Assembly (NCBI RefSeq): GCF_004124325.1
Contig: NZ_QBDT01000001.1
Coordinates: 4,154,001-4,218,000, forward strand
Source: Streptomyces sp. L2
GTDB lineage: Bacteria; Actinomycetota; Actinomycetes; Streptomycetales; Streptomycetaceae
Reading direction: 5' to 3'
Length of the DNA: 64,000 nucleotides
The translations under genes and the position numbers were made by a program. This document shows positions 1 through 64,000 of this stretch, in pieces. The notes below the pieces were generated by a model that saw nothing but the letters and a program-made list of their open reading frames with translations, was not told where the DNA came from and did not search any database. Every line of letters starts with the position of its first letter. The stretch's first letter is position 1.

Positions 1-36
1 GGCTAGTTCAGGGGTGGCGTCAAGCGGCCCGGCGGA

Positions 37-900
37 CTAGTGCGCGGGGTCGTCCGTCTCGTCTTCGGCGATGCGGCCGGCGTAGATGTCCCGGGGGTGC
101 GGGAGCGTGATGTCGACGGGGGTGCCGAAGGCGTACAGCAGGGTGGTGGAGGCGACTGCCACCGGGGCCTTCTGGCGGCCGTTGACGAAGGCGAAGCTCT
201 GCCGGAGCTTGCGGATGCGGCCCTCGTCGTCGAGGTAGGCGTCGAAGGGGACGTAGGCGGTGGCGAAGCCCTTGGCGGCCGCGCGGAGGGCGGCCCGGTC
301 CTCCGCGGGGGCGCCGCGTGCCGCGAGGGCCAGGTCGGCGGTCCCACGGTAGTGCCGTACGTCGATCCCGCCGACCTCGGTCCGGCCCACGTACGTCGCC
401 GTGTGCGCCCCGCGCAGGATCTCCGCCGCCTCGTACGGGTCGGTCGCGCCGCCGGTGACGAGATTGCCGTCGGAAAGGGTCGCGGTGTCCACCCGGACCC
501 ACTTGTCGGCGGGCACCCCGGCGCCGCGGTTCTTCATGTAGAGGGCGCCCGGGGCGAGGAGTTCGGTGATCGGGCGGTGCTCGGGAGTGCCGGCGGGGTC
601 GTCGGGCAGGACGACGCTCAGTCGGCCGAGCCGGCGCCGGTAGTCGTAGACGCCCCGGCCGCGGATGGTGACGCGGGTGCCGCCGGTCGCCATCTCCATC
701 GCCGTACTGGCCTTGGAGGTGCCCGCCGCGCGGAGCGCGCCCGCGGCCCGGTGCAGCGCGCCCACCGGGTCGGCGGCGCCGCCCGCGTCATCGGCGGCTG
801 CGCCCCGGCCCGCGCACCCGGTGGCGCACACGCCGAGCCCGAACAGGATGCCCATCGCGACGACTGTTCTGCCCGCGCGCGTGTGCTGCCGCCGCTCCAT
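37..900 (-). CDS. Putative lipoprotein
   Basis: Predicted 287-residue exported lipoprotein of unknown function. The N-terminus has basic residues (MERRQHTRAGR), then a hydrophobic stretch ending in a Cys (GVCATGCAG), consistent with a type II signal peptide although the -3 residue is not the usual Leu. The mature part is mixed alpha/beta with alternating strands such as YVGRTEVGGIDVRHYRG, which resembles the LppX/LprG-like or sigma-regulatory lipoproteins common in Streptomyces; that is an inference only. The ATG at 900 was chosen over an upstream start at 933 because the signal peptide begins there. Confidence 0.8.
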   Translation of the reverse strand: MERRQHTRAGRTVVAMGILFGLGVCATGCAGRGAAADDAGGAADPVGALHRAAGALRAAGTSKASTAMEMATGGTRVTIRGRGVYDYRRRLGRLSVVLPDDPAGTPEHRPITELLAPGALYMKNRGAGVPADKWVRVDTATLSDGNLVTGGATDPYEAAEILRGAHTATYVGRTEVGGIDVRHYRGTADLALAARGAPAEDRAALRAAAKGFATAYVPFDAYLDDEGRIRKLRQSFAFVNGRQKAPVAVASTTLLYAFGTPVDITLPHPRDIYAGRIAEDETDDPAH

Positions 901-1015
901 CGCCTGCCTACCCCCAGCCGGTACGTCCGTCACGGGCCGTCTGTCGTTCCGGTTAACGACGGGTAGGAGGTGCCGTCACGCGGCCCGCCCGACCGGGCTC
1001 GGTACGGTGGGCGGC

Positions 1016-1156
1016 GTGGCGCAGGAGGAACACCGCACGACGACGGACGAAAAGGGCCGGTTCTGCGTGGCCCGGTGCAGCTGCGGCTGGCGCGGCCCCG
1101 CCCGCCGGGCCCGGAGCCAGGCCCGTACGGACGCGGAGCGGCACGGCGCGGGTTAG
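1016..1156 (+). CDS. Small conserved Cys/Trp protein (46 aa)
   Basis: A 46-residue GTG-start reading frame giving a basic protein with the compact signature RFCVARCSCGWRGPARRARS followed by an Arg/Ala-rich tail. Short Streptomyces proteins with a C-S-C-G-W-x-G core and an RARSQARTDA-like tail are familiar as conserved hypotheticals; the three cysteines could bind metal, but no function is known to me. It sits between two minus-strand genes. I favour it over the longer frames overlapping it because the Cys/Trp core is the recognisable part. Confidence 0.6.
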   Translation: MAQEEHRTTTDEKGRFCVARCSCGWRGPARRARSQARTDAERHGAG

Positions 1157-1185
1157 CCCGGCGGAGGCTGGGGTGCCGGGGGCGC

Positions 1186-2193
1186 TCAGTGGGGGGCCGG
1201 GGCCACCGGCCGCTGTCGCCAGGCCTGTTGGAAGGCGAAGCGGCACGCCTCGACCTCGTGGCGCTGGTCGGCATGGAGGACGCCGAGGGTGTAGGCCGTG
1301 GCCGGGGCGATGCGGGGGGTGCGGGCCGCCTGGGCCGCCGCGCCGGCCGCCTCGGCGGCGTCCCGGTGCCGGTTCAGGGCGAGGGCGGCGGTGCGGAGCC
1401 GGGGGTGGGGGGAGCCGTCGCCGTCGCTGTCCAGGACCTCCTGGGCGTACCGGTGCAGGCGCAGCAGCAGGCGGACCTGGTGCCAGGGCGTGTCCGAGAG
1501 GCCCTGCGGCGGGGGCTCGGTGGTGCAGGGGTGGCCCGGCGGGAGGACGGGGAGGGCCGCCACGGCGTCGGTGAGGCGTTCCTCGGCGGCGGCCGCGAGG
1601 GAGCGGAGGTCCGTGCCGTCGGGGGTGGTGGTCAGCGGGACGTCGCTGGCGAGTAAGGCGACCTTGTCGGCCACGGCGTGGAAGCGCGCGGAGCCGAGCG
1701 CCTGGAGGGCGGTGGAGTGGGCGCGGGTGCGGGCGAGGGTGAGCTGGCGTTCCAGCAGGGCGGCGGCCTTCGTCGCGCCGAGGTGGACGGTGGCGGCCGG
1801 GGCGCCCGAGCCGGTGCGCGGGGTGGGGTCCGCCCGTGGACCGCTCACGGTCGCGTACGCGGGGTCCGACAGGCGGGCCAGTGCCCCCAGCAGCCGGGTC
1901 AGGCGGGCCTCGTAGGTGTGTTCCGCGCCCAAGGTGCCCGACAACCAGGCCAGTTCGGGGTGGAGCTGGTCGGACCAGGCCGGGTTCAGGAGCGGGCGGT
2001 AGGTGTGGAGGATGGCGGTCAGCCGGCGGGCGGCCCGCCGCAGCGCCCGCGTGGACTCGGCGGGCGCCTCCCCGTGCAGGCGCAGGGCGCGGAGGAACTC
2101 CGTGGACTGGGCGCGCAGATAGACCGTGAGGGCGTCGTCGGGCGTGCGGGCCGGGGTGGAGGGGGCCGGGGGGTCAGGGTGTCGCTGTGCCAC
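1186..2193 (-). CDS. CHAD domain-containing protein
   Basis: 335-residue all-helical protein of the CHAD family (conserved histidine alpha-helical domain), known to bind inorganic polyphosphate. Evidence is the repeated Arg/His-bearing helices, for example [22 protein letters not shown] near residues 50-70 and later helices with [12 protein letters not shown]. The GTG start lies 20 bp inside the end of the polyphosphate kinase gene on the same strand, so the two are very likely co-transcribed and translationally coupled. The pairing fits a polyP-binding or polyP-targeting role. Confidence 0.85.
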
Positions 2194-4402
2194 GCCGGCG
2201 CCTCCGGGCGTCTATGAGCATCTCCTGGATGTTGCGCAGGGGCTGGCCGTCCGCGTCCGTCGCGTGCCGGGTCCACTCGCCGTCCGGGCCGAGGTGCCAG
2301 GACGCGGTGGAGTCGGCCATGCCCGTGTCGAGCAGCCGGTTCAGGGCGGCGCGGTGGGCGGGGTCGGTGACCCGCACGAGGGCCTCTATGCGGCGGTCGA
2401 GGTTGCGGTGCATCATGTCGGCGCTGCCGATCCACACCTCGGGCTCGCCGCCGTTGCCGAACGCGAACACCCGGGAGTGTTCGAGGAACCGGCCGAGGAC
2501 GGAGCGGACACGGATGTTCTCCGAGAGGCCGGCCACGCCGGGGCGCAGCGCGCAGATGCCGCGCACCCACACGTCGACCGGCACGCCCGCCTGGGAGGCG
2601 CGGTAGAGGGAGTCGACGACGGCCTCGTCGACCATCGAGTTCGCCTTGATCCGGATGAACGCGGGCCGCCCCGCGCGGTGGTGCTGCGCCTCGCGGTCGA
2701 TGCGGGCGACGAGGCCGTCGCGCAGGGACTTGGGGGCGACGAGGAGCCGCCGGTAGGTCTCGCGGCGCGAGTAGCCGGACAGGCGGTTGAAGAGGTCGGA
2801 GAGGTCGGCGCCGACCTGCGGGTCGGCGGTGAGCAGGCCCAGGTCCTCGTAGAGGCGGGCGGTCTTGGGGTGGTAGTTGCCGGTGCCGACGTGGCTGTAG
2901 CGCCGCAGCGTGTCGTCGCCCTCCTGGCGGACCACCAGGGACAGCTTGCAGTGGGTCTTGAGGCCGACGAGGCCGTAGACGACGTGGCAGCCGGCCTCCT
3001 CCAGTTTGCGCGCCCACTTGATGTTGGCGTGCTCGTCGAAGCGGGCCTTGATCTCGACCAGGACGAGGACCTGCTTGCCGGACTCGGCGGCGTCGATGAG
3101 CGCGTCCACTATCGGCGAGTCGCCCGAAGTCCGGTACAGCGTCTGCTTGATGGCGAGCACGTCGGGGTCGGCCGCCGCCTGCTCCAGGAACGCCTGGACG
3201 GAGGTGGAGAAGGAGTCGTACGGGTGGTGCAGCAGGACGTCCCGGCTGCGCAGGGCGGCGAAGATGTCCGGCGGGGACGCCGACTCGACCTCGGCGAGGT
3301 CGCGGTGGGTGCCGGCGACGAACTTGGGGTACTTCAGCTCGGGCCGGTCCAGGCTGTGGATGCGGAACAGCCCGGTGAGGTCGAGCGGGCCGGGCAGCGG
3401 GTACACCTCGGCCTCGCCGATCTTCAGCTCGCGCACGAGGAGGTCCAGCACCTCGCGGTCGATGGACTCCTCCACCTCCAGCCGCACCGGCGGCCCGAAC
3501 CGGCGCCGCATCAGCTCCTTCTCCAGGGCCTGGAGGAGGTTCTCCGCGTCGTCCTCCTCGACCTCCAGGTCCTCGTTGCGGGTCAGCCGGAAGGTGTGGT
3601 GCTCCAGCACCTCCATGCCCGGGAACAGCTCCTCCAGGTGGGCGGCGATGACGTCCTCCAGCGGGACGTACCGGCCCGGGGAGCTCTCCAGGAAGCGGGC
3701 GAGCAGCGGCGGCACCTTGACGCGGGCGAAGTGCCGGTGCCCGGTGACCGGGTTGCGTACGACGACGGCCAGGTTGAGGGAGAGGCCGGAGATGTACGGG
3801 AAGGGGTGCGCGGGGTCGACCGCGAGGGGGGTCAGCACGGGGAAGATGCGCTGCCGGAACAGGGTGAACAGGCGGGCCTGCTCCTTCTCCGTCAGCTCGT
3901 TCCAGCGCACCAGTTCGATGCCCTCGTCCGCGAGTGCGGGCGCGACGTCCTCGTGGTAGCAGGCGGCGTGCCGGGCCATCAGCTCGCGCGAGCGCGCCCA
4001 GATCATCTCCAGCACCTCGCGCGGCTGGAGCCCGGACGCGGACCGGGTGGCGACCCCGGTGGCGATACGGCGCTTGAGTCCGGCCACCCGGACCATGAAG
4101 AACTCGTCCAGGTTGCTGGCGAAGATCGCCAGGAAGTTCGCCCGCTCCAGGAGCGGGGTGTTCGGGTCCTCGGCCAGCTCCAGGACCCGCTCGTTGAACG
4201 CCAGCCAGCTGCGCTCCCGGTCCAGGAACCGGCCCTGCGGCAGCTCGCCGCCGTCCTCCGGCTCCTCGTACGCGTCGATGTCCGCGTCGATGTCGGGATC
4301 CAGGTCGGACAGGGCCGCGGCCACGGTGTGCGGGCGGTGCGCGGCGATGGAACCCACGGAGGGCTGGAGCTGGACCGGTGCCTGGGCGTCTGGCTGACTC
4401 AT
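2174..4402 (-). CDS. ppk: Polyphosphate kinase 1 (PPK1)
   Basis: Catalyses reversible transfer of the ATP gamma-phosphate onto inorganic polyphosphate. The 742-residue product has the PPK1 N-domain ([20 protein letters not shown]), the head domain, and the C-terminal phospholipase-D-like domains carrying the autophosphorylated His region ([18 protein letters not shown]) and the [14 protein letters not shown] segment. The start at 4402 (MSQPDAQ) was chosen because the extra residues upstream are Pro/Ala-rich and not family-like. It overlaps the CHAD gene downstream. In Streptomyces ppk is a phosphate-starvation gene; no convincing PHO box was recognised upstream, but a 14-bp tandem repeat lies about 190-260 bp from the start. 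Confidence 0.95.
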
Positions 4403-4592
4403 GAACCCATTCTTCCGCGTGACGAGCCGTACAGGCGCGTCGGAGTGCACGGCCGGGAGCGCGGCGGCGGGCCCCTCGGGGGGCGGGGAGGGCTCTGGCG
4501 CGGCGGGCTGCATGGGGCGAGCGTCGCAAGCCAGTCTGAATCAGCGGTTACGGCGACATGACGTCCGGGACAGCGGGGAGCGGCCCACGGGT

Positions 4593-4662
4593 GATCGACA
4601 CCGGGGGACCGACACGGGGTGACCGATACCGGGGGACCGACACCCGGCGACAAACACGGGGA
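4593..4662. repeat. 14-bp tandem repeat, five units
   Basis: Five head-to-tail units begin at 4593, 4607, 4621, 4635 and 4649, with consensus GACCGACACCGGGG. They occupy the 380-bp gap between ppk (start 4402) and the end of the ABC permease gene (4783). Units differ at one to four positions. The rest of the gap holds a hairpin near 4716-4750 and no convincing gene. Function unknown; a regulatory array for ppk or slippage DNA are both possible. Confidence 0.75.
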
Positions 4663-4715
4663 GGGCCCGCACGGTCCCGGCCCGCCGGGGTCGCCGGCCA
4701 CTCGTCCCTCGGGGT

Positions 4716-4750
4716 CCGTACGCCCTTCCCCCCGTGGAAAGGGCGTACGG
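4716..4750 (-). terminator. Rho-independent-like hairpin after ABC operon
   Basis: Twelve-base perfect arms CCGTACGCCCTT (4716-4727) and AAGGGCGTACGG (4739-4750) with an 11-nt loop, about 33 bp beyond the stop of the last minus-strand ABC permease gene. There is no U-tract, as is usual in Streptomyces. It would separate the ABC operon from ppk. Confidence 0.65.
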
Positions 4751-4782
4751 GAACCCCGGGCTCCGGGCCGCCCTCGGTTCGT

Positions 4783-5643
4783 TCAGGCGGCCCGGCGGCG
4801 CAGCACCGCGTACGCGGCGGCGGTGGCGAGTGCGGCGACGGCCAGGACGATGCCCGTCTCCACCAGGTGCAGTGGCCAGAAGTGGGACGCGGGGTGGTAG
4901 ACGGCGAAATACCCGTGCGCGTTCCGCCCCTCGTTCACCTGCCAGGCGCTGCCCGGCAGCGTGAACCGCTGTGCCGAGGTCCGGGTCAGTGCCGGCCACA
5001 GGTCCGCGCGGCAGCGGCCGAGGGTGAAGTCGAGCAGCCACATCGCGGCGAAGGCGGCACCGAGCGCGGCCAGGGTGCGGCGCAGCAGCAGTGCGGTGAG
5101 TGTGCCGACGGCGAGGGCGGCGAGGCCGTACGCCACCACGAGCGGGCCCCGGGCCGCGAACACCTCGGTGTCGTACCAGTGGTCGCCCATGAGGTCCCGG
5201 TTGGCCGCCCAGCCCCAGCGGAACACCAGCACCAGGACGGTGCCGCCCACGGTCACGGCGAGCGCGGGCAGGGCCAGCTTGGCGGTCAGCCAGCGCACCG
5301 GCGTCACCCCCTGCGTCCAGGCCAGCCGCGCGGTGCCGGACTCCAGTTCGCGGCCGATCAGCGCGCCGCCCGCGAAGACGGCGACGGCGAGGAAGCTGAA
5401 GCAGATGAGGGTGCCGATCCAGCCGGTCGGCTCGCTGTAGGTCTGCTCGCCGAACACGGCTGTGCACGGGCCCTGGCGGCAGTGGGCCAGGGACGCGCGG
5501 GCGTGGTCGGCGGTGATCTCGTTCAGCCACACCAGCCAGCCGGACAGCCCGGCCACGACGGCGGTCCACAGCAGCAGGGACGTGCGGTGCAGCCGCAGCA
5601 CCGTGCGGGGCAGCCCCCCGAGGCCGAGGACCCCGCCGCTCAT
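4783..5643 (-). CDS. ABC transporter permease (ABC-2 type)
   Basis: 286-residue membrane protein with about six hydrophobic segments (for example TSLLLWTAVVAGLSGWLVWL and GTLICFSFLAVAVFAGGALIG). The segment GRELESGTARLAWTQGVTPVRWLTAKL is nearly the same as in the neighbouring permease, so the two are paralogues. It overlaps the upstream permease by 4 bp and is last in a four-gene operon: regulator, ATPase, permease, permease. The likely role is export or antibiotic/envelope stress response, as for other YtrA-GntR-controlled ABC systems; the substrate is unknown. Confidence 0.85.
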   Translation of the reverse strand: MSGGVLGLGGLPRTVLRLHRTSLLLWTAVVAGLSGWLVWLNEITADHARASLAHCRQGPCTAVFGEQTYSEPTGWIGTLICFSFLAVAVFAGGALIGRELESGTARLAWTQGVTPVRWLTAKLALPALAVTVGGTVLVLVFRWGWAANRDLMGDHWYDTEVFAARGPLVVAYGLAALAVGTLTALLLRRTLAALGAAFAAMWLLDFTLGRCRADLWPALTRTSAQRFTLPGSAWQVNEGRNAHGYFAVYHPASHFWPLHLVETGIVLAVAALATAAAYAVLRRRAA

Positions 5644-6704
5644 ACGGCGCCCCCGGCGCCCCGGGCGGCCTTGCCGGCCTTGGTGGCTTTGCCGGACCGG
5701 GGGCGGCCCGGTGCCGTACGGCGGGCCAGCACCCGGAAGGCGACGACGGTGAGCAGGGCGGCGACGGCCAGCAGCAGGGCGCAGCCCATCAGGTGCAGCG
5801 GCCAGAAGTGGGACTGCGGGTGGTAGTCCTTGTACCAGCTGACGGCGTGCAGCTTGGCGTAGAGCGCCTTGCAGGGGCCGTAGGTGCCGCTGCCGCAGCC
5901 CGGGTCGGTGATGCGGGCGCCGCTGGAGGTGATGAGTCCCTGGGCGACGGTGATGCCGCTGCCGCGCGGGCCGTCGCTGTCGAGCGCGGCGACGCTGGTC
6001 ACGGTGGGCCACAGGTGGGGCAGGGCCTGCTGGACGCCGAACCAGAGGAGGCCGGTGCCGCACAGGGCGCCGCCCAGCGCGCCGAGCTGCCGCTTGACCA
6101 GCAGGCCGAGGAGGACGCCGGTCGCGAGGCCGGCCAGGGCCAGCGCCACGGCGACGGGGCCGCCCGCGTAGAACGTGGCGAGGTCGGACCACGGTTTGGC
6201 CGTGTCGATGCGGCCCTCGCCCGCCGTCCAGGCCCGGTGGTACAGCCAGGTCAGCAGCCAGGTGCCGAGGGCGATGGCGGCGGCCGGGGCGGCGAGCTTG
6301 CCGGCCAGCCAGCGGGCGGGGCGCACGCCCTGGGTCCAGGCGAGCCACGCGGTGCCGTTCTCCAGCTCGCGGCCGGTGAGGGCGGCACCCGCCCAGGCGG
6401 CGGCGAGGAAGGGGACGGCGAGGACGGCGTACGTCAGGTAGTTGTAGTAGTCCTTGTAGCGCAGGATCGACGTCTGGTCGTAGGCGCAGTGCGGGTTCAT
6501 GCCGCAGGCGTCGAACTGCTGCCAGGCCGCGGCGGCGGAGTCGGTGAGGGGGCCGCCGAGCCACAGCAGCGCGGCGGCGAGGACGGCGACGAGGCCGGTC
6601 CAGACGAGCAGGGCGGGCCGGTGCAGCCGCAGCAGCCAGCGCAGTTGGCGCGGGCGGGCGGGGGCCGTCGCGGCCGGGGAGGCGGTGGTCGGGGCGGTGG
6701 TCAT
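5640..6704 (-). CDS. ABC transporter permease (ABC-2 type), paralogue
   Basis: 354-residue integral membrane protein. The N-terminus is Thr/Ala/Pro-rich and cytoplasmic (MTTAPTTASPAATAPARPRQ), followed by about six membrane segments. It shares the GRELENGTAWLAWTQGVRPA motif and a Cys-containing external loop with the downstream permease, implying a heterodimeric channel built from paralogues. The start ATG at 6704 overlaps the ATPase stop by 4 bp (ATGA). Confidence 0.85.
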   Translation of the reverse strand: MTTAPTTASPAATAPARPRQLRWLLRLHRPALLVWTGLVAVLAAALLWLGGPLTDSAAAAWQQFDACGMNPHCAYDQTSILRYKDYYNYLTYAVLAVPFLAAAWAGAALTGRELENGTAWLAWTQGVRPARWLAGKLAAPAAAIALGTWLLTWLYHRAWTAGEGRIDTAKPWSDLATFYAGGPVAVALALAGLATGVLLGLLVKRQLGALGGALCGTGLLWFGVQQALPHLWPTVTSVAALDSDGPRGSGITVAQGLITSSGARITDPGCGSGTYGPCKALYAKLHAVSWYKDYHPQSHFWPLHLMGCALLLAVAALLTVVAFRVLARRTAPGRPRSGKATKAGKAARGAGGAV

Positions 6705-7603
6705 GCCAGGGTCTCCTGCGGGGCGGCGGTGAGGACGGGCGCCCCGGGGTTGCGCAGGTGGGCGAGGACGAGTTCCTCCAGGGACGGGGTGGCGGTGCGC
6801 CAGTCGCCGGCGAGCGGACCCGAGGGGCGGATCAGGGCGCTGAGCTGGCGTCCGGTGATCCGGGACTCGACGACGGTGTGCGCGTCGAGGCCGGTCTCGC
6901 CGGAGCCCGAAGTGTCCGCCGGGCCGCTGATCCGCAGGTGGGCGGCGAGCAGGTCGTCGATGTCGCCGGCCAGCCGGACCTGGCCGGCGCCGACGAGCAG
7001 CAGGTGGTCGCAGGAGTCCTCCAGCTCGGCGACCACGTGCGAGGACATCGCGATCGTCGTGCCGTACTGGGCGGCCTGCGCCATCAGCGTGCCCATCAGC
7101 TCGTGCCGGGCCAGCGGGTCGAGGTCGGCCATCGGCTCGTCCAGGAGCAGCAGTTCGGGGCGTTTGCCGAGGGCCAGGGCGAGGGCGACGCGGGTGCGCT
7201 GGCCGCCGGACAGCGACCGTATCCGGGAGGCCGGGTCCAGGTCGCCCGCCGCGACGACCTGGGCGGCGGTGTCCGCGTCCCAGCGCTCGGGGTTGAGGTC
7301 GGCGCCCATGCGCAGCGTCTCGGCGACGGTGAGCTGCGGGTACAGCGGCTTGTCCTGGGCGACGAAACCGACCCGGGTGCGGGCCTCGGCGGGCAGCGTG
7401 CCGAGCACGGTCAGCCGGCCCTCGGTGGGCGAGAGCAGTCCGGCGGCCAGCGCGAGCAGCGTGGACTTGCCGGCGCCGTTGGGCCCGACGACGGCGCACA
7501 CGCGTCCGGCGGGCAGCCGGAACGCGCAGTCGCGCAGCGCCCAGCCGCCCCGGCGCCCGAAGCGCTTGCCGAGGCCGGTGGCCTCCAGTGCCGTGTCGGT
7601 CAT
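6701..7603 (-). CDS. ABC transporter ATP-binding protein
   Basis: 300-residue nucleotide-binding subunit. Visible motifs are Walker A GPNGAGKS (about residues 40-47), the Q-loop region VGFVAQDKPLYPQ, the signature LSGGQRTR, Walker B LLLLDEPMADLD and the switch His in MSSHVV. The C-terminal 90 residues (AHLRISGPADTSGSGE onward) are the extra domain seen in ATPases of the YtrB type. It overlaps the permease gene by 4 bp and the regulator gene by 4 bp, so all are coupled. It energises the two permeases. Confidence 0.9.
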   Translation of the reverse strand: MTDTALEATGLGKRFGRRGGWALRDCAFRLPAGRVCAVVGPNGAGKSTLLALAAGLLSPTEGRLTVLGTLPAEARTRVGFVAQDKPLYPQLTVAETLRMGADLNPERWDADTAAQVVAAGDLDPASRIRSLSGGQRTRVALALALGKRPELLLLDEPMADLDPLARHELMGTLMAQAAQYGTTIAMSSHVVAELEDSCDHLLLVGAGQVRLAGDIDDLLAAHLRISGPADTSGSGETGLDAHTVVESRITGRQLSALIRPSGPLAGDWRTATPSLEELVLAHLRNPGAPVLTAAPQETLA

Positions 7604-7986
7604 GAACGTTCTCCCTGGAAGTGCTTGTCGAGTACGGCGGTGAACAGGGCCGCCACGTCGTCGCGGTCCCAGCCCGCCTGGACGGCTCTCGCCGCCCAGT
7701 CCTCCAGCTCGGCCCGCAGCGGCGAGTCGGCCGGGGCGGCGCCCAGCGAGCGCCGCACGAAGGTGCCGAGCCCGCGCCGGGCCTCCACCAGCCCCTCCCG
7801 CTCCAGTTCGCGGTAGGCCTTGAGGACGGTGTTGGGGTTGATGGCGGTGGCTTCCACGACCTCGCGGGCCGTGGGCAGCTTGTCGCCGGGCTGGAGCAGG
7901 CCCAGGCGCAGGGCCTGTTTGGTCTGCTGGACGAGTTGGACGTAGGTGGCGACACCGCTGTGCCGGTCGATGCGGTATTCGACCAC
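7600..7986 (-). CDS. GntR-family regulator, YtrA subfamily
   Basis: Short GntR repressor (128 aa) with the winged-helix segment LLQPGDKLPTAREVVEATAINPNTVLKAYRELEREGLVE and almost no effector domain, the hallmark of the YtrA subfamily, which controls the ABC genes downstream. I place the start at GTG 7986 (VVEYRIDRHSGV) rather than GTG 7998, because a purine-rich GGGTGG sits about 8 nt before it and the longer start would lie inside the operator. The gene overlaps the ATPase by 4 bp. Autorepression through the inverted repeat just upstream is likely. Confidence 0.88.
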   Translation of the reverse strand: MVEYRIDRHSGVATYVQLVQQTKQALRLGLLQPGDKLPTAREVVEATAINPNTVLKAYRELEREGLVEARRGLGTFVRRSLGAAPADSPLRAELEDWAARAVQAGWDRDDVAALFTAVLDKHFQGERS

Positions 7987-7993
7987 GCGCTGA

Positions 7994-8029
7994 ACCACCC
8001 TTTCACTAATTGAGTAGTGAAAGGGTGGT
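7994..8029. promoter_or_regulatory. Perfect 15-bp inverted repeat, putative GntR operator
   Basis: Arms ACCACCCTTTCACTA (7994-8008) and its exact reverse complement (8015-8029) are separated by 6 nt. The repeat lies immediately upstream of the YtrA-type gntR start and its proximal arm contains the likely ribosome binding site. Binding would therefore block both promoter and translation start. The TAGTG half-site spacing resembles YtrA-type operators. Alternatively it acts as an mRNA hairpin hiding the SD. Confidence 0.7.
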
Positions 8030-8087
8030 GCAAAGAAGGGGCGCCCGTCAACCCGGCCGCCCCTTGTGCGCTCTTTGCCCGCTTATC

Positions 8088-9014
8088 TCACGTCTCGGTG
8101 CGGTACATCAGATCGGTCTCGTACGTGCCGAACCCCAGCCGCTCGTACACCGCCACCGCCGCCTTGTTGTCGGCGTCGACGTAGAGCATCGCTGTGGGCA
8201 GGCCGAGCCCCGCGAGGTGGCGCAGGCCGATGGTGGTCAGCGCCTTGCCCAGGCCGCCGCCCTGCTCGCCGGGGCGCACCCCGAGCACGTACACCTCGCC
8301 GAGCCCCTCGGCCGCGTGCACCTTGGTCCAGTGGAAGCCGACCAGTTCCCCGCGCCGCTCGGCGAGGAAGAACCCGGCCGGGTCGAACCACGGCTGGGCC
8401 TTGCGGTCGTCCAGGTCGCGCTGGGTCAGCGAGCCCTGCTCGGGGTGGTGCGCGAAAGCGGCGGTGTTCACCGCGAGCCAGGCCGCGTCGTCCTTGCCCG
8501 GCTGGTACGGCCGTACGCTCACGCCCTCCGGCAGCACCGGGTCGGGCAGCTCCAGGCCCGCCAACGGCCGCCGCATCTGGCGCAGTTCGCGGAACAGGGT
8601 CAGCCCCAGCACCTGGGCGAGATGCCGGGCGGCGGCGTGCCCGCCGTGCGCCCACACCCGCAGCCGCTTGCCCGAGGCGGCCATCAGCGCCGAGCCGAGC
8701 GCCCGCCCGTGCCCGTGCCCGCGGTGCGCGGGGTGGACGACCAGCTCGGCGGCCGGCGCCTCCACCGGGTCCGTGTCCTCCAGCTGTGCGTAGCCGACGA
8801 GTTCGCCGTCGACCGACAGCAGCAGGTGCGAGACGCCCTCCCGGGCGCCGCCGCGCAACTGCAGCCGCCCCTGCTCGGACACCGGCTGCTGGCCGTCGCT
8901 CCGGCCGGCCTCGGCGACCAGGGCGAGCACGGCCTCGGCCTGCTCCGGGGTGAGCTCGGCGTAGGTCTCGATCGAACGGGAGGGAAAAGGGTGCAGGGCG
9001 TCGTCGCTGCTCAT
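8088..9014 (-). CDS. mshD: Mycothiol synthase (MshD)
   Basis: 308-residue tandem GNAT enzyme that acetylates Cys-GlcN-Ins with acetyl-CoA, the last step of mycothiol synthesis. The N-terminal half (TPEQAEAVLALVAEAGRSDG, then VVHPAHRGHGHGRALGSALM) and C-terminal half (VYVLGVRPGEQGGGLGKALT) each carry a GNAT acetyl-CoA motif A, and the central region (LFRELRQMRRPL) is typical of MshD. The start at 9014 gives the canonical family length. It is monocistronic as far as can be seen. Confidence 0.95.
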   Translation of the reverse strand: MSSDDALHPFPSRSIETYAELTPEQAEAVLALVAEAGRSDGQQPVSEQGRLQLRGGAREGVSHLLLSVDGELVGYAQLEDTDPVEAPAAELVVHPAHRGHGHGRALGSALMAASGKRLRVWAHGGHAAARHLAQVLGLTLFRELRQMRRPLAGLELPDPVLPEGVSVRPYQPGKDDAAWLAVNTAAFAHHPEQGSLTQRDLDDRKAQPWFDPAGFFLAERRGELVGFHWTKVHAAEGLGEVYVLGVRPGEQGGGLGKALTTIGLRHLAGLGLPTAMLYVDADNKAAVAVYERLGFGTYETDLMYRTET

Positions 9015-9119
9015 GGATATGAGGGTACGGCGACGGGGTGCGGGGGGAGGGGTGCCACGAACGGGTGAAGATGCCGGGATTTCGGCCGAGCGAAGCCGTG
9101 CCGACGCTATGGTTTAGAT

Positions 9120-9407
9120 ATGGCAGACAACACGACCATTCAGGTGTCCCGGCAGGCCCGTGACCACCTCGCCGAGGTGGCGAAGGAGCGTGGGAAGACC
9201 CTGGGGCAGCTGGTGGAGGAGCTGGCGCAGCAGCAGCTCACGGCCGCCCAGATCGCGGAACGCGTGGCCGCCACCCGCAAGGTTCTGCGGGAGCGCCTGG
9301 GCTGCACCCTCACGGACGAGGAGCTGGACAAGGGGCCGGACGTGCTGGCCAACATCTACGCGATGGCGGCGGAGAAGATGCACAACCAGCGGGGTCAGGC
9401 AGCGTGA
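9120..9407 (+). CDS. Antitoxin-like DNA-binding protein
   Basis: 95-residue protein with an N-terminal strand TTIQVSRQARDHLAEVAKERGKTLGQLVEELAQQQL, which fits a ribbon-helix-helix fold, and an Arg/Glu-rich C-terminal tail. The next gene encodes a PIN-like protein and starts on the same GTGA overlap, the usual antitoxin-before-toxin arrangement. Likely role: a type II antitoxin that represses its own operon and neutralises the PIN protein. Confidence 0.7.
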   Translation: MADNTTIQVSRQARDHLAEVAKERGKTLGQLVEELAQQQLTAAQIAERVAATRKVLRERLGCTLTDEELDKGPDVLANIYAMAAEKMHNQRGQAA

Positions 9408-9802
9408 TCATCCTCGACACCACCGCGGTCCTCGCGCTCACGCAGGGGCACCGCGCCCTCCACCAGCTGGCCGACAACGTCGCCCACACTCCCGGCGACT
9501 GGCTGCACATCCCGGCGCTGTGCCTCATGCGCGCCGAAGCGAAGGACGCCGGGTCGGCCAGTGACGTCCTCGGCCTCGCGGGCCTCATGGTGGACCCGCT
9601 CAGCCAGGTGGCGGCGGCCACGGTCGGCGCCATGTACCGCGAAGGCTGGGGCGGACCCGACGTCTGCCATGCCCTCTACGTCGCCCAGCCCCACGTGGAG
9701 ACGGGCGGCATGTCGATCATCCTCACGGGCCAGGAGGGGGAGTACCCGCCCGGCAGCCTCACGGTCGACATCGACTCCCCGGGCATGCTCGGCTACTACT
9801 GA
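9404..9802 (+). CDS. PIN-domain-like toxin candidate
   Basis: 132-residue protein starting MIILDTTAVLALTQGH, similar to the first strand and acidic residue of PIN RNases (usually hhhDtsvll). A second acidic cluster (LMRAEAKDAGSAS) and a late GGPDVCHALYVAQ segment also fit a divergent PIN fold. The second half is unusual, ending with an acidic loop (GQEGEYPPGSLTVDID). It overlaps the antitoxin-like gene by 4 bp. Whether the nuclease site is intact cannot be settled by eye. Confidence 0.6.
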   Translation: MIILDTTAVLALTQGHRALHQLADNVAHTPGDWLHIPALCLMRAEAKDAGSASDVLGLAGLMVDPLSQVAAATVGAMYREGWGGPDVCHALYVAQPHVETGGMSIILTGQEGEYPPGSLTVDIDSPGMLGYY

Positions 9803-9986
9803 CCGTCACGGCCGAGGGCGGCCCGCGCACCTTCGGGTGAAGTCGCTCAAGTTCCCCCTTCGAAGCTCTGCCCCCTCCATCGTGGATCTCGCGGCCGGAA
9901 GACGCGGCCCGCTCACGGACTACTGATGCACGAGGTACGAGGCGGTTATGGTCGTAGACACGGCACGTCGAAGGAGGACAGTGAGC

Positions 9987-10337
9987 ATGAGTGCGCACGC
10001 TGCGGAGCCCGGTCCCGTTGTCCCTCCCATGCCCGAGCGGACACCGAAGGCGCTGCGCGACGCCATCGCCGAGCACACGCCCGAACTCCTCCCGGACTTC
10101 GACCGGCACTGGAAGTGGGCCATCGCCGACGCCTACAACCTCGGTCCGGTGCCGGCGTTCATGGCTCGCTGGTGGGGCGAGTACGCCCTCGCCCGGGATC
10201 CCGAGCTGGATGATCATGTTCGCGATCTCGAACACCGGGCCGCGTACGAGTGCACCGACAGTGCTGAGGCCAAAGCGCTCCTCGAAGAGGCGGCCAAGAT
10301 CCACTACCGGGTCCGAGAACTGGAGCCCGGCCAGTGA
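9987..10337 (+). CDS. DUF6247-like small protein, antitoxin candidate
   Basis: 116-residue acidic protein (TPKALRDAIAEHTPELLPDFDRHW...) resembling the DUF6247 small Streptomyces proteins that pair with a short downstream partner. ATG 9987 is preferred over GTG 9981 because it leaves 9 nt after the AGGAGG. The last codons overlap the next gene (GTGA, 10334). Gene order and coupling suggest an antitoxin-type role; this is inference. Confidence 0.65.
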   Translation: MSAHAAEPGPVVPPMPERTPKALRDAIAEHTPELLPDFDRHWKWAIADAYNLGPVPAFMARWWGEYALARDPELDDHVRDLEHRAAYECTDSAEAKALLEEAAKIHYRVRELEPGQ

Positions 10338-10693
10338 CCGAGGGATTCATGGGGCCGCCCTGGCAGATGGACTGGCGGGTCGATGCCCTCGCCACCTTCG
10401 AGGGAGTGCCCGAGCACATCCGGGAACTGGTTCTCGAAGCGCGTGGCGAACTGGTCACGGCGAAGGACCCGTATTTCCGTGGCATCGACGCTGACGCCGG
10501 GCTTCCCGACGGCATGGGCGTCGAGCCGGCCCGTTCCACAGAGCCGAAGGGCCGCCACATCTGCTACTTCGATCACGGAAACGGCTGGCTGAAGTACACC
10601 TTCGTGCGCCGGGCCGAAGATCCCCAGATCGTGGTCGAAGAGGTTTTCTGGCAGGAGCCCGAACCTCCTACATGGCCTCCGGCGGAGCCGTAG
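10334..10693 (+). CDS. Small partner protein, toxin candidate
   Basis: 119-residue protein with GTG start overlapping the preceding stop by 4 bp. It contains RGRHICYF-like strand signals (GRHICYFDHGNGWLKYTFVRR) and several Trp and Arg residues, a style seen in RelE/ParE-like or uncharacterised toxins, but I cannot assign a family. Its end overlaps the convergent histidine-kinase gene by 26 bp, so transcription from the two sides may interfere. Confidence 0.55.
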   Translation: MTEGFMGPPWQMDWRVDALATFEGVPEHIRELVLEARGELVTAKDPYFRGIDADAGLPDGMGVEPARSTEPKGRHICYFDHGNGWLKYTFVRRAEDPQIVVEEVFWQEPEPPTWPPAEP

Positions 10694-12125
10694 GCGCACC
10701 CGGCAGCCGTACCGTCGCCACCGTCCCCCCGTCCTCCGCGAGGCCCAGTGCCACCTCGCCGCCCGCCTGCCGGACCGTGCGGGCCACGATGGAGAGGCCG
10801 AGGCCCGAGCCGGGGAGGGCGCGGGCGCTGGGGGAGCGCCAGAAGCGGTCGAAGACGTGGGGGAGTTCCTCGACGGGAATGCCGGGACCGTGGTCGCGGA
10901 CCGTCAGCACGCCCCCGGTCAGCCGCACCTCGATCGTGCCGCCCTCGGGGCTGAACTTCACCGCGTTGTCCAGGATGTTGACGATCGCCCGCTCCAGCGC
11001 CGAAGGCTCCGCCCGCACGAACCAGGGCTCCAGGTCCGCCGTGATCGTCAGTTCCGGCCCGCGCAGCCGCGCCCGGCGCAGCGCCGCCTCCACCGTGTCC
11101 TGGAGCGGTGTCACCTCGACCCGCTCGCCCCGCTGGTTCTCCGAGCGGGACAGCTCCTGCAAGTCACCGATCAGCGCCGCCAGTTCCGTCATCTGCGCCT
11201 TCACCGAGGCGAGCAGCGCCTTGCGGTCCTCCGGGGGCAGCGGACGGCCCGTCTCCTCACTGCGGGTGAGGAGCTCGATGTTCGTCCGCAGCGAGGTCAG
11301 CGGGGTACGCAACTCATGACCGGCGTCCGCGATCAGCTGCTGCTGCATCTCGCGCGAGCTGGCCAGCGAGGAGGTCATCGAGTTGAACGACCGCGACAGC
11401 CGGGCCACTTCGTCCTCGCTGTCGTCGTCCACGGGGATCCGGATCGCGAGGTCCTCCGTCCGGGCCACGTGTTCCACGGCCTCGGTGAGCTTGTCGACGG
11501 GGCGCAGGCCCGCCCGGGCCACGGCGAGGCCCGCCGCCCCGGCCCCTATGACACCCACCCCGGAGACGAGGAGCAGGATCAGGGCGAGGTCGTTGAGGGT
11601 CTTCTCGGTGCTGCGCAGGGAGACGGCGTTGATGACGGCGGCCTTGACGAGAGAGTTGTCCGCGGTGTTGCGCAGCGCCTGCGGTACGACCAGCACCCGC
11701 ACCGGGGTGCCGTCGGTGTCCGTGCTGTTGTGGAACTCCCCGTGGTCGTCGGAGGTCCCCGCCCGCTCGACCGCGTCCCGGTCGATGCCCGTGACCTTGA
11801 CCCGGCCCAGCGAGCTGGTGAACAGGCACACGCTGCCGTCCGGCTTCACCACCTCCGAGTACGTGCTCCGGAAGCCGCCGAAGTACGGCGAGGGCTTCTG
11901 CAGGCACAGGGCCAGGGCGGAGTTCACCTGGTTCTCCAGCTGGTGCTGCGGTACGGCGACCGCCTTCTGCAGGTCCTGGTCCGCCTGGTCGTACAGCTTG
12001 CCCTTGACGATGAACCAGCACGTCACCGACACCGCCGCCACCGCGAACGCCACCGCCGCCGCGACCAGCATCGCCAGCCGGGCCCGGATCGGCAGGGCGC
12101 GGTAGCGGCGCAGGAGCCTCTTCAC
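10668..12125 (-). CDS. Sensor histidine kinase
   Basis: 485-residue membrane kinase. Two transmembrane helices (near residues 15-42 and 185-210) flank an extracellular sensor of about 140 residues. A HAMP segment is followed by HisKA ([23 protein letters not shown], phospho-acceptor His) and HATPase with N box [11 protein letters not shown]1 DHGPGIP, F box and G2 GSGLGLSI. It overlaps the response-regulator gene by 4 bp. Together with the nearby HtrA-like protease it resembles the MprAB-PepD envelope-stress arrangement of mycobacteria. Confidence 0.92.
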
Positions 12126-12862
12126 TCCGCGCCGCCCTGCCGCAGCACATAGCCCACGCCCCGCACGGTGTGCACGAGGCGCGGCTCGCCGCCGGCCTCG
12201 GTCTTGCGGCGCAGGTACATGACGTAGACGTCCAGGGAGTTGGACGACGGCTCGAAGTCGAAGCCCCAGACCGCCTTCAGGATCTGCTCGCGGGTGAGCA
12301 CCTGGCGCGGGTGGGCCATGAACATCTCCAGCAGCGTGAACTCGGTCCGGGTCAGCTCGACCTGGCGCTCGCCCCGCGTCACCTCCCGGGTCGCGAGGTC
12401 CATCCGCAGGTCGGCGAAGGCCAGCGCCTCGTCCTCCTGGGCCTGCGCCGACACCGCCGCCGCGTAGGAGCTGCGCCGCAGCAGGGCGCGGATACGGGCG
12501 AACAGCTCGTCCAGCTCGAACGGCTTGACCAGGTAGTCGTCGGCGCCCGCGTCCAGCCCCGTCACCCGGTCGCCGACGGTGTCGCGGGCCGTCAGCATCA
12601 GGATCGGCAGTGTGTCACCGGCGCCCCGGATCCGGCGGGCCGCCGTCAGACCGTCCATCCTCGGCATCTGGATGTCCAGGACGATCAGGTCCGGCTGGTA
12701 GGCGCCGGTCTTCTCCAGGGCGTCCGCTCCGTCCACGGCCACCTCCGTGTCGTACCCCTCGAAGGCGAGGCTGCGCCGCAGCGCCTCCCGTACGGCCGGC
12801 TCGTCGTCGACGATCAGGATGCGCTGGGGGTCACGGTCGCGGTCGCCGTCGGCGGGGCTCAT
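12122..12862 (-). CDS. OmpR/PhoB-type response regulator
   Basis: 246-residue regulator: receiver domain with acidic pocket (LIVDDE), phospho-acceptor Asp in [13 protein letters not shown] and the conserved Lys in LVKPFEL, then a winged-helix DNA-binding domain ([24 protein letters not shown] ... GVGYVLR). Start at ATG 12862 (MSPADGD) because upstream residues are Pro/Arg-rich and not conserved-looking. Cognate to the downstream kinase by overlap. A likely target is the protease gene upstream, by analogy with MprA. Confidence 0.92.
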
Positions 12863-12987
12863 CGGTCGGGGTTCCTCGGGGTGGTGGGGGCGGGGGCGCC
12901 GGCCGGTGCCTCTCGGCACGTTCGGCGTCTTTCAGCGTCGCATGTTTCCCACGCGCAGGGCACGCACGCGCGGGGGCGGCGGGGGTG

Positions 12988-13218
12988 TCACACCGTGACG
13001 GTGCTCAGCCGGTTCAGCGGCACCCGGCGCCGGTGCGGGCGTGCGGCGCTCGTCCGCAGCCCCATCAGCTGCGGGAACCGGGTCACCGCGGGCTTCCCGG
13101 TGGCCTCGGCGGCGCGGGCCGCCGTGAGCGGCTCGTGCAGCGCGCCCGCCACCGCGAGGGCGAGGGCGATGTCCGCCGGACCCGTGCCGGGCACCTGATG
13201 CGAGACCTGCCTGGTCAT
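12988..13218 (-). CDS. Small hypothetical protein (76 aa)
   Basis: 76-residue basic protein starting MTRQVSHQVPG, with a small hydrophobic/Ala-rich core (ADIALALAVAGALHEPL) and a basic tail ending VPLNRLSTVTV. An AGGAG ribosome binding site lies 6-7 nt before the ATG at 13218. It is between the response regulator and the protease, on the same strand, and the MITE-like repeat lies just upstream of it. No recognised family. Confidence 0.55.
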   Translation of the reverse strand: MTRQVSHQVPGTGPADIALALAVAGALHEPLTAARAAEATGKPAVTRFPQLMGLRTSAARPHRRRVPLNRLSTVTV

Positions 13219-13256
13219 GACGTACTCCTGTCGTCGGAGCGCCTGGGAGAGGGCCG

Positions 13257-13425
13257 CTAGTGCCCCAACAGGCAACGTTCGCCCCGTCGCGACGCCCGGC
13301 ACGCCCTCTCGCCGCACCGGCCGAAAGCCCAAGTACATCCAGTACGAGGACTTCCGGCCGGCACACCGAGAGCACGCACCGGACGCCGCTCCTTCACGGG
13401 CAAACGTCGCCTGCCGGGGCACTAG
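13257..13425. mobile_element. MITE-like element with CTAG ends
   Basis: About 169 bp, flanked by CTAG at both ends (13257-13260 and 13422-13425), with imperfect terminal inverted repeats starting CTAGTGCCCC that match at 24 of the first 28 positions. A second nested pair of near-inverted motifs (CCGGCCGAAAG near 13316 and CTTCCGGCCGG near 13352) lies inside. No transposase. The right CTAG supplies the stop codon of the htrA-like gene. CTAG duplications are known for IS5-group elements, so a non-autonomous relative is plausible. Confidence 0.7.
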
Positions 13426-14441
13426 TTGCCCGCGTCCGCCCGCAGGTGCGGGAGGTCGGACTTGACGGTGTTGATCGGGATCGCGAAGCCGAGTCCGATG
13501 CTGCCCGCGTCCGAGGACGAGGACGCCTGCTGACTCGACGCGTACATCGCGGAGTTGAGGCCGATGACCTGCCCGGCGGCGTTGATCAGCGCACCACCGG
13601 AGTTGCCGGGGTTGAGGGAGGCGTCCGTCTGGATCGCCTTGTACGTCGTCGTGGACGAGCCGGTGTCGCCGTTGAACTGCCGGCCGCCGAACTCGAACGG
13701 CCACTGGCCGTCGGAGCCGCCGCCGCCCTGGTCCTGGCCCTGGCCCTCGTCCGTGGGCACCGTGACATCGCGGTTGAGCGCGGAGACGATACCGCTGGTG
13801 ACCGTGCCGGTCAGGCCCTCGGGGGAGCCGATCGCGACGACCGTGTCACCGACCTGCACGTCGGAGGAGTTCCCGAGCGAGGCCGGCTTCAGTCCGGACG
13901 CGCCCTGGAGCTTGATCAGCGCGAGGTCCTTGGAGCTGTCCGTGCCGACGACGTCGGCGGTGTAGCTCTTGCCGTCGCTGGTGCGCACCCTTATCGAGTC
14001 GGCGCCCGCGATGACGTGGTTGTTGGTGACGATCTCGCCGCTGCTCGTGATGATCACGCCGGAGCCGGTGGACGAGCCGTTGCTGAGGGTCGCGTTGATC
14101 TCGACGACGCTCGGGCTGACGGCGGTGGCGATCGCGGCGACGTCACCCTTCTTGCTCGACGGCACCACGTTGGTGCTCGCCGAGGCGGAGGCGACCGTGT
14201 CCTTGCCGGTCAGCTCCTGGAAGGCGTACGCGGTGCCGCCGCCCACCGCCGCCGCGACGATCGCGACCGCCGCGAGCAGGGCGACCGGGCCGCGGGTCCG
14301 CTTCGGCTTCGGCGCGGGGCCCGCCGGGGGGTCGAACGGCGGAGGAGGCGGCCACTCCGGGTTCACCGGAGCGGGGTGGGTGTACGTACCCTGCGGGTTC
14401 TCGTACTCGTGATCGCCGTTACGGCGCATGCTCTCGGTCAT
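13422..14441 (-). CDS. HtrA/DegP-type trypsin-like serine protease
   Basis: 339-residue anchored protease. A Pro/Asn-rich cytoplasmic N-terminus is followed by one transmembrane helix (PVALLAAVAIVAAAVGGGTAYAF) and an S1C protease domain. The triad is visible: His in VTNNHVI, Asp in SKDLALI, Ser in NPGNSGGAL. A low-complexity Gly/Gln loop (DEGQGQDQGGGGSDG) interrupts the domain. No PDZ domain is present; the protein stops after the last strand, and its TAG stop overlaps the MITE-like element. Start 14441 (MTES) or 14429 are both possible. Confidence 0.88.
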   Translation of the reverse strand: MTESMRRNGDHEYENPQGTYTHPAPVNPEWPPPPPFDPPAGPAPKPKRTRGPVALLAAVAIVAAAVGGGTAYAFQELTGKDTVASASASTNVVPSSKKGDVAAIATAVSPSVVEINATLSNGSSTGSGVIITSSGEIVTNNHVIAGADSIRVRTSDGKSYTADVVGTDSSKDLALIKLQGASGLKPASLGNSSDVQVGDTVVAIGSPEGLTGTVTSGIVSALNRDVTVPTDEGQGQDQGGGGSDGQWPFEFGGRQFNGDTGSSTTTYKAIQTDASLNPGNSGGALINAAGQVIGLNSAMYASSQQASSSSDAGSIGLGFAIPINTVKSDLPHLRADAGN

Positions 14442-14584
14442 GACTGAAGCGTCCCCCGTGACCATGAGAGCTTCCTGAGTGCCGACTGAGAAGCCCGACA
14501 GAACCGCGTTTGCCCGATATAAAGAGCTGACTGGGGCTTTGGTCAGCCCTTCTCAGCCAACGTTCAGGGAAGCGCCCCGAAGGG

Positions 14585-14622
14585 GCGCGGGGAACTGCGC
14601 GACCAGCCACAACGCGCCCGCA
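14585..14622. repeat. Dispersed GCGCGGGGAACTGCGCGA repeat, single copy
   Basis: One copy of the motif GCGCGGGGAACTGCGCGA followed by the usual CCAGCCACAACGCGCCCG tail, in the gap between the protease and the LacI gene. The same sequence recurs inverted at about 52.03-52.14 kb and as a tandem array at 59.3-59.7 kb. Such intergenic copies are common in Streptomyces; function unknown. Confidence 0.7.
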
Positions 14623-14648
14623 CGTTCAAAACGACCGGACCGCACCAG

Positions 14649-15668
14649 TCAGCATCCGCAGGACGTCCGCACCACCAACCGCGACGGAAACGTCTTCAGC
14701 CGCTCCCGCCGCGACCCGGCGACCCGCAACCCGTCGTCCAGCACCAGATCCACAGCGGAGCGGGCCATCGCCGACCGGTCGGACGCCACCGTCGTCAGCG
14801 GCGGATCCGCCAGCGCCGCCTCCTTGATGTCGTCGAAGCCGGCCACCGCCAGCTCCCCGGGCACGTCGATGCGCAGCTCGCGCGCGGCGCGCAGCACGCC
14901 GATCGCCTGGTCGTCGGTGGAGCAGAAGATCGCGGGCGGGCGGCGCGGCCCGGACAGCACCTCCAGGCCGACGCGGTAGGCGTCGTACCGGTTGTACGGC
15001 GCCTCGAACAGCCGGCCCTCGGTCGACAGCCCCGCCTCGTCCATGGCCCGCTTCCAGCCCTCGACGTGGTCGGAGACCGGGTCGCCGACGGCCGGGGTGT
15101 CCGCCGTGCCGCCGAGACAGGCCACGTACTCGTAGCCGTGCTCCAGCAGGTGGCGTACGGCGAGCTGGGCCCCGCCGAGGTCGTCGGTGACGACGGCGAC
15201 GTCGTCGATGGCCTCCGGGCGCTCGTGCAGCAGCACCACGCGGGCGTCCCAGGCCTCTATCTCGGCGGCGGCCAGGTCGTTCAGCGCGTGGGAGACGAGG
15301 ATCAGGCCCGAGACGCGCATGCCGAGGAAGGCGCGCAGGTAGTGGACCTCGCGTTCGCCGATGTAATCGGTGTTGCCGACGAGCACCATCTTGCCGCGCT
15401 CGGAGGCGGCCTGTTCGACCGCGTGCGCCATCTCCCCGAAGAAGGGCTGGCGGGCGTCGGGGATGATCAGGCCTATGAGGTCGGTGCGCCGCGAGGCCAT
15501 CGCCTGGGCGACCCGGTCCGGCCGGTACCCCAGTTCCTTGATCGCCGCGAGGACACGCTCGCGCGTGGCCGGGGCGACCGGCCGGGGTCCGTTGTTGATG
15601 ACATAACTGACGACGGCGGTGGAGGTCCCAGCCAGCCGTGCCACGTCATCCCGAGTCACCTTGGCCAC
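14649..15668 (-). CDS. LacI-family transcriptional regulator
   Basis: 339-residue regulator with N-terminal LacI HTH ([36 protein letters not shown]), hinge helix ([15 protein letters not shown]) and a periplasmic-binding-like effector domain ([20 protein letters not shown]). The spacing and length are canonical. It lies between the protease and glnR and has no sugar operon beside it, so its ligand is unknown. Confidence 0.92.
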
Positions 15669-15775
15669 GCGCGGAGTCTACGCGGATGGACCGTCCCTGG
15701 GCAGGGCGTATCACAGGGCGGCTGTGCGGAAGCAATGCCTCTCCGTGGAGCTTGTCTGCCCCTCCGGAGCCGTCG

Positions 15776-16555
15776 CTATGCCTCCGCCGCCACTTCCGCG
15801 CCGCCACGGACGGCGGAAGGGGATGACTTGCCCGGTTTTGACCGGTCCGCCTTGCCCTGGGGCTCCTCGCCGGACCGGTCGGACTTCTCGGGCGTAACGA
15901 ATCGATAACCGACGTTCCGGACGGTTCCGATCAGCGACTCGTGCTCCGGGCCGAGTTTGGCGCGAAGCCGCCGTACGTGCACGTCCACCGTCCGGGTGCC
16001 GCCGAAGTAGTCGTAGCCCCAGACCTCCTGGAGGAGCTGGGCGCGGGTGAAGACCCGGCCGGGGTGCTGGGCGAGGTACTTGAGCAGCTCGAACTCCTTG
16101 AAGGTGAGGTCGAGGACCCGGCCCTTCAGTTTGGCGGAGTAGGTCGCCTCGTCGACGGACAGGTCGCCGTTGCGGATCTCCATCGGCGAGTCGTCGCCGA
16201 CGAGCTGCTGCCGGCCCGTCGCCAGCCGCAGCCGCGCCTCCACCTCCGCGGGGCCCGCGGTGTCGAGGACGACGTCGTCGACACCCCATTCCGCGGTGAC
16301 GGCGGCCAGGCCGCCCTCGGTGACGACGAGCACGAGGGGGCAGCCGGGGCCGGTGGAGCGCAGCAGCTGGCACAGGCTGCGGACCTGGGGCAGGTCGCGG
16401 CGGCCGTCGACGAGTATGACGTCCGCGCCGGGGGTGTCCACGAGGGCGGGGCCCTCCGCCGGGGCGACCCGCACGTGGTGCAGGAGCAGGCCGAGGGCGG
16501 GCAGCACCTCCGTCGACGGCTGGAGGGCGTTGGTCAGGAGCAGCAGAGAACTCAT
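15776..16555 (-). CDS. glnR: GlnR, OmpR-type nitrogen regulator
   Basis: 259-residue orphan response regulator that activates nitrogen assimilation genes (glnA, amtB and others) in actinomycetes. The receiver-like domain ([26 protein letters not shown]) lacks a normal phosphorylation pocket apart from one Asp, as known for GlnR. The winged helix ([26 protein letters not shown] ... [19 protein letters not shown] ... VGYRFV) is typical. Start at ATG 16555. Neighbours match the conserved glnR locus: LacI regulator on one side and a hydrolase on the other. Confidence 0.9.
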
Positions 16556-16648
16556 ACGTCTTGTTCCTCCTCGGTCCAACGCTACCGAAAGCACAAAAGG
16601 ACCCGGGGGCTTCGCTGCCCGAGTCCTCTGCCCAGCAGAATAGCCCAC

Positions 16649-17509
16649 ATGAGCAATCGTCCGGCAGGTTGTGTGGCGCGTTCCACGGACTGTCCGCATC
16701 CCGAGACGCCCGGTCGGGGCCCGCTCCGGACGTTCCTCCGCGCGGCCGACGGCACCCGCGTGGACGCCCTGTACCGGCCGAGGGACGAGCTGTACCGGCC
16801 GTCGGACGAGCCGTCGGACGACTCCGACGGCGGCCGTTCCGGCCTGGTCTTCGTGGTCGCGCACGGCTTCACCGGGGACGTGGACCGGCCGCATGTGCGA
16901 AGGGTGGCGGGCGTCCTCGCCCGTTACGGCGCCGTCGTCACCTTCTCCTTCCGCGGCCACGGCGCCTCGGGCGGCCGCTCCACGGTCGGCGACCAGGAGG
17001 TGCTGGACCTGGCGGCAGCCGTGGCGTGGGCGCGCGGCTTCGGGCACGCGCGCGTGGTGACCGTCGGCTTCTCCATGGGCGGGTCGGTGGTGCTGCGGCA
17101 CGCGGCCCTGTATCCGGGCGCGGTCGACGCGGTGGTCGCGGTCAGCGCGCCCGCCCGTTGGTACTACCGGGGTACGGCCCCCATGCGCCGCCTGCACTGG
17201 CTGGTCACGCGTCCCGAGGGCCGCCTGGTCGGACGCTACGGCCTGCGCACCCGCATCCACCACCGCGCGTGGGACCCGGTGCCGCTGTCCCCGGTCGAGG
17301 CGGTGCCGCGGATCGCCCCGACCCCGCTCCTCCTCGTCCACGGCGACCGGGACGCTTATTTCCCCCTCGACCACCCCCGGATGCTGGCGGAAGCCGCCGG
17401 TGACCACGGGGAACTCTGGCTGGAGCCGGGCATGGGCCACGCGGAGAACGCGGCCCCGGACGCCCTGCTCGCCCGGATCGGGGACTGGTCGGCGGCGCGG
17501 GGGAGCTAG
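16649..17509 (+). CDS. Alpha/beta hydrolase
   Basis: 286-residue alpha/beta hydrolase. Nucleophile elbow GFSMGG (about residue 145), acid in GDRDAYF and catalytic His in GMGHAEN are all present, with an oxyanion segment [10 protein letters not shown] repeated [14 protein letters not shown] region near residue 45 looks inserted. The gene is divergent from glnR, 93 bp away. Substrate unknown. Confidence 0.88.
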
Positions 17510-17590
17510 CCTGAACGTCACCCGTCGTTTGACGGTCCTTTGAAGTCCTGGGGCGTCCCGCGACGTCCTGCCGTTCGATTGAGGAACCAG

Positions 17591-17845
17591 ATGCCCAAGG
17601 TCACGGTGCGCTACTGGGCCGCCGCGAAGGCCGCCGCCGGGGTCGCCGAGGAACCGTACGACGCGGTAACGCTCGCCGACGCGCTGGCCGCGGTGCGCGA
17701 GCGACACCCCGGCGAACTCACGCGCGTCCTGCAGCGATGCTCCTTCCTCATCGACGGTGACCCCGTCGGGACCCGCGCGCATGAGACGGTACGGCTGGCC
17801 GAGGGCGGCACGGTCGAGGTGCTCCCGCCGTTCGCAGGAGGGTGA
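17591..17845 (+). CDS. MoaD/ThiS-family sulfur carrier protein
   Basis: 84-residue beta-grasp protein ([15 protein letters not shown] ... [13 protein letters not shown]) with the C-terminal Gly-Gly that is thiocarboxylated or adenylated in MoaD and ThiS proteins. The length and C-terminus are canonical. It precedes a membrane protein gene by 4 nt and likely shares its transcript. Which pathway it serves (molybdopterin, thiamine or cysteine sulfur) is not shown here. Confidence 0.85.
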
Positions 17846-17849
17846 GGCG

Positions 17850-19025
17850 ATGAGCGACCAGCCGTACGAGGGCGGTTCCTACGAGGGGTACGACCCCTAC
17901 GGGCAGCAGCACCAGCAGGCGTGGCAGGGGCCCTACCCCGGCGAGTACGACCAGGGGGGCTACGACCCCCAGCTCACCCTGCAGTGGCAGGGCCAGACCT
18001 GGGAAACCCAGACGCACGCCTCGCTGGGCGCACAGGCGCAGGCTTATCAGGAGCCGCAGCAGGCGTACCAGGAGCCGATGCAGGGCTACCAGCACCAGAA
18101 CCAGCAGCCAGGAGCGGCGGCTCCCTACACCGCCCCCGTGCACCAGCAGCCGGCCCAGGCGTACGTCCCCGCACCCCAGCCCACCCCCGAGCCGGCACCG
18201 GCGGCGACACCAGAGCCCGAGCCCGACCCCGAGTACGGCCCGGCGACGCTGGCCGGCAATGCCCGGATCACCGACGCCCAGCGGGCCCGCCTGGAGGGCC
18301 GTTCGCCGGTCATCGAGCCCGGCATGCAGCCCGCGGCGCTCACCGCGCTGCTCGGCCTGCTCCTCGCGGCCACGGCGCCCGTCGCGTCGTACGCCCTGGT
18401 CGTGCCCCTCGTGGCGCTCCAGGCGGTGACGGCGGCGGGCTGGTTCCGGCTGAACGGGATGTGGCCGGCCCGGCAGGGCATCGCGCTGGCGTTCCTCGGC
18501 GCGCTCGTCGCCGACGCCGCCGTGCTCGGCGCCGGACGCGGGCACGCCCCGGCCGCGATCCTGGGCACGCTCGGCGTGTGGGTGCTGCTCAGCCTGGTGC
18601 TCCAGCTCCGCTCGCACGCGGACCCGGACGAGCGGATGTACGGCCTGATGGCGACGATCGCCTCGGCGGCCCTGGCGATCGTGGCGACCGGCTATCTCGG
18701 CGCCGGCCCGAAGGCGGTGTCGGTCGGCGCGGGCGCGGTCGCGGTGGCCGTCCTGGCACGGGCGCTGCCGCTGCCGACCCCGGCCTCGGTGGTCGTGTCC
18801 CTGCTGGCGGCGACCGGTGCCGGAATCGCGCTGGGCGGTGTCACGGGCCTGGGCGCGAAGGGCGCGCTGCTCGGCGCGGGCGCGGCGGTGTGCGCCCTGA
18901 TCGGCCACCGGGTCGCGAGCTACGACTACCCGTCCCGCTTCGTGCACTTCACCGCCGGCGTCGCCCTCCCCCTCGCGGCGGCGGCACCGGCGGTGTACGT
19001 ACTGGGCCGCGCCCTGGGGCAGTAG
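17850..19025 (+). CDS. Polytopic membrane protein with Gln/Tyr-rich tail
   Basis: 391-residue protein. The N-terminal 130 residues are a hydrophilic, low-complexity Tyr/Gln/Pro region ([16 protein letters not shown], repeats of QEPxQAYQEP), followed by about nine hydrophobic helices. No transporter motif is visible. The MoaD-like gene ends 4 nt upstream, with AGGAGGG before the ATG. Gln/Tyr-rich tails of this kind resemble intrinsically disordered cytoplasmic regions. Function unknown. A 7-bp GC-rich hairpin at 19033-19050 may end the transcript. Confidence 0.85.
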
Positions 19026-19137
19026 TCAGGAGCGCCCCGCGACCGGGGCGGCCCTCTCGGCCGTGGCCCTCCGCCGACGTCCCCCCGCACCAGGAAACAA
19101 GGTGCGCCCGTCCGACGGGCGGTCGCATACTCGGCGC

Positions 19138-19638
19138 ATGGTTCTGCCCTCCCGCCGGTTCCGTGATCCGCGCAGCACCGCGTACGACTTCATCGACGCG
19201 GTCATGGTCAGATGCCCTGACTGTGAGAAGCCCGCGTACGTCATCCCGGCGCCCGGCGACTTCGGCGGCGGAGGCTGGTCACAGTCTCGGCCTCGGCGTC
19301 TGGTCTGCGGCGGCTGTGGGCTGGCCCGCGTGTGCAGCGGCCGTTCACTCACCTTCCGGTGGGGCACGGCGAACCCTGGCAGGGATCCGTATTTCGGGGC
19401 GCGGCTGTGGCTCCAGGCGGAGACCCGGCACGGGTGGTTGTGGGCGTACAACCTCGAACACCTCGACCTGATCCGCCGGTACGTCGAGGCGTCGGTGCGG
19501 GAACGGGCGCCCTGGTACGACACCGGGCGGAAGATGACTCTGGTGGCGCGCCTGCCCACGTGGATCAAGCGAGCGAAGAACCGCGACGAGGTTCTGCGGG
19601 CGGTCGACCGGATTCACGCCTCACTGGTGGCCCCCTGA
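19138..19638 (+). CDS. Zinc-ribbon protein, hypothetical
   Basis: 166-residue basic protein with two CxxC knuckles: CPDC near residue 23 and CGGC near residue 62, a zinc-ribbon arrangement. Several Trp and Arg residues follow (WLQAETRHGWLWAYNLEH, RKMTLVARLPTWIKRAKN). ATG 19138 was chosen at the start of the ordered region. Function is unknown; similar Streptomyces proteins are annotated as TFIIB-type zinc-ribbon proteins. It is convergent with the VOC gene (26 bp gap). Confidence 0.75.
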   Translation: MVLPSRRFRDPRSTAYDFIDAVMVRCPDCEKPAYVIPAPGDFGGGGWSQSRPRRLVCGGCGLARVCSGRSLTFRWGTANPGRDPYFGARLWLQAETRHGWLWAYNLEHLDLIRRYVEASVRERAPWYDTGRKMTLVARLPTWIKRAKNRDEVLRAVDRIHASLVAP

Positions 19639-19664
19639 GCCGAGTGCCAGCGGTTCGGCGCCGG

Positions 19665-20048
19665 TCAGGCTGGTGTGACTCGGGTGCGTAGGAGGCAGAA
19701 CTCGTTGCCCTCCGGGTCGGACAGGACGTGCCAGGTTTCGGTGCCTGTTTGGCCGATGTCGGTGGGGGTGGCGCCGAGGGCGAGGAGGCGGGCCAGTTCG
19801 GTGGGCTGGTCGTGGTCGGTGGGGTTGACGTCGATGTGGAGGCGGAGCTTGGCGGGGCGGGGGTCGTCGCTGGGGCTCAGGACGAGCGTGGGCTGGGGGC
19901 CGCCGAAGCCGGTGCCGGGCGGGCCGATCTCGATGCTTCCGTCGTCCTCCCGGCCGAGTTCGACGTAGCCGAGGACCTCGCTCCAGAAGGCGGCGAGCCG
20001 CTCCGGGTCGGCGCAGTCGAGGACCAGTTCCGTGATGCGGCATGCCAT
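19665..20048 (-). CDS. VOC-family (glyoxalase-like) protein
   Basis: 127-residue protein with the paired beta-alpha-beta-beta-beta fold of the VOC superfamily (ITELVLDCADPERLAAFWSEVLGY ... WHVLSDPEGNEFCLL). The motif DPEGNEFCL at the C-terminus is typical of bleomycin-resistance-like and dioxygenase-like VOC members. Function could be metal-dependent lyase, drug binding or unknown. No neighbour indicates the substrate. Confidence 0.85.
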   Translation of the reverse strand: MACRITELVLDCADPERLAAFWSEVLGYVELGREDDGSIEIGPPGTGFGGPQPTLVLSPSDDPRPAKLRLHIDVNPTDHDQPTELARLLALGATPTDIGQTGTETWHVLSDPEGNEFCLLRTRVTPA

Positions 20049-20149
20049 GGCGGCCAGTGTAGGGAGACCGCGGCCGCCGGGGAGTTGTGACGCGGCTCAC
20101 CAGGAAAGGGTGACAGGACGGTGTCGCGGACGGCTGCGACCGTCGACGC

Positions 20150-21085
20150 ATGACGATCACCGATGAGGACTGCCTCGCCGAGACCCTCGCGTTCAACGAG
20201 CAGTTCGAGACCGCCGCCGCGAGCCGCCCGGCCCGCCAGGGCCCGCCGGACGCGGCCCTGCTGGCCACCCTTCGGCGCAACCGGCTCGGCGGCGACACAC
20301 CGCCGGTGCGGCTGCCGCAGGGCCGGGACCGTGTCATCGAGGGCGTGAGGGTGAGGGTCTTCGTGCCCGCGCGGGTCGAGGGGGTGTACCTGCACATCCA
20401 TGGGGGTGGCTGGGCCTTCGGTTCCGCGGACGGACAGGACGAGAGGCTCTGGCGGCTCGCCGAACAGACCCGGCTGGCCGTCGTCAGCGTCGACTACCGC
20501 CTCGCGCCCGAACACCCCTTCCCCGCCGCGGCCGACGACTGCGAGGCGGCCGCCCGCTGGCTGGTGCGGCACGCCGCGGCCGAGTTCGGCACCGGGCGGC
20601 TGCTGATCGGAGGGGAGTCGGCCGGCGCCCACCTGAGCGTCGTGACCCTGCTGCGCCTGCGCGACCGGCACGGCATCACCGGCGCCTTCCAGGCGGCCCA
20701 CCTGCTGTTCGGCCCCTACGACCTGTCGATGACACCGAGTCAGCGAGCGTTCGGCTCCCGGCGGCTGCTGAGCAACACCGACACGCTGCGGCGGACCTAC
20801 GAGATGTTCACCCCCGGCATGAGCCCGGAGCAGCGCCGCGACCCCGAGATCTCACCGTTGTTCGCCGACCTCGCCGGCCTGCCGCCCGCCCGGATCGTCG
20901 TCGGCTCCGAGGACCCCCTGCGGGACGACTCGCTGTTCCTGGCCCAGCGGTGGCAGGCGGCGGGCGCGCTCGTGCAGCTCGGTGTCGTCGCCGGAGCGAT
21001 GCACGGCTTCACCCTGTTCCCCCTGACCATCACCGAGCGCGAACTGCGGCGCCAGCGCGACTTCCTGTCCACCGCGGGCCGGTAG
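20150..21085 (+). CDS. Alpha/beta hydrolase of the HSL family
   Basis: 311-residue esterase or lipase of the hormone-sensitive lipase (family IV) type. HGGGWAFG forms the oxyanion hole, GGESAGAHLS the nucleophile elbow, EDPLRDDS the acid loop and GAMHGFT the catalytic His. It is transcribed toward a WYL regulator 10 bp downstream, possibly in one operon. Likely cytoplasmic; substrate unknown. Confidence 0.9.
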   Translation: MTITDEDCLAETLAFNEQFETAAASRPARQGPPDAALLATLRRNRLGGDTPPVRLPQGRDRVIEGVRVRVFVPARVEGVYLHIHGGGWAFGSADGQDERLWRLAEQTRLAVVSVDYRLAPEHPFPAAADDCEAAARWLVRHAAAEFGTGRLLIGGESAGAHLSVVTLLRLRDRHGITGAFQAAHLLFGPYDLSMTPSQRAFGSRRLLSNTDTLRRTYEMFTPGMSPEQRRDPEISPLFADLAGLPPARIVVGSEDPLRDDSLFLAQRWQAAGALVQLGVVAGAMHGFTLFPLTITERELRRQRDFLSTAGR

Positions 21086-21095
21086 CGTCGCCCGC

Positions 21096-21860
21096 ATGAA
21101 CCGCACCGCCCGCCTCTACGCGCTGGTGGAAGAGTTGCGCGCGACAGCGCCGCGCCTCCTGACGGTCGCGGCGCTCGCGGCACGCTTCGAGGTGAGCACG
21201 CGCACGGTCCAGCGCGACCTCCAGACGCTGATGGAGACCGGCGTCCCGGTGCGCGCCACCTCCGGGCGCGGCGGGGGCTGGACGGTCGACCCGGACATGA
21301 CCCTGCCCCCGATCCGCTTTACCGCCGACGAGGCCTCGGCCCTGGCCGCTGCCCTCGCCGCCGCCGACGCCGGCGCTCCCTACGCCGGTGCGGCCCGTAC
21401 GGCGGCCCAGAAGATCGCGGCGTCGATGACCGGCCCGGCCTCGGCGGCGGCCCGGCACCTCGCCGCCCGCATCGTCGCGCTGCCCCCGCCGTCCGACTCC
21501 GCGATCCGCACCGCGGTCGAGCAGGCTCTCACCGCCGGCACGGTGCTGCGGCTCTCCTACGTCGACGCGGCCGGGCGGGAGAGCGAGCGCGCCGTGGAAC
21601 CGGCCGGGCTGCTCGTCGCCGACGGCCGCTGGTACCTCATCGCCTGGTGCCGCGCGCGCGAGGCCGGCCGGGGCTTCCGTCTCGACCGCATCACGGCGGC
21701 GGCGCCCACGGACGAGCGGGCCAAGCCCCACGACCTGGCCGCCCTCTTGCGCGGCTCGGCGGCGGACGGTGCGGCGAGGCCCGCCGCGCTGTCGGCCCTG
21801 GCACCTCCGGACGCCGCCCCAGAACATTCCTTGGAATACCCCAGGGGGGTATATCGTTGA
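21096..21860 (+). CDS. WYL-domain HTH transcriptional regulator
   Basis: 254-residue regulator: N-terminal HTH (RLLTVAALAARFEVSTRTVQRDLQTLMETGVPV) and a WYL domain (VLRLSYVDAAGRESERAVEPAGLLVADGRWYLIAWCR). WYL domains sense nucleic acids or small ligands in defence or metabolic regulators. Start 21096 is 10 bp after the esterase stop. The 3' end overlaps the CsoR-like operator that precedes the DUF4396 gene. Confidence 0.88.
   Translation: MNRTARLYALVEELRATAPRLLTVAALAARFEVSTRTVQRDLQTLMETGVPVRATSGRGGGWTVDPDMTLPPIRFTADEASALAAALAAADAGAPYAGAARTAAQKIAASMTGPASAAARHLAARIVALPPPSDSAIRTAVEQALTAGTVLRLSYVDAAGRESERAVEPAGLLVADGRWYLIAWCRAREAGRGFRLDRITAAAPTDERAKPHDLAALLRGSAADGAARPAALSALAPPDAAPEHSLEYPRGVYR
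21836..21852. promoter_or_regulatory. CsoR/RcnR-type operator candidate
   Basis: ATACCCCAGGGGGGTAT is a 7-3-7 palindrome (ATACCCC, then GGGGTAT). It matches the general TACCCC-GGGGTA pattern bound by copper-sensing CsoR-family repressors. It lies about 45 bp before the DUF4396 gene and inside the end of the WYL gene. No CsoR gene is in the window, so control would be in trans. Confidence 0.55.
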
Positions 21861-21896
21861 CCCTGTCGGCAGCCGACCCCGGAGGGGAGACCGACG

Positions 21897-22403
21897 ATGG
21901 ATCACAGCGTTCACCATCATCACGCACACGCACACGAACACGAACAGCAGCAGGAACACCAGCCGTCCGGCTCCTCCTGGCGGATGGCCGCGCAGGCCAC
22001 CCTGCACTGCCTCACCGGCTGTGCCATCGGTGAGGTCCTCGGCATGGTCATCGGCACGGCCGCCGGACTGCACAACGGGGCCACCGTCGGCATCTCCATC
22101 GTGCTGGCGTTCGTCTTCGGGTACGCGCTGACCATGCGGGGCGTGCTGCGGGCCGGTGTCCCGTTCCGGCAGGCGGTCAAGGTGGCCCTCGCCGCCGACA
22201 CCGTGTCGATCGCGGTGATGGAGCTGATCGACAACACGGTGATGGTCGGCGTGCCCGGCGCCATGAACGCGGGCCTCGGCCAGTGGCTGTTCTGGGCCTC
22301 GCTGGCGTTCTCCCTCGTGCTGGCCTTCCTCGTGACCACGCCGGTGAACCGGTGGATGATCGGCCGCGGCAAGGGACACGCGGTCGTACACGCCTACCAC
22401 TGA
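21897..22403 (+). CDS. His-rich DUF4396 membrane protein
   Basis: 168-residue integral membrane protein. The first 22 residues are His/Glu/Gln-rich (HHHHAHAHEHEQQQEHQ), a likely metal-binding tail. Four hydrophobic helices follow, with a CLTGCAIGEVLGMVIG segment and a helix carrying VMELIDNTVMVGVPG, typical of DUF4396. The upstream CsoR-like palindrome suggests metal regulation. The last codons and stop are imperfectly repeated at 37.6 kb. Confidence 0.85.
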   Translation: MDHSVHHHHAHAHEHEQQQEHQPSGSSWRMAAQATLHCLTGCAIGEVLGMVIGTAAGLHNGATVGISIVLAFVFGYALTMRGVLRAGVPFRQAVKVALAADTVSIAVMELIDNTVMVGVPGAMNAGLGQWLFWASLAFSLVLAFLVTTPVNRWMIGRGKGHAVVHAYH

Positions 22404-22418
22404 GCCCGCGCGGCACCG
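22365..22418 (+). repeat. Left copy of island-flanking direct repeat
   Basis: Covers the last 13 sense codons and stop of the DUF4396 gene plus 15 bp after it. It aligns without gaps to 37576-37629 at offset 15211, with 47 of 54 positions identical including the stop codon. Together the two copies flank the peptide-cluster island. Confidence 0.7.
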
Positions 22419-22425
22419 GGATGCC

Positions 22426-22989
22426 TCAGCCCGCAGGCCAGTCCCCTCGGCCCGACACGTCCAGCACCAGCGCGGCGATGTTCCACGCGTCGTCGTCGCC
22501 CCGGTGGTGGCGGCCCTCCAGCGGGAGCCCGGCCACCGTCAGGGCCTGGGCCATGCCGGGGCGGCGGCGCAGGCCGTAGGAGGCGGTGAAGGCGGCCTTG
22601 GCGTTGGTGTGCCGGTGGCCGAACGGGTACGGCGCCTCCGTCCGCAGGCACTGGCGGGTGAACTGGTGACGGTCGTAGTCGCCCCAGCTCGCCCACGGCA
22701 GCAGCCCGGCCCGGTGCCGCGCCGCCAGCTCCCGGCACGCCTCCGCGAAGGACAGCCCCTGGTCGACCTCGGCCTGCGTCAGCCCGGTCAGCTCCGTACA
22801 GAAGGGGCTGACCGCCGACCGGGCCGGCCGTACCAGCACCCGGTGCTTGTCGAGCCGTTCGCCGGCCCGCAGGTCGACGACGGTGAGCCCGATCTCGATG
22901 ATCTCGCTGACCTCACCGGGCGGCGGCTCCCCCTCCCAGCACGTCGCCTCGACATCGACGACGTTCAGCAGGTACTCGTGCGCGGTCAT
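22426..22989 (-). CDS. 3'-5' exonuclease, DEDDh type
   Basis: 187-residue nuclease of the KapD/ERI-1-like exonuclease group. VVDVEATCWEG gives the first acidic pair, FCTELTGLTQ the Exo region, YDRHQF the second Asp site, and HHRGDDDAWNIAAL the late His/Asp motif. Start at ATG 22989 because MTAHEYLLNVVD begins the fold. Its start overlaps the antiporter stop as ATGA, so it could be translated from that transcript. It sits just inside the left end of the island. Substrate unknown. Confidence 0.85.
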   Translation of the reverse strand: MTAHEYLLNVVDVEATCWEGEPPPGEVSEIIEIGLTVVDLRAGERLDKHRVLVRPARSAVSPFCTELTGLTQAEVDQGLSFAEACRELAARHRAGLLPWASWGDYDRHQFTRQCLRTEAPYPFGHRHTNAKAAFTASYGLRRRPGMAQALTVAGLPLEGRHHRGDDDAWNIAALVLDVSGRGDWPAG

Positions 22990-24293
22990 GAGCAGTGAGC
23001 GTAGGGACCGGCCCGCCCCTGCGGCACCCGAATTTCGCCGCGTGTGCCGGCCCCGCCGTCGTCCGCGTCGGCAAACGTTCGGCGAATCCATGACAGGGAA
23101 GGTGCGGTGAGCACGGTAGTGATCAGCGCCATGAGGACGAGCAGGCTATAGAGGGGCGTGCTGATCACACCGAGCTGAAGCCCGAGACCAAGCACGATCA
23201 ATTCCGTCAGTCCACGACTGTTCATCAGTGCGCCGATGGACATCGCATCCTGCCAATTCTGCCCACACGCCCGCGCCGCACATGTACCTCCTCCCCATTT
23301 GCCGAGGACGGCGACACCCGTCGTGACCGGTGCCCAGACCCACAGTTCTGGTGTGCCGGCAAGGCGGGCGAAGTTCGTCTGCAGCCCGGCCCCCACGAAG
23401 AACAGGGGGAGGAGAAGGGGCAGGACGAAGGTGTGCAGTCCGGTCGTGGCCCGTTCCACGACGCGCGAGCGGCGCGGCATGGCCACGCCGAAGAGGAAGG
23501 CCCCGAACTGGGCGTGCACACCGATGCTCTCGGTGGTGAGCCCCGCCAGGCACAGGCCGCCGAACAGTATGACGAGGACCAGGTGGTCCATGGTCCGAGG
23601 GGCCCGGCGGACACTCCGGGCCACGAGCGGGCGCACCGCGTACAGCGTCACCAGGACGAATGCCGTCGTCAACGCGATGGTGACCAGGACACCGTGGAGC
23701 GAACCGCTGCCGGCCAGGGCGGCGATCAGTGCGAGCAGGAACCACGCGGCGAGATCGTTCACGGCCGCGGCGGCCATGGCAAGGGTGCCGACCGCGGTGC
23801 CGTGCAGACCGCGGTCAGTGAGAATGCGAGCGAGCACGGGGAACGCGGTGATGCTCATCGACACCGCTACGAACAGGACGAACGGAGTTCTGCCGGTACC
23901 CGGCGGGGCGAGCGACGTGAACATCGTGAGCGCCAGAACAGAGCCGAGAATGAGCGGCAGGAGAATACTCGCCTGGCTGACCGCGAGGGCGGTTCGGCTG
24001 TTTCCCCGCAGTGTGGTGACGTCGAGTTCGCATCCGATGAGGAACATGAAGACCAACAGGCCGACGTTTCCAAGTGCCGATATGGTCGGCAGGACCGAGG
24101 CCGGGAAGAGCAGGCTCTGCCCGGCCGGCCAGACGAAGCCGAGCAACGAGGGGCCCAGGAGAACACCGGTGAGGATTTCTCCGACCACCGGAGGCTGACC
24201 GATGCGGCGGAAAAGCAGGGAACCCGCCTGGCAGGCCAGGACGACGACCGGCATGGTGAGCAGCAAGGCGCGAAGTGGATCAGAGCACGACAC
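22986..24293 (-). CDS. Cation/proton antiporter (CPA2 type)
   Basis: 435-residue membrane protein with about 12 hydrophobic segments: Na+/H+ or K+/H+ exchanger fold with GEILTGVLLGPSLLG, GLLVFMFLIGCELD and the NDLAAWFLLAL segment containing the conserved Asp. No TrkA-like C-terminal domain; the protein ends in a short hydrophilic tail. Start GTG 24293 is preceded by GGAAAG; ATG 24254 is an alternative. It overlaps the flavin reductase gene by 14 bp. In secondary-metabolite clusters such proteins often serve export or ion balance. Base composition looks less GC-rich than at the core genes. Confidence 0.85.
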   Translation of the reverse strand: MSCSDPLRALLLTMPVVVLACQAGSLLFRRIGQPPVVGEILTGVLLGPSLLGFVWPAGQSLLFPASVLPTISALGNVGLLVFMFLIGCELDVTTLRGNSRTALAVSQASILLPLILGSVLALTMFTSLAPPGTGRTPFVLFVAVSMSITAFPVLARILTDRGLHGTAVGTLAMAAAAVNDLAAWFLLALIAALAGSGSLHGVLVTIALTTAFVLVTLYAVRPLVARSVRRAPRTMDHLVLVILFGGLCLAGLTTESIGVHAQFGAFLFGVAMPRRSRVVERATTGLHTFVLPLLLPLFFVGAGLQTNFARLAGTPELWVWAPVTTGVAVLGKWGGGTCAARACGQNWQDAMSIGALMNSRGLTELIVLGLGLQLGVISTPLYSLLVLMALITTVLTAPSLSWIRRTFADADDGGAGTRGEIRVPQGRAGPYAHCS

Positions 24294-24852
24294 GAGTGGC
24301 ACTTTCCGCCAGTGGAGCACACGCGGATGCTGTCGTCGCGTCTGACCAACGGGCGTAACGGCGCCGTCCGTACAGCAGGGGCTCGGCGTCCTCATGGACC
24401 ACCGTACGGTCCACCTCGGCGAATACGGCGACGTGGTCGCCGATGTGGATCGTGTGCCGCACCCGGCAGTCGGCGATGGCCAGTGCCTCCGTGGCCAGGT
24501 GCGGTCCGTGAGCCCCGACCGGCAGCCGCCACTCGACCTCCGAAAAGCGATTGGCGCCGCAGGAGGCGAACAACTGCGCCGTGGCTCGCGCCTCTTCATG
24601 CAGCAGGTTGACCGCGAAGTGCCCGGAGCGGAGCACCGCGCCCAAGGTGGGGCCGGCCGCACGCAGGCACACCATCAGCGTCGCGGGTGAGAGGGCGACG
24701 CTGGTCAGCGAGTTACACGTCATACCGCGCGGCTCGCCGTCGGGGGTGAGGGCTGTCACCACCGACACGCCCGTGGGAAACCGGGCCATCAGCGGGCGGA
24801 TGTCGGCCGGCTGGTCGGCGGTCGCGCCATCCGGTACCGGGGGCCTTGCCAT
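24280..24852 (-). CDS. Flavin reductase (halogenase partner)
   Basis: 190-residue flavin:NADH reductase-like protein: RFPTGVSVVTALTPDGEPRGMTCNSLTSVALSP is the classic FMN-binding segment, and GHFAVNLLHEE and HTIHIGDHVAVFAEVD the later conserved motifs. It supplies FADH2 for the halogenase just upstream; the order halogenase then reductase, 50 bp apart on one strand, is standard. Start ATG 24852 has AGGAGA at proper distance. Confidence 0.9.
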   Translation of the reverse strand: MARPPVPDGATADQPADIRPLMARFPTGVSVVTALTPDGEPRGMTCNSLTSVALSPATLMVCLRAAGPTLGAVLRSGHFAVNLLHEEARATAQLFASCGANRFSEVEWRLPVGAHGPHLATEALAIADCRVRHTIHIGDHVAVFAEVDRTVVHEDAEPLLYGRRRYARWSDATTASACAPLAESATRVVL

Positions 24853-24902
24853 GAGGTTCTCTCCTGTCTGTGCACGCGAACTGTGTGTCACGAGCGGACG
24901 GT

Positions 24903-26657
24903 TCAGTTGATTCCCACGCTCATGTCACCGGGCGGCATGGCCCGCGGACCGGCCCAGCTGTCGTCGTCCTGGAGCAGTTCGCTGAGCATCTCCGGGTGAG
25001 AAGAGACGACCTGCAGGGCATCGTGCTGAGGCAGCGCGTGCCGGGTCAGCGTCTCGGCGGCCCGCCGTCGGGCATCCCAGTGCTCGGGCGGCTCGGTGGC
25101 GGGCAGGAGTCGGGCCGGCACCTGCTGGCCCAGCAGCAGCGTGTCGACTCCGCCGATGCCGAAGGGCGTCGGAGCGGCGTCGAGGATCAGCTGTTTCACC
25201 GACTCCTCGCGCCTCGCCAGCGGGGCGCCGTCCGCGAAGAGGTCGAGCAGGGGCTGCCAGCCGGAGACGTCCGTCAGCTCGCGGGCCTCCTTCCAGAACG
25301 GCGTGTCGAGCCGGGTGTTGAACCGGTAGTGGATGGCCAGGAACCAGCGCAGCGAATCCCACTTGCGGGCCAGGTAGGTGTTGACCATCGCCTGCGCATT
25401 GGGCCTGGCCCAGGATTCCGGAAGGGTGCTGAGCAAGGTCTGGACCGTCACGGTCATCATGTGAAGCGCCGAGGACTCCAGTGGTTCGACGAACCCGTAG
25501 GAGTTGCCCACAGCGATGACGTTGTTGCGCCAGACCTCGCTGCGGCGGCCGGACTTGAATCGGAGCTGCTTCAGCCCGGTGACGCCCGGGTAGCGCCGAG
25601 TCAGTTCGGCGGCGGCCTCGTCATCGGACATGGAAGCCGACGAATAGACGTAGCCCATGTGATCGCAGTCGGGTACGGGAATCGTCCAGCACCACCCGGA
25701 ATTCATGGTGGTGGCGGTGGTGTAGGGCTTCAGATGACCACGGTGGTCCCGCTCCGCGGTGATCGCCGAGTCGGTGAACAGACTGCCGGCGTAGCTTTCG
25801 TACGGCACACCCAGCCCTTCGCCCAGCAGCTTCGAGCGGAACCCGGTGCAATCCACGTAGAGGTCGTAGCTCAGATCACGGCCGTCGACCGTGCGCAGCC
25901 GGTCCACCCAGCCCCGGCTGTCGAGAACGACGTCTGTGACCGTGGCGTCGACGTGCTGAATTCCGCGTCGCTCCGCGAGCTCCCGCAGATATCCGACGAA
26001 ACCGCTGTTGTCCAGGTGATAGGCGAACGGCAAATGCTTGAGCAGCGACACCGGTTCCTTGCCCACGTTCAGGACAGGTGTCACATCGTTCTGCATCAGC
26101 AGCGAGGTGAGATTGAACGGATCGATGCCGCCGTGCTCGCGCAGGGCTCCCAGCATGCCGATCGAATGCTGTCCCCATCCGAAGGGGGCGGTGAATCCGT
26201 CCGGGTCGGCTCCCCAATCGAATTTGATTCCGAGCTTCCAGGCGGGGCGGACCCGCTCGTAGAATTCGGCCATGTCTATTCCGACCAGCTGGTGCAGGAA
26301 CCAGAGCAGGTAGGGAACGGTGGCCTCGCCGACGCCGATGATGGGGATGTCGCGCGATTCGACGAGCTCCACCTGGAGCCAGGGGCGCTTGGCCTGCAGT
26401 GCCAGCGCCGTGAGATAGCCGGCTGTGCCTCCGCCGATGACGCCTACCCGTCGGATGGCCTGCGGATCGTCCGATGAGGGCCGCCGGCCGAGATCCACTG
26501 GCTCGTGGTCGGCGACGAGCGCGGCGTCATCGATCTGCCGGCCGCCCTTGCCGAGCCAGGCGCGCACCGCCGCCGCGTCGTCGGGTGCGAGCGAAGCGAG
26601 TACCCGCTCCATACGGCCTGAATCGAGGCCCGTGCCACTCTCGGTCATGGATGGCAT
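24903..26657 (-). CDS. FAD-dependent tryptophan-halogenase-type enzyme
   Basis: 584-residue FADH2-dependent halogenase. GGGTAG at residues 75-80 binds FAD; WCWTIP at 322-327 is the exact W-x-W-x-I-P motif; Lys141 (AWKLGIKF) and Glu394 (EPLESS) match the catalytic Lys and Glu of PrnA. Canonical enzymes begin about 10 residues before the FAD motif; here about 70 extra residues precede it. Start 26657 is 9 nt after AAGGGA; 26666 and 26648 are alternatives. The likely substrate is Trp in a peptide of this cluster (the 43- and 53-residue peptides each have one), by analogy with lantibiotic halogenases such as MibH. Halogen (Cl or Br) and regiochemistry unknown. Confidence 0.88.
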   Translation of the reverse strand: MPSMTESGTGLDSGRMERVLASLAPDDAAAVRAWLGKGGRQIDDAALVADHEPVDLGRRPSSDDPQAIRRVGVIGGGTAGYLTALALQAKRPWLQVELVESRDIPIIGVGEATVPYLLWFLHQLVGIDMAEFYERVRPAWKLGIKFDWGADPDGFTAPFGWGQHSIGMLGALREHGGIDPFNLTSLLMQNDVTPVLNVGKEPVSLLKHLPFAYHLDNSGFVGYLRELAERRGIQHVDATVTDVVLDSRGWVDRLRTVDGRDLSYDLYVDCTGFRSKLLGEGLGVPYESYAGSLFTDSAITAERDHRGHLKPYTTATTMNSGWCWTIPVPDCDHMGYVYSSASMSDDEAAAELTRRYPGVTGLKQLRFKSGRRSEVWRNNVIAVGNSYGFVEPLESSALHMMTVTVQTLLSTLPESWARPNAQAMVNTYLARKWDSLRWFLAIHYRFNTRLDTPFWKEARELTDVSGWQPLLDLFADGAPLARREESVKQLILDAAPTPFGIGGVDTLLLGQQVPARLLPATEPPEHWDARRRAAETLTRHALPQHDALQVVSSHPEMLSELLQDDDSWAGPRAMPPGDMSVGIN

Positions 26658-26709
26658 CACGTTCATTCCCTTCCCGCGGCGCATTGCGCCGACGGGTCGT
26701 AGGTGTGGT

Positions 26710-27015
26710 TCAGGTATTCATGAGGCGGTCATGGAAAGCAGGAACGATCACTGCCTCGCAGCGCCCCAAAGTGAGCCCTGGAATTACTTGGCATCGTGCG
26801 AACGCCCGTCGGCAGAGGCGGTCGGCGGCCGCCTCTGCCTCGTTGAGCGAGTCAGCGACGACGAAGAGGCCGAGTACCGGCCCCCCCGGTCCCTCGGGGT
26901 GGGCCTTCACGCGCTGCAAACCGTCTGCGGGCACCGCCTCTTCGATGATCAACTCCGTTATGTCGCAGGGGAGTTCACAGTCCGTCGGTTTGACTTCTGC
27001 GTGAATTAGATACAT
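26710..27015 (-). CDS. Small cluster-associated protein (101 aa)
   Basis: 101-residue protein: MYLIHAEVKPTDCELPCDI ... VLGLFVVADSLNEAEAAADRLCRRAF ... VIVPAFHDRL. Short proteins of this pattern (MYLxHA, later GLFxxADxLxEAEAxAxxLCRRA) occur in several Streptomyces peptide clusters as conserved hypotheticals without known function. It could be a chaperone or partner of the halogenase or oxygenases. First in the minus-strand group with the halogenase; start 27033 is an alternative. Confidence 0.65.
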   Translation of the reverse strand: MYLIHAEVKPTDCELPCDITELIIEEAVPADGLQRVKAHPEGPGGPVLGLFVVADSLNEAEAAADRLCRRAFARCQVIPGLTLGRCEAVIVPAFHDRLMNT

Positions 27016-27150
27016 GACCCTATTGGTGCGCATAGTCGGGATCGCCCCGCGGTGACTGGCGTTCGTGTGCGCCCCGCGGAAGGCGGATCTGCATCGATTA
27101 ACATCGGATGGGCCCCTCGCGGGTCGCTCAACGTTCAGGGGGATTTGAAT

Positions 27151-28143
27151 ATGTTGCAGACGCTCGGGCTTGACGCGATGGCGGAGTTGGTTTATCGGGC
27201 GATGATCCGGCATCCGCAGGAGACCGTGGCCGACCTGGCCCGCCGGCTCGACGTGTCCCAGCAAGACGTGGGCGAAGCACTGGACCGGCTCAGTTCCCTG
27301 GCTCTGGTCAGCACCGCGACGGACCCCTCAGGATTCCGGGCGGTGAGCGCATCCCTCGGCATGGAATTGCTGTTGGCGCGCCAGCAAGCGGAGTTGCTGG
27401 CGCAGCAGCAGCGCATCGAAGCCTCTCGGGCCGCGGCAGCCCAGCTGATCGCGGAGTGCTCGGACGGGGGAACCGGAACCCGTAGCTCGGTGGGAGAAGA
27501 GATCCGCGGAATCGCGGATATCCGCCTCAAGCTGGAGGAACTCGGGGCTGGAGCGATGGACGAGGTGCTGACCCTGGCGCCGGGAGGCGCGCATTCGGCA
27601 GCGGACCTGGAGGCCAGCCGCGGCCCCAACTCCGAGCTGCTCGCTCGGGGTGTGAAGATCCGGACCATCTACCTCGACAGCGTGCGCAACGACCCGCAGA
27701 CGCTGGCACACATCCAATGGCTCAGCGACCGCGGCGCCCATGTACGCACCGTCGCCGCACTGCCGGTCCGTCTGATCCTCATCGACCACCGGGTCGCGGT
27801 GCTGCCGACCAGCGCGACGGACGCGGCCCTCGGCGCGGTGGTCCTGCGCGGGCAGGGCACCGTGACCGCGCTGAACGCCCTCTTCGAGAGCATCTGGAAC
27901 GGCGCCGGCCCCCTGGCCGAACCCGGAAGGCGTGACGCCCGCGGCCTGACGGCCCAGGAAGCCGAGACCTTGCGATTGCTCAGCCAGGGGCTGACCGACG
28001 AGGCCATCGCCCACCGCCTGGGCGTCTCGCCCCGGACCACCCGCCGCATCGTCAGCGGGCTGATGCAGCAGCTGAACGCCCGGAGCAGGTTCGAGGCCGG
28101 CAGCCGCGCCGTCCAGGACGGCTGGATCCCCCTGGCGCGGTGA
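27151..28143 (+). CDS. TrmB/LuxR-type transcriptional regulator
   Basis: 330-residue orphan regulator. N-terminal TrmB-like winged helix (AELVYRAMIRHPQETVADLARRLDVSQ), central phospholipase-D-like domain (GVKIRTIYLDSVRNDPQTLAHIQWLSDRG), C-terminal LuxR HTH (LTAQEAETLRLLSQGLTDEAIAHRLGVSPRTTRRI). No receiver domain. Such single regulators commonly control RiPP and other peptide clusters. Divergent from the small gene at 27015; convergent with the GTPase gene (13-bp gap). AGGGGG precedes the ATG. Confidence 0.88.
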   Translation: MLQTLGLDAMAELVYRAMIRHPQETVADLARRLDVSQQDVGEALDRLSSLALVSTATDPSGFRAVSASLGMELLLARQQAELLAQQQRIEASRAAAAQLIAECSDGGTGTRSSVGEEIRGIADIRLKLEELGAGAMDEVLTLAPGGAHSAADLEASRGPNSELLARGVKIRTIYLDSVRNDPQTLAHIQWLSDRGAHVRTVAALPVRLILIDHRVAVLPTSATDAALGAVVLRGQGTVTALNALFESIWNGAGPLAEPGRRDARGLTAQEAETLRLLSQGLTDEAIAHRLGVSPRTTRRIVSGLMQQLNARSRFEAGSRAVQDGWIPLAR

Positions 28144-28156
28144 GCCGGACGCCATG

Positions 28157-29278
28157 TCAGAAGCCCCGGCGCGGCACGGGCTTGCCCTTGGCGGCCGCCC
28201 GGGCCCGGCCCTCCTTGTACAGGCTGTGACTCCGCATGAAGTACTCCTGCTCCAGCCGGGGGTTGCCGCGGCGCTCCAGATAGTCGTTCTCCCGGAGTAG
28301 CTGCCGGTAGCTGTCGAGACGCCGGCTCTGGAGAGCCCCCGACTCGACCGCTGCCAGCACCGCGCACCCGGGCTCGTTGCCGTGCCCGCAGTCCGAGAAA
28401 CGGCAGTCCTGCGCCAGCTCGGTGACGTCGGTGAAGGTGGCGTCCATGGCGTCGGCCGACAACCACACCGACAGCGCCCGCAGCCCAGGAGTGTCGATGA
28501 CGGCACCGCCACCGGGCAGTGTCACCAACTCGCGCCAGGTCGTGGTGTGCCGCCCCTTGCCGTCGTTCTCGCGGACGGCGGAGGTCCGCAGGGTGCCGCC
28601 GCCGAGAAGGGCGTTGACGAGTGTGGTCTTCCCCGCGCCTGACGCACCGAGCACCGCGAGGGTCCGGCCATCGCCCAGGAGGTCGGAGGTGAGCCCGTCC
28701 AGCCCCTCCCCGGTGAGCCCGGACACGGCGAGGACGGGCACACCGTAGGCGATCCCGGCGATCTGCCGTACCGCCTCGTCCAGGACGCCGACGGGGGTCA
28801 CGTCTGTCTTGGTCAGGACGACCGCAGGGGTGGCGCCGCTCTCCCACGACATGGCCAGGAAGCGTTCGAGCCGGGAGATCTGGATGTCCCGGTCCGCCGC
28901 GACCACGTTCAGGATCGTGTCCACGTTGGTGGCGAGTGCCTGCGGCTCGCCTCGGCTGCCGGGTGCGCGCCGCACGATGGCGCTGCTCCTCGGCAGCAGT
29001 GCGTCCAGCACCACGGTGCCTTCGCCGAGGCGGCGGGCTGTCGCCCAGTCGCCGACCGCGGGCACCCCGCACGCCCCGAAGCGCGCCATGGGGTGGCCCG
29101 TCGCCGTGGCGAGTTGTGCGCGGTCGCGTTCCACGCGGATGATCCGTCCGACCTCCAGGGCCGCATCGCCCCCGCGTCGGCTCCGGATCGCGGCCAGCTC
29201 GTCCATCGTGACGGAGGACGCGCCGAGACGGCGGAGCTCCGCGGATTCCTCCGAGGTCAGGTCCCTCGTGGCAGTCAT
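28157..29278 (-). CDS. RsgA-like circularly permuted GTPase
   Basis: 373-residue YjeQ/RsgA-family GTPase. N-terminal OB-like segment (EVGRIIRVERDRAQLATATG), then permuted GTPase motifs: TKTD (G4), GASGAGKTT (P-loop, G1), DTPGLR (G3), and a C-terminal zinc motif CRFSDCGHGNEPGC. RsgA removes assembly factors from the 30S subunit. Housekeeping rsgA is usually elsewhere, so this extra copy inside a peptide cluster could be a resistance or immunity factor for a ribosome-targeting product. It overlaps the exporter gene by 4 bp. Confidence 0.85.
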   Translation of the reverse strand: MTATRDLTSEESAELRRLGASSVTMDELAAIRSRRGGDAALEVGRIIRVERDRAQLATATGHPMARFGACGVPAVGDWATARRLGEGTVVLDALLPRSSAIVRRAPGSRGEPQALATNVDTILNVVAADRDIQISRLERFLAMSWESGATPAVVLTKTDVTPVGVLDEAVRQIAGIAYGVPVLAVSGLTGEGLDGLTSDLLGDGRTLAVLGASGAGKTTLVNALLGGGTLRTSAVRENDGKGRHTTTWRELVTLPGGGAVIDTPGLRALSVWLSADAMDATFTDVTELAQDCRFSDCGHGNEPGCAVLAAVESGALQSRRLDSYRQLLRENDYLERRGNPRLEQEYFMRSHSLYKEGRARAAAKGKPVPRRGF

Positions 29279-30630
29279 GCCAACTCCATTTCCTTGGGAT
29301 GCGCCGTGGCCGCGGGGTTTCGGTACGTCCTCGATCCACGCGCCAGCGGTACCAGGAGGTTCGCCACTGCCGTGGCCGCCGCCATGCCGATCAGCAGGTG
29401 CGACATGCCGATCAGGTCCGCTGCCGGCCCCGCGGCGAGGAGTCCCAGCGGCATGGGCAGGGTCGAGATGAAGGTGTCCAGGGCATCCACCCTCGCCATG
29501 GAATCCTCGGGAACCTGCGACTGGATGGCCGTGTCCAGGAGCACGGTGCCGAACACCATGCCGGCGATGGCCGTGCCCGAGGTGAGGACCAGCAGCACCC
29601 GGCCGCCCGAGGCGAGCGCCACCAGCTCGGCCGGTATCAGCAGGCCCATCAGCAGGTATCCCGTCACCAGCGGTTTACGGGGGTGCCAGCGGGACGCCAC
29701 CATTCCGCCCAGCAGGCCACCGAGGGAGGCGGAGGTCCCCACCAGCCCCCACGTGGCCGCACCGCCGAGCCGTGCCTCGGTGGCCGCCGGACCCAGGACG
29801 AAGAAGGCCGAGGTCCCCACGTTGGTCACAGCAGAGGCCAGGAACGAGCTCCACATCCACGGGTGCTTGTTCACGACGGCGACACCCTCGCGGAAGCGTG
29901 CGAACTCCCGCTTGAGGAAGGACCCCTGCGCCGCGCCCGAGCGCACCGGCTCGCCCGTGAGGCCGGGCTCGTGGTGGGTGCCGGACTGCTCACGCGCCGG
30001 ACGGGGACCCAGCGATCGGGCACGCGTCAAGAGGGTGAGGAAGACCGCGCTGGCGAGGAACGACGCCGAGTCGAGCGCGTAGGCGACGCCGTAGTCCCCC
30101 ATGGCGGCGAGCAGCCCCGAGAAGGCCGGGCCCAGCATGACGATGAAGTTCTGGGAGATGGCGACGAGGGCGTTGGCTCGTTGCCGGTGTTCCTCGTCGA
30201 CCGTCTCGGCGAGCAGACCCATGGAGGCCGGACCGAAGAGCGCCGAGGCCGCTCCGTAGAACGCGGCGCCCGTGGCCAGTTCCCAGATGGTGGCACGTCC
30301 GCTGAACAGAGCAGCGGCGACGACCCCCTGGACCGCGCAGCGGATCAGGTCCGACCAGACCAGCACCCGGACGCGGTCGAAGCGGTCGGCGATCTGGCCG
30401 GCGACGGGGGCCATGGCGAGGCGGGAGGCCCACAGCACTGCCAGTACCAGGCCGAGGAGGGTGACGGACCCGCTGATGCGCAGGACCGCGAAGGCGGTGG
30501 CCACGGGCACCATGGCGTCACCGACAGCGGAGATCGACTGCCCCAGGAAGAAGAACCGGAAGACGGGGTCCCGCAGCACACGGACGACGGAGGTGCGCTT
30601 CTCCGGCGGAGCGATGGCGTTGTCAGGCAC
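29275..30630 (-). CDS. MFS exporter
   Basis: 451-residue major facilitator with about 12 transmembrane segments (DPVFRFFFLGQSISAVGDAMVP, LAVLWASRLAMAPVAGQIADRFDR with the A-motif). A hydrophilic central loop of about 45 residues (LGPRPAREQSGTHHEPG...) is cytoplasmic. Overlaps the oxygenase gene by 8 bp and the GTPase gene by 4 bp. Most likely exports the peptide product and gives self-resistance. Confidence 0.88.
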   Translation of the reverse strand: MPDNAIAPPEKRTSVVRVLRDPVFRFFFLGQSISAVGDAMVPVATAFAVLRISGSVTLLGLVLAVLWASRLAMAPVAGQIADRFDRVRVLVWSDLIRCAVQGVVAAALFSGRATIWELATGAAFYGAASALFGPASMGLLAETVDEEHRQRANALVAISQNFIVMLGPAFSGLLAAMGDYGVAYALDSASFLASAVFLTLLTRARSLGPRPAREQSGTHHEPGLTGEPVRSGAAQGSFLKREFARFREGVAVVNKHPWMWSSFLASAVTNVGTSAFFVLGPAATEARLGGAATWGLVGTSASLGGLLGGMVASRWHPRKPLVTGYLLMGLLIPAELVALASGGRVLLVLTSGTAIAGMVFGTVLLDTAIQSQVPEDSMARVDALDTFISTLPMPLGLLAAGPAADLIGMSHLLIGMAAATAVANLLVPLARGSRTYRNPAATAHPKEMELA

Positions 30631-31654
30631 CGTGCACCGCCACAGGCCGGACCGCCCTCAGGTCCAGGGCGAGCGAGAGGATCTGCTGAGCCGTCTCCGG
30701 CGCACCGGTGATGGCCGCGAGTTCGTGACGGCTGAAGCCCTGCGGGCGGCCCAGCAGGTGAAGGGCGTCCGGCATCCACGGGGTGTCGGGCAGGATGACC
30801 TGCCGCCCGCGCAGGAACGCGGCGATCCTGCCGCCCTGTTCGCTCCGCCATTCCGGCCGGCTTCCGCCCGGTGCGACGAACTCGACGGCGTCAGCGTCGC
30901 CGGGAGCGCCTGCGGACGGCCGAGCCGGGGGCGAGAGCAGGTATCCGTTGCTCCGCAGCGCGCGCTGCCGGTCGGGCGATGTCGTCGAGTCCGGTGGGAA
31001 GACGTCGAAACCGAGCGAGACCCCGAAGCCGGAGGAGCGCAACAGGTGATGGATGCCCGCCGGCATGAAGGCCACGTCGCCCGTCCGCATCACATGGTGG
31101 GTCGCCTGGGCCATCCACTCCTCCGCGGCCGATGCGTCGGAGCCGGCCGGCGCGGTGTCGGAATACCAGATCTCCTTGGGGTTCGGCCCGCAGTGGGCAA
31201 GGAAGATCGCCTCGTCGTCCTGGTGGATTCCGAACGGAGTGGCACCGACGTTGCCCAGGACGGCGTACACGTCCAGGCCGCCGACCACGCCCTCGGCAGA
31301 GGAGAGGGGACGCGCGAACGCCTCGTGGGCGAGGTCGTGCAGGCGTTCGTTCCAGGCGGACAGATGGCTGACGGAGACGTAGAACCGCTCGCCTCCGAGC
31401 CACAGCTTCAGGAACTCCTCAAGGGTGGAGGCGGCGAGCAGCTTCGGAGCGTGGATTTCCGGGATGAGCGCAGGCTTGACCTCCCCGTCCACAAAGGGTG
31501 TCATCGGCGGCTCGCCGTCCGGAGCGGCGGTCATGGACTTCAGCGTGTCCAGCAGCAGCCTCATCCAGTCATGCCGCTCGAACCCCTCGAACGATGTCCA
31601 GTAGGCGGGGCTCCGCAGCATGTTGGTCGCTTCCAGAAGGCTTTCTGCCGTCAT
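30623..31654 (-). CDS. JmjC/cupin-like Fe(II)/2OG oxygenase (copy 4)
   Basis: 343-residue member of the ribosomal-oxygenase-like JmjC group. HxD facial triad: His144-x-Asp146 in TPFGIHQDD and distal His202 in PAGIHHLL. A winged-helix-like C-terminal part follows, with LRSNGYLLSPP near the middle that is shared with two paralogues in this operon. Start at ATG 31654 overlaps the methyltransferase gene by 4 bp. In this setting it probably hydroxylates a residue of the cluster peptide; which one is unknown. Confidence 0.82.
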   Translation of the reverse strand: MTAESLLEATNMLRSPAYWTSFEGFERHDWMRLLLDTLKSMTAAPDGEPPMTPFVDGEVKPALIPEIHAPKLLAASTLEEFLKLWLGGERFYVSVSHLSAWNERLHDLAHEAFARPLSSAEGVVGGLDVYAVLGNVGATPFGIHQDDEAIFLAHCGPNPKEIWYSDTAPAGSDASAAEEWMAQATHHVMRTGDVAFMPAGIHHLLRSSGFGVSLGFDVFPPDSTTSPDRQRALRSNGYLLSPPARPSAGAPGDADAVEFVAPGGSRPEWRSEQGGRIAAFLRGRQVILPDTPWMPDALHLLGRPQGFSRHELAAITGAPETAQQILSLALDLRAVRPVAVHGA

Positions 31655-32283
31655 TCCTTCTCCCCGGTGGATGTGATGATCAAGCTGGCGGCCGACCGCT
31701 GCGGAACGTGCCCGATGTATGCGTAGGTCCACGAGCGCTCTTCGCTCACCTCGAGCAGGGCCCGCAACTCGTGGTCCATGAAGTTGGGGTAGTTGTAGAG
31801 TTCGTCGAAGATCAGAACCGTCCCCGGCACCACGTAGTCCGCGATGCCGTCCAGCACGGTTCGCGTCGAGCTGTACAGATCGCAGTCGATGTGAGCCAGG
31901 GCGATCGGCTCACCGCGCGCGACGAAGAACTCGGAGACCGTGTTCTCGAACATCCCCTGCACGAGGCGCGCGTTGTCACGCAGCGCTTTCGGCTCACCGT
32001 GAAAGGCGCCGACGGGCCAGGAGCGCTTCGGGCTCAGTTCCCACTGCTCGGGCAGTCCGGCGAAGCTGTCGAAGCCGTACACCGGCCCTGAGGTCTCCCC
32101 GCACAGTTGCCAGAGGGATCCTCCGGTACTGACGCCGAACTCGCACCACAGCCCCTTCTCAGGAGCCCGGTAACCGGCATTGATCAGGTGGTGGTACTGG
32201 TCGATGTCCGGGCCGCGTTCCGAATCGTAGGCACGACTGGCCCTGATGCGCTTTTCGTCGGCGCGCATCTGTTCAAGCCGCAT
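31651..32283 (-). CDS. TylF-like SAM methyltransferase
   Basis: 210-residue class I methyltransferase of the TylF/MycF (macrocin O-methyltransferase) group: LWCEFGVSTGGSLWQLC is motif I, VYGFDSFAGLPEQWE the SAM acidic loop, LAHIDCDLYSSTRTVLD the metal/catalytic region, VLIFDELYNYPNFMDHE the late motif. Mg-dependent O-methylation is known for this family. In this cluster it may methylate a hydroxyl put in place by an oxygenase. Start ATG 32283 has AAGGGA 9 nt upstream; ATG 32301 is possible. Confidence 0.85.
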   Translation of the reverse strand: MRLEQMRADEKRIRASRAYDSERGPDIDQYHHLINAGYRAPEKGLWCEFGVSTGGSLWQLCGETSGPVYGFDSFAGLPEQWELSPKRSWPVGAFHGEPKALRDNARLVQGMFENTVSEFFVARGEPIALAHIDCDLYSSTRTVLDGIADYVVPGTVLIFDELYNYPNFMDHELRALLEVSEERSWTYAYIGHVPQRSAASLIITSTGEKE

Positions 32284-33106
32284 GCGTCCGGTTCCCTTCA
32301 TCGTGCTCCAGCGCGCCCAGCACCTTCAGCCACGGTGCCCGGCCTCTCGTCTCCAGGTGGCGTCGGGCGAAGACGGCGTTCCCCCGGTTCACGAAGTTGC
32401 CGGTGGCGGCCACCGTGGTGTCGAGGTTGACCACCTCGTGGGCCCAGCCGCTGGGGATGATCACGAGGTCGCCCGCGTTCTGGGTGCACTCGAATTCGAG
32501 ACGGTCCCGGTTTCCGACGAGGTCGAGGTACGGCTCGGGCAGCACGCCCGCACGTACCGACGCGGCCGGCGAGAGGAACCGCCAGCGTTTGGTCCCCGCC
32601 GCGAGTGCGTTCCAGGCGCTGCTCATCATCACGTCGACGTGCAGCTCGGAACCGGAACCACGCGGCCCCACGTAGATCCACTCCCAGGCGGGCCTGGCCG
32701 CCTGCGGCAGCCGCGCGAACCAGTTGCGCAACGAGGAGGGCATGTCCGCGGGGAGGAAGGCTCCGGGATCGGGCTCGGAGGCGACCGTCCAGTCCTTCAC
32801 GTACCACGGCTCGCCGGCTGGACAGGGACTGCCGTCACCGCTCTCGCAGTACCGGAGGAACTCGCGCAGCGTCGTGCCCCAGACGGTTTCAGGCTCGGGC
32901 CCGTCCCCGGTCGCGGGAGCACGGCGTACCGCCGTCAACGTCCGCTGGCCGTGGTCGGCGATCAGCCTCCCCGAGGCGCACGTCCGGGTCAGCGGCCAGT
33001 CCGATGCCCCGGCACGGATGATGACGGGGCCCTCGTCGACACTCCACTCGACGGGCCGGCCGGGCTTCCTCTCAACAGGACGCCGGGCCAGGTTCGTTGA
33101 TGTCAT
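32273..33106 (-). CDS. JmjC/cupin_8-type Fe(II)/2OG oxygenase (copy 3)
   Basis: 277-residue JMJD6/FIH-like oxygenase. His156-x-Asp158 (GSELHVDVMM), Lys173 (TKRW) for 2-oxoglutarate, His223 (IPSGWAHEV) complete the iron and cofactor site. It lacks the C-terminal winged-helix part of the other three. ATG 33106 overlaps the upstream gene by 4 bp; its end overlaps the methyltransferase start. It could hydroxylate the side chain of Asp, Asn, His or Arg in the peptide. Confidence 0.85.
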   Translation of the reverse strand: MTSTNLARRPVERKPGRPVEWSVDEGPVIIRAGASDWPLTRTCASGRLIADHGQRTLTAVRRAPATGDGPEPETVWGTTLREFLRYCESGDGSPCPAGEPWYVKDWTVASEPDPGAFLPADMPSSLRNWFARLPQAARPAWEWIYVGPRGSGSELHVDVMMSSAWNALAAGTKRWRFLSPAASVRAGVLPEPYLDLVGNRDRLEFECTQNAGDLVIIPSGWAHEVVNLDTTVAATGNFVNRGNAVFARRHLETRGRAPWLKVLGALEHDEGNRTHAA

Positions 33107-34407
33107 GACGTGCGTCCCTTCCGGCCCCGGTCCCCGCTGAGGGCGCGCAGGCCACGGTGCTGTACGGCGACCCGCAGCAGATGCCCCGCGATCTCTCTCA
33201 GTTCGTGTCCGTCGAGCCGGTTCACGGCCTCACGGCAGGTGAACGAAGCAGGGCGACCGGCCAGCCAGCCGAACCACTCCTCGATGCGCGGGTCGTAGCG
33301 CATGTCGAGCAGTCGCCCGTGCAGCGCCACGCACAGGCGGTCCTCGTGGCGCACGGTGAGGATCGGGAAGTCCTGCCGGACCTCCAACTCCTGGTCAGGG
33401 CCGAGTGCCGGCGGCGCCCCGGTCAGTACGGGCTTGTAGATGAGGTACCCGTTGCTGCGGAGCCGCTGAAGGTGGACAGCGGCGTACGAGGCAGTCCTGG
33501 CCGCGAGGTCGGAGATGTCCTTCAGCGATGTCATCACGTGCTGGCGCAGCGCGGGAACCGCAGTCGGCACCGGTGCGTTCGCGATCGGCGTCTCGGCGTC
33601 GTCGCGCAGCAGCAAGGCAACCGATTCCGCTACGACGGCCCCCAGGGTCGCGGGCATCAGGGACAGGCCGATGAACGCCGAGAACCCCGAATTCTCGAAG
33701 ATGTGGAAGTCACCGGTGGGGATCAGCAGCGCGTCACCCGGCTCCATGACGAAGCGCTGGGCGTGCTCCGCGATGGCGGACGGGTCGAACCGGCGGTCGT
33801 CACGTTCGGCGTCGAACACCCGCCCCTCCGACTCGACGAGGCGCGCGTAGTCCTCGCGGCGCCAGATCAGGCACTCTTTGGCCGCCGGTCCGAGGTGCAG
33901 GAGCAGCGAGGGCTCACGATCGGCGTGCACACCGAAGGGCGTCTGCCCCGCGTTCGCCATGAAGGCGTAGAAGTCCAGGCCCCCGGCGGGTACGCCCCAC
34001 GCTTCGACCAAGGGGCGCACCACACCCGCTGTCAGAACCTCGTGCAGGTCGTCGTCCCAACTGGGCACTCCGTTGAGGGCCAGGCAGAACGCGTCCTCGC
34101 CCAGCACCTGGGAGAGCCACTGCTCGAAGTCGAGTGCCGGATCCGGGTCGCAGTGCGAGAGCCGTTCCAGCAGATCGATGCGCTGGCCGTCACCGGCGAA
34201 GACCCGCGCGACCGGGCGCTGGGTGGAGAGCGCGAAGGCCTCCACCACCCTCCTGAGGCCGGCGGCGAGGGTATGGACGTCGGACACCGCGCTTTTGATC
34301 AGAGCGGGTTCCCGGAGTCCCGCCGAGGACAGCACAAGCTCCTCGACCCAGTTGTCCCGAAATATCACTTGACTCTCCTCGACCCAGCTCATGGGTTCAG
34401 CTCTCAT
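33103..34407 (-). CDS. JmjC/cupin-like Fe(II)/2OG oxygenase (copy 2)
   Basis: 434-residue protein, the longest of the four. Iron ligands His161-x-Asp163 (TPFGVHADR) and His235 (PTGDFHIF). About 140 N-terminal residues are extra helices, and the C-terminal third (LRSNGYLIYKPVL ... RPASFTCREAVNRLDGHELREI) looks like the winged-helix domain of ribosomal oxygenases. It overlaps the arginase gene and the next oxygenase gene by 4 bp each, so all are coupled. Confidence 0.82.
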   Translation of the reverse strand: MRAEPMSWVEESQVIFRDNWVEELVLSSAGLREPALIKSAVSDVHTLAAGLRRVVEAFALSTQRPVARVFAGDGQRIDLLERLSHCDPDPALDFEQWLSQVLGEDAFCLALNGVPSWDDDLHEVLTAGVVRPLVEAWGVPAGGLDFYAFMANAGQTPFGVHADREPSLLLHLGPAAKECLIWRREDYARLVESEGRVFDAERDDRRFDPSAIAEHAQRFVMEPGDALLIPTGDFHIFENSGFSAFIGLSLMPATLGAVVAESVALLLRDDAETPIANAPVPTAVPALRQHVMTSLKDISDLAARTASYAAVHLQRLRSNGYLIYKPVLTGAPPALGPDQELEVRQDFPILTVRHEDRLCVALHGRLLDMRYDPRIEEWFGWLAGRPASFTCREAVNRLDGHELREIAGHLLRVAVQHRGLRALSGDRGRKGRTS

Positions 34408-35609
34408 CGGCCTGCGAGCAGGAGGGAACCCGCGCAGCCGGCCAGCGCCATGGCCGCCAGGTTGCGTGACTGCTCACTGGACGTCACCTCGACCAGGTCC
34501 GCGCCGATCACCTCGAATTCCTGGGTGACGAAGCGCAGTGCCGCGTCGATCTCGCGGAACGTCAGCCCGCCCATGACGGGCCAGGCCACCTCGGGGGCCA
34601 CGACCGGGTCCAGCACATCGGCGTCGATGCTGACGTACACGGGGGACTCCCGCGGGATGTCCCCGAAGATCTCCTCGATGCCGGATCCCTCGATCACCTG
34701 CGCGGCACTGACGACGCGCGTCTTGTCCGTGGAAGACGGTGCTTCGTCCGAACCGGCGGCGTAATCGAATTCGCGGATACCGATCTGGAGCAGCCGCTGG
34801 ACGGGACCGAGCGCCTCGACGTGGGACATGACGTTCCCGTTGGTCAGCCCGGACTGGTTGGCCTTCCGCGTGGCGTATCTGTCGGTGTGAGCGTCGAAAT
34901 GGATGACACTGAAGGACTGGTGATGCTGTGCCACGGCCTGAAGCACGGGCAGGCTCAGCCAGTGCTCGCCGCCCAGCACCAGCGGCCGGCCGCCTGCGGC
35001 GAGTACTTCCCGTGCGGCGAGCCGCACCTTGCGCTCCACCACGTCCGCCGTGTCCGTGCGCGGGTTGTGGCAGATGTCGCCGAGGTCGAGCGGGAGGGCG
35101 TCGGACAGGTGGAAGCCCCGGTTTCGGTTCCAGTCCCAAAGGCTTCTGCCGGCGTCTCCGCCGGATGAGGACGAGAAGAGCCTGAGGGACGCCCGGATCG
35201 CGTCCGGGCCGCCGACCGGCGAGTGGGTGCGCGGGCAGTCGTACGCGACAGGCACACCGAACAGACACCACTGGCCTGCGAGTTCACGGGTGGAGAGTTC
35301 TGTCCAGGCGGCCGTCGTCCCCACGGATCGCCGGCTCTTCTTGAGGAGGCCCGACATCACGGTCCCGGCCTCCGAAGCGGGCACCAGGAGCTCGTTGCGC
35401 AGGAGGAAGCCCACGACGTCCGGGGCGAGTGACGGGGCTCCGGCATCCAGGGGCCGAGGCACGGCGAAGCTCTCCCAGACCGCGAGCAGTTGCGGTGAGG
35501 CCTCGATTCTGCGACCGGTCTCCACGTCCTCCACGACCACACCGCGCGGCCCTCGGACCAGTTCGAGCCGGGGGTTGCGGAGGTACGGCCGACTGGGCGA
35601 CTGGGTCAT
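34404..35609 (-). CDS. Arginase/agmatinase-fold enzyme with RRE-like N-domain
   Basis: 401-residue ureohydrolase. Metal-site motifs GGEH (213-216), DAHTD (239-243) and SIDADVLDP (327-335) are all intact, so it should hydrolyse a guanidino group to urea. The first 90 residues are not part of arginases; RLELVRGPRGVVVEDVETG, then VVGFLLRNELLV, has the strand-helix pattern of PqqD-like RiPP recognition elements. That fusion suggests a peptide arginase making ornithine, as known for OspR in other RiPPs. ATG 35609 (or GTG 35612) overlaps the oxygenase stop. Confidence 0.85.
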   Translation of the reverse strand: MTQSPSRPYLRNPRLELVRGPRGVVVEDVETGRRIEASPQLLAVWESFAVPRPLDAGAPSLAPDVVGFLLRNELLVPASEAGTVMSGLLKKSRRSVGTTAAWTELSTRELAGQWCLFGVPVAYDCPRTHSPVGGPDAIRASLRLFSSSSGGDAGRSLWDWNRNRGFHLSDALPLDLGDICHNPRTDTADVVERKVRLAAREVLAAGGRPLVLGGEHWLSLPVLQAVAQHHQSFSVIHFDAHTDRYATRKANQSGLTNGNVMSHVEALGPVQRLLQIGIREFDYAAGSDEAPSSTDKTRVVSAAQVIEGSGIEEIFGDIPRESPVYVSIDADVLDPVVAPEVAWPVMGGLTFREIDAALRFVTQEFEVIGADLVEVTSSEQSRNLAAMALAGCAGSLLLAGR

Positions 35610-36808
35610 CACCGCACCTCGACAGCGCTGATGCCGACCAGCTTGGTCAGAATGAGCTGGGCACGCTGCGAACCGGCACAGCTTTCCGCCTCGATGACCT
35701 CGTCGCCGTTCAGCGACTCGATCAGCCGCCTGATTTCCGGCTGGTCCGGACAGCTGATCAGGGTGCCTCGGGCGAAAATCTTGATGGTTCCGTCGTGACC
35801 CTCCTGGAGGATCACGGGGAACGGCGCGACACGGCGGACCGTCCTGCCCTTGAGGGAGGGCACCGCGACGCGCTGCGGCGTCGCGCGGAACCCGCAGTTG
35901 CTCCTGATCCTCAGCACATAGTCCGCGACTGCTTCGGTGACGTCGATGCTCGGGCCACCGGCAGCCGACGGCGCGACGGTCTGGCCGTCGTGCACCTGCT
36001 GAAGCAGCTCGCCGGGCAGCCCGATCTCCCGCGCCTGAGGCTTCATTTCGAAGGCGCGTGAGCGCATGGCTCTGCGGACCAGCCGCTCAGGGGCGTACTG
36101 GATCAGGGTGAGCACCATGGAGACGGAGAATCCGTGGTTCTCCGCAACGTGGTAATAGCGCGTGGCGGGGAGGAAGAACATGTCTCCCCGCTGGACCGAG
36201 TGATGCTGTCCGTGGTCGGAGAGTCGCTGCGTCTGATAATACGAACGGCGTCCCCCGGTCAGCGCTTCGAACCGCTCAGGCTCCCAGAGCGATATCCGCC
36301 GAGGCGAGGGTCCGAAGTTGAAGTGCAGGGCATCGGCGGCGTCGTCGATGTGGATGCCGAAGGGGGTGAAGCGTGAGTCCCCGATGAAATACAGCAGTTC
36401 AGCGTGCAGCAGGCGGTCAGGGATGTGCTGCTGGAGCTCCGACGTGAGGTCGGCTACCGCAGGCGCCACCGCGGGGAACCATTTCTCCGCCTTGTTGATG
36501 ACGACGGTGTGTTCGGTAGCACCGAAAGCCGTGCGGCACGTGGTTTCGAGCTCTTCCAGATTCCTGCCCGGATCAAGGGAGAGGAAAGCCTCGGTGGCAC
36601 GCGGTTCATGGGCGCCCCCTGTGTAGACGCGGAGGTCGTTCACCGCCGCGTCGCGCTGCGCGGAGTCGCGCATGGCACGGAGCGAGCCGAGCACGGCGTC
36701 CTCAAGGACCGTGCCGTGTAGTCCCCTCGTGTCGACGGTCGCGGGTGACCTCAGTCCCGCAGACTGCTCGAAGACGTCGCGGCCGGTCCGCCCGAACGGA
36801 AACGTCAT
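35609..36808 (-). CDS. JmjC/cupin-like Fe(II)/2OG oxygenase (copy 1)
   Basis: 399-residue oxygenase, first large gene after the precursor genes. Ligands His153-x-Asp155 (TPFGIHIDD) and His220 (ATRYYHVAE). The segment RIRSNCGFRATP aligns by eye with LRSNGYL in copies 2 and 4, so the three are paralogues. C-terminal region is winged-helix-like. It begins 87 bp after the 38-residue peptide gene, across a strong hairpin, consistent with reduced expression compared with the precursor. Confidence 0.82.
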   Translation of the reverse strand: MTFPFGRTGRDVFEQSAGLRSPATVDTRGLHGTVLEDAVLGSLRAMRDSAQRDAAVNDLRVYTGGAHEPRATEAFLSLDPGRNLEELETTCRTAFGATEHTVVINKAEKWFPAVAPAVADLTSELQQHIPDRLLHAELLYFIGDSRFTPFGIHIDDAADALHFNFGPSPRRISLWEPERFEALTGGRRSYYQTQRLSDHGQHHSVQRGDMFFLPATRYYHVAENHGFSVSMVLTLIQYAPERLVRRAMRSRAFEMKPQAREIGLPGELLQQVHDGQTVAPSAAGGPSIDVTEAVADYVLRIRSNCGFRATPQRVAVPSLKGRTVRRVAPFPVILQEGHDGTIKIFARGTLISCPDQPEIRRLIESLNGDEVIEAESCAGSQRAQLILTKLVGISAVEVR

Positions 36809-36847
36809 GGAGTAATCCCCCCTTCTCCTGGCAAGAGCCTGACGCCC

Positions 36848-36884
36848 TCCGCCGGCCGGAAGCTCGGTGCCTCCGGCCGGCGGA
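36848..36884 (-). terminator. Attenuating hairpin after 38-aa peptide gene
   Basis: Perfect 13-bp arms (TCCGCCGGCCGGA at 36848-36860 and its complement at 36872-36884) with an 11-nt loop, starting 11 nt beyond the peptide stop and before the first oxygenase gene. RiPP operons often place a partial terminator here to raise the precursor-to-enzyme ratio. Confidence 0.72.
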
Positions 36885-36895
36885 CGAGGCAGATG

Positions 36896-37012
36896 TCAGT
36901 GCCCGGCGGTCTGGACCGGACGCGCGACCAGCTCGGTGTCCTCCAGCTCGATGACCTTGATGTCCAGGTTCTCGAGGGAGATTTCCTGCTCGATCTTCTG
37001 GTCGTTGCCCAT
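36896..37012 (-). CDS. Putative RiPP precursor peptide, 38 aa
   Basis: Tiny gene with an excellent RBS (AGAGGAG, 7 nt spacing) and ATG 37012. The product starts MGNDQKIEQEISLENLDIKV, is strongly acidic in the leader-like part (VIELEDTELVA), and ends ARPVQTAGH, with one Arg and one C-terminal His. The LDIKVIE segment loosely resembles FxLD-type leader motifs, but Cys, Ser and Trp-rich core residues are missing. Arg and His are plausible sites for an arginase and JmjC oxygenase. Alternatively a leader-only helper peptide. Next gene on the same transcript is the first oxygenase. Confidence 0.7.
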   Translation of the reverse strand: MGNDQKIEQEISLENLDIKVIELEDTELVARPVQTAGH

Positions 37013-37100
37013 GATGTTTCTCCTCTTGGTGTTTTCATGAATCCCGAACCGGAGTCCCGGCAGGGAAGATCAGTTATGGCCGGCCGTTATTCACTGCCGG

Positions 37101-37131
37101 CCGCCGGTTACGGCCGACCCGCTACCGGCGG
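37101..37131 (-). terminator. Hairpin over the stop of the 43-aa peptide gene
   Basis: Arms CCGCCGGT (37101-37108) and ACCGGCGG (37124-37131) with a 15-nt loop. On the minus strand the first arm covers the last Arg codons and the stop of the 43-residue peptide. Weaker than the one after the 38-residue gene; possibly a partial terminator or mRNA stabiliser. Confidence 0.5.
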
Positions 37132-37253
37132 TCCAGGAATTCCTCGCCGTCCATCCTGGCAACCGGGGCGAACCACATGGTGAACGGCTGAGCGACGGGC
37201 TCGTCGAAAAGAGTGGGGGGCTTCTCCATGGACTTGTACGTGTCCTGTGTCAT
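37122..37253 (-). CDS. Putative RiPP precursor peptide, 43 aa
   Basis: 43-residue peptide beginning MTQDTYKSMEKPPTLFDEPV and ending with PFTMWFAPVARMDGEEF followed by LDRR. One Trp, three Arg and three Pro lie in the last 20 residues. It is the best match to the enzymes: Trp for the halogenase, Arg for the arginase, Asp/Arg/Pro for oxygenases. It starts only 2 nt after the 53-residue gene. Where leader and core separate is unknown; no protease gene is in the cluster. The reading frame is intact, with GGGGA upstream of ATG 37253. Confidence 0.7.
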   Translation of the reverse strand: MTQDTYKSMEKPPTLFDEPVAQPFTMWFAPVARMDGEEFLDRR

Positions 37254-37255
37254 GA

Positions 37256-37417
37256 CTAGCTTCCCCAGGTCAGGTCGACCGGCCTGACATGCGTGTCCGG
37301 AGCCGATGCGGTAGTGGGCGCAATGCTCGCGTGGCCGGTGATCGGTGCGGTTCCGAGAATGACGGCGCTCGCCACGACAGCGATAGCGGTAAAGGTTTTG
37401 ATCACAGTCTTCTTCAT
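37256..37417 (-). CDS. Small secreted peptide, 53 aa
   Basis: First gene of the operon. MKKTVIKTF followed by a hydrophobic stretch (TAIAVVASAVILGT) is a clear Sec signal; cleavage near GHA-S would leave about 20 residues ending in THVRPVDLTWGS, which contains Trp, Arg, His and Asp. The RPV tripeptide also occurs in the 38-residue peptide. It might be a third substrate, a secreted immunity peptide, or a helper. ATG 37417 is used; 37432 is possible. It has no obvious homologue. Confidence 0.55.
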   Translation of the reverse strand: MKKTVIKTFTAIAVVASAVILGTAPITGHASIAPTTASAPDTHVRPVDLTWGS

Positions 37418-37575
37418 GCCGGTGGAACCCATCTCCCCTGTCGTTCCGCTCTGTCTTTCGGAACCCCGATCTCGACAAGAGAGAGCTTGGCCGATAATCA
37501 CCCCTTCCGGAAGAGGATCTTGCTGGACGCTCTATGCCATGACCTAGTCCGTCCACCTCCGCACGCTGAGGGTTT

Positions 37576-37629
37576 CGCGGCACGGGACACGCGGTCGTCC
37601 GCGCCTGCCACTGAGCCCGAGCGGTGCCG
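37576..37629 (+). pseudogene. DUF4396 3'-end remnant, right flanking repeat
   Basis: Aligns to 22365-22418 at 47 of 54 positions. Read in the same frame it gives RGTGHAVVRACH then a stop, versus RGKGHAVVHAYH in the intact DUF4396 gene. No upstream similarity remains. It marks either the right junction of the inserted island or the scar of an older copy. Confidence 0.65.
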
Positions 37630-37667
37630 CGTGTGCCGGGAGCGCGGGCGTGGGCGATCCTGGGGCC

Positions 37668-39941
37668 ATGGGTGATCTGCCCGGTCCGCACAAAGCCGGT
37701 CTGCGCAGCGCTGGTCCGCGCAAGGCCGGCTCGCGCAAGGCCGACCCGCGCGAAACCAGCCCGCGCAAGTCCGCTCCGCGCGAAGCCGGCCCGCGCGAAA
37801 CCGGTCCCCGCACAGGCCGCGTGCCCGCCGCGTACGCCGAAGCGGCCCGCCGCTCGGCCCGCGTCACCCTCGCCGGCACCGCCGGCTTCTACCTCTTCCT
37901 CTACGGCCTCGACGCCCCCGTCGGCGCCACCTACGCGGTGTTCGCCGCCGTCTCCCTGGCGGGCCTCTCCCGCATCCCCGGCACCGGGCGGCAGCGCGCC
38001 GCCGTCGTGCTGCGGTCGCTGCCCGCCTGCTGGGTGCTGATCGTGCTGGGCACCTACTTGTCCGTACGGACCTGGAGCGCGGCCGTCGGCATGCTGGTCA
38101 TCGGCTTCTCGCTGGCCTTCGTCGCCGTGGGCGGCCCGCGCCCGGCGGGAGCGGCGCCCGGCCTGCAGCTGATGTACATCCTGCCCTGCTTCCCGCCCTA
38201 CGACCCCGGCGCCCTCGGTGAGCGGCTGACCGGCGCGACCACCGGCATCCTGCTCCTCGTCCTGGCCGAGGCGTTCCTGTTCCCCGAACCGCCGGCCGTG
38301 CCCTACCGGGAGCTGGCCGCCCGCGCCGCCGACCTGGCACGGACGTGCGCCGGCGAGCTGGCCGGGGAGCCGTACGCCCTCTCCGAGGACTCCGCGCGGG
38401 CCACGCGGGAGGCGAGCACGGGGCTGCGGGCATCCAAGGTGCCGCCCGCCGACCGCCCGGCCGGGCCGAGCGTGCGCCAGCGGGCCCTCGCCCAGACCGG
38501 GCTGGCCGCCCGCACCCTGCTCGGCGCACTGCGGAACCTGCCACCCGGCCACGCCGCCACCGGCCCCGGACCCGACCTCCTGCGGGCGGTGGCCATCGCG
38601 GCGGCCGAGACCGCGGACCTGCTGCGCGGGGCCGAGCCCCGCCGGGAGGCGCACGAGAACCTGCTGCGGGCCCGCGCGGCCCTGCTCGCCGGCCGGGACG
38701 AGGGGGACGCTCCGGAGGAACTGCGCCGCGACGCCGCCGTGCTGGAGGTGGCGGACGCCGCGCTCGCGATGTCGACCGCCGCCGACCTCGCCGTACGGGG
38801 GCGGGAGGCCGCGACGATGGCGGCGCCGGGCCGGTTCTGGTACACCGACGTGTGGGCGCCGCGCCTGTGGTGGCGGCGGCTCGCCGGGCACGCCGGGAGC
38901 AGGTCGGTGTTCTTCCAGAACGCGGTGCGGATCAGCCTGGCGCTGGCGGCGACCCGGGTGATCGCCGGGGTGGACACCCTGCCGCACGGGTTCTGGGCGC
39001 TGCTGGCGACCCTGACCCTGACGCGTACGACCGTCGGCGAGACCCGGTCCGCCATGCGGCCCGCCCTCCTCGGCACCCTGATCGGCGCGCTCGTCGCCGC
39101 CGCGCTGCTGACCCTGGCCGGCTCCGACACCGTCGTCTACGCGGCGATCCTGCCCCCGCTGATGCTGGCCGCGTTCACGCTCGGCCCGGTCAAGGGGGTG
39201 GGCTGGGCGCAGGGCCTGTTCACGGTGGTGGTCGCCCTGCTGTTCGCCCAGCTGTCGCCGGCGACCTGGCAGATCGCCGGGTTCCGGGTGCTGGAGGTGC
39301 TGGCCGGCAGCGCGGTCGGCGCCGTCTTCGGGCTGCTGGCCTGGCCCCGGGGCGCCCACGACGAGCTACGGCGGGCAGGGGCCGTACTGCTGCGCAGTGC
39401 GGCGGAGGTCGTGGTCGCCACCACGGCGCGCCTCGCCGTCGGCGGCACGCGGGAGCCGACCGCCACCGCGCCGGGTCACCGCTCGCTGAACCACGCCCTC
39501 GTGCTGGCCGAGTCGGCGTACGCGCAGTACCAGAGCGAACCCAAGGGCATGCGCGCCGGGGACGACGCCCCCGACTGGTCGGCCGTGCTCATCGTCGGAC
39601 ACCACGCCCTGTGGGGAGCGGACCGCCTGCTGCTGCCGCCCGAGCGGTCCGTCGTACCGCCCCTGGGCGCGACAGCGGCGGCGGCGCTGGACCGGCTCGG
39701 CGACCGGGTGGCCGGCCGGATGCTGCTGGTCTCCGCCCGCACCGACCCGACCGACGACACCCCGGAGCCCCCGGTACCCCTGCGGGACCCAGCCTTCGAC
39801 GGCTTCATGGCCCAGCCCGACGGAGCACCCCGCCGCTACTACGCGGCAGCGGCCTGGCTGGACTCCCTCCTCACCGGCCTGGAACGCATCACGACGGACA
39901 GCCCAAGCCCGGCCGTCATCACCAAACCCGCCGACGCCTGA
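37668..39941 (+). CDS. FUSC-family membrane protein
   Basis: 757-residue protein with two sets of membrane helices (residues about 65-170 and 430-560) separated by cytoplasmic domains, typical of FUSC/aromatic-acid-exporter-like proteins. The N-terminus contains about eight basic/acidic pentapeptide repeats of pattern xGPR(K/E), from KAGLR to ETGPR, encoded by 15-bp repeats. ATG 37668 chosen; GTG 37650 is 18 bp upstream. It may export toxic compounds. It follows the right edge of the island. Confidence 0.85.
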   Translation: MGDLPGPHKAGLRSAGPRKAGSRKADPRETSPRKSAPREAGPRETGPRTGRVPAAYAEAARRSARVTLAGTAGFYLFLYGLDAPVGATYAVFAAVSLAGLSRIPGTGRQRAAVVLRSLPACWVLIVLGTYLSVRTWSAAVGMLVIGFSLAFVAVGGPRPAGAAPGLQLMYILPCFPPYDPGALGERLTGATTGILLLVLAEAFLFPEPPAVPYRELAARAADLARTCAGELAGEPYALSEDSARATREASTGLRASKVPPADRPAGPSVRQRALAQTGLAARTLLGALRNLPPGHAATGPGPDLLRAVAIAAAETADLLRGAEPRREAHENLLRARAALLAGRDEGDAPEELRRDAAVLEVADAALAMSTAADLAVRGREAATMAAPGRFWYTDVWAPRLWWRRLAGHAGSRSVFFQNAVRISLALAATRVIAGVDTLPHGFWALLATLTLTRTTVGETRSAMRPALLGTLIGALVAAALLTLAGSDTVVYAAILPPLMLAAFTLGPVKGVGWAQGLFTVVVALLFAQLSPATWQIAGFRVLEVLAGSAVGAVFGLLAWPRGAHDELRRAGAVLLRSAAEVVVATTARLAVGGTREPTATAPGHRSLNHALVLAESAYAQYQSEPKGMRAGDDAPDWSAVLIVGHHALWGADRLLLPPERSVVPPLGATAAAALDRLGDRVAGRMLLVSARTDPTDDTPEPPVPLRDPAFDGFMAQPDGAPRRYYAAAAWLDSLLTGLERITTDSPSPAVITKPADA

Positions 39942-39960
39942 CGCGACCCGCCCCCGCCGT

Positions 39961-41247
39961 TCACTCCACCGGGTCGGCCTTCGCCCAGGCCGAGCCGTCG
40001 TAGAAGTAGGCGGGGTCGTTCTTGAGGCCGGCGGTGCGGAAGGGCCTGCCGTGGTCGTCGACGCGCAGGGTGCCCTGGCGGTCGCCGCAGCTCCAGACCA
40101 GTTGGAGGTACCAGCTGACGACGCGGTCCGAGGTGTGCGCGTCCACGTCGAGGACCTGCGGGTCGTGGGTGGAGATCTGGTACGGGAAGTTGGTCGTGGG
40201 CGTCTTCCGGGCCCCTTCGAGGCCGGGCGCCGGCTTCGCGCGGGGTACCGGTACGTCGAGGTCCACGGCGAACGACGCCGGGGTCAGCCCGCCGCCGCAG
40301 CCGGAGCCCGGCGTGTAGGCGTTCTGCTTCGGCGCCGGGGTGCTGCTCACCACCCGCACGTACAGCGCGTGCAGCACCACCGGCTGCCCGTGCATGCTCT
40401 GCGCGGTCAACTGGAGCCGCAGATGCCCGCCCGGAATCCCGCCGAGCGCGGCCGCCCACGCGTTCGTCTCCTGGAGCGACGGCGGCGGCGGGACCTTGTC
40501 CGGAGTCTGCGGCAGCGCGAACCACTGCCCGCACTGCGTGTCCCAGTTGTCCGACAGCACGCTCACCTGCACCGGCGGTGCGCCGCCGCCGTCCTTCACC
40601 GGCGCCTTCGACGCGGCCCGGCCCGCCTCGGGCGCGGTGCCGCCACTCTTCCGGGAGGCGTGCGCTGAGGGGGACGCCGACGGCGTGCCGGACGCGGTGG
40701 CCTCCGCCGACCGCGCCGACGGGGTTCCCGCCGCGCTGACGTCGGCCACCCCCTGCCGGTGCGCCGCCGTCGGCCGGCCGCCGTCGGCCCCGAATCCCGC
40801 GTGCAGCCCCAGCGGCAGCGCTACGGCGAGGGCGGCGACGCCGCTGAGGAGGGCGGCGGCCTTGGTACGGCGGGGGCGGCGGGGGCGTTGCGGGTCCGGG
40901 TCCGGTTCCGCGCCCGGGTCCGGGACCGCACCCTCGGGGGTGGCCGAAGGTTCCTGTACCTCGGGTTCGGCCGGTGCCTCCGATGCCGGACGGCCGGGCT
41001 CGCGGCGGACCGAGTCCGCGAGGAGCCAGCGCCGGTGCAGCGCTGTCAGCTCTTCCCGAGTCGCCCCGCACAGCCGGGCGAACCGTTCCACCGGGCCGAA
41101 CTCGGTCGGCACGGCCGCGCCGTGGCAGTAGCGGTGCAGCGTGGAGGTGCTGACGTTCATCCGGGTGGCGAGTGAGCCGTAGGTGCGCCCCGACCGCTCC
41201 TTCAGCTCGCGCAGCGCGTGTGCGAAATCCTCGACGTGCGTGGTCAT
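39961..41247 (-). CDS. XRE-type HTH membrane-anchored protein
   Basis: 428-residue protein. The N-terminal HTH (LRELKERSGRTYGSLATRMNVSTSTLHRYCHGAAVPTEFG) is of a kind common in Streptomyces. It is followed by a Pro/Glu-rich linker, one membrane helix (LLSGVAALAVALPLGLHAG) and a Ser/Ala-rich external stalk plus a C-terminal domain with a WDTQCGQWF and a CGGGL motif. Thus DNA-binding inside and a sensor domain outside. Function unknown. Confidence 0.85.
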   Translation of the reverse strand: MTTHVEDFAHALRELKERSGRTYGSLATRMNVSTSTLHRYCHGAAVPTEFGPVERFARLCGATREELTALHRRWLLADSVRREPGRPASEAPAEPEVQEPSATPEGAVPDPGAEPDPDPQRPRRPRRTKAAALLSGVAALAVALPLGLHAGFGADGGRPTAAHRQGVADVSAAGTPSARSAEATASGTPSASPSAHASRKSGGTAPEAGRAASKAPVKDGGGAPPVQVSVLSDNWDTQCGQWFALPQTPDKVPPPPSLQETNAWAAALGGIPGGHLRLQLTAQSMHGQPVVLHALYVRVVSSTPAPKQNAYTPGSGCGGGLTPASFAVDLDVPVPRAKPAPGLEGARKTPTTNFPYQISTHDPQVLDVDAHTSDRVVSWYLQLVWSCGDRQGTLRVDDHGRPFRTAGLKNDPAYFYDGSAWAKADPVE

Positions 41248-41416
41248 TCCATCCCCCTCCGCGTCCCGGAATCACGTTCCAGGCAGCCTCATTCTCGCAG
41301 CTCAGATGGGTGGAACGGTTTCACTGTCCCCACCTGTGGCGAGACTGTGGCAAGCGGGACGGGGCAGCCCGCACAGTTGCGGCATCCCAATCGATCACCT
41401 CGGAAGGTGCACCGAC

Positions 41417-42181
41417 ATGTCCGTGAAGACCGCCCTCTCCTCCGCCGTCGTCCTGCTCGCCGGTACGGTCGCCCTCACCGCGTGCGGCGGGTCCGCCGAC
41501 GCCGCGGGCACCCCGGCTACGGGCGGCCAGAAGACGCACGCCGCCGCCTCCACCCCGGGCGGCGCCAAGCCCACCCACTCGGCCCCGGCCAAGAATGTCT
41601 CGAAGGCGTCGGTGAAGGAGGCCGCGCACGGCAACGCCGGCGGCACCAGCACCTCGCACCGGGCCGCCTCCGCCCACCGCCGCTCCGGCGGCGGCCACGC
41701 CACCAGCGACAGCTGGGCCTGGACCCACCCCTGCACCAGCCGCGGCATCTCCGTGCACGTGGTCCGCCGGTCCGGCGCGCCCTCGCAGCGGGTCATCGAG
41801 GTCCGCAACCTCGGCTCCGACTCGTGCGGCCTGAGCTACTTCCCGCTGGTCAGCATCGACGACTCGCACGCTGCGAACGGCGGCACGGTCGTCAAGCCGC
41901 TCATCCCGGGCGGCCTCGGCGGCGCCCCCGCCTACCCGGTGTACGCCGGCCGCACCGCGTACGCGGTCATCGACCTCGACCCGAGCGGCGCGACCACGGG
42001 CACCGTGCCGGGCATGGACGAGCTGAACGTCCTCGCCAACGGCGACCACATGTCCAACGCCGAGACCCTGAACTTCTCCCTCGGCTCCGGCGCGCACGTC
42101 AAGAAGCCCAAGCTGGGGCTCTACCGCTCGACGGTCGCGGACGCCGTCACCTCGATGCGGAGCGCGGACACCCAGTCCTGA
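41417..42181 (+). CDS. DUF4232-like lipoprotein
   Basis: 254-residue exported protein. Signal MSVKTALSSAVVLLAGTVAL then LTACGG lipobox, then a low-complexity Ala/Ser/His linker and a C-terminal domain of DUF4232 type (WTHPCTSRGISVHVVRRSGA ... VIEVRNLGSDSCGLSYFPLV). Two Cys likely form a disulfide. The 3' end overlaps the convergent DUF397 gene by 35 bp. Confidence 0.82.
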   Translation: MSVKTALSSAVVLLAGTVALTACGGSADAAGTPATGGQKTHAAASTPGGAKPTHSAPAKNVSKASVKEAAHGNAGGTSTSHRAASAHRRSGGGHATSDSWAWTHPCTSRGISVHVVRRSGAPSQRVIEVRNLGSDSCGLSYFPLVSIDDSHAANGGTVVKPLIPGGLGGAPAYPVYAGRTAYAVIDLDPSGATTGTVPGMDELNVLANGDHMSNAETLNFSLGSGAHVKKPKLGLYRSTVADAVTSMRSADTQS

Positions 42182-42443
42182 CCCCCGCCACGAACGCCGC
42201 CCAGGCCCCCGCCCCGAACAGGAGGGCGCCTCGGGCGGCGTCCTTACTGTCCCGCACCGGAACGAGGGAGGGGACGCCGTCGGAGACTTCGAGGCAGTTG
42301 CCGCCGTCCTGGTTGCTGTAGCTGCTCTTGCGCCAGGCGGCGGTGTCGAGGAGGTCGTCGGTGACTTCCAGACACTGGCCGCCGTCCTGGTTGCTGTAAC
42401 TGCTCTTGCGCCATGTCACGCTGCTCAGGTCGATGGCTCGCAT
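42147..42443 (-). CDS. DUF397 protein with two tandem domains
   Basis: 98-residue protein with two copies of the DUF397 motif, VTWRKSSYSNQDGG and AAWRKSSYSNQDGG, each followed by LEVxD. DUF397 proteins are typically one-domain partners of Scr1-type XRE regulators, often acting in development. It overlaps the regulator gene by 19 bp. The C-terminus adds a hydrophobic tail (ALLFGAGAWAAFVAGV), possibly read-through of the ancestral stop. Confidence 0.82.
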   Translation of the reverse strand: MRAIDLSSVTWRKSSYSNQDGGQCLEVTDDLLDTAAWRKSSYSNQDGGNCLEVSDGVPSLVPVRDSKDAARGALLFGAGAWAAFVAGVRTGCPRSASR

Positions 42444-43267
42444 GACGCTTCCTCCAACATCCGCCCGATGAACTGCCGCGATTCGCCCGGAGACAACGCC
42501 GAATCGCGTACACGATCGTATCGGAGCTGAAGCCGCTCAACGGCCGCTGATTCCTGGGCCAGTTCACCGGAGTAGCCGGTCTCGACCCAGGCCACGGTCT
42601 GCCCGCTCGCGTCCCGCAGGAACATCGTGTCGGTGTTCGTGAGGCCGAGGAGACCCGCCGAGAACGGCAGCACCTGGATGGTGACGTTGTGCCGGTTTCC
42701 CATGAGTTGCAGGTGTTGTAGCTGCGCTCGCCACTGACCGGGCTCCTGAAGCGGCGTGCGCAGCACCCCTTCGGAGAGAATCGTGCGGAATTGCGGAGCG
42801 TCCTCAGCCAGCAGCAACGCCTGACGCCCCACCCGCGCCTCGACCTGCGCGTCCAGATCCTCAGCCCTGAGCCCGCCGACGCTGAGCAACTCACGTGCGT
42901 ATCCCGGTGTTTGCAGTACGCCCGGCAGATTGCACGTGGCGTAGTGCCACATACTCACCGCCTCGGCCTCCAGCGACATGTACCGGCGGTACCGCTCCCG
43001 GAACTGCGTAGGGTCCGCCATCGCCAGCTCCCACAGGGCCAGCAGCAGACCCGGAGTCCCGTAGTACTGGTCGAGTGCCTGGACGATCTCGGGACTGCCC
43101 AGGGAGTGGCCGTTCTCCATCTTCCCGAACTGGGACGGGTCCCAGCCGACCACTCTCGCCAACTCCCGGAGGGACACCCCTTTCTCCGACCGGAGTAACC
43201 GCAGCTCCTCCGCGAACCGCTGTCGTGGCTCCTGACTGCGCCCCGTGATCACCCGCCTCGGCGGCAT
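42425..43267 (-). CDS. XRE regulator with DUF5753 (Scr1 type)
   Basis: 280-residue regulator: HTH (EELRLLRSEKGVSLRELARVVGWDPSQFGKMENG) and the long DUF5753 C-terminal domain (EAVSMWHYATCNLPGVLQTPGYARELL ... NVTIQVLPF). This family works with a DUF397 protein downstream, as here, and often regulates development or antibiotics in Streptomyces. Divergent from the small gene at 43456 across 188 bp. Confidence 0.88.
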   Translation of the reverse strand: MPPRRVITGRSQEPRQRFAEELRLLRSEKGVSLRELARVVGWDPSQFGKMENGHSLGSPEIVQALDQYYGTPGLLLALWELAMADPTQFRERYRRYMSLEAEAVSMWHYATCNLPGVLQTPGYARELLSVGGLRAEDLDAQVEARVGRQALLLAEDAPQFRTILSEGVLRTPLQEPGQWRAQLQHLQLMGNRHNVTIQVLPFSAGLLGLTNTDTMFLRDASGQTVAWVETGYSGELAQESAAVERLQLRYDRVRDSALSPGESRQFIGRMLEEASCEPST

Positions 43268-43455
43268 CGCATCCTCCGCTCAACCCTGTGGAACAGCCTG
43301 TGGAATTTGTGGAACTAGCGCCGACCTCCGGCGAAGCACCCCTCCTCGGCGGCGTGCCGACCCCGCTCATGGGCCATGCTCCTGGTGACCCGGCAAGCAC
43401 ACAGAGTAGTGCAATTGCCGTATTTCAGGGAGAAGTTGGGAAAAGGAGCACAATC

Positions 43456-43845
43456 ATGCAGGCCGAACCCGGAACGCTGTTCTACGACCCCGCCACCGAC
43501 CGGGTCGGGGAGTACCGGGACCGCGTCGGGTCGTACGTCATGCTGCGGCCGGTCGGCGGGGGAGTGGAGTGGGAGGCCGATCCGGAGGCGCTGCGGCCGG
43601 CGACGGACCGGGAGCGGCTCAGTGCCGGGGTGCGGGCGGTCAACGAGCGTGCGGCGGGTGCGCCGGGGATGGCGCTGCCGCTGCCCGGTGATCCGAGCCG
43701 GGCCCCGCGGCCCGTGCCGGGCTGCGGCCGCTGTGCCGAGCTGGTGGAGCGCAGGGAGGCCGCGCGGGCGTCGTACGACCGGAGTGCCGAGACCGACGCG
43801 AACGTGCTGTTGCGGCAGCACCAGGGCAGCCGGCACCGGGCCTGA
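43456..43845 (+). CDS. Small hypothetical protein beside Scr1 gene
   Basis: 129-residue protein (GTLFYDPATDRVGEYRDRVGSYVMLRPVGGGVEWEADPEALRPAT ... GCGRCAELVERREAARASYDRS). A CGRC motif lies near residue 95. Such proteins are commonly found beside Scr1/DUF397 pairs in Streptomyces and may be part of the same module; function unknown. RBS AAGGAG precedes ATG 43456. Confidence 0.72.
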   Translation: MQAEPGTLFYDPATDRVGEYRDRVGSYVMLRPVGGGVEWEADPEALRPATDRERLSAGVRAVNERAAGAPGMALPLPGDPSRAPRPVPGCGRCAELVERREAARASYDRSAETDANVLLRQHQGSRHRA

Positions 43846-43950
43846 ACTACCCGTCGGTCACAAGTGGTCGACAAAACTCCGGTGGGTCTTTGCCGCAGGG
43901 TTACGGTGGGTCCGCTGACCGCCGACCGGCCACGTGGGGGACCAAGAGCA

Positions 43951-44688
43951 ATGCGCGCGCTTCGTATATCGCTGATCATCGTCGTGATCCTGGGCGGACT
44001 CTTCGTGCTCGCGGACCGCATCGCCGTGCACTTCGCGGAGGGCGAGGCCGCGGACAAGCTGAAGTCGACGGAGAACCTCGCCTCGACGCCGGACGTGGAC
44101 ATCAAGGGGTTCCCGTTCCTGACCCAGGTCGCGGGCGGCACCCTGGACGACGTCGAGGTCGGCATCGACGACTACGAGGCCGCCACCGGCACGGCGGGCG
44201 AGACGATCCGCATCGACCACCTGAAGGCCGACATGAAGAGCGTCGACTTCTCCAGTGACTACAGCTCGGCCACCGCCGCGAGCGCGACCGGTACCGCGAC
44301 GATCGGGTACGACGACCTGATGAAGGCCGCGAAGTTCCGGCAGACCGAGGTCGCGCCCGGGGTGCTGGCCCAGGTGGTCGGGCTGTCGGACGGGGGCCAC
44401 GGGAAGATCAAGGTGGCGGTGGAGTTCGAGATCCAGGCCCTGCACGTGAAGAGGACGGTGCCGGTCCTCAGCTCGGTGTCGGTGGCGAACAACAAGGTCA
44501 GCGTGCGCGCCGACGACCTCCCGCAGGTGGCCGGCGCGGCCCTGGCCGAGGGCAAGGTCCGCCAGATCACCGACTTCCAGCAGGCCATCGACCGGCTGCC
44601 CGGCGGGATCAAGCTGGACAGTGTGCAGGCGGCCGAGGACGGCGTCGACATCACCGTCAAGGGCACCGACGTCAAGCTGGCCGGATAG
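43951..44688 (+). CDS. DUF2993 exported/membrane protein
   Basis: 245-residue protein with a single N-terminal membrane segment (LRISLIIVVILGGLFVLADRI) and an external domain of DUF2993 type (DIKGFPFLTQVAGGTLDDVEVGID ... DGVDITVKGTDV). These LmeA-like proteins are linked to envelope glycolipid biology in actinobacteria. It ends 193 bp before the cysA leader. Confidence 0.85.
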   Translation: MRALRISLIIVVILGGLFVLADRIAVHFAEGEAADKLKSTENLASTPDVDIKGFPFLTQVAGGTLDDVEVGIDDYEAATGTAGETIRIDHLKADMKSVDFSSDYSSATAASATGTATIGYDDLMKAAKFRQTEVAPGVLAQVVGLSDGGHGKIKVAVEFEIQALHVKRTVPVLSSVSVANNKVSVRADDLPQVAGAALAEGKVRQITDFQQAIDRLPGGIKLDSVQAAEDGVDITVKGTDVKLAG

Positions 44689-44881
44689 GGCCTGCGCAGG
44701 GGCCGAAGTCCGACAGGCGAGACGGGGGAGTCCGGCTCGTAGATGCGGGGGACGGTACAGGCGGGCGGGAGCCGCGTGAACACGGGCCGGACGGCCCTCC
44801 CGTCCCGCCATGTGGACCATCGCGTCTCAGGATGCGACACACCGGTGACATGTCCGCCCGGACATCCCTACGATCGAGCCT

Positions 44882-44962
44882 ATGAAGCGACAGGCGGATC
44901 TCACGAAGCGGCGGGCAGTCGACCTGTGCCGCGTCGCCGCCATGCTCTGTCGCCGGTTCTGA
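44882..44962 (+). CDS. Cysteine-containing leader peptide before cysA
   Basis: 26-residue ORF, start MKRQADLTKRRAVDL, end VDLCRVAAMLCRRF. It is located 114 nt upstream of the thiosulfate sulfurtransferase gene. Short peptides with VDLCRVAAxLCR sequences are recognised as leader peptides for sulfur genes in Streptomyces, thought to couple Cys availability to expression. Two Cys codons lie at residues 16 and 23. Confidence 0.8.
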   Translation: MKRQADLTKRRAVDLCRVAAMLCRRF

Positions 44963-45076
44963 GCGGACCGCTCCGCGTCCGCGTTCACCACCCTGCCCCG
45001 CTCGGGCACCCGTGCGCACTGAAGCACGCCCTCGCACTCGCACACGCCCCGCCGCAACTGCCCCGGAGGAGAAAGC

Positions 45077-45922
45077 ATGAGCCGCAGCGACGTCCTGGTC
45101 GACGCCGACTGGCTCCAGGAGCACCTGGACGACCCGACCATCGCCATCGTCGAGGTGGACGAGGACACGTCCGCCTACGAGAAGAACCACATCAAGAACG
45201 CGATCCGCATCGACTGGACGCAGGATCTGCAGGACCCGATCCGCCGTGACTTCGTCGACCAGGAGGGCTTCGAGAAGCTCCTGTCCGGCAAGGGCATCGC
45301 CAACGACCACACGGTCATCCTCTACGGCGGCAACAACAACTGGTTCGCGTCGTACGCCTACTGGTACTTCAAGCTCTACGGCCACGAGAACGTCAAGCTC
45401 CTCGACGGCGGCCGCAAGAAGTGGGAGCTGGACGCCCGCGAGCTGGTCGCCGGCGACGACGTCCCCGAGCGCGCCGCGACCGACTACCAGGCCAAGCCGC
45501 AGAACACCGCGATCCGCGCCTTCCGCGACGACGTCGTCGCCGCGATCGGCTCGCAGAACCTGGTCGACGTGCGGTCCCCCGACGAGTTCTCCGGCAAGCT
45601 GCTCGCCCCGGCCCACCTGCCCCAGGAGCAGTCGCAGCGCCCCGGCCACGTGCCGTCCGCGAAGAACATCCCGTGGTCGAAGAACGCCAACGACGACGGC
45701 ACCTTCAAGTCGGACGACGCCCTGAAGGAGCTGTACGCCGAGGAGAACGTCGACCTCGCCAAGGACACGATCGCCTACTGCCGCATCGGTGAGCGCTCGG
45801 CCCTGACCTGGTTCGTCCTCTCCGAGCTGCTGGGCGTCCAGAACGTCAAGAACTACGACGGCTCCTGGACCGAGTACGGCTCCCTCGTCGGCGTGCCGAT
45901 CGAGCTCGGCGCCGCCAAGTAG
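45077..45922 (+). CDS. cysA: Thiosulfate sulfurtransferase (rhodanese)
   Basis: 281-residue two-domain rhodanese, transferring sulfane sulfur from thiosulfate. N-terminal inactive domain (IAIVEVDEDTSAYEKNHIKNAIRIDW), C-terminal catalytic domain with active-site Cys in YCRIGERSALTW. Preceded by a good GGAGGA RBS, and followed by DUF1416, the classic CysA-SseC arrangement of actinobacteria. Controlled by the leader peptide above. Called CysA in Streptomyces and mycobacteria; not the sulfate ABC protein. Confidence 0.93.
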   Translation: MSRSDVLVDADWLQEHLDDPTIAIVEVDEDTSAYEKNHIKNAIRIDWTQDLQDPIRRDFVDQEGFEKLLSGKGIANDHTVILYGGNNNWFASYAYWYFKLYGHENVKLLDGGRKKWELDARELVAGDDVPERAATDYQAKPQNTAIRAFRDDVVAAIGSQNLVDVRSPDEFSGKLLAPAHLPQEQSQRPGHVPSAKNIPWSKNANDDGTFKSDDALKELYAEENVDLAKDTIAYCRIGERSALTWFVLSELLGVQNVKNYDGSWTEYGSLVGVPIELGAAK

Positions 45923-46003
45923 GACCGGGCGAGAGCCCTCTCAGACCGACTCTCCGACTTCCCGACTTCCCGACCTTCTGGTCAGACCCCTCTGGAGAAA
46001 GAC

Positions 46004-46291
46004 ATGTGTGGAGCGAAGGCCGGCGGCCCCGACGCCTCGACGATCAAGCCCGGTGAGACGACGATCCAGGGCCAGGTGACCCGCGACGGCGAGCCGGTGA
46101 CGGGCTACGTCCGCCTGCTGGACTCGACCGGCGAGTTCACCGCGGAGGTCCCCACCTCCGCCACGGGCCAGTTCCGCTTCTACGCGGCCGAGGGCACCTG
46201 GACGGTCCGCGCCCTCGTCCCCGGCGCCACCGCCGACCGCACGGTCGTCGCCCAGCAGGGCGGCCTCGCGGAGGTCGCGATCGCGGTCTGA
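46004..46291 (+). CDS. DUF1416 protein (SseC-like)
   Basis: 95-residue beta-sandwich protein (MCGAKAGGPDASTIKPGETTIQGQVTRDGEPVTGYVRLLDSTG). DUF1416 genes lie directly downstream of cysA in many actinobacteria. The Cys at residue 2 and MCGA start are conserved. Probably in the cysA transcript, which ends at the hairpin 32 bp downstream. Confidence 0.9.
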   Translation: MCGAKAGGPDASTIKPGETTIQGQVTRDGEPVTGYVRLLDSTGEFTAEVPTSATGQFRFYAAEGTWTVRALVPGATADRTVVAQQGGLAEVAIAV

Positions 46292-46322
46292 GCGACGCCG
46301 GCTCCGGCCGGCCTCAGCACCG

Positions 46323-46372
46323 GCCGAAGGGCCGCACCCACGGGTTGGACGCCTCGGGTGCGGCCCTTCGGC
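46323..46372 (+). terminator. 17-bp perfect hairpin terminator
   Basis: Arms GCCGAAGGGCCGCACCC (46323-46339) and its complement (46356-46372), 16-nt loop, just after the DUF1416 gene. No U-tract. Very likely the terminator of the cysA operon. Confidence 0.8.
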
Positions 46373-46411
46373 ATGCTCCCGTCCGGGGCCGGGCGGAATT
46401 ACTCTGGAGTC

Positions 46412-46669
46412 ATGTACGCACGGCGGCGTCGCCAGTACTTCGTCATGATGGGCATCTGCATCGGGATGTTCGTCCTGGCGTGGGGCGTCGTGCGCCTGTG
46501 GTCGGTGACCGCCGCCGTCGGCATGTGCGTGTTCGCCATGCTGATCCCGCCGGTCGCCGCGATGGTCGCCAACCGGCGCGGCCCCGACGACCGCTGGTGG
46601 GACGACCCGTCCGGCGACCCGAAGTCCGACGAGTGGTGGGACGAGCTGGACGGCAAGAAACGCCGTTGA
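46412..46669 (+). CDS. DUF3099 small membrane protein
   Basis: 85-residue protein. Two membrane helices (YFVMMGICIGMFVLAWGVVRLW, then VGMCVFAMLIPPVAAMVAN) and an acidic Trp-rich tail (DDRWWDDPSGDPKSDEWWDEL). It matches the DUF3099 pattern. It is convergent with the DsrE gene, 16 bp apart. Function unknown. Confidence 0.85.
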   Translation: MYARRRRQYFVMMGICIGMFVLAWGVVRLWSVTAAVGMCVFAMLIPPVAAMVANRRGPDDRWWDDPSGDPKSDEWWDELDGKKRR

Positions 46670-46685
46670 GCGGCGTTTGCCTGTC

Positions 46686-47048
46686 TCAGTAGACGAGCGC
46701 CTGCGTCTCGTCCCCGAGCGCCTCCTGGACGAAGACCTGCGCGCCGGCGATCCGGACGCCCTCGACGACGTCCTTCTCCGTGATGTCCCGCCGGGCCGCG
46801 CACTGCGTGCACAGCGTGACGCGGCCCGCCGCGAGGATCGAGTCGATCAGGTCCGGCAGCGGGGCCGAGTGCGGCAGCTCGAACTCGGCGGCCCTCCCCG
46901 GCAGCGCGAACCACGCGGACTCGCCGGTCAGCCACAGGGACACGTCGACGCCGCTGGCCACGGCCACCGCCGCGACCGTGAACGCCTGCGAGCAGCGCTC
47001 CGGGGCGTCCGCCCCGGCCGTCACCTTGATCACGAGTTTCTTGGCCAT
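46686..47048 (-). CDS. DsrE-family protein
   Basis: 120-residue protein with the DsrE/TusD fold (KLVIKVTAGADAPERCSQAFTVAAVAVASGVDVSLWLTGES) and two Cys in TLCTQCAARRDI. DsrE proteins relay sulfur in several pathways, in keeping with the neighbouring cysA. Start at ATG 47048. Confidence 0.88.
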   Translation of the reverse strand: MAKKLVIKVTAGADAPERCSQAFTVAAVAVASGVDVSLWLTGESAWFALPGRAAEFELPHSAPLPDLIDSILAAGRVTLCTQCAARRDITEKDVVEGVRIAGAQVFVQEALGDETQALVY

Positions 47049-47147
47049 GGCCGAATCGTAATTCGTTTGCCTACAACTCCATGCGCATGACATCAGTCTC
47101 CTGTGAGGCGCGAGTGAGGGAACTCGTGCCTCCGTTAGTGGGGAGAC

Positions 47148-47921
47148 GTGGGAGAAGCCTTGGACGTGCCTGAAAGACCCGTACCCGACCGACCCGTGGA
47201 GGAGAGTCCGGCAACTCCCGCCACCCCGGTGCGCCGGCGTGGCCGTACCACGCTGATCGTCGCCGGCGCGGCCGCCCTCGGCCTGGTCGCCGGCACCTGC
47301 GCCGGCTACCTCGTGCAGGCCGGCCGCACACCGACGAAACTGCCCTCGCTGTCCCAGCCCGTCGTCCACCAGGCCAAGGGCTACGTCCAGCCGCTGACGG
47401 CCGCCCAGGACCACCGCGTGAAGACGGACGGCGACCTGCGCAAGCTGCTGCTGACGCGGCCGGGCGGGACGCAGAAGACCGATCGCACCAACAGTTGGTC
47501 GGACCTCGGCGATTACGTGGAGGACTTCGACGAGCCCGGCACGATCTTCGGACAGCAACTGGGCGACGAGTTCCGTCGCGTCGCTGTCACCGGTTGGCGG
47601 AAGGGCTCGACGGTCGTAGACATCCAACTCGTGCAGTACCGGCAGGACACCAGGCTGGCCGCGGCCGACAGCGTGGACTCCCAGCGGTACTACGGGGACC
47701 ACGAGCCCAACACCCGGAGTTGGTCGCTGCCCGGCACCGGCGACGGCATGGTGTACGTGTTCGACACACCCAAGACCAAGTCCGGCTACCTGCCGCTGTA
47801 CACCGCTGAGGCCATCGCCTCGCGCGGCGACATCTACATGGACATCTGGATCGCGTCGACCAAACGGGTCCCCAAAGACCAGATCATGAACCTGGCGAAG
47901 AAGCAGGTGGGCCGTCTGTGA
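47148..47921 (+). CDS. Anchored hypothetical protein 1 of 3
   Basis: 257-residue protein: cytoplasmic Pro-rich N-terminus, one membrane helix (TTLIVAGAAALGLVAGTCAGYLV), external domain with many charged residues. It overlaps the next gene by 4 bp and that one the third by 4 bp; all three have the same design, so they may form a complex. No known domain. Confidence 0.8.
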   Translation: MGEALDVPERPVPDRPVEESPATPATPVRRRGRTTLIVAGAAALGLVAGTCAGYLVQAGRTPTKLPSLSQPVVHQAKGYVQPLTAAQDHRVKTDGDLRKLLLTRPGGTQKTDRTNSWSDLGDYVEDFDEPGTIFGQQLGDEFRRVAVTGWRKGSTVVDIQLVQYRQDTRLAAADSVDSQRYYGDHEPNTRSWSLPGTGDGMVYVFDTPKTKSGYLPLYTAEAIASRGDIYMDIWIASTKRVPKDQIMNLAKKQVGRL

Positions 47922-48793
47922 ACGAGTTCCCGAACCAGCGGCCCGCCGAGCCGGACCCGCTCACCGAGGCTCCCGTGGCGTTGGTGCCCGTGACGGACCC
48001 CGCCCCGCCGACCGAGGCCCCTGTCGTGTCGGACCCCGCTCCGGCTCCCGCTCGGCCGCGTCGGCGTCTGGGCCGCCGGCTGGGCCGTGTCCTCACCGGC
48101 CTGGTCGTGGTCGCCGCCGTCCTCGGCGGTGCCGGATACACCGCCGTGACCGTCGAGCACGCCGACCGGGACCCCGGCAAGCCCGTGTGGAAGTTCCCCG
48201 CCGCCCAGAAGGACCCGGGGGAGAAGGCGGCGAAGGGCCTGCGCGCCATGCTGCTGCCCTACGCGGACGGCCCCCTGAAGTTCCACCGCGGACCGGACAT
48301 CGCCGAGTTCGGCTCGGACGCCGAACTCAGCGGCCGCCAGGCCACCGCCCTGCGCAAGCAGTCGATCCACGACCTCCCCCCGCAGACGCGGCGGAAGCTG
48401 GAGGACCTGATCGACAAGGAGCACATCAAGGGGATGGCGATGCGCAGCTACGCCTCCGACGACGCCTCGTACGGCGGCGTGACGGTGAGCTTCGAACTGG
48501 TGGAGATGGACCAGGGCTCGGCCCGGACACTCGCGCGGAGCCAGCGTGCCGTCTTCACCGCCCTGAAGATCTTCCGCAAGGGGCCGAAGATCAAGGGCCA
48601 CCAGAACACGGCCTGCTTCCTGCCTCCGAAGGACCACGACGAGAAGATCGGCCGCATGGTCTGCTTCGGCTACGAGGGCGATGTGCTGGTCACCGCCGAC
48701 GTGTCCGGGCGCAGCCCTGTCGACACCCACGCCCTCGCCGGTTTCATCGGCCGGCAACTCGACCGCATCAAGGACCCGGGGAAGGCCGTATGA
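47918..48793 (+). CDS. Anchored hypothetical protein 2 of 3
   Basis: 291-residue protein, GTG start in the ATGA/GTGA overlap. Long Pro/Val/Thr-rich N-terminus, membrane helix VLTGLVVVAAVLGGAGYTAV, then an external domain (KGLRAMLLPYADGPLKFHRGPDIAEFG). Probably single-pass with the bulk outside. Paralogous in design to its neighbours, not clearly in sequence. Confidence 0.78.
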   Translation: MNEFPNQRPAEPDPLTEAPVALVPVTDPAPPTEAPVVSDPAPAPARPRRRLGRRLGRVLTGLVVVAAVLGGAGYTAVTVEHADRDPGKPVWKFPAAQKDPGEKAAKGLRAMLLPYADGPLKFHRGPDIAEFGSDAELSGRQATALRKQSIHDLPPQTRRKLEDLIDKEHIKGMAMRSYASDDASYGGVTVSFELVEMDQGSARTLARSQRAVFTALKIFRKGPKIKGHQNTACFLPPKDHDEKIGRMVCFGYEGDVLVTADVSGRSPVDTHALAGFIGRQLDRIKDPGKAV

Positions 48794-49707
48794 CCGAGGA
48801 GCACACGCCCGCGCCGATCCCGGCGCAGGCGCCCGAGGCCCCGCCCGAGCCCATGCCCGAGGCCCTGCCCGCGGACCCGTCGGCGGCCGTGCCCCCGCCG
48901 CCCTTCCCGCCCTCGGCGCCCGCGCCGCTTCCGCCGGTGAAGAAGGACCGCCGGGTCCTGCGTGCCGTGCTGCGCTGGACCGCGGCCACCGTCGTGTTCG
49001 CGGCGGTGGGCACGTCGGCGGCGTACGGCATCACGCAGATGAAGCGCACCGACGTACCCGGTCTCGCCACGCACTCGGACGGCCGCTGGGACTACCCGGA
49101 GATCGTCCGGCCGCCGCTGCCGTCGGGCAGCCCCGGCCCGTTCGCCGACCGCAACACCTCCGCGTCCCACTACGCCGACCTGCGCAAGCTGGTGCTGGCC
49201 GCGCCGAAGGGCGCCAAGACCGACAAGGCGCTGGCCGGCAAGGAGGGATGGCTGGACACGAAGACCTTCCTCGCGGAGTACGCCTCCGCGGGGGACCGGA
49301 ACGAGATCCAGGACACCCTCCGCGACCGCGCGCTCCGGCACATCGCAGCCCGCGGCTGGACCATGCCCGACGGCACCCGCACCCGGATCTACCTGCTCCA
49401 GTTCGACACCGGGACGATGGCCGGCCAGGTCCAGGAGGAGCAGTTCTCCGGCTACGACGCCCCGCCGCACGCCCTGCGCGGGGCCCCCGCGATGCACCTG
49501 GACGAGTCGTTCCCGGACTCGTCGGACAGTTCCCGCGTGCTGCACTACGCGTACGTCGAGCCGAAGCCCTACGGCGCCGAGCAGGTCCGGCAGGCCGTGC
49601 TCTTCGCCGGTGACGTCATCGGCGTCGTCGTACAGTCCCGCAAGGGCGGCGCGAAGGCGGTCCCGTTCCAGCAGACGGTGGTGCTGGAGAAGCAGCTCCT
49701 GGGCTGA
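48790..49707 (+). CDS. Anchored hypothetical protein 3 of 3
   Basis: 305-residue protein with a Pro/Ala-rich N-terminus (repeats of PxPEAxPx), a membrane helix (WTAATVVFAAVGTSAAYGI) and a 200-residue external domain that aligns by eye with protein 1 (DLRKLLL / DLRKLVL and IYLLQF / VDIQLVQY strands). Last of the three. Confidence 0.8.
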   Translation: MTEEHTPAPIPAQAPEAPPEPMPEALPADPSAAVPPPPFPPSAPAPLPPVKKDRRVLRAVLRWTAATVVFAAVGTSAAYGITQMKRTDVPGLATHSDGRWDYPEIVRPPLPSGSPGPFADRNTSASHYADLRKLVLAAPKGAKTDKALAGKEGWLDTKTFLAEYASAGDRNEIQDTLRDRALRHIAARGWTMPDGTRTRIYLLQFDTGTMAGQVQEEQFSGYDAPPHALRGAPAMHLDESFPDSSDSSRVLHYAYVEPKPYGAEQVRQAVLFAGDVIGVVVQSRKGGAKAVPFQQTVVLEKQLLG

Positions 49708-49729
49708 CGTCCGCCACCGCCCCTCGCAG

Positions 49730-49770
49730 AGAGCCCCGGGGCCCGGCCGCGTAAGCTGGGCCCCGGCTCT
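49730..49770 (+). terminator. GC-rich hairpin terminator candidate
   Basis: Arms AGAGCC(CC)GGGGCCC from 49730 and GGGCCCCGGCTCT at 49758-49770, 13 bp with a 2-nt bulge. It follows the third anchored protein gene and precedes the small membrane gene. Confidence 0.55.
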
Positions 49771-49802
49771 GTGTACCGCCCACCCTCGCTCAAGGAGCAT
49801 CC

Positions 49803-49901
49803 GTGGAGATCTTCTTCGAAACCCTGCTGGTCCTGGTCTGCGTCGGCGTCCTCGCCTTCGCCTACCTGACCGTGAAGAAGCTGTACCAGGGCCAGCGCTG
49901 A
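49803..49901 (+). CDS. Small membrane protein (32 aa)
   Basis: 32-residue GTG-start ORF, single hydrophobic helix (TLLVLVCVGVLAFAYLTV) with a basic tail (KKLYQGQR). AAGGAG is 5 nt upstream of the GTG. Located 25 bp before the nitrobindin gene, on the same strand; possibly conserved with it. Function unknown. Confidence 0.65.
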   Translation: MEIFFETLLVLVCVGVLAFAYLTVKKLYQGQR

Positions 49902-49926
49902 CCACCCACCCCAGGAATCGCCGCTC

Positions 49927-50502
49927 ATGATCGAGATCCCGTCCGACCTGCACAAGGACCTCGTCCCGCTCGCCTTCCTGCTCGGCAACTGGGCCGGCGC
50001 GGGCGTGCACGACTTCCCCGGTGCCGAGAAGTGCAACTTCGGCCAGGAGGTCACCTTCGGCCACGACGGCCGGGACTTCCTGGAGTACCACTCCCACAGC
50101 TGGGTGCTCGACCAGGACGGCAACAAGGTCCGCCCTCTGGAGTCGGAGTCCGGCTACTGGCGGATCGACGCCGACCGCAAGGTCGAGGTGACCATGGTCC
50201 GCGACGACGGCGTCGTCGAGATCTGGTACGGCGAGCTGGCCGACAAGAAGCCGCAGATCGACCTGGTCACCGACGCGGTCGCCCGCACGGCCGCCTCCGC
50301 GCCGTACACCGGCGGCAAGCGGCTGTACGGCTACGTCAAGAGCGACCTGATGTGGGTCGGCGAGAAGCAGACCCCCGAGGTCGAGCTGCGCCCCTATATG
50401 TCGGCGCACCTGAAGAAGGTCGTCACCCCGGAGGACGTCGAGCGCTGGGCCAAGGCCCTCCCCGACGACATGCCGGACGACGGGATCGCGTTCTTCAAGT
50501 AG
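49927..50502 (+). CDS. Nitrobindin-like heme-binding protein
   Basis: 191-residue ten-stranded beta-barrel of the THAP4/nitrobindin (DUF1794) family. GNWAGAG near residue 20 is the GxWxGxG motif, and a late His (SAHLKKVV) is the likely axial heme ligand. These bind ferric heme and react with NO or peroxynitrite. Located just before nur. Confidence 0.9.
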   Translation: MIEIPSDLHKDLVPLAFLLGNWAGAGVHDFPGAEKCNFGQEVTFGHDGRDFLEYHSHSWVLDQDGNKVRPLESESGYWRIDADRKVEVTMVRDDGVVEIWYGELADKKPQIDLVTDAVARTAASAPYTGGKRLYGYVKSDLMWVGEKQTPEVELRPYMSAHLKKVVTPEDVERWAKALPDDMPDDGIAFFK

Positions 50503-50518
50503 TCCTAGACTCGGGGCT

Positions 50519-50956
50519 GTGGTGAGCACCGACTGGAAGAGCGACCTCAGGCAGCGCGGCTACCGGCTGACGCCGCAGCGGCAACTCGTGCTCGAAGCCG
50601 TGGACACCCTGGAGCACGCGACCCCGGACGACATCCTCGGCGAGGTCCGCAAGACGGCCTCCGGGGTCAACATCTCCACCGTCTACCGGACGCTGGAGCT
50701 GCTGGAGGAGCTGGGCCTGGTCAGCCACGCCCACCTCGGGCACGGCGCGCCCACCTACCACCTCGCCGACCGCCACCACCACCTCCACCTGGTCTGCCGG
50801 GACTGCGAGAACGTGATCGAGGCGGACGTGGCGGTGGCGGCGGAGTTCACGGCGAAACTGCGGCAGCAGTTCGGGTTCGACACCGACATGAAGCACTTCG
50901 CGATCTTCGGGCGGTGCGAGGACTGCAGCCGGAAGGGCCCGGCCGCCACGTCGTAG
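50519..50956 (+). CDS. nur: Nur, nickel-responsive Fur-family regulator
   Basis: 145-residue repressor. HTH RGYRLTPQRQLVLEAVDTLEHATPDDIL, dimerisation and metal domain with HHHLHLVCRDC. Residues His33, His86, His88, His90 (M-site) and His70, His72, His126 (Ni-site), as known in S. coelicolor Nur, are all present, plus two CxxC pairs (93/96 and 133/136). Represses nickel uptake and sodF. GTG start at 50519 gives the canonical length. Nur regulates elsewhere in the genome; no local target visible. Confidence 0.92.
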   Translation: MVSTDWKSDLRQRGYRLTPQRQLVLEAVDTLEHATPDDILGEVRKTASGVNISTVYRTLELLEELGLVSHAHLGHGAPTYHLADRHHHLHLVCRDCENVIEADVAVAAEFTAKLRQQFGFDTDMKHFAIFGRCEDCSRKGPAATS

Positions 50957-50966
50957 GCTGGCCCTC

Positions 50967-51932
50967 ATGAAGAGCCCCCTGCTGTCCCTGCCCGGCGCCG
51001 TCCCCGCCGAGGGCGTGGACGAAGGCGTCGCCGCCCACTACGGCGACCTGTTCCGCGAGCAGCGCGCCCTCGCCGACGGCACCGGATTCGTCGACCTCTC
51101 GCACCGCGGGGTCGTCACGGTCACCGGCGAGGACCGGCTGAGCTGGCTGCACCTGCTGCTCACCCAGCACGTCAGCGAGCTGCCGGCGGGCGAGGCCACC
51201 GAGGCGCTGATCCTGTCCGCCCACGGGCACATCGAGCACGCGCTGTACCTGGTGGACGACGGCACGACGGTGTGGGCGCACGTGGAGCCGGGCACCCAGG
51301 AGGCGCTGATCGCGTACCTGGAGTCGATGAAGTTCTTCTACCGGGTCGAGGTCGCCGACCGCACGGCCGACACCGCGGTGGTCCACCTCCCGGCGGGTTC
51401 GATCGGGGAGGTTCCCGACGGCGTCGTGGTGCGCGAGACGGCGTACGGGCGTGATCTGTTCCTCCCCCGCGCCGATCTGGAGTCCTTCGCGGACCGGTCC
51501 GGTCCGGCGGCGGGGCTCCTCGCCTACGAGGCGCTGCGCGTCGAGCACCACCGGCCGCGGCTCGGCTTCGAGACCGACCACCGGACCATTCCGCACGAGC
51601 TGGGGTGGATCGGTACGGCCGTGCATCTGCAGAAGGGGTGCTACCGGGGGCAGGAGACGGTCGCCCGCGTGCAGAACCTGGGCAAGCCGCCGCGTCGGCT
51701 GGTCTTCCTCCACCTCGACGGCAGCGAGGTGCACCTGCCGGCGCCGGGGACGGGGTTGTTCCTGGCCGAGGAGGGGTCCGAGGGGCGTCGAATCGGCTTC
51801 GTGACGACGTCCGTACGGCACCACGAACTCGGCCCGATCGCTCTCGCGCTGGTCAAACGGAACATCCCCCTCGACGCGGTGCTCCTGGCCGGAGAAACAG
51901 CAGCGGCCCAGGAACCGGTGGTCCACCCGTAA
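50967..51932 (+). CDS. YgfZ/GcvT-like folate-binding protein
   Basis: 321-residue protein of the YgfZ family (Fe-S cluster maintenance through folate). The signature KGCYRGQETVARVQNLGKPPR is present, with the conserved Cys. Starts 10 bp after nur. Length matches the actinobacterial members. Confidence 0.92.
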   Translation: MKSPLLSLPGAVPAEGVDEGVAAHYGDLFREQRALADGTGFVDLSHRGVVTVTGEDRLSWLHLLLTQHVSELPAGEATEALILSAHGHIEHALYLVDDGTTVWAHVEPGTQEALIAYLESMKFFYRVEVADRTADTAVVHLPAGSIGEVPDGVVVRETAYGRDLFLPRADLESFADRSGPAAGLLAYEALRVEHHRPRLGFETDHRTIPHELGWIGTAVHLQKGCYRGQETVARVQNLGKPPRRLVFLHLDGSEVHLPAPGTGLFLAEEGSEGRRIGFVTTSVRHHELGPIALALVKRNIPLDAVLLAGETAAAQEPVVHP

Positions 51933-52029
51933 GGGCGCGCCCCCCCGCAGCGCCGGGGACCCGCCCCCACCCGCGGCCACGGCCACACCGCGACTCGCCG
52001 CACAGTCGCCCCTGCTCCGTCGTCACCTG

Positions 52030-52140
52030 CGGGTCCGCCGTGGCTGGTCGCGCAGTTCCCCGCGCCCCTGACGGGGCACTGCGCCGCCTCCGCCTGCGGG
52101 CGCGCTGTGGCTGGTCGCGCAGTTCCCCGCGCCCCTGGGG
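52030..52140. repeat. Dispersed repeat, two inverted copies
   Basis: Two copies of the reverse orientation of the GCGCGGGGAACTGCGCGA element (as CTGGTCGCGCAGTTCCCCGC, at 52044 and 52111, 67 bp apart), in the 394-bp gap after ygfZ. The rest of the gap (52141-52326) has no obvious gene. Confidence 0.7.
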
Positions 52141-52326
52141 AGTTGGCGTCGCGTCGGCTGCATCAGCCCCCCAGCCGCGGTGCTGCCCACTCAGCTGCGA
52201 GCCGCAGGCGGCGGCGTTCCTCTCCCAGCTGCGGGCATGCGTGCCGCTAGGGGCGGCACGGGTGGGCGCAGCGGCACCCGGCAGCGCCGGTGAGCGGCCC
52301 CCAGCCCCGGCCGGCACCAGCGGGGT

Positions 52327-52752
52327 TCAGATTTCGAGCAGGACCGTGAAGGGCCCGTCGTTCGTGAGGGAGACCTTCATCTGGGCGCCGAAGCGGCCTG
52401 TGGCGACCGTTGCTCCGAGGGCGCGGAGTTGGGCGACGACCTCGTCGACCAGGGGCTCGGCGACCGACCCCGGCGCCGCCGCGCTCCACGTTGGCCGGCG
52501 GCCCTTGCGCGCATCGCCGTACAGCGTGAACTGACTGATCACCAGCAGCGGCGCCCCCACATCACCGCACGACCGCTCCTCCGCCAGCATCCGCACGGAC
52601 CACAGCTTCCGCGCCAGCTGCGCCGCCTTCTCCGCGGTGTCCTCGTGCGTCACCCCGACCAGGACACACAGCCCCTCGCCCTCGATCGCGCCGACGACCT
52701 CGCCGTCCACGACGACGCTCGCCCCGTCCACCCTCTGCACCACCGCACGCAT
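52327..52752 (-). CDS. dtd: D-aminoacyl-tRNA deacylase
   Basis: 141-residue DTD proofreading enzyme that hydrolyses D-aminoacyl-t[24 protein letters not shown] at the start, [20 protein letters not shown] (catalytic SQFTLYGD), and [12 protein letters not shown] at the C-terminus (with the cross-subunit NDGPxT motif) are all canonical. Start ATG 52752. Confidence 0.95.
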
Positions 52753-52890
52753 GCGCACCATCATGCAACCCCCGCCTCACGGATCCCTAAACACCCATCT
52801 AGGGCCGTTCGGGGGCACTCGGTCACATAGTGGCCACCGGGGGTGGCACGATGCTGTTCACACGCCGGTCGAGGGGACGGTCACAAGACC

Positions 52891-53544
52891 ATGAGCACAC
52901 CGAGCACCGGGCGGCTGAGCACGCACCGGCCGCCCGCGCAGCGCAGCGACAGCCCGACCAGCCCGTCGCTGCCGGCGGAACCGCCCGCTGAACCGCCCGC
53001 TGAACCGCCCGCCGAGCCGTCCGCCGGACCGCCCGTCGAGCCACCCGCGCACGATCTGGGCCCGCTGAGCCTGCCCGAGCTGCGCGCCCTGCGCCGGGAC
53101 GCCCAGCGGGACGAGGCGGACCTGAGTTACGTACGGCGCCTGCTGCAGGGCCGTATCGACATCCTGCGGGCCGAGCTGGCCCGGCGCGGTGGCGCGGCGT
53201 CCGTGCCGGCGCCGGCGGACGGCTCGGTCGTCGACCGGCTCCCGGAGATCCTGACCGACGCCCCCGCCCGCCAGCGCTCCTCGGCCCGGCACGTCACGCT
53301 CGGCACCCCGCACAACGAGGAGTACCGGCGGCTGGCCGCCGAGATGCTCGCCGAGGTGGAGCTGTCGGACCTGACGGCCCGCACGGACCTGGAGCTGAAC
53401 ACGGCGATGGGCCGGCTCACCCGGTACGAACAGGAGGTGTCCCGGCGCCGCCAGCACCTCCAGCGCACGGCCGACGACTGCAGCGGCGAGATCGCCCGCC
53501 GCTACCGCGAGGGCGAGGCCCAGGTGGACGACCTGCTCGCGTGA
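52891..53544 (+). CDS. rsiG: RsiG, c-di-GMP-dependent anti-sigma-WhiG factor
   Basis: 217-residue mainly helical protein. It carries the RsiG signature E(X)3S(X)2R(X)3Q(X)3D twice, at residues 75-90 (from EADLSYVRR) and 180-195 (from EQEVSRRRQ), each on a long helix, as needed to bind two c-di-GMP dimers. In Streptomyces RsiG with c-di-GMP holds WhiG inactive and so controls sporulation. An unusual PPAEP repeat occupies residues 29-52. Previously annotated AmfC in S. coelicolor. Confidence 0.92.
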   Translation: MSTPSTGRLSTHRPPAQRSDSPTSPSLPAEPPAEPPAEPPAEPSAGPPVEPPAHDLGPLSLPELRALRRDAQRDEADLSYVRRLLQGRIDILRAELARRGGAASVPAPADGSVVDRLPEILTDAPARQRSSARHVTLGTPHNEEYRRLAAEMLAEVELSDLTARTDLELNTAMGRLTRYEQEVSRRRQHLQRTADDCSGEIARRYREGEAQVDDLLA

Positions 53545-53603
53545 CCCGCGAGGCCCCGGAAAATCCGGGCGACATCCGGCGCCACCGCGCCTAGCGTGAC
53601 CCC

Positions 53604-54842
53604 ATGACCGATGTACGAGCCATCACCGAGGCAGAACTCGCCGGGTGGCAGCGGGCCCTGAACACGGGGTTCCTGCGCTCCCCGGTGCAGGACGCGGAGT
53701 ACCTCGATGCCCGTCGGCGCCTGTTCGAGCCGGGGCGGCTGCTCGGGGCCTTCGACGGCGACCGCTGTGTGGCGACGTACCGGTCCTTCGCGCAGGAGCT
53801 GACCGCGGTGGGCGGCACCCCCGTCCCCGCGAACGCGATCTCCAACGTCACGGTGAGCCCGACGCACCGCCGCCGCGGCCTGCTGAGCCGGATGATGCGG
53901 CAGGACCTGGCGGCGGCGAAGGAGCGCGGCGACGTCGTCGCCACGCTGATCGCCGCCGAGTACCCGATCTACGGCCGCTACGGTTTCGGCCCGGCCACCT
54001 GGACCACGGAGTGGACCGTCGACGTGCCCCGCGCGGGCCTCGACCCCCGCTGGTCGGGCCCGGAGGACGGCGGGCGGATCGACCTCGTCGACGCCGAGGA
54101 CGTCCGCAAGCTGGGCCCCGAGCTGCACGAGCGGGTGCGCCGCGCCCAGCCCGGCGCGGTCAGCCGGCCCGAGCTGTGGTGGCCGATCGACACCGGTGCC
54201 CTGCGCCTCGGCCCCGGCTGGACCGAGCCGTTCTACGCCGCCTACCGCGGGCCCTCCGGCGAGGTCGAGGGACTGGTGTCGTACACGTCCGACGACACCT
54301 GGCACGGCAAGCAGCCGCACAACACGGCCGACGTGAACTGGCTGCTCGGCACCGGCCCGGCGGCCGAGCGCGCCCTGTGGCGGTACCTGTGCTCGATCGA
54401 CTGGATCACCAAGGTCAAGAGCGGCCGGCGCGGTCCCGACGACCTGCTGCCGTACTTCCTGCCGGACGCGCGCGCGGCCCGCGTCACCGAGCAGGCGGAC
54501 TGGCTGTGGGTGCGGATCCTGGACGTCGTACGGGCCCTGGAGGCACGGTCGTACGACGGGACGGGCACGCTCGTGCTGGAGGTGCTGGACGAGGGCGGGT
54601 TCACCGGGGGCCGGTTCCGGCTGGACGCCTCGCCCGAGGGGGCGTCCTGTGCGCCCGCGCCCGGAGAGACTGCCGATCTCACGCTGGGGATCGGGGAGTT
54701 GGGCTCGGTGTGGCTCGGCGGGGAGTCCGTGGCGCGGCTCGCGGCGCTCGGCCGGGTCCGGGAAGGACGTCAGGGCGCCGCCCGGTCGGCCGACGCCCTG
54801 CTCCGCACGTCCGGGCGACCGTGGTGCCCGGACCTGTTCTGA
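53604..54842 (+). CDS. Eis-like GNAT N-acetyltransferase
   Basis: 412-residue two-GNAT protein with a C-terminal sterol-carrier-like domain, the Eis architecture (N-acetylates aminoglycosides or proteins). [27 protein letters not shown] is the acetyl-CoA motif. The terminal carboxylate of Phe and PDLF fits the Eis general base. Substrate unknown. Confidence 0.88.
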
Positions 54843-54911
54843 CGGCTTCCGCTCCCTCCTGCCGACGGCGGTTGCCTGTTCATCCTGTTCATCGTGCTCA
54901 TCCGTAGCGAG

Positions 54912-55001
54912 CTGTTCAGTTGTGGCTGTGCGCTGACCCTGTTCACTTGTGGCTGTGCGGGCCCTACCTGCCGGTACGGGCTGTTCAGTTGTGGCTGTGC
55001 G
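54912..55001 (+). repeat. Three copies of CTGTTCAGTTGTGGCTGTGC
   Basis: Copies start at 54912, 54939 and 54981 (the middle one has one change), followed by G in each. Shorter CTGTTCAT pieces lie at 54876-54893. They lie in the 351-bp gap between the Eis-like gene and the first GntR gene. In the + frame they spell LFSCGCA three times, giving a Cys-rich 61-residue frame (54894-55079), but DNA iterons are as likely. Confidence 0.7.
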
Positions 55002-55090
55002 GTCGGCGGCCGTCCCCTGCCCGGGCTCCCGGCTCCCCTCCGGAAGGAAGCCCGCTCGGCCAACCACTGGGAAGTTTGACCATGTCGCGC

Positions 55091-55107
55091 AAGTTGGCGA
55101 CCAACTT
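55091..55107. promoter_or_regulatory. Palindrome AAGTTGGCGACCAACTT
   Basis: 7-3-7 perfect palindrome about 85 bp before the first GntR gene. The same AAGTTGG-nnn-CCAACTT core occurs before the second GntR gene at 56334-56350. Probable operator for one or both. Confidence 0.65.
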
Positions 55108-55193
55108 CACTGTACTTATCTCCGTTACGAAGCGACTCATAACCACCTTTCCATGAACTGCCGGAAGATGGCGGGAAGTTGTACCGTTCTGGT

Positions 55194-56102
55194 GTGGACC
55201 CGGAACACGCCTTGGCCAGTGGACGGAAGCCGTCCCAGCGCCCACCCGCGTCCCACCGCGAGGTGGCGGACGTCCTGCGTGCCCGGATCCGCTCCGGTGC
55301 GCTGCGGCCGGGCCAGCGCATGCCCACGCAGGCCGAGCTGGCCGACGAGTTCGGCGTCGAGCGCGGCGCCGTACGGCGGGCGCTGCTGATCCTGCAGTCC
55401 GAGCACCTGCTCGACCACGTGTCCAGGGGCAGCCCGTCCCGGGTGGCGGGGGCCGCGGTGCCGACGGGCCTGCCGGCCGGCCCGGGCGCGCCGCCGCAGC
55501 CCACCATGGCCGGGCTCGCCCCACGCGTCCTGGCCGCCTTCGCCGCGCCGCACGTGGAGATCGACGCCCTGTGCCTGACCTCGGTGTCGCTGACGATGGC
55601 GATCAGCGAGCCGCTCCGGCAGATCCACGCGGGACGGCTGAAACCGGCCAAGATCGACGTCCGGGTGCTGCTGCCCAGCAGCCGTATCGACCTCGCCTTC
55701 CCGGCGCCGGTGGACGCCGCCGACGGCGGCCTGCTGCACGGGCGCTGGTTGGAGCAGCGCAACGCGCAGGGCCAGGTGCTGCGGCACAACCTCCAGGCGC
55801 TGCGCACCACGCACGGCATTGACGTGCGCGTCTCCTTCCGCGCGCTGCCGTTCACCCCGCCGGTCAAGATGTACCTGCTGGGCGGCTCCGAGGCGCTGTT
55901 CGCGTACTACACGCTCACCCGCCGCGAGCGGGAGATCGACCACGAGCACCTTCAGCTGTACGACGCCGAGGGCACCCGGTCGATGCTGTTCGCCTTCGAC
56001 CAGGCGGCGGGACCGCGCGACACCACCTTCGTCGAGCAGTCCCACCTGTGGTTCAACGCGCTGTGGGAGACGATCAGTTCGGAGCTGCGGCTCAGCGCGT
56101 AG
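55194..56102 (+). CDS. GntR-type winged-helix protein, paralogue 1
   Basis: 302-residue protein: GntR HTH (VADVLRARIRSGALRPGQRMPTQAELADEFGVERGAVRRALLILQSEHLL) and a C-terminal domain that is not FCD or UTRA (HVEIDALCLTSVSLTMAI ... IDVRVLLPSSRID ... RALPFTPPVKMYLL). It is 60-70% like the second gene by eye. GTG 55194 is 6 nt after TACCGT, so a leaderless start is likely. Ligand unknown. Confidence 0.82.
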   Translation: MDPEHALASGRKPSQRPPASHREVADVLRARIRSGALRPGQRMPTQAELADEFGVERGAVRRALLILQSEHLLDHVSRGSPSRVAGAAVPTGLPAGPGAPPQPTMAGLAPRVLAAFAAPHVEIDALCLTSVSLTMAISEPLRQIHAGRLKPAKIDVRVLLPSSRIDLAFPAPVDAADGGLLHGRWLEQRNAQGQVLRHNLQALRTTHGIDVRVSFRALPFTPPVKMYLLGGSEALFAYYTLTRREREIDHEHLQLYDAEGTRSMLFAFDQAAGPRDTTFVEQSHLWFNALWETISSELRLSA

Positions 56103-56111
56103 CGATCTCGC

Positions 56112-56300
56112 TCAGAGCGCCGGGCCGGCGAGCAGCAGGGCGAGGAGCACCGCGCCGGCGGAGCTGACCGCCGGGCTCTTGGCCTTGACGCCGATGGTGA
56201 GCAGCAGGACGCCGACCAGGCCGGCGGCGCCATACTTCCACTGCACGAGCTGTTCGAAGCCGACCAAGAAGACGGCGGAGAGGAGAGCGATGGCAGGCAT
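56112..56300 (-). CDS. Small two-helix membrane protein (62 aa)
   Basis: 62-residue hydrophobic protein: MPAIALLSAVFLVGFEQLVQ, then LVGVLLLTIGVKAKSPAV and a last Ala/Leu helix. RBS GGGGG 7 nt before the ATG. It lies between the two GntR genes, on the opposite strand, and shares the operator region with the second. Probably regulated by it; function unknown. Confidence 0.7.
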   Translation of the reverse strand: MPAIALLSAVFLVGFEQLVQWKYGAAGLVGVLLLTIGVKAKSPAVSSAGAVLLALLLAGPAL

Positions 56301-56320
56301 GGTGGTTCCCCCTTCGGCTC

Positions 56321-56350
56321 TGCCAACTTAGCCAAGTTGGCAACCAACCT
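56321..56350. promoter_or_regulatory. Operator region between small gene and GntR 2
   Basis: A palindrome with 9-bp arms TGCCAACTT (56321-56329) and its complement (56334-56342), overlapping AAGTTGGCAACCAACCT (56334-56350) that matches the 55091 palindrome with one change. Divergent promoters for the 62-residue protein and the second GntR gene. Confidence 0.65.
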
Positions 56351-56436
56351 CGTTTAAGTTGTTCCCACTTGGTCAATACTCATAAACAACTTCGCGACAA
56401 CTCCCCTTAGATGGACCGGGGTTGTAGCGTTTGGTC

Positions 56437-57309
56437 GTGACCCAGGAGAACGTGGCAGTGAACGGCAGCACTCGGCTCACGCCGCAGGAGATCGCCGACG
56501 CCCTGCGGGGCCGCATCCGCACGGGCGATCTCAAGGCGGGCGACCGCCTGCCCACCCAGGCGGAACTGGCCGCCGCCTTCGGGGTGGAGCGCGGCGCCGT
56601 ACGCCAGGCGATCAAGGTCCTGGCGGGGGAGGGCCTGCTCAGCCACGTCAGCAAGGGCAGCCCCCCGAGGGTCGCCGGACCGTCGGCCGCCCCCGACGAG
56701 CCCCAGCCGACGATGGTGGGCCTAGCCCCCCGCCTCACCGAGGCGTTCTCCGCGCCGCACGTCCGCGTCGACGCCGTCTGCCTGACCGCGCAGACCCTCA
56801 TCCCGGCCCTCGGCGAGCCGCTGCGGCTGATCCACGAGGGCCGCATCCGCCCCGACCGGATCGACGTCCGCGTCCTGCTGCCGTCGCGCGACATCAACCT
56901 CGCGTTCCCGGTCTCCGTCGACGCCCACGGCGAGGACGACCCGGTGCACCGGCGCTGGCTCGACATGCGCAACGCCCAGGGCCAGGTGCTGCGTTACAAC
57001 CTCCAGGCGCTGCGCTCCACGCACGACGTCGACGTCCACGTGACGTTCCGCGCGCTGCCCTTCACCCCGCCGGTCAAGCTGTATCTGCTCAACGGCGCCG
57101 AGGCGCTGTTCGCGTACTACATGGTGGCCCGCCGCGAGGAGCCGACCGACAGCGGCACGCTCGACATGTACGACACCCTCGGCTCCGAGTCCCTGCTGTT
57201 CTCCTTCGAGCAGCGGGCCGGACAGCGTGACGCGGCGTTCGTGGAGCAATCGCAGAAGTGGTTCGACGCCCTCTGGGAAACCATCACGACGGACCTGACA
57301 CTCTCCTAG
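56437..57309 (+). CDS. GntR-type winged-helix protein, paralogue 2
   Basis: 290-residue homologue of paralogue 1: HTH LTPQEIADALRGRIRTGDLKAGDRLPTQAELAAAFGVERGAVRQAIKVL and the same C-terminal domain (RALPFTPPVKLYLLNGAEALFAYY). GTG start 56437 is 6 nt after TAGCGT, again leaderless. Its TAG stop is joined to the HAD gene (TAGTG), so both are coupled. Confidence 0.82.
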   Translation: MTQENVAVNGSTRLTPQEIADALRGRIRTGDLKAGDRLPTQAELAAAFGVERGAVRQAIKVLAGEGLLSHVSKGSPPRVAGPSAAPDEPQPTMVGLAPRLTEAFSAPHVRVDAVCLTAQTLIPALGEPLRLIHEGRIRPDRIDVRVLLPSRDINLAFPVSVDAHGEDDPVHRRWLDMRNAQGQVLRYNLQALRSTHDVDVHVTFRALPFTPPVKLYLLNGAEALFAYYMVARREEPTDSGTLDMYDTLGSESLLFSFEQRAGQRDAAFVEQSQKWFDALWETITTDLTLS

Positions 57310-58076
57310 TGACCTCTGATGCGACTTCTGATGCGACCACTGACACCTCCGGTGCGGTTTCCGGTACGACTTCTGACGCGAAGGAGATCGAACAGGTCCG
57401 TGAACTGATCGGACGGGCGCGGGTGGTGCTGTGGGACTTCGACGGGCCGATCTGCCGGCTGTTCGCCCGGCACAAGGCCGAGCGGGTGGCCGCGGAGCTG
57501 GTGGAGTGGCTGGAGCTGCAGGGCCTGCACGGGCTGCTCAGCGACGCCGAGCGCGACACCCTGGACCCGCAGGTCGTGCTGCGGGCCGTGGACCGCCGGC
57601 ACCCCGGCAGCGACCTCGTTGCCGAACTGGAGGAACGGCTCACCCAGGAGGAGCTGCGGGCCGCGTCCTCCGCACTGCCGACCGCCTACGCCGACCCGCT
57701 GATCCGCACGTGGGCCGCCGTCGGGGCCCGGCTGGCCATCACCACCAACAACTCCCCGCGGGTGGTCCGCGCCTACCTCGACGGCAGGGGGCTGACCGGC
57801 TGCTTCGCCCCGCACATCTACGGCCGCACCGCAGACCTGCACCTGCTCAAGCCCGACCCGCACTGCCTCAACCGCGCGCTGAACGGCATGGGTACGGCTC
57901 CCTCGGCCGCGCTGATGATCGGCGACTCCCCCTCCGACCTCGCCGCGGCGGACCACGCGGGCGTCCCCTTCCTCGGCTACGCCCGCACCGACCCCAAGCG
58001 CAAACTCCTCCACGAGTCCGGCGCCGCCCACGTGGTCACCTCCCTGGAACCCCTCCTCACCACCCTCCGCCACTGA
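57309..58076 (+). CDS. HAD-family hydrolase
   Basis: 255-residue haloacid-dehalogenase phosphatase. WDFDGPICRLF (motif I, nucleophile Asp), TTNNSP (motif II), KPDPHCL (motif III Lys) and GDSPSDLAAA (motif IV). The 30 N-terminal residues are a Thr/Ser/Asp-rich repeat (TSDATSDATTD) outside the domain, encoded by ACTTCTGATGCG-like DNA repeats. Overlaps GntR 2 by one base. Confidence 0.87.
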   Translation: MTSDATSDATTDTSGAVSGTTSDAKEIEQVRELIGRARVVLWDFDGPICRLFARHKAERVAAELVEWLELQGLHGLLSDAERDTLDPQVVLRAVDRRHPGSDLVAELEERLTQEELRAASSALPTAYADPLIRTWAAVGARLAITTNNSPRVVRAYLDGRGLTGCFAPHIYGRTADLHLLKPDPHCLNRALNGMGTAPSAALMIGDSPSDLAAADHAGVPFLGYARTDPKRKLLHESGAAHVVTSLEPLLTTLRH

Positions 58077-58612
58077 ACGGCCCCGCCGGTGTGGTGAGCC
58101 TCACGCGAATCCGCCGGCACGCGGGCGACCTGCGGTTTCCCGCGTGCCGTGCCCGGCATGCAGACTCCGGCGGTCCCATCCAGCGGGGCTGGGGACAAGG
58201 AGCCGCCGGGGGCTTTGTAGGGACCTGACAGGTACTCACTGGTTTGTGTGTTAACGGAAGTTCACGCGGGGGAAACGGAACCGTCATCCGGCGTTCATGG
58301 GCAGTACGCTTCCGGATACCTTCACGAAACGGCGGCGTTCGGACATCCCTACGCTGCCCACGCGCTAGCCTCACGCGCAGGAGCTGTAGATGGCCCCCGT
58401 CCCCATATTCCGCTCGTACCGCGGGCGTTGTACGCCCTCGACATGACTGTGGCCCCGGAAGTCCGTCCCGGGGCCACAGCGTTAGGCATACTCCCCGGCG
58501 CGCCAACGCCGCGGACATGCCGCATCCGAACCTCTCGTTCGCACTGCTCCGCTTCCGGCAAGGTCAGTCGGGGCAGTGCTACCGGTTCCGACGAATAGAC
58601 AGGGTAATCGCC
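58077..58612. other. 536-bp intergenic region with a hairpin
   Basis: No confident gene. It holds a 12-bp hairpin (CTGTGGCCCCGG at 58447-58458 with complement at 58468-58479), the best transcription end here, and a short open frame 58248-58598 with no recognisable family. A small RNA ending at the hairpin is possible. Confidence 0.5.
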
Positions 58613-59086
58613 GTGCTCATTCCCGAGCTCTCCCCTCACAGCGTCTTTCTCGCGACGAACCTGGCCGGCGGCTTCGCCGGGTACAGCCCCTGGCTGGGCG
58701 CCGTACCGCCGCTGGGCGCGCTGGCCTACGGCGTCCACCGCACCTTCCGCGCCAGGGAGCGGACCCGGCTGGAGGGGGTCGAGACCGCGCTCACCAAGCT
58801 GCTGGAGGACGACCTCGACGCGGTCGTGGGGCGTGCGCTCGTCGCCGAGGACCTCGCGATGCTGCGGCGCCGGCACGCGACGTTCGAACGCTTCGCGCGC
58901 CTCAACAAGAAGGTGCGGCAACTCGGTGCCCTCGTGGAGGACTTCCGCTCGATCGCCGCGATCCCGCCGGCGGCCGACCCCGGCGACGAGCCCCGCCACC
59001 AGCAGGAGCTCGGTGAGGCCCTGGGCCGTCTCCGGTCCGGTGCGGAATCGGCTTACGCCGAGGTCCACCGCCGCCGCAACAGATAG
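58613..59086 (+). CDS. Hypothetical protein with N-terminal helix
   Basis: 157-residue protein, GTG start after AGGG: VLIPELSPHSVFLATNLAGG then a membrane-like helix, then a charged coiled region (ERTRLEGVETALTKLLEDDLDAVVGRALV ... FARLNKKVRQLGALVEDFRSIAAI). Function unknown. Confidence 0.65.
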   Translation: MLIPELSPHSVFLATNLAGGFAGYSPWLGAVPPLGALAYGVHRTFRARERTRLEGVETALTKLLEDDLDAVVGRALVAEDLAMLRRRHATFERFARLNKKVRQLGALVEDFRSIAAIPPAADPGDEPRHQQELGEALGRLRSGAESAYAEVHRRRNR

Positions 59087-59185
59087 TTCCGATCCCGGCC
59101 ACGCAACGCCTGTCCACGCACTCCCCGCACCCTTACCGGTGCGCTGCCCCTTGGACGTCGTCTCTGTCTCCGGGCGCGTCGTACC

Positions 59186-59740
59186 TTGTCGCGCAGTTCC
59201 CCGCGCCCCTAGGGGGGCTGCCCCCCGAGCGTCGTCTCCATCCGCGGGCACGCGCCGGCCGTTCGCGCAGTTCCCCGCGCCCCTTCGGGGGCGCCTGCCC
59301 TGGGCAGCGCCGTCAGCGCCCCGCCAGGGGCGCGGGGAACTGCGCGACGAGCCACGACGCACCCGCGGACGAGCACGGCGCTTGGCGGGGCAGCCCCCTG
59401 GGGGCGCGGGGCACTGCGCGACAAGGCACGACGCACCCGCGGACGAGCACGGTGCCTGGCGGGGCAGCCCCCTGGGGGCGCGGGGAACTGCGCGACGAGC
59501 CACGACGCACCCGCGGACGAACGCGGCACCCGGCGGGGCACCCACCTAGGGGCGCGGGGAACTGCGCGACAAGGCACGACGCACCCGCGGACGAGCACGG
59601 CGCTTGGCGGGGCAGCCCCCTGGGGGCGCGGGGAACTGCGCGACAAGGCACGACGCACCCGCAGATGAACACGGTGCCCGGCGGGGCAATCTCCTAGGGG
59701 CGCGGGGAACTGCGCGACGAACCACCACCTGCCCGGAGGG
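59186..59740. repeat. 74-bp tandem repeat array plus two inverted copies
   Basis: GCGCGGGGAACTGCGCGA begins at 59330, 59404, 59478, 59552, 59626 and 59700: exact period 74, five full units and one partial. Two reverse-orientation copies precede it (near 59190 and 59266). It fills the 795-bp gap between 59087 and 59881. Units vary by a few bases, mostly in the ACGAGCACGG segment. Same family as the single copy at 14585 and the pair at 52030. Confidence 0.85.
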
Positions 59741-59881
59741 GAACGCGGTGCCCGGGGCGGTAGCCCGCCGCGCCACGCTGGCCCCGTGAGACACCCCCGC
59801 CCCCCCACACCCCGTGCGCTAGCATGCCCGCACCGTCTGAGCGACCCCGCCCCCACCCCGGCCAGGGCCCAGCACAGATGA

Positions 59882-62392
59882 GTGGCCCACCACCCGTTCG
59901 GCTACTCCACCGAGCCCGAAGCCAGTGCCAACCCCCGGCCGGGAATACCGTTTCTCCTGTTCCACCCCACCCCACCCCCGGAGCGGCCCGTGGGCGCACC
60001 GCCTGTCCCCCGCGCCGCAGCCGGGAGACCCGCCCGCAGAGTCACGGCGGACGCCGTCGTCCGCGCCTTCCTCACGCGCGCCGTCGCCAAGGGGGACGCC
60101 CGCCCCGTCGGCACCTTCCCCCACCGCACCTACGTGCTACCCCTGTCCGAACCCCTGGCCGGCCTCCTGAACCGCCCCCCCGGCACCCCCGTGACCGTAC
60201 GGCTGCGGCCCGCAGACGCCCCGCCCCTGGCGATCCGCACCTGGGACGGCGAACGGGAGATCCTGCGGGCCGTCCGCCGCGCCCTCCCCGACGTACCGGA
60301 GTGCCTCGCCGAGGGCGACGGCTACACCGTCCACAGCCATGTGGACGGCGGCACCCCACTCGCCCGCCTCTGCGCCGACGGCAAACCCGTCGGCGCCCTG
60401 TACCTGACCGCCGTCGCCGACCTGTTCGCCACCCTCGTCCAGGTGCGCGGCACCGCCCTCCCCCCGCTGCCCCCCGCGTGGCCCCGCAACCACACCGACT
60501 CCCAGGCCTTCCTGCGCACCCTCGCCCACCTCGCCGACCGCCAGGTCCGCCGCCCCAACTGGCCCCGTTTCGGCGGCCTGTTCACCGCCCTCGGGATCCC
60601 CGAGGACGCCCTGATCCGGCTCGCCGGCCGGGTCCCGGCGATGGCCCGGCGGCCGTACAGCCTGCTCCACGGCGACCTGCACCGCCACAACCTCCTCGTG
60701 CCGCCCGGCGGAGAACCGTCGCTGCTCCCCGTCGGCTGGGAGCCGGCCGGATACGGCGACCCCCTGCACGACCTCGCCGTCCACCTCGTCCGTATGCGCT
60801 ATCCGGACCACCAGCGCGACGAGGTCGTCGATACCTGGGCCGACGCGGTGCGCCGGGTCCGGCCCGCGGCCGTCCACGGCCTGGCCCGCGACCTGCCGCA
60901 CTATCTCGCCTTCGAACGCGCCCAGTCCGTCTACCCCGGCGTGATCCGGGCCGCCCAGTCGCTGGCCGACTCCCTCGACGAGCAGAGCCTCGACCGGGCC
61001 ACGGCAGCAGTGCACGGCGCCCTCACGGCGGCCGCCGGACCCCTCGGCCTCGGCCGGGTGCCGGGCGAGCCGGAGATCGAACGCGTCCTGCTCCGCTGGC
61101 GGACCTCCGCCTGGGCGGCCCCCGCCACCAGCAACGGCCCCGCCCCCGGCACCCGTACCGGTACCAGCAACGGCCCCGCCCCCGCCACCAGCGACGGCCC
61201 CGCCCCCGCCACCCGCACCAGTACCAGCGACGCCCCCGCCCCCGGCACCCGTACCGGCACCAGCAACGGCCCCGCCCCCGGCACGATCACCGTCCGCTGG
61301 CGGCCCGACCGCCGCGTCCCCGAGCACCCCGACTTCCCCCACCGTGCCGTCCACGACGCCCTGCTCCGGGAGGGCGCCGCCCCCGCCGACCGCGTCTTCA
61401 AGGGCACCGCCCACCTCAACTCGGTGCTCCAGGTGCCCGGCGTCCCGTTCCCCGTCGTCGTACGCCGCCTGCTCCCCGGCGTCACCCGGCGCGAGCGCGG
61501 CCCCCTCAGCGAGCACGCCGTACTCCGCGCGATCGAACGCTCCGGCGCGGCGGTCGCCGCCCCCCGCGTCCTGGCCCTCGGCGAGAGCCACGTCCCCGAC
61601 CTCCCCGGAGCCCGCGCCCACCCCGGCGACCGCTTCACCATCCACACCTACGAGGGCCCGCGCGACCCCGGCCGCGGGCCCGCGCACCCGGTGGGCGGGC
61701 TGCTCCCGCACGAGGCGGACGGCCTCGTCGACCAGCTCGCCGCGCTGACCGAGGTCGACCACGTCCAGGTCGACCCGGTCGCCGGCCGGCTCGGCTTCTA
61801 CCACTGGCTCAGCGACCAGCTCGTCGCCCTCGTCGACGGCCTGCCCGCCGAGTCCCGCCGGCTCGCCCGCTTCCTGGGCCTGCCCGGCCCGCACCGGCTG
61901 CGCGAGATCCTCGCCCGGCACGACGTCACCCCGCGCGCCCCGGCCCTGCTGCACGGCGACCTCAACCCCTGGAACCTGGTCCGCCGCGACGGCGCCCTCG
62001 CCCTCACCCTCATCGACTGGGAGATGGCGCTGGTCGGCGACCCCCTCTACGACCTGGTCCGGCACATGCACCTCACCCCGACCCGGCCGGAGATCCGGGA
62101 CCGCATGTTCCGCCGCTGGGAACGCACCCTGCCCGCCGGGCACACCCGCGACTGGCGGCACGACTGGCGGGTCTACCGCTGGATCGAGATCGTCCGCTCC
62201 GCCTACGTCGACCTCGACCGCCTGGTCACCGGGGCCGGCCTGGACGCCCCCAATGTGCGCCGCGCCCTGGAGTCGTACGCGATGACCCTGGCCGCCGCCA
62301 CCGCCTCCCTCGGCCTGGCCGCCCCGCGCCGCAACCAGCCGCACCCGCTGTGGCCGGCGGGCGCACGGCACGCGACGCCCGGCGGACCGTAG
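59882..62392 (+). CDS. Double APH-fold phosphotransferase-like protein
   Basis: 836-residue protein with two aminoglycoside-phosphotransferase-like domains. In the first, the Brenner-type motif LLHGDLHRHNLLV is followed by LLPVGWEPAG where the DxE metal site should be (Gly for Asp), so it is likely inactive. In the second, LLHGDLNPWNLV and LIDWEMALVGDP are intact. They are joined by about 50 residues of TSNGPAPGTRTG-type repeats. GTG start 59882. Precedes a TetR gene (9 bp). Confidence 0.83.
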   Translation: MAHHPFGYSTEPEASANPRPGIPFLLFHPTPPPERPVGAPPVPRAAAGRPARRVTADAVVRAFLTRAVAKGDARPVGTFPHRTYVLPLSEPLAGLLNRPPGTPVTVRLRPADAPPLAIRTWDGEREILRAVRRALPDVPECLAEGDGYTVHSHVDGGTPLARLCADGKPVGALYLTAVADLFATLVQVRGTALPPLPPAWPRNHTDSQAFLRTLAHLADRQVRRPNWPRFGGLFTALGIPEDALIRLAGRVPAMARRPYSLLHGDLHRHNLLVPPGGEPSLLPVGWEPAGYGDPLHDLAVHLVRMRYPDHQRDEVVDTWADAVRRVRPAAVHGLARDLPHYLAFERAQSVYPGVIRAAQSLADSLDEQSLDRATAAVHGALTAAAGPLGLGRVPGEPEIERVLLRWRTSAWAAPATSNGPAPGTRTGTSNGPAPATSDGPAPATRTSTSDAPAPGTRTGTSNGPAPGTITVRWRPDRRVPEHPDFPHRAVHDALLREGAAPADRVFKGTAHLNSVLQVPGVPFPVVVRRLLPGVTRRERGPLSEHAVLRAIERSGAAVAAPRVLALGESHVPDLPGARAHPGDRFTIHTYEGPRDPGRGPAHPVGGLLPHEADGLVDQLAALTEVDHVQVDPVAGRLGFYHWLSDQLVALVDGLPAESRRLARFLGLPGPHRLREILARHDVTPRAPALLHGDLNPWNLVRRDGALALTLIDWEMALVGDPLYDLVRHMHLTPTRPEIRDRMFRRWERTLPAGHTRDWRHDWRVYRWIEIVRSAYVDLDRLVTGAGLDAPNVRRALESYAMTLAAATASLGLAAPRRNQPHPLWPAGARHATPGGP

Positions 62393-62401
62393 GCTCGCCC
62401 C

Positions 62402-63085
62402 ATGGGTGAGACGGCCATCGGCAGGACGGGCACGAGCAGCACAGGCACGGGCAGGACGGGCACGGGCGAGCCGGGCCTGCGCGAGCGCAAGAAGCAGCGG
62501 ATGTACCAGGACGTGTCCGACATCGCCGTACGCCTGTTCCTGGAGCGCGGCTTCGACGCCGTGTCCGTGGCGGAGGTCGCCGCCGAGGCGGGCATCTCCA
62601 AGCCGACGCTGTTCCGCTACTTCCCCGCCAAGGAAGACCTCGTCCTGCACCGCATCGCGGACCACGAGACGGAGGCCGCCCGGATCGTCACCGCGGCCCC
62701 GGCCGGCCCGCTGGCCGCGCTGCGCCGCCACTTCCTCGACGGCCTCGACCGCGCCGACCCGGTCACCGGCCTCAACGACCACCCCCAGGTGCTCGCCTTC
62801 CACACCCTGCTCTACGGCACCCCCGCCCTGGTCGCGCGGGCGTACGGCCACCTGGAGCGCTCGGAGGCCGCGCTCGCCGAGGCCCTCGGCGGCGACCTGG
62901 ACGCCAGGCTGGCCGCCGGCCAGATCATCGCCGTCCAGCGGATCCTGGCGCAGGACAACTGGCGGCGGATCGCGGCGGGGGAGGCGGTGGAGGCCGTACG
63001 TCCGGACGCGGTGCGGGCGGCTGAGCGGGCCTTCGACCGCCTGGAGGCGGGCTTCCCGCACCTGACCGCTTCTGAAACTGGGTAA
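62402..63085 (+). CDS. TetR-family regulator
   Basis: 227-residue TetR regulator: MYQDVSDIAVRLFLERGFDAVSVAEVAAEAGISKPTLFRYFPAKEDL is the HTH. The first 25 residues are a Gly/Thr-rich tail (RTGTSSTGTGRTGTGEPG) similar to the linker in the APH gene. Starts 9 bp after the APH gene; next gene is HelD-like. Stop codon overlaps a palindrome. Confidence 0.88.
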   Translation: MGETAIGRTGTSSTGTGRTGTGEPGLRERKKQRMYQDVSDIAVRLFLERGFDAVSVAEVAAEAGISKPTLFRYFPAKEDLVLHRIADHETEAARIVTAAPAGPLAALRRHFLDGLDRADPVTGLNDHPQVLAFHTLLYGTPALVARAYGHLERSEAALAEALGGDLDARLAAGQIIAVQRILAQDNWRRIAAGEAVEAVRPDAVRAAERAFDRLEAGFPHLTASETG

Positions 63086-63100
63086 CTAATTTAACTCAGT
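63077..63100. promoter_or_regulatory. Imperfect palindrome, TetR operator candidate
   Basis: ACTGGGT ... ACTCAGT over 24 bp (63077-63100), covering the tetR stop and lying 27 bp before the HelD-like gene. Half-site ACTG(G/A)GT. It could be the binding site for the upstream TetR. Confidence 0.45.
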
Positions 63101-63126
63101 CACGCTTTCTGGGTACGGTTGGCCTC

Positions 63127-64000
63127 ATGACGTCAAGCCCACCCGTTTCCCCCGCAGCAGCGCTCCGCACCGAACGCGCGTACCACGACACCTGCCGTGG
63201 CGCCCTCACCGCGATGGTCGACGGCGCCGCCCACCAGGTCGTCACCGGCGAGGACGTCTCCGCCTCCGGCGCCGACGCCGAGGTCCTCGGCTACCAGCTC
63301 CGCAGCCGCGCCAAGGCCCTGCGCGAACTCCCCCCGGGCCCCCTGTTCTTCGGCCGCCTGGACTTCACGGACACGGACCCCGAGCACGGCGGCCAGAGCT
63401 ACCACGTAGGCCGACTCCGCATCACCGAGGACCCGGCCGCCCCACCCCTCGTCGTCGACTGGCGGGCCCCCGTCTCCCGCGCCTTCTACCAGGCGAGCAC
63501 CCGGACGCCTCAGGGCGTCGAGGTACGGCGCCGGTTCGGCTGGGCCCCGGGCAGTCGTGGCGACTCCGCCGACCTGACCGGCCTGGAGGACGAGCACCTC
63601 GCCGGTGCCGGCGAGGACCGGGACGGGCCCGTCAGCGAGATCGTCACCCAGGAGATCGAACGCCCCCGCGTCGGCCCCATGCGGGACATCGCCGCCACCA
63701 TCCAGCCCGAGCAGGACGACCTCGTCCGGGCCGGCCTCGCCACCTCCGTCTGCGTCCAGGGCGCACCCGGCACCGGCAAGACCGCCGTCGGCCTGCACCG
63801 CGCCGCCTTCCTCCTCTACACCCACCCCCAGCGCATCCAGCGCTCCGGTCTGCTCATCCTCGGCCCCAACCGCACCTTCCTCTCCTACATCGCGGAGGTG
63901 CTGCCCGCCCTCGGCGAGACCAACGTCCGCCAGACCACGCTCCTCGACGAGATCGCCCGCCACCCGGCCACCGGCACCGACACTCCGTCCGCCGCGGCCC
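63127..64000 (+). CDS. HelD-like RNA polymerase-associated ATPase, partial
   Basis: Open frame from ATG 63127 past the window end (at least 291 residues). The start matches HelD/UvrD-like proteins: long N-terminal coil, SYHVGRLRITEDPAAPPLVVDWRAPVSRAFYQAS, and a Walker A GAPGTGKTAVGLHRAAFLL, then GLLILGPNRTFLSYIAEVLP. HelD-type proteins release stalled RNA polymerase; some (HelR) confer rifamycin tolerance. 3' end is missing here. Confidence 0.88.
   Translation, partial: MTSSPPVSPAAALRTERAYHDTCRGALTAMVDGAAHQVVTGEDVSASGADAEVLGYQLRSRAKALRELPPGPLFFGRLDFTDTDPEHGGQSYHVGRLRITEDPAAPPLVVDWRAPVSRAFYQASTRTPQGVEVRRRFGWAPGSRGDSADLTGLEDEHLAGAGEDRDGPVSEIVTQEIERPRVGPMRDIAATIQPEQDDLVRAGLATSVCVQGAPGTGKTAVGLHRAAFLLYTHPQRIQRSGLLILGPNRTFLSYIAEVLPALGETNVRQTTLLDEIARHPATGTDTPSAAA

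Follow-up and report, generated by a model that had tools for sequence, protein, structure and literature searches.

A candidate RiPP cluster pairing JmjC oxygenases with an arginase in Streptomyces sp. L2

Arginases and JmjC enzymes that act on one and the same peptide are already known, and biphenomycin provides the nearest described logic. In the available portions of the published accounts, the biphenomycin and pbs pathways start from a short ribosomal precursor; an arginase makes ornithine, which a JmjC/cupin enzyme hydroxylates. They also use an MNIO, a TldD-type protease and, for cross-linking, a B12-radical SAM enzyme (PMC12707348, PMC12257519). The same portions describe a UPF0489-type arginase and, for pbs, an MFS gene and the precursor motif FHAFRF. 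A second precedent is the enteropeptin arginase KgrD, a PF00491 enzyme that acts on a RiPP precursor; the enteropeptins, as far as the accessible text goes, combine a thiomorpholine with an Fe-S-dependent methyltransferase (PMC12703449).

Here, we examined a 64,000-nt stretch of the Streptomyces sp. L2 genome (the window). Its cluster shares a short precursor, an arginase, JmjC/cupin enzymes and an MFS gene with pbs, yet differs in several respects. A Pfam scan of ten cluster proteins (scores below are in bits, with cut-offs in parentheses) recognized no MNIO or B12-radical SAM family, and no TldD-type or other protease gene was recognized in the cluster. The window arginase belongs to PF00491, like KgrD, rather than to UPF0489, and the precursor ends in GH and has no Phe, so that the biphenomycin combination of MNIO, B12-radical SAM enzyme and FxF-type core is absent. 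Neither enteropeptin hallmark was seen in the window. As the original prediction held, no described class in the literature searched has this gene set.

Every gene named in that prediction is an open frame, and most are backed by Pfam, motif or model evidence. All lie on the minus strand except the regulator, and neighboring genes are mostly joined by short overlaps. A promoter and terminator scan of positions 36600 to 37700 found nothing.

At the head of the JmjC/arginase operon lies P3 (36896-37012), a 38-aa precursor peptide (MGNDQKIEQEISLENLDIKVIELEDTELVARPVQTAGH) with an acidic leader and a tail ending ...LVARPVQTAGH. It contains a single Arg and a single His, and an AGGAG-type Shine-Dalgarno sequence precedes it. 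Codon-usage scores from our own simple gene finder were 27.4 for P3, 14.6 for P2 and 6.0 for P1, the latter two being small peptide genes further upstream. In the protein database, P2 and P3 each matched only themselves; we saw no P3 orthologue, since no other Streptomyces cluster with an arginase was read as DNA.

The position of P3 ahead of a JmjC gene is nonetheless that of the precursor in related loci. Seven Streptomyces loci encode a 31-aa peptide ending in ...PR(Q/R)DVGH, 80 to 92 nt ahead of a JmjC gene of the same family, with JmjC_2, MFS, 2OG-oxygenase and RsgA genes downstream; none has an arginase. Four plasmid loci of Pantoea and Klebsiella encode a peptide ending in ...R(R/S)DTGH beside an arginase and two JmjC/cupin genes, with an annotated MFS gene in three of the four, no RsgA in the stretch and the peptide on the opposite strand. 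GH-ending peptides thus recur at 7 loci in Streptomyces and 4 in enterobacteria. Of 25 loci opened, 23 had precursor-like peptides, which measure 31 to 60 aa across the kind, and JmjC relatives also occur beside repeat-type peptides. Two Streptomyces plasmid records list no gene for the precursors, in an incomplete gene table. The similarity of P3 to two 31-aa Streptomyces precursors was equalled by only 4 and 1 of 2000 shuffles; its similarity to the Pantoea precursors was not significant (339 and 275 of 2000).

Between P3 and the first JmjC gene lies an 87-nt spacer (36809-36895) with a strong G+C-rich hairpin (-52.9 kcal/mol; z -4.0 against 200 mononucleotide shuffles). A G+C-rich hairpin likewise separates peptide and JmjC genes in the seven Streptomyces loci, where each of the seven spacers folds into a hairpin built on GGCCGG, at z values between -0.6 and -3.0. 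Taken together, a short gene-encoded precursor recurs beside modifying enzymes across loci, and this comparative anatomy supports the proposed RiPP-type assignment. The cluster is real and most likely makes a modified ribosomal peptide.

Four JmjC/cupin oxygenases had been proposed, and all four proteins contain the HxD...H triad of Fe(II)/2OG oxygenases. They comprise the ROX-like JmjA (35609-36808; H153-x-D155...H220), JmjB (33103-34407; H161-x-D163...H235) and JmjD (30623-31654, or start 31732; H170-x-D172...H228/229) and a JmjC/Cupin_8 hydroxylase (32273-33106; H156-x-D158...H223; Pfam JmjC 46.5 [24]). JmjA, JmjB and JmjD fall below Pfam cut-offs, with best scores of 16.2, 16.1 and 13.8 bits. 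The fold was modeled for JmjB with middling quality (pLDDT 74.2, pTM 0.65), and the best structural matches are the ribosomal oxygenases YcfD, NO66 and MINA53, which share the JmjC core and a C-terminal winged helix; in JmjB, the modeled winged-helix/RRE-like domain spans residues ~340-423. YcfD, NO66 and MINA53 act on ribosomal proteins, YcfD hydroxylating Arg and NO66 and MINA53 His. In contrast, several paralogues stand behind a tiny peptide gene here, and identity in the structural alignments is 10 to 16%. JmjA has a relative at 72% identity in Streptomyces sp. NPDC086549 (P0125), and a metagenome protein (P0124) fuses counterparts of the JmjC/Cupin_8 enzyme and JmjB. Hydroxylation of the peptide is plausible; with OH-Orn, OH-Asp and OH-His, a siderophore would be a conceivable product.

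The arginase-family enzyme (34404-35609, or start 35612; PF00491, 162.8 [22]) keeps six conserved metal-ligand positions of the arginase/ureohydrolase superfamily. With E-values up to 0.1 it matched PF00491 only, with no pfam12640/UPF0489 (OspR type) domain. It is likely a peptide arginase, and ornithine in the product is plausible. A search of 392 same-genus genomes gave matches in 31 at 1e-25; beyond the host's own, these were at 6.6e-28 or weaker, with 31 to 37% identity over the catalytic part. Arginase matches on genome contigs were set aside: the best 80 loci are at most 37% identical, come from Pseudomonadota or other non-actinobacterial sources and are apparently ordinary agmatinase-type enzymes.

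The arginase had also been credited with an RRE-like domain. Its N-terminal ~95 residues are predicted to form strands within 9-38 and helices at 40-50 and 64-72, a topology that, as predicted, resembles an RRE-type winged helix. Such a topology fits both this region and the JmjB C terminus in predictions, and no sequence match to RRE was found for either. Low E-values in RRE profile searches belonged to designed or repetitive proteins in which no single stretch passed on its own, and hhalign of the two supposed domains against each other returned a probability of 3.3%.

The remaining operon genes encode a TylF-like methyltransferase (31651-32301; Pfam TylF 37.3 [23]), a predicted MFS exporter (29275-30630; Pfam MFS 107.8 [33.4]) whose relatives in GH-type clusters are 31 to 34% identical, and an RsgA-like GTPase (28157-29278; Pfam RsgA 140.6 [30]). 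RsgA acts on the ribosome, and a role in producer self-protection is plausible, although the gene may serve some other purpose. The cluster copy is the third RsgA-type match in the host genome, where the genus usually shows two. It may or may not be a recent duplicate of the host's second RsgA: in a quick-method tree it sits on a long branch, at a fork that is unresolved and lies outside the group of that second RsgA (support 82). In one related genome (G856), most biosynthetic genes are gone, and one RsgA remnant matches in two frames; another RsgA is intact, 91% identical to that of locus L118, and adjoins a 2OG-oxygenase remnant. The intact gene suits retained immunity, as a single case that may be a recent deletion. 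At another locus (L122), our gene finder split both the MFS and the RsgA gene into fragments.

Beyond RsgA lies a TrmB/LuxR-type regulator recognized by Pfam (27151-28143, alternative start 27052; plus strand), and regulators 33 to 39% identical to it adjoin related precursors. Divergent from it is an open frame for a small protein of ~101 aa (26710-27015). By eye, this protein resembles ~91-aa genes similarly placed in related clusters.

We consider it likely that these genes form an undescribed kind of RiPP system in which JmjC enzymes and an arginase modify P3, followed by export and RsgA-based protection. P3 would be translated, and RRE-like domains in the arginase and the JmjC proteins would probably bind its acidic leader. 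The arginase would convert the one Arg in the ...VARPVQTAGH tail to ornithine, and JmjA, JmjB, JmjD and the JmjC/Cupin_8 enzyme would hydroxylate side chains in the tail, Arg/Orn and His being the likeliest sites because YcfD and NO66/MINA53 hydroxylate those residues. The TylF-like enzyme may add a methyl group to one of these hydroxyls. A protease would cut off the leader before the MFS protein exports the product, with RsgA guarding the producer's small ribosomal subunit and the regulator, perhaps with its ~101-aa neighbor, governing the operon.

The far side of the regulator raises the question of how much belongs to this system. A halogenase (24903-26684; Pfam Trp_halogenase 393.2 [21]) is followed by a flavin reductase (24280-24891, alternative start 24852; below the cut-offs of named families) and a CPA2-type cation:proton antiporter (22986 to ~24254; below cut-off). 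Against solved structures, the halogenase scored 708.9 bits to MibH, the NAI-107 Trp halogenase (PDB 5uao), well above the next best at 229.5, and the match covers residues 56-582 of 593. No lanthipeptide gene was recognized among the ten scanned proteins. In the portion of its description available, MibH acts on peptidyl-Trp; judged by sequence likeness to MibH, the window enzyme is probably a Trp-peptide enzyme. Chlorination of the product, part of the original prediction, is uncertain because the halogenase is MibH-like and P3 has no Trp. GE81112 is a precedent for His chlorination, an analogy weakened by the MibH match.

Cluster membership of the halogenase, flavin reductase and antiporter is accordingly uncertain. 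The block may be an unrelated operon next to the P3/JmjC/arginase operon, a possible arrangement that we hold somewhat doubtful and that is compatible with our main reading of P3. Besides the missing Trp, this would fit the regulator standing between both blocks and the fact that no halogenase was found in those parts of the seven GH-type Streptomyces loci that were read. However, a similar regulator and a divergent ~90-aa gene also occur at related clusters, and the halogenase starts 25 nt past the ~101-aa gene on the same strand.

The halogenase could instead serve P1 (37256-37417; 53 aa, ending RPVDLTWGS) or P2 (37122-37253; an open frame of 43 aa), each with one Trp; P1 is a possible Trp substrate. 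One or both would then be real (co-)substrates of a two-component product, with P3 a helper or one core and their Trp chlorinated. P2 is a predicted gene in the protein database, and an RPV stretch occurs in both P1 and P3. Yet the P1-P3 similarity is equalled by 323 of 2000 shuffles, and P1 has a signal-peptide-like, secretion-type N terminus (by eye) and the lowest coding score. Neither peptide is similar to related precursors in shuffle comparison. Among 50 small same-strand ORFs 5' of 11 related precursors, P2 matched none (194 of 200 shuffles did as well as its best score), and P1 weakly matched one (9 of 200 shuffles), a mechanical ORF at a single locus. Nor does P1 look like a secreted peptide that is widespread in Streptomyces: it had no match in 119 other genomes. 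A DNA pattern built from its tail matched 1 of 60 other genomes, whereas the backward control pattern gave 7 matches. Roles for P1 and P2 as substrates therefore seem quite unlikely. Of the three peptides said to lead the operon, P3 has gained comparative support, and P1 and P2 have no convincing counterpart in the related Streptomyces or Pantoea/Klebsiella loci. Homologous clusters without the peptide genes, named beforehand as grounds for refutation, thus exist in the loci read for P1 and P2 and not for P3-type peptides.

Very improbable, finally, is a non-RiPP island in which the ROX-like enzymes modify ribosomal or other proteins, RsgA marks ribosome modification and the peptide serves as a leader for regulation or attenuation, which would suit the fold matches, the ribosomal role of RsgA and the hairpin 3' of the peptide gene, but not the enterobacterial relatives, which retain the GH-ending peptide and JmjC pair (mostly with an annotated MFS), show no RsgA in the stretch and have the peptide on the opposite strand, nor the codon-position pattern typical of a translated gene, the two near-identical peptide genes at one locus (L119) or the JmjC relatives beside repeat-type peptides.

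If P3 is indeed the substrate of the JmjC enzymes and arginase, the cluster would represent a RiPP kind modified mostly by Fe(II)/2OG oxygenases akin to ribosome hydroxylases. The kind can be tested, since other Streptomyces and plasmids of enterobacteria carry related clusters, and further members could be sought simply by looking for a GH-ending peptide beside a JmjC gene. Tentatively, and with rather less conviction, we suggest a distinct RiPP class, carried on chromosomes as well as plasmids in Streptomyces and on plasmids in enterobacteria. Its ROX-like JmjC enzymes, with an arginase in some lineages, would hydroxylate a short GH-ending peptide and the Streptomyces product would hit the small ribosomal subunit, the extra RsgA conferring immunity. 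Should RsgA prove to be an immunity factor, the product would be a lead to an unusual small-subunit ribosome inhibitor.

The original prediction placed a candidate new RiPP gene cluster in this 8.07-Mb genome, and every gene that it reported was found in the window, positions 4154001-4218000 of contig C1, with the regulator (27151-28143) alone on the plus strand. Pfam matches above cut-offs were obtained for the arginase (34404-35609), RsgA (28157-29278), MFS, TylF, Trp_halogenase (24903-26684) and one JmjC protein. The ROX-like proteins JmjA, JmjB and JmjD gave weak cupin/JmjC matches; they share 24-33% mutual identity in local alignments and a common HxD...H triad. Elsewhere in the window, a small gene pair (9120-9802) has, by eye, a VapBC-type toxin-antitoxin look.

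Close relatives of the cluster are rare. Streptomyces sp. NPDC086549 carries counterparts of the arginase (73% identity), JmjA (72%) and JmjB (76%). A 9,961-base contig encodes an arginase counterpart (70%) and a single fused protein matching JmjB (72%) and the next JmjC enzyme (65%). JmjA also has a 74% match across 196 residues in a JGI fragment. Arginases with a similar N-terminal extension occur in [Clostridium] ultunense, Oceanobacillus massiliensis and one further source (database relatives P0012-P0014; 32-35%).

To find wider relatives, we searched genomes with JmjA (twice), JmjB and the JmjC protein of locus L118, using overlapping samples of 199, 343, 394 and 293 genomes, each including the own genome. 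Thirteen other genomes matched, and all 13 neighborhoods were opened. Five (G162, G227, G224, G932 and G331, the last on two contigs) share the order regulator, 31-amino-acid peptide ending PR(Q/R)DVGH, JmjC, JmjC_2, MFS, 2OG oxygenase and RsgA, here called the GH type for its Gly-His ending. Another, G856, holds decayed GH-type remnants (L149:8666-9841 and L201:8381-9722): its precursor lacks a start codon, its JmjC ends after about 66 residues and an RsgA remnant lies in two frames, with an intact RsgA about 14 kb away adjoining a 2OG-oxygenase remnant. RPD-repeat peptides (GMRPDA-like) adjoin the JmjC gene in six genomes, and in one (G746) JmjC adjoins a radical SAM gene.

Among plasmids, JmjB found matches in 31 records and the L118 protein in 30; of these, 12 were opened: two Streptomyces GH-type, three Streptomyces RPD/RPG-repeat type, two Nostoc, also of the repeat type, four Pantoea/Klebsiella and one of unclear type. 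In all four Pantoea/Klebsiella loci, a peptide of 57 or 60 amino acids with the ending R(R/S)DTGH is encoded divergently to an arginase and two cupin/JmjC genes; next come GNAT (or, in its place, an unnamed gene) and then MFS in three, and a hypothetical protein in the fourth.

Repeated (M/V)RPD(A/G) or MRPG peptides lie near JmjC at L096, L097, L098, L120, L123, L126, L127, L130, L134, L135 and L150, apparently another repeat-precursor peptide family; in the annotated Streptomyces records of this type, amidinotransferase, TauD, aaRS-like and desaturase genes are listed as well. A further JmjC context is seen in L107 (9123-13683), where a JmjC relative adjoins a JmjC_2 gene, a 329-amino-acid protein that matches no Pfam family and a protein of the radical SAM type.

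Across genomes and plasmids, a precursor-like peptide adjoins the JmjC gene in 23 of 25 opened loci; none was recognized there in L107 and L129. Given these peptides in the wider relatives' loci, the window likely holds a RiPP cluster, as predicted; the cluster type is real, recurring and, in the literature searched, undescribed-looking.

Its likely precursor is P3 (38 amino acids, 36896-37012, minus strand), on the grounds of position, spacer length, hairpin, ending, leader and alignment. P3 occupies the same position relative to the JmjC gene as related precursors, shares their GH end and acidic leader, and is separated from JmjA by 87 nt, compared with 80-92 nt in seven related spacers. The P3-JmjA spacer contains a G+C-rich hairpin; hairpins of the related spacers are only weakly distinct from shuffles (z, -0.6 to -3.0), as G+C content is high. 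Of 491 small ORFs in the window, 3 end in GH, P3 among them. Aligned with two Streptomyces precursors, P3 was matched or beaten by 4 and 1 of 2,000 shuffles, compared with 908 and 935 for P1 (37256-37417) and 1,201 and 1,219 for P2 (37122-37253). Against Pantoea peptides, none was significant (339 and 275 of 2,000 shuffles for P3, 1,049 and 199 for P1, 1,420 and 427 for P2). Eight Streptomyces precursors show 43, 34 and 107 differences at the three codon positions, as would be expected of a translated gene. The N-terminus of P1 is of the secretion type and its tail is RPVDLTWGS; a search of 119 genomes found no P1 relatives.

Among solved structures, the halogenase best matches MibH (PDB 5UAO) by far (708.9 versus 229.5 bits), which, according to PMC10858898, chlorinates peptidyl Trp once the leader is removed. 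P3 contains no Trp; therefore, either P1 or P2 is a substrate, the halogenase block belongs elsewhere, or the enzyme's substrate has changed. The role of the halogenase in the cluster is putative, and so is the structure of the predicted product, a chlorinated, hydroxylated, perhaps O-methylated, ornithine-containing peptide. According to PMC12707348 and PMC12257519, the biphenomycin pathway combines an arginase with a JmjC enzyme that hydroxylates ornithine on a single precursor, so such chemistry has precedent, but the biphenomycin gene set does not match that of the window. The enteropeptin arginase is of PF00491, per PMC12703449.

Exactly two RsgA matches were present in 52 of 61 same-genus genomes. 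The own genome has three, the cluster copy and copies at 47% and 34%, the latter adjoining a gene that by eye resembles aroA; each of the six genomes that carry GH-type clusters or their remnants gave three or four matches, some of the matches being pieces. In a tree of 26 rows built by a quick method, the window copy, seven GH-type copies and an RsgA from an NRPS cluster share an unresolved fork with long branches; the fork lies outside the group of second copies found across the genus (support, 82). No paper linking RsgA to a RiPP gene cluster was found, in a search that lay mostly outside subscription literature and does not prove absence. We infer that the cluster RsgA serves self-protection. 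The NRPS-cluster paralogue (G054, L202:8562-9662) is accompanied by a 2OG dioxygenase and by a hydrolase of the prolyl-oligopeptidase type; a self-protection role of RsgA may be more widespread.
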